From: a virus
DNA: 34,004 nt
Virus record (IMG/VR): IMGVR_UViG_3300032323_002101
Coordinates: 1-34,004 of that record
Strand: one strand, 5' to 3'
Below are positions 1-34,004 of the stretch, piece by piece. Position numbers and translations under genes: made by a program. Each line of letters begins with the position of its first letter. Position 1 is the first letter of the stretch. The notes under the pieces are model-generated. The model saw only the letters and a list, made by a program, of their open reading frames with translations, did no database searches and was not told where the DNA came from.

Positions 1-30
1 ACAACAAAAAATATACAACGATATCACAAA

Positions 31-46
31 ATAAATTTAGAAGGAG
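31..46 (+). promoter_or_regulatory. possible late-promoter-like box plus Shine-Dalgarno before the holin gene
   Basis: ATAAATT at 31-37 differs from the T4-type late core ATAAATA only at the last base. It is followed by AAGGAG at 41-46, which sits six bases before the ATG at 53. The Shine-Dalgarno is clear; the promoter reading is weak because this stretch is simply AT-rich. Confidence 0.35.
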
Positions 47-52
47 CTAGAG

Positions 53-532
53 ATGTCAGAAGAAGTTAAAAGCGAAAGCGCAAAGAAAAACGAAGATTGG
101 ATGAATTCAAAATGGCGTCCGGCCATGGGTTGGATGTACATGGCAGTGTGTATGGCTGACTTTGTACTATTTCCAGTGTTATGGAGTCTGGTGCAAGTAA
201 TTGGCGGTGGACGTGTGGAAACACAATGGTCACCAATTACTCTACAAGGTGCAGGCCTGTTCCACATGGCCATGGGTGCTATTTTAGGTATTGCGGCATA
301 TGGTCGTACACAAGAAAAGTTAAACGACAAAGCTGGTGCAACATTGCCACCTGCCACATCAACACCCAGTTTTGGTGCACCGGCAGCAAGCACACCATCA
401 CCCAGTTTTGGTAGTGCTACACCAGCAGTAAGCACACCAGCATTTAAACCAGCACCCAGCTTTGGTGCACCAACTACTGTGAGCTCAACTGGTAAAGCCA
501 TGCCGGTACAGCCCGAACAACCAGAACTTTAA
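53..532 (+). CDS. holin-like membrane protein with a Pro/Ser/Phe-Gly repeat tail
   Basis: A 159-residue protein. The N-terminus (about 1-20) is charged. Residues 20-100 carry K-W-R-P-A-M-G-W, hydrophobic segments around 25-48 and 75-95, W-S-P-I-T-L, G-L-F-H-M-A-M-G and a following R-T-Q-E-K. This pattern matches the three-TM holin family found in marine T4-like phages and gene transfer agents, which permeabilises the inner membrane to start lysis. The tail (about 105-159) is low complexity with three P-S-F-G units. The start is set by AAGGAG at 41-46. A small exported protein follows 13 bases downstream, which suits a lysis or envelope module. Family assignment is from memory of the motif pattern; the function of the tail is unknown. 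Confidence 0.7.
   Translation: MSEEVKSESAKKNEDWMNSKWRPAMGWMYMAVCMADFVLFPVLWSLVQVIGGGRVETQWSPITLQGAGLFHMAMGAILGIAAYGRTQEKLNDKAGATLPPATSTPSFGAPAASTPSPSFGSATPAVSTPAFKPAPSFGAPTTVSSTGKAMPVQPEQPEL
360..475 (+). repeat. imperfect coding repeat, three P-S-F-G units
   Basis: The sequence CACCCAG(T/C)TTTGGT occurs three times, near 363, 408 and 453, at about 45-base spacing. It encodes P-S-F-G separated by Ala/Ser/Thr/Pro-rich linkers in the C-terminal tail of the holin-like protein. The regular spacing suggests duplication of a 15-residue unit. Confidence 0.65.
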
Positions 533-545
533 AAAGGAAATCATT

Positions 546-764
546 ATGAAACACATTATATTTGTAGCAGGCCTAGCATTAGCTGTGGCAGGTCCAGTTT
601 ATGCAGCCGATGACGCTAAACCAGCAACCAAAAAGGTCTGTGTGGATGTCAAAGACAAACAAGGACAGCCTGTTAAAAACAAAGACGGTTCGGTCAAGCA
701 GAACTGTAAGGAAGTAAAACAGCATAAAAAGCACGAAGGCACCAAGGTTCCTGACAAAAAGTAA
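546..764 (+). CDS. small exported basic protein with signal peptide
   Basis: A 72-residue protein of unrecognised family. Residues 1-20 form a textbook Sec signal peptide: M-K-H, a hydrophobic core of about 14 residues, then P-V-Y-A with predicted cleavage before A-D-D. The mature part of about 52 residues is highly charged and Lys-rich, with two cysteines (V-C-V-D and N-C-K-E) that could form a periplasmic disulfide, and a K-D-K-Q-G-Q-P-V-K-N-K-D-G-S segment. There is no lipobox, so a lipoprotein spanin is unlikely. AAAGGAAA precedes the start. It lies 13 bases behind the holin gene and is closed by a strong terminator, so the two probably form one transcript. A role at the envelope during lysis or exclusion is inference. 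Confidence 0.75.
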   Translation: MKHIIFVAGLALAVAGPVYAADDAKPATKKVCVDVKDKQGQPVKNKDGSVKQNCKEVKQHKKHEGTKVPDKK

Positions 765-766
765 TC

Positions 767-795
767 TTGCTTTCTACCTGAAAAGGCAGTATAAT
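767..795 (+). promoter_or_regulatory. sigma70-like promoter overlapping a terminator, driving dnaJ-def-clpA
   Basis: TTGCTT at 767-772 and TATAAT at 790-795 are separated by exactly 17 bases. The -10 box straddles the 5' arm and loop of the terminator hairpin at 781-815. Initiation around 802 would give an RNA lacking the 5' arm, so the new transcript could not be stopped by that hairpin. The -35 matches 4 of 6 consensus bases and the -10 matches 6 of 6. Confidence 0.6.
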
Positions 796-815
796 TAAAA
801 ACATACTGCCTTTTT
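781..815 (+). terminator. Rho-independent terminator after the holin/exported-protein pair
   Basis: A perfect 12-bp stem (AAAAGGCAGTAT at 781-792 with ATACTGCCTTTT at 803-814) encloses a 10-base loop and runs into TTTTTC. The A-run on the other side could let it act in both directions, although no convergent gene is present. Confidence 0.85.
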
Positions 816-822
816 CTTTGAC

Positions 823-1620
823 ATGACTGACTATTACCAAACGCTGGGTGTACAGCGCAACGCCACCGACGATGAAATAAAACGAGCATACCGCAAAGCG
901 GCCATGAAGCATCATCCTGACCGCGGTGGCGATCAAACAAAATTTCAGGCCCTGCAAGAGGCCTATGCCACACTGAGTGACCCACAAAAACGCCAACAGT
1001 ATGACAATCCACATGTGCGTATAAATGTCAATGGTAATCCATTTCATGGTGGGTCGGCGCCCTTTGATTTTGACAGTATATTTGAAATGTTTGGTGCCCG
1101 GGTACATCCCAGACAACAAGCAAGACAACACCATCAACGTGTGAGCATATGGATACCCCTAATTGATGCTGTCACAGGTGGTGCTAGAACTGTGAGTATA
1201 GGTACTCCACAAGGAAACATCGCACTGGAAATAACAATTCCGTCGGGCATACAAGACAACGAAAATGTACGCTATCCAGGCTTGGCGCCAGGCGGGCATG
1301 ATCTTGTGGTAAATTATCGTGTGCATGGGCATCCAGAATGGCAACGCAATGGTCAGGATTTGTACTGCGAGCGTCCAGTGGACTTTTGGGATCTGATCAC
1401 AGGAACTGAATTAAAGCTCAGTGACATTCAAGGTCGAGATCTGGTACTGACTGTGCCACCACGAACTCGCCCAGGAACCATGTTGAGAGGGCGAGGGCGA
1501 GGTATCTCAAGATCAGGTCATGCCCCTGGAGATCTTATAGTCAAACTACAGGCAGTGTTGCCCACAGATATTCCCAACGAAATATTAGAAATATTGGCCA
1601 AACGTCAGGCCAATAAATAA
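823..1620 (+). CDS. dnaJ: DnaJ-like co-chaperone without zinc finger
   Basis: A 265-residue Hsp40-type protein that should stimulate the ATPase of a host DnaK and deliver substrates to it. The J domain (about 1-65) begins T-D-Y-Y-Q-T-L-G-V and carries the essential H31-P32-D33 loop, then [15 protein letters not shown] short Gly/Phe-containing linker follows (about 66-95). There are no CxxCxGxG zinc repeats, so it resembles the CbpA/DnaJB class. Residues 105-260 form the beta-rich substrate-binding C-terminal domains, with [17 protein letters not shown] as the usual second-domain signature. No Shine-Dalgarno is seen; the leader from the promoter at 767-795 would be about 20 bases. It heads a cluster with deformylase and ClpA. 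Confidence 0.93.
1592..1619 (+). promoter_or_regulatory. hairpin fused to a late-promoter box before def
   Basis: TATTGGCC at 1592-1599 pairs perfectly with GGCCAATA at 1608-1615 around an 8-base loop. ATAAATA at 1613-1619 overlaps the 3' arm and ends five bases before the ATG at 1625. The hairpin could weaken read-through or protect an RNA end, and the box matches the T4-type late core. The box also contains most of the dnaJ stop codon, so part of the match is constrained by coding. Confidence 0.45.
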
Positions 1621-1624
1621 TTTT

Positions 1625-2074
1625 ATGAAGCTCACCAACAAAGTGTTGCGTAGGTCAGCCAAGGCCATTGACGATTTCAAGTATCCAACTAGAAACTCTT
1701 TGCTGGCACAGCAGATGTTTTCATTGATGAAAAAGAACAACGGTATTGGGTTGGCTGCTCCTCAAGTGGGATTGAGTCAAAGGTTGTTTGTGATGGAAAT
1801 CGATCAGATACAGAGAGCATGTTTCAACCCAGAAATACTGAGCCACAGCACTGATTTAACCGAATACACCGAAGGATGCTTGAGTTTTCCTGGAGATGAG
1901 TGTACAATAAAAAGACCCAGTGTTGTGACTGTGCGTTATCAAGATATAGCAGGCACCTGGGTTGAAGAACAATTACACGGGTTGGAGGCAAGATGCTTTC
2001 AACACGAATTAGATCATTTAGATGGAATAACCATGCACGATAGAGCAAAGGAGCAACATGCAACAGAATCCTGA
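1625..2074 (+). CDS. def: peptide deformylase
   Basis: A 149-residue metallo-enzyme that removes the formyl group from N-terminal methionine of new proteins. All three family motifs are intact: G40-I-G-L-A-A-P-Q-V-G49, E83-G-C-L-S with metal ligand Cys85, and Q126-H-E-L-D-H131 with ligands His127 and His131 and catalytic Glu128. It is shorter than typical bacterial enzymes (about 165-170 residues), mainly at the C-terminus, as is usual for marine phage deformylases. Its end overlaps the start of clpA by 17 bases. With dnaJ and clpA it forms a protein-maturation and turnover cassette. A late box ends five bases before the start. Confidence 0.96.
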   Translation: MKLTNKVLRRSAKAIDDFKYPTRNSLLAQQMFSLMKKNNGIGLAAPQVGLSQRLFVMEIDQIQRACFNPEILSHSTDLTEYTEGCLSFPGDECTIKRPSVVTVRYQDIAGTWVEEQLHGLEARCFQHELDHLDGITMHDRAKEQHATES

Positions 2075-4334
2075 AATTGAACAGATTTTGGCCCAGGCAT
2101 CAAAATTGGCCAGGATCAAACATCACGAATATGTAACTCTAGAACACTTGGCCTTGGCCTTGATACGTCATGCTCCATTCAATGCAGTGCTGGTAAAATT
2201 TGGCACCATGGCCGACGCACTGGACAATGACCTAGAAGCCTATGTTGATTCCATGGTGCACTTGACCACAGACAAAGACAAAGATCCAAAGAAGACCAAT
2301 GCTTTGGAACGTGTGTTTAATCGTGCGCTGACGCAGGTGTTGTTTACAGGACGTCGACAAGTCACAACCATTGATTTATGGTTGGCCATTATGAATGAAA
2401 ACAACAGTCATGCTCACTACTATTTTCTCAAGTACGGAGTTGAAAAGAAAACGTTCATTGAATTCTGGCAAGCCAACTACAGCAACAAGGATGGGTTGCT
2501 CACCGACGATCAAGCCAATGACATTCTCGAAGAACACTGTATCAACCTATCCGAAAAAGCCAGAGAAAACAAACTAGAGCCCTTGATTGGTCGAAGCACA
2601 GAGCTCAACGAAATTATCACTGTGTTGGCTAAGAAGTTCAAGGCCAACGTGCTGATGGTGGGCGATCCTGGCGTGGGCAAAACTGCCATTGCTGAAGGCT
2701 TGGCCACAATGATACAGCAAGGCGCTGTGCCTGAGTTCTTGAAAGATCATGAAGTGTGGTCATTAGAAATTGGATCATTGTTGGCAGGATCAAAGTATCG
2801 CGGCGAGTTTGAAGAAAAACTCAAAGACGTAATCATGGCTCTGGAACAGAAGAAGAATGTTGTGCTGTTCATTGACGAAGCACACACCATGCGTGGTGCA
2901 GGATCATCAGGATCAAGTACCCTGGACTTTGCCAACATGATCAAGCCTGCTATAACCAAGGGCATACTCAAAGTCATTGCTTCGACCACTTGGGAAGAAT
3001 ACTACGAATCATTTGAAAAAGATCGTGCGCTGATGCGACGTTTTTATCGTGTGAGCATTGACGAACCTGATGCGGCAACCACAGTGCGTATTTTGCAAGG
3101 TCTACAGCCAAGGCTGGAAGATTTTCACACTGTTACCATCATGCCTGATGCCATAGACCGTGCTGTGGAATTGGCCACACGATATCTGCATGACAAGAAG
3201 AACCCAGACAAGTCAATTGATTTGATTGATGCCGCCTGTGCTAGAGAACGTGTAAAAGATCTAGGCAAGGTTGCAATCACAGCAGAAATGATTCAAGATC
3301 AAGTGGGACGTGTGACCAGTATTCCGGCAGATCGTGTGAAGAACGATGTCAACACCAAGGTCATAGAACTAGAGTCAAACATCAAACAACGACTGTATGG
3401 GCAGGATCAAGTGGTTGATTCGGTGCTGGAACGTATCTATGTCAACTATGCAGGCATTGCCAGTCAACGTCGCCCAGTGGGATGTTTCTTGTTCTTGGGA
3501 CCCACAGGCACAGGTAAAACAGAGTTGGCCAAACTTCTAGCTGAAAATCTTGACATGCACATGCTACGCTATGACATGAGTGAATATCAAGATCGTCACA
3601 CTGTGAGTTCATTGTTGGGCGCACCCCCAGGCTTTGTAGGCTACGACGACAGTCAACTGGGCGGTGGCAAACTGATCAATGATCTTTCCAAACATCCGTT
3701 CTCTGTGTTGTTGTTTGACGAAGTGGAAAAAGCTCATCCTGATGTGGCCAATATTTTCCTACAGATGATGGACGAAGGCACCATCACCGGCAGCAATGGC
3801 AAGCGTGTAGACGTCAAGAACTGTATCATTATTATGACATCTAACTTGGGTGCCAGAGACAACGAAAACAACAACATCGGCTTTGGACAGAGCCTGACAA
3901 AATCCGGCGAAGAAGACCGTGCTGTCAAGGATTACTTCAAGCCTGAACTGCGCAATCGTTTGGACATGATTTGCAAGTTCAACAAACTGGACGATCTCAG
4001 TATCAAGAAAGTGGTGGTTAAATTTGTAGAGGAACTTAAATCTAGCTTGTTGGAAAAAAATATCACTTTAGTATTGACTGAGGCATTGATTGACCATTTG
4101 GCTGCTGTGGGCTACGATCCAAAAATGGGTGCAAGGCCATTGTCACGCAAGATTGATGAGTTGATCAAAGTACCGCTTTCAAAGAAAATTTTGTTTGAAC
4201 GTTTGAAAGATTGTGCAGTCACAGTTGACTGGAACAACAATGCTGTGACATTTTCACATGCTGCCGATAGCGCCACACCTGTGGTAGATAAAGATGGGAT
4301 TATAGTTCTTGACCAATCAACATCTCAACATTAA
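2058..4334 (+). CDS. clpA: ClpA-type AAA+ unfoldase with ClpP-binding loop
   Basis: A 758-residue Hsp100 ATPase. An N-terminal Clp repeat domain spans about 1-140. AAA-1 has Walker A G202-D-P-G-V-G-K-T and Walker B V-V-L-F-I-D-E-A-H. AAA-2 has Walker A G481-P-T-G-T-G-K-T, Walker B V-L-L-F-D-E-V-E-K-A-H and sensor M-T-S-N-L-G-A. There is no long ClpB-type middle domain, which places it with ClpA. Residues I607-G608-F609 lie where ClpA carries its I-G-L/F loop for docking on ClpP, so it probably feeds substrates to host ClpP; no clpP is visible here. AAAGGAG precedes the ATG, which lies inside def. Phage use could be degradation of host factors or prohead quality control; that is inference. Confidence 0.94.
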   Translation: MQQNPEIEQILAQASKLARIKHHEYVTLEHLALALIRHAPFNAVLVKFGTMADALDNDLEAYVDSMVHLTTDKDKDPKKTNALERVFNRALTQVLFTGRRQVTTIDLWLAIMNENNSHAHYYFLKYGVEKKTFIEFWQANYSNKDGLLTDDQANDILEEHCINLSEKARENKLEPLIGRSTELNEIITVLAKKFKANVLMVGDPGVGKTAIAEGLATMIQQGAVPEFLKDHEVWSLEIGSLLAGSKYRGEFEEKLKDVIMALEQKKNVVLFIDEAHTMRGAGSSGSSTLDFANMIKPAITKGILKVIASTTWEEYYESFEKDRALMRRFYRVSIDEPDAATTVRILQGLQPRLEDFHTVTIMPDAIDRAVELATRYLHDKKNPDKSIDLIDAACARERVKDLGKVAITAEMIQDQVGRVTSIPADRVKNDVNTKVIELESNIKQRLYGQDQVVDSVLERIYVNYAGIASQRRPVGCFLFLGPTGTGKTELAKLLAENLDMHMLRYDMSEYQDRHTVSSLLGAPPGFVGYDDSQLGGGKLINDLSKHPFSVLLFDEVEKAHPDVANIFLQMMDEGTITGSNGKRVDVKNCIIIMTSNLGARDNENNNIGFGQSLTKSGEEDRAVKDYFKPELRNRLDMICKFNKLDDLSIKKVVVKFVEELKSSLLEKNITLVLTEALIDHLAAVGYDPKMGARPLSRKIDELIKVPLSKKILFERLKDCAVTVDWNNNAVTFSHAADSATPVVDKDGIIVLDQSTSQH

Positions 4335-4995
4335 AACTGTCAGCAAAGATCGATTGTTCTTTGACCAGTACGAGTACTGCTTCAATTTTAAACTTGAAGA
4401 ATTAAGTACTCTGCGTGAACTTGACCATGTGGCCATTGATCGAGAACTAGACTATAGATCAACATGGCGACAACGTCATCCAAATTTTGGCGGAAGTTGG
4501 CGTGGTCGTCGCGAAGAAATTACAGAAAAACACCGGATCAACTGCCACAATCTCTGTGACTATTTGTTGTCAAAACAAGACTACAAGTTGGTAATTTACA
4601 ACGACTGGGGCTATGTTTACAGCAATGATTTAGCCATGTTAAGATCCATGGAACAGCTAGAATATGTCACTCCAGCCAGTCTAAAACAGGTAGTGTTAGA
4701 CATACCCAGAGACAGTATTTTAATAAAATCCAGTGAGCACGAATGGCGCAGTTATTTTTTTGCAGGGCGCATGACTGATCAACAAAGAGAATCTCTGCGC
4801 AATTTTTTATCCAACCAGTCTGACATACGCATTGGTCCTGGATTGAAAAGATTCTTGTCCAGCAGGCAAAGTACGCATTATTATATCAACGATAATGCAT
4901 TTATTGATCACAACGGGCAGGGCATTATTATGATGCTGGGGCTTATTTTACCCAGAGCCATAAGAAAAACTCTAAAACTCATACGCGATAAATAA
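4309..4995 (+). CDS. conserved hypothetical protein, TTG start inside clpA
   Basis: A 228-residue protein not assigned to a named family. The only in-frame start that keeps the plausible N-terminal region is TTG at 4309, giving a 26-base overlap with clpA; no ATG occurs in frame until Met106. It is rich in Arg, Tyr and Asp, with R-L-F-F-D-Q-Y-E-Y-C-F-N-F near the start, R-Q-R-H-P-N-F-G-G-S-W in the first third, Y-N-D-W-G-Y-V-Y-S-N-D in the middle and a basic C-terminus ending R-A-I-R-K-T-L-K-L-I-R-D-K. No signal peptide or clear membrane span. The compact basic character allows nucleic-acid binding, but this is a guess. Coding is supported by length and coupling to clpA. Confidence 0.7.
   Translation: MTNQHLNIKTVSKDRLFFDQYEYCFNFKLEELSTLRELDHVAIDRELDYRSTWRQRHPNFGGSWRGRREEITEKHRINCHNLCDYLLSKQDYKLVIYNDWGYVYSNDLAMLRSMEQLEYVTPASLKQVVLDIPRDSILIKSSEHEWRSYFFAGRMTDQQRESLRNFLSNQSDIRIGPGLKRFLSSRQSTHYYINDNAFIDHNGQGIIMMLGLILPRAIRKTLKLIRDK
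4988..4994 (+). promoter_or_regulatory. late-promoter box GATAAATA
   Basis: ATAAATA at 4988-4994, preceded by G, matches the T4-type late core. It ends seven bases before the ATG at 5002, so T4-like spacing would put the RNA start about two bases before the start codon. It overlaps the stop codon of the preceding gene. Confidence 0.45.
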
Positions 4996-5001
4996 TTGAC
5001 T

Positions 5002-5166
5002 ATGGCAAAATTACACGAAGAAATTATTGTAGTCAAGGTCAGCAAATTGCTCAAAGACTCAGAACAAGAATCACCAATTATGAGTGCTGAAACAGTGGCC
5101 AGTTTAGAAGCAGTAATCCAAGAACTAGCCGGGCAAACAGTGCTGGTTGAGATTGCAACAGAATGA
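5002..5166 (+). CDS. small acidic hypothetical protein, 54 residues
   Basis: ATG at 5002 opens a 54-residue frame beginning M-A-K-L-H-E-E-I-I-V-V-K-V-S-K-L-L and ending V-E-I-A-T-E. Its TGA overlaps the next ATG (ATGA at 5163-5166), the spacing of translationally coupled genes. The profile is one amphipathic beta-alpha unit with K-D-S-E-Q-E in a loop; no signal peptide or membrane segment. The late box at 4988-4994 lies just upstream. It resembles small conserved proteins found near structural genes of marine phages, but no function can be given. Tight packing on both sides supports it as a real gene. Confidence 0.65.
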   Translation: MAKLHEEIIVVKVSKLLKDSEQESPIMSAETVASLEAVIQELAGQTVLVEIATE

Positions 5167-5531
5167 AAACCCAGGATTTAGTACTGATTCCTGCAACAAC
5201 ACACGGAACTCCATCTGGCAATTATGATGGCAGTAGCCTGGACTTTGACGGAGAACGTCAAAAAGCCGCTGACTATTATATCAGTAGATCAGGTACACAA
5301 AGTGTTCTTTTCGACGTCAATGACTTCATAGGCGATGTTGTTATACAAGGTACCTTGGACGCCGATCCTCAAGCTGATGATCAATGGTTTGATATCTATG
5401 AATTTCCTGATGACTCATCGGCAACCACAGCCACAATTAGTCACACCATTAAAGGTAATTTTACTTGGCTTCGTGCTAGAGTAACCAATTTTACTGATGG
5501 TGTTATCAACGCAGTTACACTTACCTATTAA
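5163..5531 (+). CDS. small beta-rich protein, possible virion component
   Basis: A 122-residue acidic protein of unknown family. It has alternating hydrophobic stretches typical of a beta-sandwich (S-V-L-F-D-V-N-D-F-I-G-D-V-V-I-Q-G-T-L, W-F-D-I-Y-E-F, W-L-R-A-R-V-T-N-F), many Asp/Thr/Ser and almost no Lys, and no signal peptide. The pattern of a vector of strands measuring a difference from zero-like loops is common in phage decoration and neck or fibre-associated proteins, which is the basis for the tentative role. ATGA overlap with the gene upstream and immediate contact with the gene downstream (TAA followed directly by ATG) indicate one operon. Confidence 0.7.
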   Translation: MKTQDLVLIPATTHGTPSGNYDGSSLDFDGERQKAADYYISRSGTQSVLFDVNDFIGDVVIQGTLDADPQADDQWFDIYEFPDDSSATTATISHTIKGNFTWLRARVTNFTDGVINAVTLTY

Positions 5532-5966
5532 ATGGAAAAAATCAAATTAAGTTTGGATATTGCCAATCCCTCGGAATTTCATAATCTGGGCATAGAATTA
5601 TGGTTAGACAATACATTATTTTTTGACAACAACATAAGTCCGGGTACACATCATATAATTCACGAATTTGAAAGTGCAGATGCTGATCATATCTTAAAGA
5701 TCAAACTCAAAAATAAAACTCACGAACATACTAAAATCAATGAAGCAGGAGAAATTGTATCAGACACCCTGATCAATGTTTCTAATTTTTTCATTGACGA
5801 AATAATGATAGATCAATTGGTATTTGATCATGCCGAATATGTACACAACGGCAACGGAAGCAAAACCATTGCTGTGCATAAATTCTACGGTGACCTTGGA
5901 TGCAACGGTCATGTGCAATTAAAGTTTTCTACACCTGTGTATCTCTGGCTGTTAGAGAACATGTAA
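5532..5966 (+). CDS. beta-sandwich-like hypothetical protein
   Basis: A 144-residue protein starting directly after the previous stop. It reads as a jelly-roll-like domain: I-K-L-S-L-D-I-A-N-P, I-E-L-W-L-D-N-T-L-F-F-D, H-H-I-I-H-E-F-E-S-A-D-A-D-H-I-L-K-I-K-L-K-N-K, then F-F-I-D-E-I-M-I-D-Q-L-V-F-D-H. The plan (short ligand strand, turn with P-G, then a strand L-K-I-K/I-R-I) is similar to the 99-residue product at 18921, so the two may be distant paralogues. Such folds are found in carbohydrate-binding and virion surface proteins, but no binding site can be read. It ends at the hairpin controlling the next gene. Confidence 0.7.
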   Translation: MEKIKLSLDIANPSEFHNLGIELWLDNTLFFDNNISPGTHHIIHEFESADADHILKIKLKNKTHEHTKINEAGEIVSDTLINVSNFFIDEIMIDQLVFDHAEYVHNGNGSKTIAVHKFYGDLGCNGHVQLKFSTPVYLWLLENM

Positions 5967-5984
5967 TACCATAAATACTGGTAT
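5966..5984 (+). promoter_or_regulatory. late box inside a start-codon hairpin
   Basis: ATACC at 5966-5970 pairs with GGTAT at 5980-5984, which includes the first two bases of the ATG at 5983. The nine-base loop contains the late box ATAAATA (5971-5977), which ends five bases before ATG. A transcript started from this box at T4 spacing would begin at the ATG and lack the 5' arm. The 5-bp stem alone is weak evidence. Confidence 0.4.
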
Positions 5985-7164
5985 GAAAAAATTAGTGATT
6001 ATTCCTGGTGGATTCCACCCTTATCATGCCGGTCATAAAGCACTGTATGATGCCGCACGTGAAGCATTTCCTTCGGCAGAAGTTTATGTGGCAGCCACAG
6101 ACGACACCACTGGTCGTCCATTTCCATTTAAAACAAAAAAGTTCTTGGCGCAACAAGCAGGTATTCCGGGCAATAGATTTATTCAGGTAAAATCACCATT
6201 CAGTGCCGAAGAAATTACTCAGCATTTTGACCCCAATGAAACACAGTTGATTTTTGTTCGTTCAGAAAAAGATCGCGATCAAAATCCACAGCCAGGACAA
6301 CCTGGACAAATCATCACTCGCGGTCCTCGCAAAGGATTAAGTCCTTATCTACAGCCTTACAAGCGTAACGGACTTGAGCCAATGAAAAATCATGCTTACA
6401 TGACATACCTGCCCACTGTGCAATTTGGTGCAGGCATGACATCGGCCACTGAAATACGTGCCAAATGGCCTGGCATGACAGCAGAACAAAAGGCAGGTCT
6501 AGTGCGTGTGTTGTATCCAATGACCGCAGACAGCGACGCCAAGGTAGCAAAAGTAGTAGAAATACTAGATACTGTCATGGGCACAGAGCCTGAAAAAGCA
6601 GTGGATGAAGCTGTGTTGGTAAACGATCCTGATGCTGGACACCAAATTATTCCCGATGGTGGCATGGGCACATGGGATGAAGCTAGTCTTCGCACCAATT
6701 TGATGCGTAAATTCGTTGCCATGGGCGAAATGATTAAAAATAAAGATTACAAAGGTCTTGACTATGTGTTGTATCAAGGCGGTGTAGTAAAGAGCATGCT
6801 CACTGCGCTGAAGCAATATCAAGGATTCCTGGACAAACAAGGACGTAGACCCATTGCACGTGGTCGTGAAATTGATCTTTCTAAGATTGCCCTGGATGAA
6901 AATCCTGATTATATCGAAGAAGGTGATGTGGTTCAATTCCCTTCAGACCGTTCAGCACCGCCCAATGTTGACCAAGCACATGCAATAGCCATGCAAATCA
7001 TCGACATTGCCAAGGATGAAACTGTACAGGATCCAGGTCCTATGCTGGCTCCTTTGCGTCAAGAACTACAGAGATTGGGCTATCGCTTGCGCATGGACAA
7101 CAACGGCATGCGACTCATACACAATGCCACAAATTGGAACACAATCGTTGACCCAATGAAATAA
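5983..7164 (+). CDS. cytidylyltransferase-like nucleotidyltransferase with C-terminal extension
   Basis: A 393-residue protein. Residues 1-170 form an HxGH-type nucleotidyltransferase (NMNAT/cytidylyltransferase superfamily): K-L-V-I-I-P-G-G-F-H-P-Y-H-A-G-H with catalytic H-A-G-H, then V-Y-V-A-A-T-D-D, and S-A-T-E-I-R, the counterpart of the I-S-S-T-x-I-R motif. The reaction would be transfer of a nucleotidyl group with release of pyrophosphate; the substrate cannot be read, and NAD synthesis or a cytidylylated lipid/sugar are both possible. Residues 195-393 are not recognised and include a D-E-A-V-L-V junction resembling a prohead protease site. No Shine-Dalgarno; a late box ends five bases before ATG. 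The gene ends in the promoter of the following glycosyltransferase. Confidence 0.8.
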   Translation: MKKLVIIPGGFHPYHAGHKALYDAAREAFPSAEVYVAATDDTTGRPFPFKTKKFLAQQAGIPGNRFIQVKSPFSAEEITQHFDPNETQLIFVRSEKDRDQNPQPGQPGQIITRGPRKGLSPYLQPYKRNGLEPMKNHAYMTYLPTVQFGAGMTSATEIRAKWPGMTAEQKAGLVRVLYPMTADSDAKVAKVVEILDTVMGTEPEKAVDEAVLVNDPDAGHQIIPDGGMGTWDEASLRTNLMRKFVAMGEMIKNKDYKGLDYVLYQGGVVKSMLTALKQYQGFLDKQGRRPIARGREIDLSKIALDENPDYIEEGDVVQFPSDRSAPPNVDQAHAIAMQIIDIAKDETVQDPGPMLAPLRQELQRLGYRLRMDNNGMRLIHNATNWNTIVDPMK

Positions 7165-7176
7165 ATCTGCTATACT
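7148..7176 (+). promoter_or_regulatory. sigma70-like promoter for the glycosyltransferase gene
   Basis: TTGACC at 7148-7153 and TATACT at 7171-7176 are separated by 17 bases, with TGC directly before the -10. It overlaps the end of the preceding gene. The leader to ATG at 7220 carries AAAGGAAA as Shine-Dalgarno. Confidence 0.8.
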
Positions 7177-7190
7177 TTTACAAGTGTAAA
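7177..7190 (+). promoter_or_regulatory. inverted repeat at the predicted transcription start
   Basis: TTTACA-AG-TGTAAA is a perfect 6-bp inverted repeat with a two-base centre, lying directly after the -10 box where transcription should start. A dimeric repressor site would sit here; no regulator gene is evident in the window. Confidence 0.4.
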
Positions 7191-7219
7191 TATACGCACA
7201 TTATTTCAAAGGAAACACA

Positions 7220-8158
7220 ATGTCAACACAACAAGATCCATTGGCTGGTAAAACTCTAGAAATTAGCAATCCAGAAACTCCAGCGGCACAGCCTGGCCAG
7301 CAACAAATACAAGTAAACATTGATTATCTACGTCAACAGCGTGTGCATATCTGCATGCCTTGTTACGGCGGCATGCTCACAGAATCAACATTCATGAGCT
7401 ATATCAAGTGGTCAAACACTTGTCGACAACTGGGACTAGACTGGACCATCGAGACCATGACCAATGAGTCATTGATTTCACGTGCTAGAAATACCCTAGT
7501 TGCCAAATTTCTCAATACTCCAACATCCACACACTTGATGTTTATTGACGCTGACATTGGTTGGGAGCCATGGCATTTGTTGGTTATGTTAAACGCAGAC
7601 AAAGATGTCATAGGCGGGTTGTACCCAATGAAGACCATGCCTGTTAAATGGGTAGTCAACGGGTTTGAAGGTGCCAAAGAAGATGGTCCTTTGCAGGAAG
7701 TATCAAAAACAGGCACAGGATTTATGTTGATCAAGCGTCATGTATTTGAAAAGCTAAATCGCCATCCTGCTGTGAAAACATTTGCCAATGACATTGGTTT
7801 GCCCAAAGAGTTAGATCCTTACATGAAGACCTACTTTGACACCGCAGTGCGTGAGAACCGTTACTACTCAGAAGACTGGACTTTCTGTGAAAACTGGCGC
7901 GACTTTGGCGGAGAAATCTGGGTGGACAAGCGTGTGTTGCTCAAGCACACAGGCACCTATGTGTTTGACTACGCCGCACAACCAGCCTTGTACGAAGCCT
8001 TGAAAAAGGAACATGATGCTGGACAAGCGGTGATTGCGGCACAACAACAGGCACAGCAGGCACAGCCAGTTGAACAACCAGCAGTTTCAGCCCCGGCAGC
8101 CAAGGTGGTGGCAAAAACCAACCCCGCAACAAAAAAGGCTAAAGCAAAGTCTAAATAA
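7220..8158 (+). CDS. GT-A fold glycosyltransferase with Gln/Ala-rich basic tail
   Basis: A 312-residue protein. Residues 35-260 look like a GT-A family enzyme: V-H-I-C-M-P-C-Y-G-G at the first strand, N-E-S-L-I-S-R-A-R-N-T-L-V-A-K-F, then H-L-M-F-I-D-A-D-I-G-W with the D-x-D metal and nucleotide-sugar site, G-G-L-Y-P-M-K-T, and S-E-D-W-T-F-C as the acceptor-side acidic motif. It should transfer a sugar from a nucleotide-sugar donor; the acceptor could be modified phage DNA, a virion protein or cell surface. Residues 265-312 are disordered, Ala/Gln/Pro-rich and end in a Lys-rich stretch. It has its own sigma70-like promoter, so it may be expressed earlier than its neighbours. Confidence 0.85.
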   Translation: MSTQQDPLAGKTLEISNPETPAAQPGQQQIQVNIDYLRQQRVHICMPCYGGMLTESTFMSYIKWSNTCRQLGLDWTIETMTNESLISRARNTLVAKFLNTPTSTHLMFIDADIGWEPWHLLVMLNADKDVIGGLYPMKTMPVKWVVNGFEGAKEDGPLQEVSKTGTGFMLIKRHVFEKLNRHPAVKTFANDIGLPKELDPYMKTYFDTAVRENRYYSEDWTFCENWRDFGGEIWVDKRVLLKHTGTYVFDYAAQPALYEALKKEHDAGQAVIAAQQQAQQAQPVEQPAVSAPAAKVVAKTNPATKKAKAKSK

Positions 8159-8181
8159 ATAGATGTACGATGGACATCTAT
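8155..8181 (+). promoter_or_regulatory. late promoter box plus start-codon hairpin of the giant protein gene
   Basis: ATAAATA at 8155-8161 is a T4-type late box. A perfect 8-bp stem, ATAGATGT (8159-8166) with ACATCTAT (8174-8181), leaves a 7-base loop ACGATGG holding the ATG at 8170. RNA read through from upstream would enclose the start codon, whereas RNA started from the late box at T4 spacing would begin near 8167, after the 5' arm. No Shine-Dalgarno is present. Confidence 0.6.
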
Positions 8182-11100
8182 GAATTAGACAGCTACCGCC
8201 TGTCAGACGCGGTAAAGTTTCACACTGAGTTAAATCCTGCACTTTGGGACGGCAAAACCATGCGCCCCGAAGTGCGTGATGCCCTGCTTAAAATCGCTGA
8301 TGATTTTAAGACCTTTATGGGCATTGATGATCTAGCCATAGAAGACATTACAGTGAGTGGCAGCAACGCCGCTTTCTCTTATACTCCTCATTCCGACATT
8401 GATTTACACCTATTAGTTGATTTCAGCAAGCTCAATCCCGACGATGTTTATCAAGAGCTTTTTAATGCTAAAAAATACCAATACAACGATCAACACGATA
8501 TAAAAATCAGAGGCTATGACGTTGAGCTCTATGTTCAAGACTCGAACAAACCTGTGCGTAGCCTGGGCGAATACAGTATTATCAACAATGACTGGAATCG
8601 TATTCCTGTTCAGCGCCGAGGCAATCTCGACGAAAAATCCACCAAATTCAAATACGAAAAATTAAAAGATTTAATTGAGCTTGCATTATCTACCAACGAC
8701 CTAGACCGTGTCACCCACATCACAGATACACTAAAGAAATATCGTCAAGCAGGTCTGGACAAGCACGGCGAATTTGGTCCAGAAAATCTTGCCTACAAGA
8801 TGTTGCGTACACAGGGCTATATCCAACGCATATTTGATCACAAGGCCAAGTTAGAAGATTCTCGCTTGAGTTTAGACGAACGCAAAAAGAAAAAGAAGAA
8901 AAAGAAAACATTCAAATACGGAGCCTTTGGCGGATACTATTATCCTGGCTATCACTATTATGGACAAACTGATGCTGCCGCAGATGGTGGTGGCGACGGT
9001 GGCGGTGGAGAAAGTGTAAAAGAATCCACAGTAAATGTAGAAAAGAAAACAATACCGTTGGACAAAGTAGTTCGACGCTTTGTCCATTTTGCGGCCCGAT
9101 ATCTAAAATTAAAACAGTTACCAAAAATAAAGTTAAGAAAAGGTCAGCTGAGTCACAACATACATTCCATGGGTCACTACGTAGATGATCATCAAACCGT
9201 GGAAGTTGAAACCAAGGATCGCCATGTCATGGACATACTACGCACTCTAGCACATGAGTTAACGCACTATAGACAGCATGAGCGTCTGGGCAAAGACATG
9301 CCCGATGATGCAGGTCGCACAGGATCACCTTATGAAAATGAAGCCAATGCCGAAGCAGGTATTATCATGCGTCATTTCCAAAACAAGTACCCTGAGTTCT
9401 TTGCCAGCACTGTGAGCGAAGACGGCGAAAGTGTAGCCGCACAATATGGTGATCAAACTCCGCCTGGTCCAGAATTTCCGCCCACAATGCCCTCAGGTAC
9501 AGTGCGTGTGGATGTGAGTGATGTGTACGACTGGTACAAACTGGGACAACACATCAGCAATATGAAAGGCCTTGGCAAGCACGATTTTGGTGCAGGCCCT
9601 CCTAGCAGTATCATCAGCTTTGGTGATGAAGACACTGAACACAAATTTATTCAAGATCTAGAAGCCACAGGACTAGACGTCACTGACATTGACCCAAAAG
9701 ATCCTAAAAAACGATCAGGAAAAACAATCAAGACCGATCCCACTTACAATGTGGACGAAGGCCTGGGCAAGACTCTGGCCACTGGTGCTTTGGCAGCCGC
9801 CGCCGCACTGGGTCAACCTGCACAGGCACAAGATGCTGGCCGTGTGGCTTATCAAGTGGGCAAGCAAATATATCAACCGTCGGGTATTTTTACTCGAGCC
9901 GGGGCTGAAGAAGAACTCAAAGGCATTGCTAGAGATCTAGCACGTGGCAATCGTGAAATACGTGTGGGTGGCAAACGCATTTGGGGTGGGCCGCAAGCAC
10001 AAGGCGAGCGTGTGGCTGCCAACGGGATTGGTCGTACAAAGGAAGAAGCCTACCAGGCCGCTCTCAATGCTGCCTATGCCAATGCCAATCAACGTTATGG
10101 CCCCATAGCTGTCAGCGACTGGCGACCAGTGGAACACGAAGCCGACGATCTAGGCGGGCAGTTCCGAGCAGTGGTTGTACTACAAGGACCTGCTCCAGTA
10201 AAAGAATCAGCATCGGGTTACATTCCCACAAAGAAGCAGGCTCGCGATCCAAGATTTAAAACAGCACTCACAGTGGATATCAAACCTGGACAGCTGGGCA
10301 AAGAAGCCAACAAGCTGGGTTTACAAACAGACAGTCAAGGTCGTCCTGACCTGTTGATGAAGAACTTGGCCAATGCGCTAAAAGAGTACAAAGAAACTGG
10401 AGTGTTTGAAGCAGTCAATCCTGTGACTCCTATTATACCTAGTCGAGCACCAAAGACAGAATACCCACCCATGGTTAAACAAAAGACTGGGTTGCCTCAA
10501 GACAAACCAAGACCACGACCCGATGGCACAGGTCGAATCATAGACTTTGAAGTTCGCGAAGATGAAGATTTATTAGAAGTCAAAATGTCACCATCGGCCT
10601 TGGAAGCCTGGGCTCGATCACCTGAAGCCGAAGGCATTCGTGCTGGTTTTGAAGCAGAAATGATCTTCCGTGACACCAGTCGCGACGAAGACGAGGGCGA
10701 AATGGAACCCGATTACGACTATGACGAACGTCCAGACGACATTGATCATGTCATAGACTTCTTCTCTAATGATGACTGGGGAGCTGGTATAAGCAGTCGT
10801 ACTGCTAGAAATCTCAGAGAAGAACTATTCAACGAATTTGTTGAATGGGCCGATGAACAAATAGCAGAATCGTGGGATGAAAATGCTGAAGATCAAACCC
10901 GAGACTACATGGAAAACAATGTCTGGAGCGATGACGAAGAACGTGAAAAACGCATCCAGGACAAAATAGACGAACTGTTTCCAGACGACGATGCAGAAGC
11001 AATATTGGCAGCAGGTGCTGGTGCTCCTAGATTTACCCGCAGTTCAGACCAAACAGCTTATACACAAGAAAACGAGCTGTACGCCAAGTACAAAGAAGCC

Positions 11101-13071
11101 TCAGATGCAGCCTATGATGAATTTGAAACAGAAGTCACCAGCGAGGTAGAAAGCCAAGGCGAGTACTATGACCAGGCTCGCGAATACTACTTTGAAATGA
11201 TGCGTGATTCCGGCGACTACGATGAGCGTGATTTCCTACGTGATCGCTATGGCTACATGAGCGACATTGCCAACTCAACCAGTCTTGGCTGGCCTTACTG
11301 GACTGGTGGTTCGTCAAGCAGTGGCGGCCGAGATTGGAATGACATCGCTGACAGCCTGTCAAGAGTGGTAGGCATGGATGTCAAGGTAGGTTCAGGCTAT
11401 CATTCAGTGACCCGCAAGGACGACCGTTATATCATAGAACCTGATGGCTCATTGGATCCTGATGACTACGAGGATGCTGGCCTGGAAATTGTATCACCAC
11501 CTATGCCACTTCCACAGGCCCTGGAGCAGTTGCAGAAAGTCATTGAGTGGGGCAACAATGAGGCCGATGCTTACACCAATCGTAGCACAGGTTTACACAT
11601 GGGCGTGTCCATCCCCTATGTGGGCGGCGATGTTGACTATGTCAAGCTGGTGTTGTTCATGGGCGACGAATATGTGTTAGACAAGTTTGGTCGTGCATCA
11701 AATACCTATACAGCTTCAGCCATGCAAAAACTGCGCCAGAACATGGCCGGTGCTAGAAACCGTGGCGATCTCACAGAAGCCAAGCTAGACCCTTTGGGTG
11801 CCTTGGAGTTGGTACAGAAAAATCTCATTGAGTTGGCAGCAAGATATGTGCAGGACGGAGTAGGCAATTCAAAGTATACTTCAGCTCACATCAAAGATGG
11901 CTACATTGAATTCCGTAGCCCAGGTGGTGATTACTTGAGCATGGAAAGCCGCGGCGAGTACGATGACATCAAGAACACCATGTTGCGTTTTGCTAGAGCC
12001 ATGCAGATAGCAGGCAGTCCATCGCTTGAGCGCAAGGAATATGCCAAGAAACTCTACAAGTTGATTAGCCCAGGCGCACAAGACGATGGTTTGAAACTGT
12101 TTTCTGAATATGCCGCAGGCACAATTACTCCTGAACAGCTCAAGAAGCAGTGGGCCGATGCTGTACTACAGAAAGAAATACCCACAACTGGCAAAGAAGA
12201 ATACGAAGTCTACGACGCAAACAAGAGTCGTAGTCCTGATGGAATCATTGACACTTTCTATGCACGTGATTACAACAGTGCCTATGATGCCTATACCAAG
12301 AAGTGGTCCAGTGATCCACGGTGGCGTCATCTTGATGTGCGCTTAAAACAGCCTTGGTTTGATGTGTTTGATCCCAACGGCAACATAGTGGCAACATTCC
12401 GAGCAAGAGACGTAGAACAGGCCATGGACAAGGCCAAGTCAGATCATGATGAATGGACTGATGATTGGAACATATATCGCAGACCCGATAACACTCCTGA
12501 GCCAAAGAAAAACTTGAGTGCTCGTGCCCAAGTGGCCAAGCGCATCAAAGAACCCAAGCGTTTGGACTACAACTACGAAGTGATCGATCGCAAGACCAAT
12601 CGCGTGGTTGATCGCTTTTATGCTACCAGTGACGGCGATGCCAGCAACACTTATGATCGTTGGTTGACGTCAAAGAATCTGCCTACAGACACTGAAAACT
12701 ATGGCTATCGTCCAACAGCACAGGCTGCTGACAATGCTCGTGATTCCCAACAGTTGAGAGCTCGCATAGGCGAACCGCAATCTGCAGGCGGAATAGGCGA
12801 TTGGTCCGCAGAGCTTCGACGCCATGTGCAAGACGTTGAACCTGATGTAGCACAGAACTTTACCACACAAGACACTGCACAGGGCACGTCTGCTGGCGAA
12901 TTCACAGGCGCCTGGCGTGTGCTAGATCGCAACGGTGAAGAAGTGTATAGATTTTCGGGTATTGGCAATAATCAAAGTGATGCTAACCGCAGAGCACAGA
13001 CATGGTTAGTCAGTCAAGGTTCAAGATTCAATGACCAAGGACCTTTTAATGTATATCCAGTGATGGGCTAA
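8170..13071 (+). CDS. giant multidomain protein: nucleotidyltransferase, zinc peptidase, amidoligase and tandem C-terminal repeats
   Basis: A 1633-residue acidic protein. Visible parts in order: nucleotidyltransferase core (about 55-150) with S-G-S-N-A and S75-D-I-D; an eight-Lys run (239-246) then Tyr/Gly-rich linker; a zinc peptidase with H362-E-L-T-H366 and E391 or E395 as third ligand; a D-V-S-D-V-Y-D-W-Y-K-L-G module (about 445-510); an Ala-rich hydrophobic segment near 545; an amidoligase-like domain (about 820-1180) with G-F-E828-A-E830, D-G-S-L, G-L-E1106-I-V-S-P and S-T-G-L-H1143-M; and four degenerate repeats (1345-1615). Sites such as S-V-K-E-S, N-V-D-E-G, P-V-K-E-S and D-L-T-E-A lie between modules and resemble T4 prohead protease sites, so it may be cut into parts. 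Start 8170 is chosen because ATG at 8163 is out of frame and stops at once. No family matches the whole chain. Confidence 0.85.
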   Translation: MDIYELDSYRLSDAVKFHTELNPALWDGKTMRPEVRDALLKIADDFKTFMGIDDLAIEDITVSGSNAAFSYTPHSDIDLHLLVDFSKLNPDDVYQELFNAKKYQYNDQHDIKIRGYDVELYVQDSNKPVRSLGEYSIINNDWNRIPVQRRGNLDEKSTKFKYEKLKDLIELALSTNDLDRVTHITDTLKKYRQAGLDKHGEFGPENLAYKMLRTQGYIQRIFDHKAKLEDSRLSLDERKKKKKKKKTFKYGAFGGYYYPGYHYYGQTDAAADGGGDGGGGESVKESTVNVEKKTIPLDKVVRRFVHFAARYLKLKQLPKIKLRKGQLSHNIHSMGHYVDDHQTVEVETKDRHVMDILRTLAHELTHYRQHERLGKDMPDDAGRTGSPYENEANAEAGIIMRHFQNKYPEFFASTVSEDGESVAAQYGDQTPPGPEFPPTMPSGTVRVDVSDVYDWYKLGQHISNMKGLGKHDFGAGPPSSIISFGDEDTEHKFIQDLEATGLDVTDIDPKDPKKRSGKTIKTDPTYNVDEGLGKTLATGALAAAAALGQPAQAQDAGRVAYQVGKQIYQPSGIFTRAGAEEELKGIARDLARGNREIRVGGKRIWGGPQAQGERVAANGIGRTKEEAYQAALNAAYANANQRYGPIAVSDWRPVEHEADDLGGQFRAVVVLQGPAPVKESASGYIPTKKQARDPRFKTALTVDIKPGQLGKEANKLGLQTDSQGRPDLLMKNLANALKEYKETGVFEAVNPVTPIIPSRAPKTEYPPMVKQKTGLPQDKPRPRPDGTGRIIDFEVREDEDLLEVKMSPSALEAWARSPEAEGIRAGFEAEMIFRDTSRDEDEGEMEPDYDYDERPDDIDHVIDFFSNDDWGAGISSRTARNLREELFNEFVEWADEQIAESWDENAEDQTRDYMENNVWSDDEEREKRIQDKIDELFPDDDAEAILAAGAGAPRFTRSSDQTAYTQENELYAKYKEASDAAYDEFETEVTSEVESQGEYYDQAREYYFEMMRDSGDYDERDFLRDRYGYMSDIANSTSLGWPYWTGGSSSSGGRDWNDIADSLSRVVGMDVKVGSGYHSVTRKDDRYIIEPDGSLDPDDYEDAGLEIVSPPMPLPQALEQLQKVIEWGNNEADAYTNRSTGLHMGVSIPYVGGDVDYVKLVLFMGDEYVLDKFGRASNTYTASAMQKLRQNMAGARNRGDLTEAKLDPLGALELVQKNLIELAARYVQDGVGNSKYTSAHIKDGYIEFRSPGGDYLSMESRGEYDDIKNTMLRFARAMQIAGSPSLERKEYAKKLYKLISPGAQDDGLKLFSEYAAGTITPEQLKKQWADAVLQKEIPTTGKEEYEVYDANKSRSPDGIIDTFYARDYNSAYDAYTKKWSSDPRWRHLDVRLKQPWFDVFDPNGNIVATFRARDVEQAMDKAKSDHDEWTDDWNIYRRPDNTPEPKKNLSARAQVAKRIKEPKRLDYNYEVIDRKTNRVVDRFYATSDGDASNTYDRWLTSKNLPTDTENYGYRPTAQAADNARDSQQLRARIGEPQSAGGIGDWSAELRRHVQDVEPDVAQNFTTQDTAQGTSAGEFTGAWRVLDRNGEEVYRFSGIGNNQSDANRRAQTWLVSQGSRFNDQGPFNVYPVMG
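12202..13014 (+). repeat. four degenerate beta-alpha protein repeats
   Basis: Residues about 1345-1379, 1396-1425, 1469-1499 and 1582-1615 of the giant protein follow one plan: aromatic-x-V-x-D, a polar turn, then V/I-x-x-F-x-A and an Ala/Tyr-rich helix ending near W. Examples are Y-E-V-I-D-R-K-T-N-R-V-V-D-R-F-Y-A and W-R-V-L-D-R-N-G-E-E-V-Y-R-F. The DNA is not repetitive, so the duplications are old. The same plan occurs at residues 44-77 of the product at 15472. Confidence 0.6.
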
Positions 13072-13072
13072 C

Positions 13073-13735
13073 ATGAGAGCACAAGAATTTATTTGCGAAG
13101 ATTTGGAAGAAGGTTGGAAAGAGCGCCTGGCTGCCGCCGGCATAGGTGCAGCCATGACCTTGGGTGGACAGCAAGCCCTCAAGCAATATCAACCTATTCA
13201 TCCTGCACAACCTGCACAGCCTCAACAACAGCAACAACAGCTTACTCCCAAGCAAATACTGATACAAACAGCCAAGCAGGCCGGTATTGCTGGCGACGAA
13301 CTGGCACAACTGTTAGCACAGGCCTCGCACGAAACACTGAACTTTACTCGCATGCGAGAAACGGGCACACCTGAATACTTTACTAAAAAGTATGAGCTCA
13401 ATAAAAGAAAAGCCAAGATCCTGGGCAACAAAGTTCGTGGTGATGGAGAACGATACAAAGGGCGTGGCTTCATACAGCTCACTGGCAGAGACAACTACAC
13501 TCGTGCTGGCCGAGCATTGGGCTTGCCACTGGACGCCAATCCTGAATTGGCAGCCCAACCCGAAGTTGCCGCAAAGATTGCTGTATGGTATTGGAACACC
13601 CGAGTAGCTCCCAAGGTATCAGACTTTACTAATACCAAGGCAGTGACCAAGAAAATCAATCCTGCGCTGAAACATCAAGATCGTAGACAGCAACAGTTTA
13701 CCAAATATCAACTAGCACAATATGAGAGCGCATGA
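13073..13735 (+). CDS. GH19-like muralytic enzyme with capsid-targeting-like N-terminus
   Basis: A 220-residue protein. It begins M-R-A-Q-E-F-I-C-E-D, the recurrent tag of this region. A short Ala/Gly segment (about 20-35) and a Gln/Pro-rich linker (about 40-62) lead to a GH19 chitinase/endolysin-type domain (65-200): A-S-H-E87-T with the general-acid Glu of the family, G-D-G-E-R-Y-K-G130-R-G-F-I-Q-L-T-G-R-D-N-Y, then A-A-K-I-A-V-W-Y-W. It should cleave beta-1,4 links in peptidoglycan. Normal endolysins lack such an N-terminus, so it may be packaged and used at entry; a lysis role is the alternative, but the holin is 12 kb away. ATG follows the previous TAA by one base without a Shine-Dalgarno, suggesting coupling. 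The gene overlaps the next by 14 bases. Confidence 0.85.
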   Translation: MRAQEFICEDLEEGWKERLAAAGIGAAMTLGGQQALKQYQPIHPAQPAQPQQQQQQLTPKQILIQTAKQAGIAGDELAQLLAQASHETLNFTRMRETGTPEYFTKKYELNKRKAKILGNKVRGDGERYKGRGFIQLTGRDNYTRAGRALGLPLDANPELAAQPEVAAKIAVWYWNTRVAPKVSDFTNTKAVTKKINPALKHQDRRQQQFTKYQLAQYESA

Positions 13736-14582
13736 GTTCCTTAAAGAAGTACAAATACCCAGAGACATAGAAGAGTTTCTGGATAGCCTCAATCCCGATG
13801 ATTGTGGTGTGGAAGAAATAGGAGCCTATCGTATACACTATGAAGGGTTCACCAGCGACTGTAAAAGCAGTGCGGACTATCGTAGAGATCCTGAAGCAGT
13901 ATATCAACAGGTGTATCAGGATTTTATCCGTCGTGAAGGTGGTGCCCGCCCCTTGATACAAAACATGGTAGGCGATGAAGATTTTCCCGTCCTGTTCAGC
14001 ATATTCCGAAAGAAACAAGCAGTGGCAGAAGTCAACTACCCTGACGAACTCACTGTAAGCGATCGCATACAGGATTATTTCTACAAGCGTGGATATCAGC
14101 TGGCTGGCGAAGGGCGCGATCAAATGGCTTTTGAGAGTCCACGCGGCACCATAGTCAAGGTCTTGGGCATAGGCGAAAGCGAGCGAGAACAAATTGTAAA
14201 AGACTACGTGGCTTTCTTCCAGAGAAATCAACGTAATCCTTACTATCCAAGAATCTACAACGCAGGCAATTTCACTGTGGATGGCGAAACATACTTTGTG
14301 TATGAAATGGAATATCTTGACTATGTGGGCAATGAAGAAGCCACGCTGGAATACCTTGAAGACCTAATGGATGCCACAGCACGTGGATATGCTCAGGCGT
14401 TTCAACAGAATCGTCCCTTGCCAGCCGAGCTAGATGCGGATGAAATTCAAGGCTTGCTCTTGGCCACCGAAGATCTCATGGATGCGCTGGGAGAATCGGC
14501 GCCCTTGGATTTGAGCAACATAGAAAACATACGTCGTAGAAGCAACGGGCATTTAGTTATAATGGATCCTTTTAGTCTATGA
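13722..14582 (+). CDS. kinase-like (possible pseudokinase) protein with capsid-targeting-like N-terminus
   Basis: A 286-residue acidic protein starting M-R-A-H-E-F-L-K-E-V. The first 110 residues are not recognised. From about 120 the layout recalls a minimal protein-kinase or aminoglycoside-kinase fold: a strand with R-G-T-I-V-K146-V-L (candidate ATP Lys), a helix with E-R-E-Q-I-V-K-D-Y, N-P-Y-Y-P-R-I-Y-N-A-G, then hinge-like Y-F-V-Y-E-M-E-Y-L and, at the very end, N-G-H-L-V-I-M-D-P-F in the place of the D-F-G metal motif. A canonical H-R-D catalytic loop is not seen, so it may be inactive or divergent. It could act on host proteins if ejected. Start overlaps the previous gene by 14 bases; ATGA overlap with the next. 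Confidence 0.75.
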   Translation: MRAHEFLKEVQIPRDIEEFLDSLNPDDCGVEEIGAYRIHYEGFTSDCKSSADYRRDPEAVYQQVYQDFIRREGGARPLIQNMVGDEDFPVLFSIFRKKQAVAEVNYPDELTVSDRIQDYFYKRGYQLAGEGRDQMAFESPRGTIVKVLGIGESEREQIVKDYVAFFQRNQRNPYYPRIYNAGNFTVDGETYFVYEMEYLDYVGNEEATLEYLEDLMDATARGYAQAFQQNRPLPAELDADEIQGLLLATEDLMDALGESAPLDLSNIENIRRRSNGHLVIMDPFSL

Positions 14583-15469
14583 GAGCTCAAGAATTTTTAA
14601 GAGAATACAGCCGTGACATAACCAAGCAACGCTTGGGGGCTCAAGTGCTGGATACATTTCGTAAAGAAGGTTCGGGCCGCATACGCAGAGTATTGGGTCG
14701 TGATCTTGGCCCGCAGGACAGCAATGACGATATCATAGAAGCACTGATCCGCATGCTGGAACTGGCCGACCCTACCGCCAACAAGCAGTACATGCCTTGG
14801 CTGGCTCGCACCTACATCAAAGGTGAAACATTTCTTGAGGACGTTCTCACACAGGTGCGTGAGTATTTGGACAAGTTTCACACACTGAATCAGCGCCGTA
14901 AAATACCAGCAGGGCGCAACGACATTTTACGATACAGCAACTTTGGCGACTTTATGAGTGTGGTGGATGAATATCCAGATCCTGAAGCACCTGAATTAAA
15001 AGACAAGGGCAATGCCGAAGAAATATATCAGGATCAGCAGGTCAGAGTGATTGTGCCCTATGATCAAACCGCGGCCTGCTACTATGGTCAAGGTGCTCGC
15101 TGGTGTACAGCGGCCACCAAGGGCAAGAACTATTTCAACGACTATGCTGAAAACACACCCTTGCTCATAGTGATACCGCAACAGCCACAACACCCAGGTG
15201 AAAAGTATCAGCTGTGGTTTGACTACAGCATTGGCAATGTGCATGTATACAATGACGATGACTATTTGGAAACGTATCACGATCGCGGTGAAGACTATAT
15301 CATCAACAATGAACAAACAGGTCAGTTCATGAACGAAAAAGATCAGCCAGTGAGTTTGAAAAGTTTAAAAGGCAGATTTGGCGCCAGTTTCGATGCCTTG
15401 GTCAATGCTTACTTGGCCAAGTTCCCCGACGAAGCATATCGTGTACAAAAGAACTTTGAGGTTAATTAA
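14579..15469 (+). CDS. WCTA-motif protein with capsid-targeting-like N-terminus
   Basis: A 296-residue protein beginning M-R-A-Q-E-F-L-R-E-Y. An N-terminal helical half (about 15-130) is followed by a compact beta-rich domain (about 150-260) with A-C-Y-Y-G-Q-G-A-R-W175-C-T-A-A-T-K-G-K-N-Y-F, L-L-I-V-I-P-Q, and Y-Q-L-W-F-D-Y. This G-x-x-x-R-W-C-T-A core recurs in proteins of marine phages and plasmid PcfJ-type proteins; its biochemical role is not known to me. Cys176 next to Trp/Arg could be catalytic, but that is a guess. ATGA overlap with the gene before and two bases to the gene after place it in the tagged-protein run. Confidence 0.75.
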   Translation: MRAQEFLREYSRDITKQRLGAQVLDTFRKEGSGRIRRVLGRDLGPQDSNDDIIEALIRMLELADPTANKQYMPWLARTYIKGETFLEDVLTQVREYLDKFHTLNQRRKIPAGRNDILRYSNFGDFMSVVDEYPDPEAPELKDKGNAEEIYQDQQVRVIVPYDQTAACYYGQGARWCTAATKGKNYFNDYAENTPLLIVIPQQPQHPGEKYQLWFDYSIGNVHVYNDDDYLETYHDRGEDYIINNEQTGQFMNEKDQPVSLKSLKGRFGASFDALVNAYLAKFPDEAYRVQKNFEVN

Positions 15470-15471
15470 GT

Positions 15472-16902
15472 ATGAGAGCACAAGAATTTGTATCTGAAAT
15501 CAGTGATGAAAAGTTGCAAGACTATTTAAGTCGTGCTGGCCGTCGAGTTGACTCAAGATTAGAGCGTATGGCTCAGGCCAGAGATAGACTCAACAAAGGC
15601 TATGAAATCTATCATGCTGAAAATCCTACACGCATAGTACATCGTTTTGAAGCTGATACTCCTGCTGAGGCCAAACGCTATTATGAACGTTACAATGCCA
15701 ACTATGATAGCGACGTAGACTACGATTTGAGATTGCGTCGTGCCACTGGATTAAATGAAAATGCTGTTAGCAATTTAGAGAAAAGTCTAAAAAATCCTCA
15801 CAGCTATGATGCTATAGATCACATGATGCAGTCCATTGCAAAAAAACATGGTATCACTGGAAAAGAACTGCATGATCGTTTTGTAAAGAAACACGGCCGG
15901 GTTCCAGATGATTGGATCAAGGATCGCGTGACAGAAAACTTTGCCGGCGGCAACAGTATGTCTACTGCAGATATGATTGCGTATCTAAGACAGCATCATG
16001 ATACAAATCTACATCAGGATTATCTTGATCACATAAACACTTTTGGCAAGTTTGCATTGAAAAATATTCCAGTAAACACACTTAAAACAGAGTTGTCTGG
16101 ATTGGATCGAGCCAAGGTAGAACGCTATAAGCAGATGGATTTCTCTAAAGCTCCTCCTATTGTGACGGGCGACGGTTATATATTAGATGGTTATCATAGA
16201 GCTGTAGCGGCAAAAGAGTTAGGTATTCCTACTATCCGAGCTTATGTGGGTATCAAGAGTGTAAATGAAGACTTGGTCGAAGCTCGAGCTCGATATGAAA
16301 TGACCGATCTTGATCCTTGGACATTTGATCAGACTCCAGCAGGTTGGCGTAGTTTGCCTACTTCGGCACGCCAAGCAGATGCTATCAACGCCTATATTGA
16401 CGTCTATGTCAAAAATGGAAAGTTTGTTGGTGCCCCCGAAGGTGCCAAAACACTAAGACCCTATATTTTGTATTGGCACTTGGGGCAAGTGCTCACACAA
16501 ATGGGTCGCAATGTCATGGCAGTTAGTGCGATGCGTCAAGCCTTGGATGATGATCCAGGTTGGAATGCTTATGTTATGGCCACTATATCGTTCTTGAGAA
16601 AAGATCGCAAAGATTTTGATCATTGGGCACCGCTTGCTCGTGGCAATGAAGAAACGATAAAAAGATTAACAGCTGGTTGGGGACTTCCTTACAAACAGGC
16701 CTATGCTGGAAACAAAGCAGTTGAAGAAAACTTTGCAGATGGCAAAGTCAAAGGCAAAAGTCGCCCTGGACGTGTGAAACGTAGTGGTGCGTCATGCAAA
16801 GGATCAGTTACTGATCTGCGAGCAAAAGCCAAGAAATACAGCGGTGAGCGTGCCAAGATGTATCACTGGTGTGCCAACATGAAGAGTGGTCGTAAAAAAT
16901 GA
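15472..16902 (+). CDS. ParB-like-motif protein with repeat module and basic C-terminal tail, tagged N-terminus
   Basis: A 476-residue protein starting M-R-A-Q-E-F-V-S-E-I. Residues 44-77 match the beta-alpha repeat found four times in the giant protein (Y-E-I-Y-H, then I-V-H-R-F-E-A-D-T-P-A-E-A). Residues about 190-265 hold a ParB/sulfiredoxin-like core: P-P-I-V-T-G-D234-G-Y-I-L-D239-G-Y-H-R, the nucleotide-binding D-G-x-H-R motif of that fold. Residues 285-400 are helical. The C-terminus (about 425-476) is a Lys/Arg/Gly-rich module, K-S-R-P-G-R-V-K-R-S-G-A-S-C-K-G then Y-H-W-C-A-N-M-K, possibly nucleic-acid binding. Internal G-L-N-E-N, R-V-T-E-N and D-L-V-E-A sites mark module edges. ATGA overlap with the GNAT gene. 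Confidence 0.8.
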   Translation: MRAQEFVSEISDEKLQDYLSRAGRRVDSRLERMAQARDRLNKGYEIYHAENPTRIVHRFEADTPAEAKRYYERYNANYDSDVDYDLRLRRATGLNENAVSNLEKSLKNPHSYDAIDHMMQSIAKKHGITGKELHDRFVKKHGRVPDDWIKDRVTENFAGGNSMSTADMIAYLRQHHDTNLHQDYLDHINTFGKFALKNIPVNTLKTELSGLDRAKVERYKQMDFSKAPPIVTGDGYILDGYHRAVAAKELGIPTIRAYVGIKSVNEDLVEARARYEMTDLDPWTFDQTPAGWRSLPTSARQADAINAYIDVYVKNGKFVGAPEGAKTLRPYILYWHLGQVLTQMGRNVMAVSAMRQALDDDPGWNAYVMATISFLRKDRKDFDHWAPLARGNEETIKRLTAGWGLPYKQAYAGNKAVEENFADGKVKGKSRPGRVKRSGASCKGSVTDLRAKAKKYSGERAKMYHWCANMKSGRKK

Positions 16903-17495
16903 GATTTTTTGAAATAGCTCGCATACCACAGGGTGACTTTGGCGACAAGGATACCTTGGTTGCACCCAAGCACGATGTAGAGAAAAAAGAGTTACCAGGT
17001 GGCAGCGGGTTTACCTATGCTGTGAACAAAACTGGAACTGGTGATTTGGAAATCATGATCTTTGACGGTGATACCTTGGCCGCAGAACTTGATTTATTTG
17101 ATACCCAAGATGTCACTGGTGCCTGGCGAGTAGAAACTGTGGCTGTGAATCCTGAATATCGCAGTCGTGGCCTGGGCAAGGCCTTGTATGGTATTGCTCT
17201 CAGTATATTGAAACTTACTATTGAAGCTGGCGATACACAGACCCGACACGGACAACGCATGTGGTTGATGTTGAACTCAATTCCTGGTGTGGAAGTTGTG
17301 GGCTACAACATGGTACCCGCAGGCCAGTACAAACCACACAAAAATGACACAGTGATTGATCAAAATGAACAGTGGATACGATATACATTTCCTGTGGTAC
17401 CCGGTGTACACAGCATGCGTAGTCGTCGTCCTGGCACTGGTATATACACTGGTCAGACCAGTATGTTGGCACGTTGGACTGGACAAAAGAAATAA
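16899..17495 (+). CDS. GNAT-family N-acetyltransferase
   Basis: A 198-residue protein. The acetyl-CoA site is clear: V-E-T-V-A-V-N-P-E-Y-R88-S-R-G-L-G-K-A-L-Y, the motif A pyrophosphate loop (R/Q-x-x-G-x-G/A). Beta strands before it (D-L-E-I-M-I-F-D-G-D, A-E-L-D-L-F) and I-R-Y-T-F near 165 complete the fold. The substrate is unknown; phage GNATs can modify host proteins or antibiotics-like amines. The N-terminus M-R-F-F-E-I-A-R-I is a looser version of the regional tag. Start overlaps the previous stop (ATGA). It ends with a basic Ser/Arg/Thr tail. Position among tagged genes suggests co-packaging, which is inference. Confidence 0.88.
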   Translation: MRFFEIARIPQGDFGDKDTLVAPKHDVEKKELPGGSGFTYAVNKTGTGDLEIMIFDGDTLAAELDLFDTQDVTGAWRVETVAVNPEYRSRGLGKALYGIALSILKLTIEAGDTQTRHGQRMWLMLNSIPGVEVVGYNMVPAGQYKPHKNDTVIDQNEQWIRYTFPVVPGVHSMRSRRPGTGIYTGQTSMLARWTGQKK

Positions 17496-17505
17496 GTAAT
17501 ATATT

Positions 17506-17688
17506 ATGCGAGCAAAAGAACTCACAGGACACAAATGGTCCGCTAAAATAACCATACGCAATCCTAACTACACAGGTAGGATTGAAGTTTCAGTCTATGC
17601 CCACAATCAAAGTGAAGCACGTCAAATCTTAAAGGCTCAATACAACATTGAAGACCACCACATTGGCTCAATCAAGAAAGCAAAATGA
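17506..17688 (+). CDS. small basic protein with tag-like start, 60 residues
   Basis: Starts M-R-A-K-E-L-T-G-H-K-W, a degenerate form of the regional N-terminus. The rest is one beta-beta-alpha unit (W-S-A-K-I-T-I-R-N, I-E-V-S-V-Y-A-H-N-Q-S-E-A-R-Q-I-L-K-A-Q-Y) that resembles a single copy of the repeat module in the giant protein. Lys-rich end. ATGA overlap with the next gene and a 10-base gap before it support expression in the operon. No named family. Confidence 0.75.
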   Translation: MRAKELTGHKWSAKITIRNPNYTGRIEVSVYAHNQSEARQILKAQYNIEDHHIGSIKKAK

Positions 17689-18890
17689 GAGCACAAGAGT
17701 TTATTTCAGAACGCACAGACCCTAGACTTGAAATTGAAAACATGTCTACAATTCTGCCAGGCAATGCCAGCGAATACTTTGTACGTTTTACCGATCAAGA
17801 CAAAATAGGTTTCTCAGCACGTCAGCATTTTGGTCGCACTCCTGATATAGATGATCCTAATTTCGATCCATTAGCGTTGCCTAGGCCACAAGGGCGACCA
17901 GCACTGTGGTTCTATCCTTTGCAAACTTATCTACGTCATCAAGATCTTTATGCTGGTGATATGCCTTACACATGGCTGGTACGAATCAAACCCGATGCTT
18001 GGTTACAGCCTGTGGATGGAAAAACCAGCAAACAAGACGCACCACTAGGAAAAAACAGAGTAGGCATGCTACGTCGAGATCAAGGCATAGACATGGCTGT
18101 GTTTTTTCAACCCGCATTTAGTGTCGTAGATCGTTGGCATACTCCTAAAATTAAACAAAAACAAAAATTTACAGAATACAAGATCAACAACCAGTCAGGC
18201 ATTGGTAGTGTTCCTAAGAATCAAGAAATTGATTATTTTGGTCTACGAGTAGCCATGCGACCCAGCACATTTTTAAAACTGGCCTTGCCCTTGCCCACAA
18301 CTCCGCAAGATCAGGAATCCATTGAGTATGTCAAACAACAAAAAGACATTCAAGGCATTGGTGCACCGTTCTTGGAAATAGACATACCCGACGGCTGGGA
18401 GTCGGGCGACTTATCTAAACCTGCTAGAGTAGTAGGGCATGACGGACGTCATAGAATGGCAGCTATTATGCAAAGCGAAGGTGACGATCCCATTGAAGTA
18501 CACATATTTCCATTGGGACTGCGTCGACGTCATTTTGATGCCAACCCAGAGTGGGCACAACAACTTAATCAAGTCATTGTTGGACAGCGTGGTAACACTG
18601 TTCAAGGACCGATTTTTCAGGAGACTGCTATGAACGAATCACTTGTATCCTATTTTGACACCATGGAAGATTTTACCGGCGATGCCAAGCCTGGTAGTCG
18701 TCCGGGCAGTATCAAACGCAAAGCCGCTGCCTATTTGGGCAAAGGTTCAGGGGAAAAGTTAAGTCAGACTGATCTAAGACGACTACGAGCCAAAGCCAAC
18801 AAAATGAAAAAATCGGGCAACAAAGCAGAACGTCAACGCGGTATACAGCTCAGTAAACAAGCCAGCTGGTACGACAACTTCCATAAATGA
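17685..18890 (+). CDS. tagged protein with D-G-R-H-R motif and basic tail
   Basis: A 401-residue protein beginning M-R-A-Q-E-F-I-S-E-R-T. Residues 25-250 form an unrecognised domain with L-W-F-Y-P-L-Q-T-Y and W-L-V-R-I-K-P-D. Around 245-275 lies V-V-G-H252-D-G-R-H-R257-M-A-A-I-M followed by I-E-V-H-I-F-P-L, comparable with the ParB/sulfiredoxin D-G-x-H-R nucleotide site and with the G-Y-H-R motif in the protein at 15472. An internal junction F-Q-E-T-A-M-N-E-S-L starts a C-terminal part (about 315-401) that is very basic: S-R-P-G-S-I-K-R-K-A-A-A-Y-L-G-K, then L-R-R-L-R-A-K-A-N-K-M-K-K-S. This tail shares the R-P-G-x-x-K-R plan of the 15472 product. ATGA overlap with the gene before. Confidence 0.78.
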   Translation: MRAQEFISERTDPRLEIENMSTILPGNASEYFVRFTDQDKIGFSARQHFGRTPDIDDPNFDPLALPRPQGRPALWFYPLQTYLRHQDLYAGDMPYTWLVRIKPDAWLQPVDGKTSKQDAPLGKNRVGMLRRDQGIDMAVFFQPAFSVVDRWHTPKIKQKQKFTEYKINNQSGIGSVPKNQEIDYFGLRVAMRPSTFLKLALPLPTTPQDQESIEYVKQQKDIQGIGAPFLEIDIPDGWESGDLSKPARVVGHDGRHRMAAIMQSEGDDPIEVHIFPLGLRRRHFDANPEWAQQLNQVIVGQRGNTVQGPIFQETAMNESLVSYFDTMEDFTGDAKPGSRPGSIKRKAAAYLGKGSGEKLSQTDLRRLRAKANKMKKSGNKAERQRGIQLSKQASWYDNFHK

Positions 18891-18898
18891 CCGTGGTC

Positions 18899-18927
18899 TG
18901 CGCATGCGGTAAATATCTGTATGCGCA
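18899..18927 (+). promoter_or_regulatory. late-box hairpin covering the start codon at 18921
   Basis: TGCGCAT (18899-18905) pairs perfectly with ATGCGCA (18921-18927), whose first three bases are the start codon. The 15-base loop contains TAAATA (18910-18915), ending five bases before ATG. Read-through RNA would hide the start; RNA begun at the late box at T4 spacing would start at the ATG and have no 5' arm. Confidence 0.55.
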
Positions 18928-19220
18928 AACATTTTGTAAAAGTAAATCTAGACCTTTTTTGTGATTGGAAAAAGGTTCCTCCAGTTTATCGATTATATGT
19001 GAATCATGAACTATTCACAGAGCGTACCTATATCTGGGGCGGCACACAATATCTAGAAGAAATTATATCTCTAGATGCGCCCCCAGGAAAATACAACATA
19101 CGAATTGAAAATCTTGGCGATCCTGAATGTCAATTTAAAATACGTAACTTGAAAGTAACCAATGGGTCTGCACAGGTCGTTGATTCAAAAACCTTTGAGA
19201 TAATCAATGAGAGCGCATGA
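18921..19220 (+). CDS. small beta-rich hypothetical protein
   Basis: A 99-residue protein without the regional tag. It reads as a beta-sandwich: K-V-N-L-D-L-F-C-D-W, Y-R-L-Y-V-N-H-E-L-F-T-E-R-T-Y-I-W, I-S-L-D-A-P-P-G-K-Y-N-I-R-I-E-N-L-G, F-K-I-R-N-L-K-V. The middle plan (aromatic-x-L-x-V-D/N-x-x-L-F, then P-G-x-Y-x-I-x-I) is shared with the 144-residue product at 5532, hinting at a common fold such as a ligand- or sugar-binding jelly roll. It has no Shine-Dalgarno and is headed by a late box inside a start-codon hairpin. It overlaps the next gene by 14 bases. Confidence 0.72.
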   Translation: MRKHFVKVNLDLFCDWKKVPPVYRLYVNHELFTERTYIWGGTQYLEEIISLDAPPGKYNIRIENLGDPECQFKIRNLKVTNGSAQVVDSKTFEIINESA

Positions 19221-19389
19221 ATTTATAACGGAAACCACGGTTAGCGGCGGCATAGCCACTGTTGCCATGCCCATGGGTGCAGTATTATCAAGAACCCAGC
19301 CTATAGTGCCCGCAGATAAATATAAAAAGAATTCTAGAAAGAAGAAACCCAATGCTGTCAGACGATTTGAAAACTCTATTAGCCAGTAA
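19207..19389 (+). CDS. tagged short peptide, 60 residues
   Basis: Starts M-R-A-H-E-F-I-T-E-T-T, a full match to the regional tag, then a Gly/Ala/Val/Met-rich hydrophobic stretch (G-G-I-A-T-V-A-M-P-M-G-A-V) and a basic end (K-Y-K-K-N-S-R-K-K-K-P). If the tag is cut after Glu, about 51 residues remain. The size and basic tail recall the small internal proteins of T4 that enter the host with DNA. Overlaps the previous gene by 14 bases and dps by 38 bases; the dps late promoter lies inside it. Confidence 0.7.
   Translation: MRAHEFITETTVSGGIATVAMPMGAVLSRTQPIVPADKYKKNSRKKKPNAVRRFENSISQ
19316..19322 (+). promoter_or_regulatory. late promoter for dps
   Basis: GATAAATA (core 19316-19322) is the best-placed late box in the window: the RNA start expected near 19328 leaves a 24-base leader with an AG-rich Shine-Dalgarno (AGAAAGAAG) before the ATG at 19352. 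It lies inside the upstream 60-codon gene. Confidence 0.6.
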
Positions 19390-19792
19390 TTTTGCTTATT
19401 ACTTAAAGGCACAGATGTTCCACTGGAATGTGGAAGGTCCTGATTTTAGCCAGTTGCACGATTTCTTTGCTGAAATCTACGGAGATGCCTATGGCGCAGT
19501 AGATCCAATTGCTGAGTATATTCGCACACTAGAAGATTATGCTCCAGGCAGCTTAGAGCGTTTTAACGAGCTCAGCCAAATTCCTGGACAGACAAAGATT
19601 CCACGTGCTCGTCTTATGTTAGAAGAGTTATTGGCAGATACTGAAACAATGAAAAGCATTGTTATGCAAGTATTCCAGGCAGCCCAGGCCGAAGGACGTG
19701 AAGACATTGCCAATTTTATGGCAGAACGTCAAAACAGTCATGGCAAGTATGCCTGGCAACTTAAGAGTTTCTTAAAAGACGCAAGAGCATAA
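19352..19792 (+). CDS. dps: Dps-like ferritin
   Basis: A 146-residue four-helix protein of the Dps family, which forms 12-subunit shells that oxidise and store iron and can shield DNA. The signature A-Q-M-F-H24-W-N-V-E-G-P-D-F-x-x-L-H36 is followed by D51-P-I-A-E55. The spacings 12, 15 and 4 equal those of E. coli H51, H63, D78 and E82, so the inter-subunit ferroxidase centre is kept; the position of E. coli D67 is Ala40, with Glu41 beside it. It lacks a long N-terminal Lys tail, so direct DNA binding is doubtful. Late expression suggests action against peroxide and iron in the dying cell or in the virion. The next gene starts two bases after its stop. Confidence 0.93.
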   Translation: MLSDDLKTLLASNFAYYLKAQMFHWNVEGPDFSQLHDFFAEIYGDAYGAVDPIAEYIRTLEDYAPGSLERFNELSQIPGQTKIPRARLMLEELLADTETMKSIVMQVFQAAQAEGREDIANFMAERQNSHGKYAWQLKSFLKDARA

Positions 19793-19794
19793 TT

Positions 19795-20607
19795 ATGGCT
19801 GATTTAAAAAAGATACTTGAATCATTTAATCGCATAGAAAGCATTGACGCCGCACAAAAAAGCGTCAAGCAATTGCCTGCATTATTCAAACCTGCCAAGA
19901 CTTCTCCTCAACTATCAGGGCCTTATCCTGGCAAGAACGCTACACTAGGTTACCTGGTTGGTGAAGGTGATGAAACAGGTTACGGCAGTGAAGTTGGCGA
20001 CACCGGTGCAGATTCTACACCTGATGGTGTGGCACCTGATACAAAAACATTCCTGGAAAGCGACAATGACAATGCTATGAAATCTGCAGTCACTCGTCGT
20101 ATTATGACATCACACATGGAATGGATCACACGCTACGGCATTGAAAATTTAGTCGATGCCATTGATGATACCACCGATGGGTGGGACGGCGAAGAAATAG
20201 GCACCAGCGATGTATCAGCCTATGTGCATCGTGTCAAAGACGAATTAGATCGTCGCACCTTGGGCGAAGCCAAGGCCACAGAAGATGTTATATCCACTGT
20301 AAAAAAGAAACTGGGTGATTATCTATCTGATCTATCCAAAGAGATCAAATCAGACTCTGACTTAAAAGACAAACTACCGCAGGATGTAGACAAAATATCT
20401 CCTGCTGTAAAAACTATCACTACTGATGATGGTAAAGAAATCAAAATACACGGCAATGAAGATGACGGGTTCCGTATTACTATTAAGAATAAACCGCACT
20501 CAGCACAGTTTGAAAGTTTAGACCATGCTGTCATGGCCTGTGAGATGTACCTTAATCGTCGACGCATGCGTACGACACAAAACGAAGATTACTTGGAAGA
20601 ACAATAA
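19795..20607 (+). CDS. acidic hypothetical protein, 270 residues
   Basis: Begins M-A-D-L-K-K-I-L-E-S-F-N, not the R-A-Q-E-F tag, but with an I-L-E-S site that would suit a prohead-type protease. Residues 55-95 are Gly/Asp/Thr-rich and probably unstructured. Residues 95-150 are helical with W-I-T-R-Y-G-I-E-N-L-V-D-A-I-D-D. After T-L-G-E-A-K (about 158) comes a helical segment with K-K-K-L-G-D-Y-L-S-D-L-S-K-E-I, then a small beta-alpha domain (I-K-I-H-G-N-E-D-D-G-F-R-I-T-I) ending in C-E-M-Y-L-N-R-R. No known family. Its stop shares a base with the start of the next gene (TAATG). Confidence 0.75.
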   Translation: MADLKKILESFNRIESIDAAQKSVKQLPALFKPAKTSPQLSGPYPGKNATLGYLVGEGDETGYGSEVGDTGADSTPDGVAPDTKTFLESDNDNAMKSAVTRRIMTSHMEWITRYGIENLVDAIDDTTDGWDGEEIGTSDVSAYVHRVKDELDRRTLGEAKATEDVISTVKKKLGDYLSDLSKEIKSDSDLKDKLPQDVDKISPAVKTITTDDGKEIKIHGNEDDGFRITIKNKPHSAQFESLDHAVMACEMYLNRRRMRTTQNEDYLEEQ

Positions 20608-23600
20608 TGAATTTACTGAACTTGATTGAAGATATTACCACAGGTCACGATAATTTACGTGCTTTGATGCAGGCTGGACAGTCAGGTCAAGACGCTGTAC
20701 TCAACATTGGCGGAGAGACTGTTACCCTGGATCCAATGGAAGCACGTTGGATGTTCAGCAAGTACAAAGCATTCAACAAAGCAGGTCGTCAAGAAGAATT
20801 TTTAAATCATTTGGCAGATCCTGTGAAATTTGATCAGCACATGAAGCAGTTGCGTGATCTCATTGACAAGCAAAAGAACTTTCAGGGTAGTGTGCCTGGC
20901 CAACGTGGCGTTGAAGGTGATACTTACCCAGGTCAAATGGAAGAAGCCGAAGCAGTAGAAGAAATTGCTCAGCAAGATCCCAACAATATGACTCCACAAA
21001 CTCGTGGTAAATTAAACTGGGAAAACATGATCAAGGACTACATGGGCAACAAGCCCTACACCGAGTTTGAATTTTCAAACGATCGTCCACTTACAGTATA
21101 TCGAACACAAGTCTATGCTATTCTTAAAGCATTTGGCAGCATGAAACCTCAAAACAAAGTCAACACCATACTCAACACATTTGGCGACAAGATGGCCACT
21201 GTAGAGTATCTTGACAAGCTACGAGCCAAGGGCCTTATGCCCAAAAAAGTTCCTGCCTATGTACCACCGGGCACTGAACCTGTTCCACCAGGTCAAATGT
21301 CATTGCCTGGCATGGACACACCCAAGATCAAAGAAGCCCAGGCTCAAAAAAAAAATTCTGAAGTAACGGATCGTAAAAATCTAGTAAATCCTCGTGTGGC
21401 TCGCGCATTTCAACTGGCTCGAGCTCGTCAGACCGCAGCCGGCAGCGACATCGAAGCATTTGTTCAGGATGAACTAGAAAAACAAACTCAAACAGATCAA
21501 ACTATCAAAGATCTTGAGGCTGTAAATCGTAGACAAGATGCCGCACTAAAAAAAGCTCAGGTCCTGGACCTACGCCAAGGCAACGACATATCAGACATTG
21601 AAACACAACTGGATCGATTGTCACAAAAATTACAAGTTATCAAAACAGCCAAGCCCGCAGCCAGCCAAAGCCCTGCGGCACAACCAGCAACTCCAGACAC
21701 CGCACCTGCGCCTCAACAACCCACTGCCGCAGAACCTCAAGCTCCTGTTGCCCAGCCTGACATTCAGCAACAACCATCAGACGTGGCAGAACCCACTGTG
21801 GCCAAGAAAAAACCTGCCGCTCGAAAGAAAGCAAGTACTACCAAGGTTTCAAAACCTCGCAAAACAAGCAAGCCTGCACCCACACCCACACCAGACAATG
21901 TATTACAATTCCCGCAAGGTGGTCGCCGAGGACAAGCATCTGATGAGGTCGCCGCAGCCTTGCAAGGCGTTGACATGAGCGACGAGTTGGCCACAGGAAC
22001 TTTTGGGCTCAAAGAAGCCGCCGATGAACTGCAGGTAGGCGATCCTGTGATCATACAAGGCAACGTAGAGTTCAAAGACAAAACCGGAGATGTTGTTGAG
22101 TTTGGTCGAGACAAAAACTTTGTCATAGTTGATCTGTATAACTTTGGCAAACATGCATTTCATGCATCCAATGTTCGTTACAACGATTACGCTGATCAAG
22201 AAGACTATGTAGACGAAGGTCGGATGAAAGATTTGGCCATTGGTGGTCAGACAATGCCTTCCACTAGATCGGGAAACTATGTTGTAATACAGAAAAAACA
22301 AGACACAGTAGTTCCAATACGTCAGCATCCGGATTCTCTCAGCGCACAGAAACATGCTCAGGCCATCAAAAACAAATACCCTGGCATGCAGATTGGCATC
22401 CAAAGTCCTGAAGGCACAGTAAAATATATAGGCATCAAAGAAGCACAGACCAGTATCAACCGTTTTAGTATTGCACAACCACCAGCAGGTGGCACCAACA
22501 AACAACGTGAAGAGTTTTTAAATGCACGTGATCGCTTGTTCCGTCAAATGCAATCAGCAAGCCCTGGCGAAAAAGAAGCCATACGTTTGAAGATTGCTGA
22601 CCTTGAAGGTCAGGCACAGAGTCAAGGCGTCAAGATTCGTGAAACTGAAGATTTAAATCGTTCAGGATACAATGCTATAAAGTCTTTGAGCGACTGGGCA
22701 GAAAAAATGAACGCGATGCGTGAACTACAAAAAGATATTGCGCTGATGAGTGATCCTGAGTCCAAGGCCGCTGTACAACAACGCATTGGCGATCTTTTAA
22801 AAATTGGCATCAAGCAAGGCTACGTCAAAGAAGCACTCAGCGACCGAGCCATGGCAGTGTTGCGTGGACTACAACAGCCAACACAGCCTGCTCCAGTGGC
22901 AGTTGATCTCAATGTTCCCGAGCCAACCAGTGAACCTCAAATGGATCTGGCCACTGCAAAAAAACGTATTGCACAGTTGGATGAGTTGATTCGCATGAAA
23001 GAACAAATTGATCGACTGTTTGTTCGAGCACAAAATGCACGTGGCGGCATCTACCCTGGACTTCAAAGCGACATTGAAGACGAAGAGTTATACGGTGTTC
23101 CGCAGTCAGACAAGGAATATGAGATTCTCAAAGACAAGTACACCAAAGATTTGGCAGCACTACAAAAGTTCATTGCCATGAAGAAGGCAGTGTATCGTGA
23201 AGGTCGAGAGATTGTTGGCGAGAGCTCTGCCCTGGTACGATTAAAACAAGCACGTCAAGCACTGAGCCAAGGCAAAGGACAACTAAACGAACTAGACTTA
23301 TTTGACAAGAGAAAAACTTATTTTAAAATGGGCAACGGTCAATGGATTGTTTCTAATTATAGAAATCTAGGATCATTGAACGGTCCAGCATATGATCAAC
23401 AGTTCTTCAGATCATTACAATGGCTGACTCCATCTGTGGCACAGGCATTGGGTCTAGATGTTAAACTAGCAAACAAAGGCCCAATTGGGTCAAATGTGTA
23501 CGACTTTACTAAACCTACTCAGTTATCACATTGGAATGTAAATCATGATCTAATAGATGCTGTTCAAGACTGGGTTGTAAAAAATCCGCCATCTGCAACA

Positions 23601-24878
23601 GCACCAAATCAGCAAGGCATGGCGGAAGGTAAGCCAAGAGCCGTTGACGCACAAGGCAATCCAGTAGACTGGACAAAAACATATCCTGTAGATGATAGTA
23701 ACAAGACCAAGGCATCAACACCGGGTAGCTATTCTACCTCTAAAGGTGTTGTGACAAAGACTCCTACAGGACTAATACATATGGCACGTAGTAGTCCACC
23801 AAAACCAAACCCAGTGGAAGGTGTGGCAGAAGCACAGACAGATTATCAAAAGCGTCGTCAACGTGAGCGTGATGTAGATGCTGGTAAGCCTGTGAGCCGT
23901 CAGCCTAAGAATCCACAGAATGATTATTTTGCTCGTCGCAAAAAAGAAAAAAAGCACGACATGGATGAGGCTATTAGCAAAAAAGATTTGCTCAGCCGAC
24001 TACAAAAGGATCTGCCAAAAGTTAATGATCCAAAAAATAAAGATGCCAAACCAGTTGTATGGACAGGACCCGGAAAAGATGACTGCGGATACACAGGCTA
24101 TCAAGGCCACGGTATGCCCACTGATAAACAAGAACGAGATCGTATCCGTGCTGATAAGAAAAAAGGTGTAGCAGAGGGTTTGAAACCCGGCGAGTATCAC
24201 ATACACACAGTATATTTCAAAGATGGCACCAAGAAACGTGTACGTGTCACCAGTGATGAAGTTAACGTGGCTGATTACTACAACAAACGTGGCCAGGCTG
24301 TGGACCGTGTAGATTATGATTTTCAAATACACTCCAACATGACTGAACAGTTGGCCATGCCCGGAACCACCATACCACTCAAGAGTGTGATACAAGGCTA
24401 CACTGTGTTTTACAATCCGCAGACTCGTGAAATTAGTGTCACACGCGGCGGTGACAATGCAGAAGCTGCCATTGAACAGGCTCAGTTAAACACACCCAGC
24501 GTAAAAGCCTTTCGACAAGCAGTTGATCGTATGATTGACAAGATTGAAACAGAATCAATCAACGAAGAAACTCAAGATGATCGCAACGCCCGTATCATTG
24601 CCGGCGAAATCGAAGACGCAATGGCACAGGGCAAAGAAGAAGTGGTCAAACAAAAAATCAAACAGTTGATCAACGTAGGTTATACCTTGGACAAGAATGG
24701 CAAGTTGCAACGCATGGGCATGTACGAAGATCAAGCCCTGCAAGAAGAACAGGATGCCTGCTACCGTAAAGTAAAAGCAAGATACAAGGTATGGCCCAGT
24801 GCTTATGCATCAGGTGCATTGGTGCAGTGCCGCAAGAAGGGTGCTGCCAACTGGGGCGAAGGCGGTAAGAAAAAATGA
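20607..24878 (+). CDS. giant mosaic protein, possible packaged polyprotein
   Basis: A 1423-residue protein without overall family match, starting M-N-L-L-N-L-I-E-D. Order: helical N-terminal part (1-245) ending at P-K-I-K-E-A and a run of ten A; coiled region (260-340); Ala/Pro/Gln/Lys-rich linker (345-435); KOW/SH3-like beta domain (about 475-530) with V-G-D-P-V-I-I-Q-G and G-D-V-V-E-F-G; helical and linker modules; D-P-K-N-K-D-A-K-P-V-V-W-T-G-P-G-K module; Y-H-I-H-T-V-Y-F-K-D-G-T module; and a final A-C-Y-R-K-V-K-A-R-Y-K-V-W-P-S-A-Y-A-S-G Cys/basic module. Modules are split by sites such as F-G-L-K-E-A, I-G-I-K-E-A, Y-V-K-E-A, G-M-A-E-G, G-V-A-E-A, D-M-D-E-A and G-V-A-E-G. This suggests gene-cassette accretion and protease processing; both are inference. 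Confidence 0.85.
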   Translation: MNLLNLIEDITTGHDNLRALMQAGQSGQDAVLNIGGETVTLDPMEARWMFSKYKAFNKAGRQEEFLNHLADPVKFDQHMKQLRDLIDKQKNFQGSVPGQRGVEGDTYPGQMEEAEAVEEIAQQDPNNMTPQTRGKLNWENMIKDYMGNKPYTEFEFSNDRPLTVYRTQVYAILKAFGSMKPQNKVNTILNTFGDKMATVEYLDKLRAKGLMPKKVPAYVPPGTEPVPPGQMSLPGMDTPKIKEAQAQKKNSEVTDRKNLVNPRVARAFQLARARQTAAGSDIEAFVQDELEKQTQTDQTIKDLEAVNRRQDAALKKAQVLDLRQGNDISDIETQLDRLSQKLQVIKTAKPAASQSPAAQPATPDTAPAPQQPTAAEPQAPVAQPDIQQQPSDVAEPTVAKKKPAARKKASTTKVSKPRKTSKPAPTPTPDNVLQFPQGGRRGQASDEVAAALQGVDMSDELATGTFGLKEAADELQVGDPVIIQGNVEFKDKTGDVVEFGRDKNFVIVDLYNFGKHAFHASNVRYNDYADQEDYVDEGRMKDLAIGGQTMPSTRSGNYVVIQKKQDTVVPIRQHPDSLSAQKHAQAIKNKYPGMQIGIQSPEGTVKYIGIKEAQTSINRFSIAQPPAGGTNKQREEFLNARDRLFRQMQSASPGEKEAIRLKIADLEGQAQSQGVKIRETEDLNRSGYNAIKSLSDWAEKMNAMRELQKDIALMSDPESKAAVQQRIGDLLKIGIKQGYVKEALSDRAMAVLRGLQQPTQPAPVAVDLNVPEPTSEPQMDLATAKKRIAQLDELIRMKEQIDRLFVRAQNARGGIYPGLQSDIEDEELYGVPQSDKEYEILKDKYTKDLAALQKFIAMKKAVYREGREIVGESSALVRLKQARQALSQGKGQLNELDLFDKRKTYFKMGNGQWIVSNYRNLGSLNGPAYDQQFFRSLQWLTPSVAQALGLDVKLANKGPIGSNVYDFTKPTQLSHWNVNHDLIDAVQDWVVKNPPSATAPNQQGMAEGKPRAVDAQGNPVDWTKTYPVDDSNKTKASTPGSYSTSKGVVTKTPTGLIHMARSSPPKPNPVEGVAEAQTDYQKRRQRERDVDAGKPVSRQPKNPQNDYFARRKKEKKHDMDEAISKKDLLSRLQKDLPKVNDPKNKDAKPVVWTGPGKDDCGYTGYQGHGMPTDKQERDRIRADKKKGVAEGLKPGEYHIHTVYFKDGTKKRVRVTSDEVNVADYYNKRGQAVDRVDYDFQIHSNMTEQLAMPGTTIPLKSVIQGYTVFYNPQTREISVTRGGDNAEAAIEQAQLNTPSVKAFRQAVDRMIDKIETESINEETQDDRNARIIAGEIEDAMAQGKEEVVKQKIKQLINVGYTLDKNGKLQRMGMYEDQALQEEQDACYRKVKARYKVWPSAYASGALVQCRKKGAANWGEGGKKK
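21346..21355 (+). repeat. run of ten A inside the giant gene
   Basis: The 10-A homopolymer encodes Q-K-K-N around residues 247-250. Loss or gain of one A, in DNA or RNA, puts a stop within a few codons in either frame (TAA at 21366-21368 after loss; TGA soon after gain). Slippage would release an N-terminal product of about 250 residues at a module boundary. Confidence 0.6.
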
Positions 24879-25228
24879 GATACAAAGAAATTCTTGAAGC
24901 TTGTTGGACAGGGTACCGTCAAGCAGGCATGAAGAAAAAAGGCAACCGTCAGGTGCCCAACTGTGTGCCTGTGAGCGAAGAGCACATGGAAGAAGATCTC
25001 CGTAAGTGGTTTAAAGAAAAATGGGTGCGTTTTGGACCCGATGGCAAGATACGTGGCGACTGTGCTCGCGGAGATGATTCAGAAGGCAAGCCCAAGTGCT
25101 TGCCACAATCAAAAGCACACAGCCTGGGTAAAAAAGGCCGTGCATCAGCGGCTTCACGCAAGCGTAGGCAGGATCCCAACCCTGAAAGAAAAGGAGCAGC
25201 CATCAACGTGGCGACGAAGAAAAAATGA
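24875..25228 (+). CDS. Cys/Lys-rich small protein, DUF5872-like
   Basis: A 117-residue very basic protein beginning M-R-Y-K-E-I-L-E-A-C-W, a looser tag with an I-L-E-A site. Residues 10-33 carry W-T-G-Y-R-Q-A-G-M-K-K-K-G-N-R-Q-V-P-N-C, and residues 40-117 match the plan K-E-K-W-V-R-F, D-G-K-I-R-G-D-C, K-P-K-C-L-P, then Ser/Lys/Arg-rich, as in DUF5872 proteins. Four spaced cysteines could bind a metal or form disulfides; high Lys/Arg content suggests DNA or RNA contact. Both segments recur as cassettes in proteins of uncultured aquatic phages as far as I recall. ATGA overlaps on both sides. Confidence 0.75.
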   Translation: MRYKEILEACWTGYRQAGMKKKGNRQVPNCVPVSEEHMEEDLRKWFKEKWVRFGPDGKIRGDCARGDDSEGKPKCLPQSKAHSLGKKGRASAASRKRRQDPNPERKGAAINVATKKK

Positions 25229-25323
25229 GAACCTATAACTTTACTATCAACAACAATCCATATACAATTGTGGCTAGAAACTTTAGTCAAGCTCTAGAAC
25301 AGCTACGACAATTGATTGCTTAA
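25225..25323 (+). CDS. 32-residue peptide resembling one repeat module
   Basis: ATG at 25225 (ATGA overlap with the gene before) opens a 32-codon frame: M-R-T-Y-N-F-T-I-N-N, then Y-T-I-V-A-R-N-F-S-Q-A-L-E-Q-L-R. The strand-turn-strand-helix plan is that of the repeats in the giant protein at 8170 and of the 60-residue product at 17506. Its stop forms part of the late-like box before the next gene. Very short, so real expression is uncertain. Confidence 0.5.
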   Translation: MRTYNFTINNNPYTIVARNFSQALEQLRQLIA

Positions 25324-25326
25324 ATA
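25321..25326 (+). promoter_or_regulatory. late-promoter-like box TAAATA
   Basis: TAAATA at 25321-25326 ends five bases before the ATG at 25332, the same spacing as at 1625, 5983 and 18921. The first three bases are the stop codon of the preceding small gene, so the match is partly forced. Confidence 0.4.
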
Positions 25327-25331
25327 AACAC

Positions 25332-25739
25332 ATGAGAAACTATATCAATCTACTAGAAGCCTTGGAACGTGGTTGCCCACCGGCCACACAAAGCATTGAT
25401 GTCAATTTAAAGAATCGCCAAAAGGCCATTGAAGAGTATCACTATGGTCCACTAAATCCCAATGAGCCCAATGAAGAATATTGGCAGGAGTTGGCAGACA
25501 AGTGGAACACCAATGATATTGAATCAGTCAAGAACAATCGTTGTGGAAACTGTGCGGCCTTTGACATTTCGGAAGACATGTTGGACTGCATAGCCAAAGG
25601 CATTGGATCAGAACCTGGTAGTGATGCACACGACACCGTTGATGCTGGTCAACTAGGCTACTGTAAGTTTTTAAAATTTAAATGTGCTGCCAAGCGTACT
25701 TGTGATGCTTGGGTTGAAGGTGGCCCTGTTACAAAATGA
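25332..25739 (+). CDS. Cys-rich protein, likely metal- or Fe-S-binding
   Basis: A 135-residue protein beginning M-R-N-Y-I-N-L-L-E-A-L. L-L-E-A would be a good T4-type prohead protease site. After Y-H-Y-G-P-L-N-P-N-E-P and a helix comes a cluster of cysteines: N-R-C-G-N-C-A-A-F, M-L-D-C-I, G-Y-C-K-F-L-K-F-K-C-A-A-K-R-T-C-D-A-W. The order recalls high-potential iron-sulfur-type and similar small phage Cys proteins; six or seven Cys with two in C-x-x-C spacing support a bound metal. Substrate and role are unknown. ATGA overlap with the next tagged gene. Confidence 0.75.
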   Translation: MRNYINLLEALERGCPPATQSIDVNLKNRQKAIEEYHYGPLNPNEPNEEYWQELADKWNTNDIESVKNNRCGNCAAFDISEDMLDCIAKGIGSEPGSDAHDTVDAGQLGYCKFLKFKCAAKRTCDAWVEGGPVTK

Positions 25740-26251
25740 GAGCGCAGGAATTTGTCACAGAAAAATGGAGCGCCAAATACAAACGCTCTATCAACTGCTC
25801 TAACCCCAAAGGGTTCAGCCAGAAGGCACATTGTGCTGGACGCAAGCTCAAAGAGTTTGCTATCAGTCCTGAGCGTGACAACAACGATGATGTACCGGAT
25901 CCTATTTTTGTTTTGGCCAACCGCTGGTGGAATGCCACAGACAAGCAACCACAGATTGAACATGTGTTAAACAGCCTGGGCTGGAGTATACATCAAGTTG
26001 AGTCAGAGGATGATGCTGTGCAACTACAGCACCGTGATGGTACTACACATTTTATTTCAGCTGATGAATTTGATCCAGATCTCAACGAACAACAACTTGA
26101 TGAACTCATGTTTAAAGGCAGTCAATGTACCAAGGACTGTTCAGGACATCGTGCAGGGTACGAGTGGAGTGCTCGCAAAGGCAATCGCACTGCTAACTCC
26201 TGGAGTCAAAGTTTTAACAACGGAGCGGCAATTCGAAATGCAGGAAGATAA
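25736..26251 (+). CDS. tagged Cys-rich basic protein with two cassette modules
   Basis: A 171-residue protein starting M-R-A-Q-E-F-V-T-E-K-W, a full tag. Directly after comes S-A-K-Y-K-R-S-I-N-C-S-N-P-K-G-F-S-Q-K-A (about 12-31) with a following C-A-G-R-K, then a globular middle (50-120: F-V-L-A-N-R-W-W-N-A, I-H-Q-V-E-S-E-D-D-A-V-Q-L) and a C-terminal module G-S-Q-C-T-K-D-C-S-G-H-R-A-G-Y-E-W with an N-G-A-A end. These modules recur in proteins of uncultured aquatic phages to my memory, always short, basic and Cys-containing. Possible zinc or nucleic-acid binding is inference. Confidence 0.75.
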   Translation: MRAQEFVTEKWSAKYKRSINCSNPKGFSQKAHCAGRKLKEFAISPERDNNDDVPDPIFVLANRWWNATDKQPQIEHVLNSLGWSIHQVESEDDAVQLQHRDGTTHFISADEFDPDLNEQQLDELMFKGSQCTKDCSGHRAGYEWSARKGNRTANSWSQSFNNGAAIRNAGR

Positions 26252-26252
26252 C

Positions 26253-26324
26253 ATGAACGAATATCCAGTGTATCCTGAAGATGATGGATACGATCGACCA
26301 CGCAATCCCTACTCACCAGTATGA
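26253..26324 (+). CDS. possible 23-residue peptide
   Basis: ATG at 26253 follows the preceding stop by one base, behind AGGAAG, and its TGA overlaps the next ATG at 26321. The product is M-N-E-Y-P-V-Y-P-E-D-D-G-Y-D-R-P-R, Tyr/Pro/Asp-rich and probably unstructured. It may mainly keep ribosomes moving into the GIY-YIG gene. Tight fit at both ends is the only support. Confidence 0.45.
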   Translation: MNEYPVYPEDDGYDRPRNPYSPV

Positions 26325-26848
26325 GATTAAACGAAATACAACTAGGCCGTAGTGTTACCTACAACTTCTACGACATCTATGCCTTGGTCAAACAGCGTGA
26401 AGGTCGCCCAGGACTGACCATACGTCTACGCAATGATCGTCCAACAGAAACAAAGAAGTCAGGAATCTACGTTTGGAAACATCCTGACTGGGGTTATTTT
26501 TATGTGGGCATCGCGGCGGCTGATAACTTTACAGCACGTTGGCACAAGCACATACAGAAGTTACTGGACCAATGCACTTCGGCAGCACAGATGCACAACT
26601 GGAAACAGTTTGCTGATAAATTCCGCGACGCTGGGTACGGCATTGATGATCTCAAAGATGTACAGTTACGTTTCTACCCTATTACCACAGTGGCACAACA
26701 TGGCAATAAAGAACAATTAAAAGCAGAACTCAAAGCCATTGAAGACCGACTCACAGCCTGGCTTAACCCTGCTTGCAATTATCAATACGATCCCACTCGC
26801 CCCAGCGCCACACGAATTCCTCCTCAGAGGACACCTAACACACCTTAG
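26321..26848 (+). CDS. GIY-YIG family nuclease with tag-like start
   Basis: A 175-residue protein beginning M-R-L-N-E-I-Q-L-G. The GIY-YIG core is intact: S-G48-I-Y-V-W, Y-F-Y61-V-G-I-A, F-T-A-R73-W with the catalytic Arg, E141 in A-I-E-D-R-L-T-A-W as metal ligand, and N-P-A-C-N near the end. It should make a metal-dependent cut in DNA. GIY-YIG enzymes in T4-like phages include homing endonucleases (SegA, I-TevI) and host-DNA-degrading EndoII. No intron or interrupted gene is seen, and there is no DNA-binding domain beyond the core, so a homing role is less clear; a packaged nuclease acting on host DNA is possible given the context. Confidence 0.85.
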   Translation: MRLNEIQLGRSVTYNFYDIYALVKQREGRPGLTIRLRNDRPTETKKSGIYVWKHPDWGYFYVGIAAADNFTARWHKHIQKLLDQCTSAAQMHNWKQFADKFRDAGYGIDDLKDVQLRFYPITTVAQHGNKEQLKAELKAIEDRLTAWLNPACNYQYDPTRPSATRIPPQRTPNTP

Positions 26849-26940
26849 GACCGCTATGGTGCGTGGCCGGCTGCTGGCCTGACTGAACAGGATTCGCTAC
26901 CCGTTAGTAAGTCAAAAGTGAGCACCTTTACCGAAACTGT

Positions 26941-26969
26941 TTGACTTTCCAAAAGATCTGTTGTATAAT
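26941..26969 (+). promoter_or_regulatory. strong sigma70 promoter for the dsbA-like and replication genes
   Basis: TTGACT at 26941-26946 and TATAAT at 26964-26969 with 17 bases between. It lies in the longest non-coding gap of the window (26849-26992) and is followed by AAGGAG (26978-26983) ten bases before ATG. This marks the switch from the late-type cargo region to a replication operon. The rest of the gap holds no clear gene. Confidence 0.9.
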
Positions 26970-26992
26970 AGCTCAACAAGGAGATTTTTAAC

Positions 26993-27253
26993 ATGGACAA
27001 TCGAGTTTTTAGCGGCGAACAAAAAGCCAAACTTACACAAATCATCAACGAAGGCATGCAGGTCATGCATGAGATTGAAACACTCAATGGTGGACTGTCT
27101 GACACTATCAAGGCAGTGGCAGAAGAAATGGACATCAAACCCAGTGTACTCAAGAAAGCTATCAAACTGGCACACAAGGCTGAATTTGGTCGTGAACAAC
27201 AGGATCATGCTTTGTTGGAAACAATTTTGACCACTGTTGGCAAAACTCTATAA
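26993..27253 (+). CDS. dsbA: DsbA-like small dsDNA-binding protein
   Basis: An 86-residue helical protein: F-S-G-E-Q-K-A-K-L-T-Q-I-I-N-E-G, T-L-N-G-G-L-S-D-T-I-K-A-V-A-E-E-M-D-I-K-P-S-V-L-K-K-A-I-K-L-A-H-K. Length, composition and the D-I-K-x-x-V-L-x-K-A-I-K-L-A-H-K helix fit T4 DsbA, a dimeric double-strand DNA-binding protein that helps late transcription, and its relatives in marine T4-like phages. Not to be confused with host thiol oxidase DsbA; no C-x-x-C is present. Strong promoter and Shine-Dalgarno lie upstream. The DNA polymerase gene follows after a structured leader. Confidence 0.7.
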   Translation: MDNRVFSGEQKAKLTQIINEGMQVMHEIETLNGGLSDTIKAVAEEMDIKPSVLKKAIKLAHKAEFGREQQDHALLETILTTVGKTL

Positions 27254-27256
27254 TTA

Positions 27257-27330
27257 CTGTTATCACAACAGCGTTTCGCCCACGACACGGGCATGAATAA
27301 CGGTATGAGTGGGCCATAAGCCACCAGGAG
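27257..27330 (+). promoter_or_regulatory. structured leader of the DNA polymerase gene, possible autogenous operator
   Basis: Three small hairpins lie in a row: CTGTT/AACAG (27257-27271), GCCC/GGGC (27278-27292, backed by CGTT/AACG), and GTGG-C/GCCAC with one bulged G and loop CATAA (27309-27324). The last ends two bases before the Shine-Dalgarno AGGAG (27326-27330). T4 gp43 represses its own translation by binding a hairpin at this site. An 8-codon reading frame (27293-27319) ends in the third hairpin. Confidence 0.5.
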
Positions 27331-27335
27331 AAAAA

Positions 27336-29996
27336 TTGAGTTACGTTGACGCACTATTTGATCGTGAACACGATCGCATTCATGTAGTAGAAAGAAAAGA
27401 TGGCCGGCGCGAGTATCGCGAGTATCCTGCTACCTATGTGTTCTACTATGATGATCCTCGAGGCAAGTTTCGTAGTATCTACGGAAATTCTGTTTCAAGA
27501 TTTTCCACTCGCAACAACAAAGAGTTCCGCAAAGAACTACGCATTCAGTCGGGCAAAGGTATCTATGAGTCAGATATCAATCCTGTGTTTCGATGCTTTG
27601 AGGACAACTACAAAGGTCAAGACGCACCTAGACTACAAACATGTTTCTTTGACATTGAGGTAGACTTTGATCCTGAACGTGGATTCTCCAAGCCCGACGA
27701 TCCATTTAATCCTATCACTGCTATATCTTTGTATCTTGACTGGTTAGATCAATTAGTTACATTGGTGATTCCTCCCAAGTCCATGAGTGCAGAAACAGCC
27801 AAAGAGATTGCTGAACAGTTTGAAAATACCATGCTGTTTGATCGTGAAGAGGACATGCTCAACACGTTCTTGGATCTTATCGATGCTGCAGATGTGTTAA
27901 GCGGTTGGAACTCAGAAGGCTTTGACATACCGTATACAGTACAACGTATCACTCGTGTGCTCAGTAAAGACGACACACGTCGCATGTGTTTATGGAATCA
28001 ATTTCCCAAGCAACGTACCTTTGAACGCTTTGGTGCAGAAAACTTGACCTTTGACTTGATTGGTCGGGTACACATGGACTATATGCAACTTTATAGGAAA
28101 TATACATATGAAGAACGTCATTCGTACTCTTTGGATGCCATCGGCGATCATGAGCTTGGAGAGAGAAAAACTCAGTTTGAAGGAACGCTGGACCAGTTGT
28201 ACAATCAAAACTTCAAGACGTTCATTGACTACAACAGGCAGGACACCATGTTGCTTGCCCGCTTGGACAAAAAGCTACGATTTCTAGACCTTGCCAATGA
28301 ACTGGCACATGCTAACACTGTGTTGTTGCAGACCACTATGGGTGCTGTGGCAGTGACAGAACAGGCCATCATCAACGAAGCCCATGAACGTGGACTGGTA
28401 GTTCCCAACCGTAAAGAGAGACTCACAGATGAAGACACGCAAGCCGCAGGTGCCTATGTTGCTTATCCCAAAAAAGGCATCCACGAATGGGTCGGAGCCA
28501 TTGACATCAACTCGCTGTATCCCTCGGCTATTAGAGCCCTCAACATGGCGCCAGAAACCATTGTCGGGCAACTCCGACCAACAATGACTGATAGGTATAT
28601 CAAAGACAAAATGAACTCTGGGTCCAGCTTTGCGGCAGCCTGGGAAGGTTTATTTGGCAGTCTTGAATATACAGCAGTGATGGAACAACAACGTGGCACA
28701 GAGATTACTATAGATTGGCAGGACGGTGAAGAAACTGTTCATTCTGCTCCCGATGTATGGAAGATGATCTTTGATAGTAATCAACCATGGATCCTTTCAG
28801 CCAATGGCACAATCTTTACTTTTGAAAACGAAGGCGTGATTCCTGGATTACTGGCACGTTGGTACAGAGAACGAAAAGAACTACAAGCCAAGTTAAAAGA
28901 AGCAACCAGCAAGCAGGACCAGGAATTCTGGGACAAGCGTCAGTTGGTCAAGAAGATTAACTTAAACAGCCTGTACGGCGCTATTTTGAACCCTGGTTGC
29001 AGATTCTTTGACAAACGTATTGGTCAGTCAACCACATTAACTGGTCGTGCCATTGCCTATCACATGGATGCCTATGTCAACGAATGTATCACAGGCAAGT
29101 ATGATCACGTAGGCGAAGCTATTATCTATGGTGACACAGACTCTGTGTACTTTTCTGCTTGGCCAGTGTTGTCTAAAGAAGTCAGAGAAGGCCGCATGGA
29201 ATGGTCAAAAGAGATGTGTGTACAGCTCTACGACAGCATAGCTGATCAAGTCAACGACAGCTTCCCCGGTTTCATGGAACGAGCATTTCATTGCCCTAGA
29301 GAGATGGGATCAATTATCAAAGGCGGTCGTGAACTTGTGGCAGACCGCAGTTTGTTTATTACCAAGAAACGTTATGCTGTTAACATCTATGACAAAGAAG
29401 GTAAGCGCAAGGACGTTGATGGAAAAACAGGATCAATTAAAGCCATGGGTCTGGATCTCAAGCGTAGTGATACGCCCAAAGTCATTCAAGACTTTCTTTG
29501 GGACTTGTTAGAGCGTGTGCTCAATGGTAGTCAACGAGATGAGATCATTGAAATCATACGCAAATTCAAATACGAATTTACCGAGCGCCCGGGTTGGGAA
29601 AAAGGTTCGCCAAAACGTGTAAACAATCTTACGCAGTATCAAAAGAAAGAAGAGCGTGAGGGTCGTGCCAACATGCCAGGACATGTGCGAGCAGCCATGA
29701 ACTGGAATAACATGCGTAGGATGAACAGCGATAACTATTCATTGCAAATCGTTGATGGCATGAAGACCATTGTGTGCAAGTTAAAGTCTAATGCACTGGG
29801 ATGGACGTCGATTGGGTATCCCACAGACGAGATGCACTTGCCACAATGGTTTAAAGACTTGCCGTTTGACGATGCAGAAATGGAAGCCACTGTGGTAGAT
29901 CAAAAAATTGATAACTTGTTGGGTGTGTTAGGATGGGATCTAGGATCAGCTACCAACACAACAAATACTTTCCAATCATTGTTTACATTTGAATGA
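27336..29996 (+). CDS. 43: family B DNA polymerase, T4 gp43-like
   Basis: An 886-residue replicative polymerase with proofreading exonuclease. Exo motifs: F-F-D106-I-E108, S-G-W-N-S-E-G-F-D-I-P-Y and Y-N-R-Q-D-T. Polymerase motifs: A with D390-I-N-S-L-Y-P-S, B with K-K-I-N-L-N-S-L-Y-G, C with G-D600-T-D602-S, and K-K-R-Y. The C-terminus N-T-F-Q-S-L-F-T-F is a likely sliding-clamp-binding peptide; the clamp is encoded at 30951. I prefer TTG at 27336, five bases after AGGAG; the frame is open to GTG at 27309, but that start would sit inside the leader hairpin. T4 gp43 is 898 residues, so size fits. ATGA overlap with the next gene. Confidence 0.97.
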   Translation: MSYVDALFDREHDRIHVVERKDGRREYREYPATYVFYYDDPRGKFRSIYGNSVSRFSTRNNKEFRKELRIQSGKGIYESDINPVFRCFEDNYKGQDAPRLQTCFFDIEVDFDPERGFSKPDDPFNPITAISLYLDWLDQLVTLVIPPKSMSAETAKEIAEQFENTMLFDREEDMLNTFLDLIDAADVLSGWNSEGFDIPYTVQRITRVLSKDDTRRMCLWNQFPKQRTFERFGAENLTFDLIGRVHMDYMQLYRKYTYEERHSYSLDAIGDHELGERKTQFEGTLDQLYNQNFKTFIDYNRQDTMLLARLDKKLRFLDLANELAHANTVLLQTTMGAVAVTEQAIINEAHERGLVVPNRKERLTDEDTQAAGAYVAYPKKGIHEWVGAIDINSLYPSAIRALNMAPETIVGQLRPTMTDRYIKDKMNSGSSFAAAWEGLFGSLEYTAVMEQQRGTEITIDWQDGEETVHSAPDVWKMIFDSNQPWILSANGTIFTFENEGVIPGLLARWYRERKELQAKLKEATSKQDQEFWDKRQLVKKINLNSLYGAILNPGCRFFDKRIGQSTTLTGRAIAYHMDAYVNECITGKYDHVGEAIIYGDTDSVYFSAWPVLSKEVREGRMEWSKEMCVQLYDSIADQVNDSFPGFMERAFHCPREMGSIIKGGRELVADRSLFITKKRYAVNIYDKEGKRKDVDGKTGSIKAMGLDLKRSDTPKVIQDFLWDLLERVLNGSQRDEIIEIIRKFKYEFTERPGWEKGSPKRVNNLTQYQKKEEREGRANMPGHVRAAMNWNNMRRMNSDNYSLQIVDGMKTIVCKLKSNALGWTSIGYPTDEMHLPQWFKDLPFDDAEMEATVVDQKIDNLLGVLGWDLGSATNTTNTFQSLFTFE

Positions 29997-30937
29997 AGCT
30001 CAGCAAACTAATTACTTATAAATTCATGGTCGACAATCTCAGTGTCAAACATGTCTACGACGAAATCGAAAGCCTACTACAACATGTGATCACTGACCTT
30101 GACGTACAAAATATAGATTTTGATAACATCAAGACCAATATGAAGAATAACAAGAAGCTGGCATTGGACTATCTTGATACTATTGATCAGGACATACAAC
30201 GATTTAAACAATCCCTCGATAACTTTGTTAAAAGCATAGAAGAGCCATACTATGCTAAAAGCATGGCAGTGTATCAAGAAGGGGCCAACGACTCTGCTGA
30301 GTATATTCTAGATAGGCACAGCTTCAAGAAACTTTTATATCAACAAGAGACACTGGATTTTTTCTCAGGTAGGATTAGAGATCTTGGACACTGGAAATGG
30401 CCAGCCATGGAAATACGCCCAGCATATGGCGAAATTTCTCAGCATCTCATTGCGTGTGATCCTTTGTACCTAGTAGACACCGATCCCAGTCTTTTTAAAC
30501 AAGTCAAACAAATGTGGACACCGGAGTACCAAACTCGATTGAGATATTACACCATTAAAGAAAATGAGAAGCGTATATTTCATCAACTTCCGCAACACCA
30601 ATTTGGATTGATTGTATCTGTTGACTTTTTTAATTTCCGACCTTTGGAGTTAATTGAGAAATACCTTAAAGAAATACATCTATTGCTGAGACCAGGGGGC
30701 ATGGTAATTTTTACCTACAATAATTGCGATCACCCAATAGGGGTTGACAATTTTGAAAATTCGTATTATTGTTATACACCAGGTAGGCATGTCAAGGCCA
30801 TGGCGGAAAAAATTGGTTTTAGAATAGCGGCAAGTTTTGATTTAGAAAATAACGTGAGCTGGTTGGAATTACAGAAATCTGGCACTAAGAGCAGTTTACG
30901 TGGTGGGCAAACATTAGGCAGAATATCAAGCATTTAA
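29993..30937 (+). CDS. SAM-dependent methyltransferase-like protein with helical N-terminus
   Basis: A 314-residue protein. Residues 15-110 form a charged, probably coiled-coil region (V-D-N-L-S-V-K-H-V-Y-D-E-I, I-D-Q-D-I-Q-R-F-K-Q-S-L). From about 140 a class I methyltransferase-like fold appears: L-Y-L-V-D-T-D-P-S with acidic residues in the SAM-site position, I-V-S-V-D-F-F-N-F and I-H-L-L-L-R-P-G-G-M-V-I-F-T-Y-N-N. The Gly-rich motif I is degenerate, so activity is uncertain. Its place between polymerase and clamp suggests a DNA- or replication-linked role, or a modification enzyme working with the DpdA-like gene; neither is shown. ATGA overlap with polymerase. Confidence 0.68.
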   Translation: MKLSKLITYKFMVDNLSVKHVYDEIESLLQHVITDLDVQNIDFDNIKTNMKNNKKLALDYLDTIDQDIQRFKQSLDNFVKSIEEPYYAKSMAVYQEGANDSAEYILDRHSFKKLLYQQETLDFFSGRIRDLGHWKWPAMEIRPAYGEISQHLIACDPLYLVDTDPSLFKQVKQMWTPEYQTRLRYYTIKENEKRIFHQLPQHQFGLIVSVDFFNFRPLELIEKYLKEIHLLLRPGGMVIFTYNNCDHPIGVDNFENSYYCYTPGRHVKAMAEKIGFRIAASFDLENNVSWLELQKSGTKSSLRGGQTLGRISSI

Positions 30938-30950
30938 TAGGAGAAAAACG

Positions 30951-31682
30951 ATGAGAGATAATTTACTAGATTTGGTAGAACACACTTACGATCTTGGGTG
31001 TATTGAATTGATCAAGATCACAGGCACAGACAAAGAGACCACCATTGATGGTCTTGCCACAGACAAGAGTGTGGTGCTACAAGCCAAGTTTGCTACGCCA
31101 GTGGCTGACTTCATTGGCACCTTCGGCATGCCAAATCTTGGCAAACTTAAAATTTTGTTGAATTTACAAGAGTACAAAGAAGATGCTCAGATCACTGTGA
31201 TCAGTCAAAATCGCAATGGTACTGATGCACCAGTGGGCTTGCACTTTGAAAACAAAGCAGGCGACTTTAAAAATGACTATCGTTTCATGGTATCAGAAGT
31301 TGTTGCAGAACAGCTCAAACAGTTTAAAATGAAACCAGTGCCATGGGCGGTAGAATTTGAGCCCACAGTGGCCGCAATTCAGCGTCTTAAGATGCAGGCA
31401 CAGGCCAATGCCGAAACTCCAAACTTCATGGCCAAGACTGAAAACGGAGACTTGAAATTTTTCTTTGGTGATCACTCTACTCATGCCGGAGACTTTGTGT
31501 TTCAATCAGGTGTCAGTGGTAAATTGACTCGCCCATGGTTGTGGCCAGTGTCACAGTTTATTTCTATCATGAATCTCACAGGAGATAAAACTGTGCGTAT
31601 CAGTGACGATGGTGCTACAAAGATTACAGTTGACAGCGGTATTGCTGTTTATGATTATATTCTTCCAGCACTCAGCAAGTGA
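30951..31682 (+). CDS. 45: sliding clamp, T4 gp45-like
   Basis: A 243-residue protein with the two-domain beta-alpha-beta pattern of trimeric clamps: I-E-L-I-K-I-T-G-T, G-L-A-T-D-K-S-V-V-L-Q-A-K-F, F-I-G-T-F-G-M-P-N-L-G-K-L-K-I-L-L-N-L, then a second half ending in I-A-V-Y-D-Y-I-L-P-A-L. T4 gp45 has 228 residues and is also required for late transcription from T-A-T-A-A-A-T-A promoters, which links it to the late boxes in this window. Sequence identity to gp45 is low by eye; fold, size and position behind the polymerase carry the call. A clear AGGAG lies nine bases before ATG. Confidence 0.88.
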   Translation: MRDNLLDLVEHTYDLGCIELIKITGTDKETTIDGLATDKSVVLQAKFATPVADFIGTFGMPNLGKLKILLNLQEYKEDAQITVISQNRNGTDAPVGLHFENKAGDFKNDYRFMVSEVVAEQLKQFKMKPVPWAVEFEPTVAAIQRLKMQAQANAETPNFMAKTENGDLKFFFGDHSTHAGDFVFQSGVSGKLTRPWLWPVSQFISIMNLTGDKTVRISDDGATKITVDSGIAVYDYILPALSK

Positions 31683-32326
31683 TTAGAGATGTAGTACGAT
31701 ACAATGCACCCCCGGTTTGGGGAGTGCTTTGTATTGACATTTGGCAAGATGACACCAACAATGAGTTTTATCAAACTGCACTGAATCAGTTGTCTCAATA
31801 CTCTATAGCCGGTGTGGTTAATTGTACAACCAATTTAGTGATTGACTATGCAGACAAAAGCATTTACAATACACTAAAGAACTATCATTGGGCGGCTGAC
31901 ACTATCAACAGTCAGGTCAACGATAACGTACTGTTTGATTTGATTAAAAATGCCGGTGAGAGTCGAACAACTGAACTCATACACGAAAAATTATTTGACC
32001 AACAAACGGTGCACCTAAGTAGAAGAGAAACCTTTATACATCAAGGTCATTACTATTGGCCAGAAGTACAAGATTGGATTATTTTAGGCAGTGCGTGGGG
32101 TAAATGTGTTCACTATGGGCCATTGGGTGTGGATACTTTGGTAGAAATACCCAATCACAGATTTCATATTTTCCCCGAATGGAGTTTACAAACCGAAGAT
32201 AAAAAGCCGCCAACTGTGCAAGACATACATGATGATTTCTTTGTATGGGCTCCTATAGACAACGGTGGGTACAGATTGATAACACGAGCAAAGAATCACA
32301 AATGGACAGAGAACAATCAAAACTAG
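31679..32326 (+). CDS. hypothetical protein, possibly cysteine-hydrolase-like fold
   Basis: A 215-residue protein with GTG start, overlapping the clamp stop by four bases (GTGA). The N-terminal W-G-V-L-C-I-D-I-W-Q-D-D and later I-A-G-V-V-N-C-T-T-N-L-V-I-D suggest a Rossmann-like alpha/beta fold comparable with isochorismatase-type hydrolases, where Asp, Lys and Cys are catalytic; D-I-W-Q and the N-C-T motif could be the Asp and Cys. The C-terminal half (W-I-I-L-G-S-A-W-G-K-C-V-H-Y-G-P-L-G) is not recognised. Function open. The dpdA-like gene starts inside its end. Confidence 0.7.
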   Translation: MIRDVVRYNAPPVWGVLCIDIWQDDTNNEFYQTALNQLSQYSIAGVVNCTTNLVIDYADKSIYNTLKNYHWAADTINSQVNDNVLFDLIKNAGESRTTELIHEKLFDQQTVHLSRRETFIHQGHYYWPEVQDWIILGSAWGKCVHYGPLGVDTLVEIPNHRFHIFPEWSLQTEDKKPPTVQDIHDDFFVWAPIDNGGYRLITRAKNHKWTENNQN

Positions 32327-33840
32327 TGCAAGACAATTTAACTGCTAAACAAAGCGACTATGCTGTGTTCCTTCCAGCCATCAGTAGCTTCTATGCTGGC
32401 TACATTGGTCGCGAACGACATGGTGTAGGACTTGATCCTGGTAGACTTCCTGCAGGCATCGGCGACATGGAGGCCATGAACTGGCTTAACCCACAGAAAG
32501 CCTTGTTTCCTTATCGTTGGAGTCTATACTCTGCAGGTCATGCTAACTTGGATTTAAACAAGTTCGATGCCAAAGAAGACATGGTGCGTAATAGAGATCC
32601 TAACACTATCATGTTGGCCGACTCAGGTGGATTCCAGATTGCCAAAGGTGTATGGCCTGGTCGCTGGGCCGACCCCAAAGACAAGAACGCAGAAAAGAAA
32701 CGTGAACAAGTATTAAAGTGGCAAATGGGTATTGCTACACATGGTATGACCATGGATATACCTACTTGGACTTTCCGTGATCCTGAAGCGGCCAAGGCCT
32801 CTGGTATCCACAGCTACGATGATGCTGTGAATGCAACCAAGTTCAACAACGAATACTGGATTGCTAATCGATATGGCGACACCAAGATTCTCAACGTGCT
32901 ACAAGGTGGTAACCATGCTGAAGCGGATCACTGGTACGGATTGATGAAAGACTACTGTGACCCACGCAAGTATGACAAGCACTTCAATGGTTGGGGCATG
33001 GGTGGTCAGAACATGTGTGACATACATTTGGTTCTCAAACGACTAGTACATTTAATTCATGATGGTTTGTTGGAAAAAGGTGTGCATGACTGGATGCACT
33101 TCTTAGGCACATCAAAGTTAGAATGGGCAGTGCTACTTACAGATATTCAACGTGCTGTGCGTAAGTATCATAACTCTAACTTTACAATTTCGTTTGACTG
33201 TGCGTCGCCATTTTTGGCCACAGCCAACGGTCAGATCTATACACAACTACGCACATCAAATCGTGGCAAGTGGTCATACATGATGAGCCCCACAGCTGAT
33301 GATAAAAAGTATGCCACAGACACTCGCACTTTCAGAGATGCTGTGTTGCAGGATGGTATTCATGATGTGTTTGAAGATTCACCTATTTCTGCTCGTATGC
33401 AAATCAAAGATGTTTGCATTTACAAACCAGGTGATCTAAATAAGATTGGCAAAGAAGGCCGCACTAGTTGGGACAGTTTTAGTTACGCCCTAATGATGGG
33501 TCATAATGTTTGGCACCATATTCGAGCAGTACAAGAGGCCAATCGCAGATATGATGCAGGTGAATCTCCGGACATGATGGTACATCCAATCAATCCAGAT
33601 TTTGATGTTCGGCCCATAATTGATCGTATATTTGCCGCTGGTGATCGCCAAAAGAGCTTGGCCATAATTGATGAATATGCTACAATATGGGAACGGGTAG
33701 TGGGTACCAGAGGGTTTACTGGTAAACGTGCTACCAATGCTCATACTATGTTTAACAGTTTGTTTGAAGTTGAAGAAGAAGTTACTCCCTCAGAAGAATT
33801 TGATGAAACATTGCTAGATGCACTAGAACAAGAAAAATGA
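32302..33840 (+). CDS. dpdA: DpdA/tRNA-guanine transglycosylase-like enzyme for DNA base modification
   Basis: A 512-residue protein of the TGT superfamily. D107-S-G-G-F-Q is the base-binding motif, G-W-G-M-G-G matches the family G-Y-A-I-G-G, and F-D299-C-A-S-P aligns with the nucleophile motif F-D-C-x-x-P-T. The canonical C-x-C-x-x-C zinc site is not evident. Phage members of this type (DpdA) swap guanine in DNA for a 7-deazaguanine such as preQ0, protecting against restriction; size and location beside replication genes favour DNA over tRNA. The frame is open back to ATG 32245; I choose ATG 32302, which overlaps the previous gene by 25 bases and drops a region unlike the family. 7-Deazaguanine synthesis genes may lie beyond the window. 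Confidence 0.82.
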   Translation: MDREQSKLVQDNLTAKQSDYAVFLPAISSFYAGYIGRERHGVGLDPGRLPAGIGDMEAMNWLNPQKALFPYRWSLYSAGHANLDLNKFDAKEDMVRNRDPNTIMLADSGGFQIAKGVWPGRWADPKDKNAEKKREQVLKWQMGIATHGMTMDIPTWTFRDPEAAKASGIHSYDDAVNATKFNNEYWIANRYGDTKILNVLQGGNHAEADHWYGLMKDYCDPRKYDKHFNGWGMGGQNMCDIHLVLKRLVHLIHDGLLEKGVHDWMHFLGTSKLEWAVLLTDIQRAVRKYHNSNFTISFDCASPFLATANGQIYTQLRTSNRGKWSYMMSPTADDKKYATDTRTFRDAVLQDGIHDVFEDSPISARMQIKDVCIYKPGDLNKIGKEGRTSWDSFSYALMMGHNVWHHIRAVQEANRRYDAGESPDMMVHPINPDFDVRPIIDRIFAAGDRQKSLAIIDEYATIWERVVGTRGFTGKRATNAHTMFNSLFEVEEEVTPSEEFDETLLDALEQEK

Positions 33841-33867
33841 AACAAGAACTAGACAATAGGAATACAA

Positions 33868-34004
33868 ATGGATAGACCCGGACACGAAACAGTGAACTTC
33901 TTTGTAGGTACAGAAGTTGAACATTCACCTGCGTATGGGCAAAGAACTTTGTTTGTTGTAGGAGTACATGATGCTGATACCGTGATGGATACAGCACTGG
34001 CCAA
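33868..34004 (+). CDS. partial gene cut by window end, unknown
   Basis: ATG at 33868 behind AGGAAT opens a frame that runs off the window after 45 codons: M-D-R-P-G-H-E-T-V-N-F-F-V-G-T-E-V-E-H, then R-T-L-F-V-V-G-V-H-D-A-D. The F-V-G-x-E-V-E-x-x-P-x-Y-G-x-x-T-L-F-V-x-G plan recalls conserved phage proteins near dpdA-like genes, but I cannot name a function. Confidence 0.7.
   Translation, partial: MDRPGHETVNFFVGTEVEHSPAYGQRTLFVVGVHDADTVMDTALA

Follow-up and report, generated by a model that had tools for sequence, protein, structure and literature searches.

What does a peptide do that opens protein after protein in one phage genome while the proteins behind it differ? The window analysed here, a 34,004-nt fragment of a jumbo phage genome without head genes (IMGVR_UViG_3300032323_002101), carries an array of genes that begin with one nine-residue tag. 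Our preferred reading, to which we give a probability of roughly 0.83, is that this start is a T4-type capsid-targeting propeptide, which loads cargo into the head of the jumbo phage and is cut after Glu9 by a gp21-type protease, the cargo being probably ejected into the next host. The tag would thus very probably be an address label for head loading that is later cut off.

A nine-residue start in seven reading frames

The motif M-R-A-[QH]-E-F-[ILV]-x-E opens exactly seven ORFs of the window, at 13073 (MRAQEFICE), 13722 (MRAHEFLKE), 14579 (MRAQEFLRE), 15472 (MRAQEFVSE), 17685 (MRAQEFISE), 19207 (MRAHEFITE) and 25736 (MRAQEFVTE). All are real ATG starts, as a sequence-only reading of this DNA had listed them. 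Across the six frames the core [RK]A.EF[ILV].E gave seven matches, every one directly at an ATG, and the tag motif did not occur elsewhere in the window; permuting the positions of a looser motif yielded 0.125 matches on average and at most one. Mean pairwise amino-acid identity is 0.76 within the tag, 0.07 before it and 0.08 after it, and conservation stops sharply at Glu9, with I, L or V at P3 in 7/7 tags. The bodies had been called unrelated, which is nearly right, the exception being a weak similarity between the 15472 and 17685 products over 200 residues (E about 0.006). It had further been claimed that the peptide and not the DNA is conserved. This holds for codons 3 to 6, which vary synonymously (GCA/GCG/GCT, CAA/CAG, GAA/GAG, TTT/TTC), but not for Arg2, encoded by AGA in all seven tags, nor for ATGAGAGC, which is identical across them. 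A nucleotide-level role of the constant ATGAGAGC is not excluded.

The tagged products are diverse (coordinates with two dots are on the + strand). Besides a GH19 protein (13073..13735) they include a weakly kinase-like protein (13722..14582) with a T7 gp0.7-type PHROG match (8e-4) and no match among cultured phages, a WCTA-domain protein (14579..15469), a multi-module protein with weak ParB-like and TPR-like matches (15472..16902), a second multi-module protein (17685..18890) and a protein with a KWSxKYKRSINCSNPKGFSQ module (25736..26251). The labels "kinase-like" and "ParB-like" rest on weak profile matches only. A tagged 60-aa protein (19207..19389) resembles the mature N-terminal arm of the major capsid protein, and the regular partner of its family is an untagged Dps/ferritin-like protein (19352..19792; 2.2e-18).

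Looser forms of the tag had been proposed for five more genes, with mixed outcome. The GNAT-like protein (16899..17495) has a short start, MRFFE before IARIP; homologues place the start of the body after this Glu, and one of them (L003) bears the full tag. The start of a basic Cys/Lys-rich protein (24875..25228; MRYKEILE before ACW) is plausible, and that of a Cys-rich protein (25332..25739; MRNYINLLE before ALER) remains undecided. The starts at 17506 and 26321 lack the Glu. The former, a degenerate MRAKELTGH, belongs to a 60-aa protein (17506..17688) that, judged by eye, looks homologous to the fully tagged L228, which matches PF16857 (T7-type RNA polymerase inhibitor). T4-like late promoters (TATAAATA, WTAAATA) showed no excess in the window, and as the motif often overlaps stop codons, it was not used.

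Spread of the tag among related phages

The tag pattern was found in at least 120 IMG/VR stretches and opened an ORF of at least 50 aa in 82/82 examined matches, while the reversed pattern, searched in IMG/VR as a control, gave none. In the retrieved loci we counted 234 distinct tagged proteins, whose bodies fall into 36 clusters. Dozens of other bodies in related contigs carry the tag start, and the search of related genomes suggested by the sequence-only reading came out in its favor. Residue 7 is I in 126 of the 234 proteins, V in 59, L in 47 and M in two; Glu9 was imposed by the search pattern in this set, and its conservation is an observation only in the window. The tag, its spread and its Glu end can in this way be read directly from sequence.

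Such a distribution might also arise if gene conversion or recombination had recently spread the repeated start as a cassette for new reading frames, the peptide itself being functionless. The identical ATGAGAGC and the presence of the tag on many bodies would agree with a cassette, but the synonymous variation of codons 3 to 6, the unrelated DNA on both sides and the conservation of the peptide in more than 200 proteins, which ends sharply at Glu9, make this hardly tenable. Another possibility is that the tag does load proteins into the prohead, but mainly assembly or inner-body components (scaffold, DNA-condensing filler) that remain inside the capsid or are lost from it in pieces, and that the enzymes are not delivered effectors. 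Many tagged modules are indeed small and basic, bodies are net basic in 60% of the tagged IMG/VR proteins, T4 IPIII affects head assembly (PMC9026906), and the pieces of the T4 core are largely discarded. However, the tagged cargo includes the enzyme domains GH19, NUDIX and M48, for which an assembly role is not obvious, and even close relatives have very different bodies, which is not how a structural core behaves. We regard a mainly structural role as rather unlikely.

Near DNA matches of the window in cultured phages were absent at the megablast level. Judged by its family B DNA polymerase (50% identity to Phosso, 46% to Atu_ph07 and 42% to CBB), the source phage groups with the T4-superfamily jumbo phages of the Atu_ph07/CBB/GAP32 type. 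We did not find the tag pattern in any of seven cultured records, among them PA5oct, CBB, Atu_ph07 and Phosso; the only two matches in CBB were chance-like and were rejected. In a literature search we did not find capsid-targeting cargo arrays described in T4-superfamily jumbo phages, nor the tag printed.

Prohead protease, virion proteins and the T4 model

An S77 (gp21-type) protease, the enzyme that head loading with cleavage would call for, is encoded in four large IMG/VR relatives (G004, at 62222-62683, G005, G006, G010) and in 4/4 cultured jumbo cousins tested (PA5oct, Atu_ph07, CBB, Phosso). The window contains none, but as a 34-kb fragment without head genes it does not speak for the rest of its own genome, and the gene asked for by the sequence-only reading is seen in relatives only. 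In five major capsid proteins of relatives, L-x-E lies just ahead of the conserved shell start [NS]SAG/ASxG...GNIAT (RFLVE is the capsid site in PA5oct).

Virion data bear on the tag through PA5oct, whose EST35_0205, a homologue of the 14579 product, is annotated as MS-detected in virions. Five of seven tag-like PA5oct CDSs are MS-positive, as compared with 93/445 overall (p about 0.005), an enrichment that involves few proteins and a tag pattern loosened for PA5oct. The link to proteomics goes through diverged starts (MKLFEVFTLYE, MKIKDILVE). In a structure model of the 14579 product the tag is disordered and lies outside the predicted fold. As this model is of moderate quality, the predicted structure has no PDB match and there is only a weak PcfJ-like hint, no function was assigned to this protein, whose relatives are found only in phages and Marseillevirus.

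The T4 record confirms the start that had been given for IPIII, MKTYQEFIAE, followed by A after the cut, and IPII starts likewise. T4 gp21 cleaves after L/I-x-E, and particular residues of the T4 capsid-targeting sequence (CTS) matter for targeting and processing (PMC9026906). The window tag resembles the CTS of IPI, IPII and IPIII in being a short, putative N-terminal propeptide that ends in F-I-x-E and is common to unrelated bodies, and in agreeing with the L/I-x-E rule; an S77 protease is present in relatives. It differs in its length (nine residues against ten in T4, propeptides of the T4 type having about 10-19), in its M-R-A-x-E-F consensus and in the frequent V at P3, which widens the T4 rule. 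The window phage also has at least seven tagged genes in 34 kb, whose cargo includes enzymes and multi-module proteins, with putative protease sites at module junctions and export-signal-like segments behind sites. The ejection (E) proteins of phiKZ and SPN3US are alike in that many proteins co-packaged with DNA are cut after Glu by the prohead protease (PMC5694885); however, their motif is A-x-E or S/A-x-E and several of their propeptides exceed 100 residues. The window tags do not follow this motif: P3 is I, L or V in 7/7 tags and the capsid proteins of relatives have L-x-E.

Module junctions and export-signal-like segments

Six modules were found both as tagged stand-alone proteins and within larger proteins, and 23/23 of their internal junctions read [LIVMF]-x-E, against a background of 1.8% per position and with unrelated upstream sequences. 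KWFK and Lys-rich modules were left out, as their boundaries could not be placed well enough. In the window, the NFADGKVKGK module at the end of the 15472 product (16729..16899) follows VEE and the YKINNQSG module within the 17685 product (18177..18887) follows FTE, both being tagged and stand-alone in L001; the basic module EQDACYRKVKARYKVWPSAYASGALV (24747..24875), behind LQE at the end of the 20607 product, stands alone with a tag in L215. Given the 23 junctions, the large multi-module proteins look like polyproteins for the prohead protease. By inference, putative cargo polyproteins are also the 1633-aa product of 8170..13071, which lacks the N-terminal tag and has a Lys-rich part behind LDE, a signal-like segment behind VDE and an amidoligase part, and the 1423-aa product of 20607..24878, which starts MNLLNLIE.

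Proteins cut at several L/I-x-E sites in the prohead are known from T4 (gp22 and gp67), but there the core pieces serve as scaffold and for the most part do not remain in the head, whereas the pieces in the window phage would be modules known also as tagged proteins in their own right. Among T4-like cyanophages, basic multi-module proteins (syn9 gp114, Bellamy 122/123, the T4-GC0119 family) have the modules ACYxKVKxRYxVWPSAYASGALV, KWSxKYKxSIxCSNPKGFSQ and CWxGYxxxGMKKK in common with the proteins described here, linked in most cases by [ILVF]xE sites. The syn9 junction QME falls outside the P3 rule, and cyanophage N-terminal starts differ from the window tag (Bellamy 122 reads MKSFKQFQE before SWSNKYKK).

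Sequence likewise shows the protease of relatives, the sites in their capsid proteins and the rule for module junctions; the last two, together with the MS-detected homologue of the 14579 product, support the earlier claim of packaged, cleaved cargo. According to our explanation, the tag would direct unrelated proteins into the assembling head of a T4-superfamily jumbo phage, and the gp21-type serine protease of the prohead would cut after Glu9 by an [LIV]-x-E rule, the same one by which it would process the major capsid protein and the [LIVMF]-x-E linkers that connect cargo modules. Once released, the cargo, which includes the muralytic enzyme, basic modules, a putative kinase and an acetyltransferase, would stay in the head with the DNA and probably be ejected into the next host. 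That the tag targets proteins to the head, that it is cleaved, and that the cargo is ejected and works in the host are inferences. There is no virion proteomics for the tagged clade and no ejection data, and the window, as a fragment, includes no head genes. The tag might instead have nothing to do with the capsid and serve for localisation or degradation, for example in a replication compartment or with phage Clp machinery; the window encodes a ClpA-like ATPase (2058-4334), and degrons at the N-terminus are among the known short signals. Such a signal would leave unexplained the Glu boundary, the internal [LIVMF]xE sites, the capsid-protein sites and the MS-positive homologue, and we consider it very unlikely.

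Within the framework of head-loaded cargo, the wall enzymes hint at a further role of cleavage. All eight distinct GH19 enzymes that we found are preceded by a [LIVMF]-x-E site and, behind it, an export-signal-like segment; in the window's own, the tag is followed by a second site, LEE, by the export-signal-like GWKERLAAAGIGAAMTLGG and by the GH19 muralytic domain (2.1e-14). The tag or an upstream module may hide the export signal until the capsid protease exposes it. More broadly, the prohead protease might separate the modules of cargo polyproteins at [LIV]-x-E and uncover Sec- or Tat-type signals, the wall enzyme becoming exportable only after delivery into the next host and remaining harmless to the producing cell, a proposal that we offer as tentative. 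Alternatively, though we think this less likely than not, the GH19 protein may be the phage's ordinary endolysin, with the hydrophobic stretch serving as its SAR (signal-arrest-release) anchor and LxE standing close by only by chance, within a conserved linker. SAR endolysins typically contain Gly/Ala-rich segments, CBB has an endolysin with an N-terminal transmembrane segment (PMC5259590), and seven of the eight GH19 segments share a start and are probably homologous, hence not independent. However, L115, L223, L229 and L246 have the segment deep within the ORF, where nothing but cleavage could bring it into action; in L158 the tag itself is followed by a Tat-like signal, and Tat-like segments stand behind LEE on other proteins as well (L259, L017).

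Which proteins large phages carry in the head and deliver along with their DNA is largely unknown, since cargo proteins have no fold in common. With a nine-residue label and a cleavage rule, cargo can be looked up in metagenomes and the mature proteins predicted from the cut sites; a single short peptide may thus give an inventory of what such viruses bring into the next cell. The junction rule suggests that the phage capsid processes polyproteins into sets of modules, and signal unmasking, if true, would be a new way of timing a harmful enzyme. Like the T4 CTS, which already serves this end, the tag might be used to fill phage heads with reporter proteins.

The N-terminal tag in the window and its relatives

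Seven ORFs of the window, named by their start coordinates (13073, 13722, 14579, 15472, 17685, 19207 and 25736), open with the tag M-R-A-[QH]-E-F-[ILV]-x-E, confirming what the sequence-only reading had observed. The core motif has seven sites across the six frames, every one directly at an ATG and none elsewhere, and a position-permuted looser motif gave a mean of 0.125 matches. Amino-acid identity among the seven ORFs falls from 0.76 within the tag to 0.08 beyond it, and tag codons 3 to 6 vary synonymously. The Arg2 codon is AGA in all seven and ATGAGAGC is constant, unlike the remaining codons; the start-codon region may also have a role at the nucleotide level. Among the looser starts that had been proposed, 16899 (MRFFE/IARIP; a slash marks the proposed cut) is supported by relatives, which point to a body beginning after the Glu; 24875 (MRYKEILE/ACW) is a plausible case and 25332 an undecided one, and the tag Glu is missing from both 17506 and 26321. 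The latter (26321-26848) encodes a GIY-YIG nuclease-domain protein adjoining the tagged run, with the start MRLNEIQLG and a position 9 that is not Glu.

The source record is a virus fragment of 34,004 bases, whose family B DNA polymerase has the jumbo phages Phosso, Atu_ph07, CBB and GAP32 as its closest cultured relatives; many IMG/VR contigs carry a much nearer polymerase. DnaJ, peptide deformylase, ClpA-like and DNA polymerase genes all lie within the window. A 531-aa protein (32245-33840) without a Pfam match has a LADSGGFQ stretch, which we take to resemble tRNA-guanine transglycosylases, possibly for 7-deazaguanine DNA modification. A cytidylyltransferase-like protein (5983-7164) has a weak Pfam match; homology to T4-GC190, the putative cytidylyltransferase that is a virion protein of cyanophage S-SM1 (PMC3037559), is not established.

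A DNA pattern for the tag matched at least 120 IMG/VR stretches, all 82 examined matches opened an ORF of at least 50 residues, and the reversed pattern had no match in IMG/VR. Relatives do encode further proteins starting with the motif: the fetched loci yielded 234 distinct tagged proteins, whose bodies fall into 36 clusters, with about seven tagged genes in a 367 kb relative (G004) and seven in another (G001). The pattern demanded A3, E5, F6 and E9, so these columns are invariant by construction; the informative part is position 10 onward, where no clear residue preference was seen. With the DNA pattern used, the tag was not found in PA5oct, Atu_ph07, CBB, Phosso, syn9, Bellamy or T4, which suggests that this form belongs to an uncultivated lineage.

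Inferred packaging and the prohead protease

The T4 IPIII start given in the sequence-only reading was correct: in the T4 record both IPII and IPIII start MKTYQEFIAE/A, and IPI starts MKTFKEF. With the Glu as the anchor of the alignment, the tag of the window retains Q/H-E-F-I-x-E. The first ten residues of IPIII are enough for packaging, residues 4 and 7 serving targeting and 8 and 10 processing, and T4 gp21 cleaves after L/I-x-E (PMC9026906). The gp21-type (S77) protease was found in four IMG/VR relatives of the fragmentary window (G004, G005, G006 and G010) and in cultured PA5oct, Atu_ph07, CBB and Phosso.

The nearest direct virion evidence comes from the PA5oct record, in which CDSs are flagged if ESI-MS/MS detected them. 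EST35_0205, which starts MKLFEVFTLYE and is homologous to 14579, is MS-positive. So are five of the seven CDSs with tag-like starts, the rate for all CDSs being 93 of 445 (p about 0.005, or 0.012 on including an eighth CDS whose annotated start differs). This set is small, and the tag pattern was loosened for PA5oct. In the predicted structure of 14579, pLDDT is below 50 for the first seven residues and helix 1 starts at residue 12.

We strongly infer that the tagged proteins are packaged and then cut after the Glu. The packaged-cargo interpretation is largely supported; ejection of the cargo into the host and its action there remain inference.

Proposed protease sites at module junctions and in the capsid protein

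Modules that directly follow the tag in one genome are internal parts of larger proteins in another. The NFADG module lies within window 15472 (AVEE/NFADGKVKGK) and behind the tag in relative L001 (MRAHEFVTE/NFADGRVKGK), the YKINNQSG module within 17685 (KFTE/YKINNQSG) and behind the tag in L001 (MRSHEFIDE/YKINNQSG), and a basic module within 20607 (LQE/EQDACYRKVK) and behind the tag in L215 (MRAHEFVSE/AKKDACYNKV). Taking in every module, [LIVMF]-x-E stood exactly at the boundary in 25 of 40 internal junctions, and at most other offsets in none to a few. All 23 junctions of six modules with a clear boundary fitted (background 1.8% per position), their upstream sequences being unrelated (identity 0 to 0.11); these six were chosen after the result was seen. 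The KWFK and Lys-rich modules, whose boundary is poorly placed, fail the test. T4-like cyanophages hold these modules too, and most of the junctions there are [ILVF]xE, an exception being QME in syn9. On a plain reading of the sequences, the large cargo proteins would be polyproteins for the prohead protease.

L-x-E also directly precedes a conserved stretch of the major capsid protein in five relatives (LLAE/SSAGTTTAGNIAT in two, and YLKE/NASSGSTVSGNIAT, MLRE/SATAGATSAGNIAT and FLVE/NASAGATQAGNIAT in one each). Tagged proteins of ~55-80 residues, such as MRAHEFIAE/NASAGATGSGSIATVAQ and window 19207 (MRAHEFITE/TTVSGGIATVAMPMG), carry a similar peptide behind the Glu, so two distinct gene families have in common a sequence that starts directly after the proposed cut. 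At 19207-19792 the gene for the small tagged protein with the capsid-protein-like arm stands directly ahead of a Dps/ferritin-like gene that has no tag. This conserved pair was present in 18 of 25 loci, and the small protein may serve to hold Dps inside the head.

Possible masked export signals and cargo types

Thirteen of 15 hydrophobic segments in the cargo have [LIVMF]-x-E at most 16 residues upstream (random positions, 15%), two of the 13 being capsid-arm-like peptides and not signals. All eight distinct GH19 enzymes found carry such a segment behind such a site. Seven of these share an [LV][DE]E/[GD][WI][KR] start and are probably homologous, and so are not independent cases. Tat-like segments follow the site in L158, the other GH19 form (IAE/IDRRGFLGALGAGAMAAAGVPAQA), and in loci L259 and L017 (LEE/[VI]DRRGFLKG); the Pfam TAT matches fall under the curated cut-off. 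The main rival explanation is that the GH19 segments are those of SAR-type endolysins. The segment sits deep inside the ORF in four relatives (L115, L223, L229 and L246), so that only cleavage could let it act. Our inference is that the tag or an upstream module hides the export signal in the producing cell, and that the capsid protease would uncover it. Midway in the 1633-aa ORF at 8170-13071, a stretch at 9772-9855 (VDE/GLGKTLATGALAAAAALGQPAQAQDAG) has the look of a full Sec signal peptide, AxA site included.

The window cargo comprises a GH19 muralytic enzyme, a WCTA-domain protein, a GNAT-like protein and basic Cys/Lys-rich modules, with only weak matches for kinase-like, ParB-like and TPR-like proteins. 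Relatives add NUDIX, M48 peptidase and LysM proteins, a protein with a match (2.9e-6) to PF16857, an RNA polymerase inhibitor family, and a weak hit resembling ADP-ribosyltransferases. Four consecutive tagged genes in one relative (L216:6653-9449) include a NUDIX protein and weakly matching ADP-ribosyltransferase-like proteins; T4 Alt is likewise a packaged ADP-ribosyltransferase. With functions inferred from matches, the set resembles a takeover repertoire. No description of this enlarged system was found in the open-access papers searched, subscription papers and preprints being outside the search. Compared with T4 capsid targeting, the system is of the same type and much enlarged, with the protease rule reaching the module junctions.
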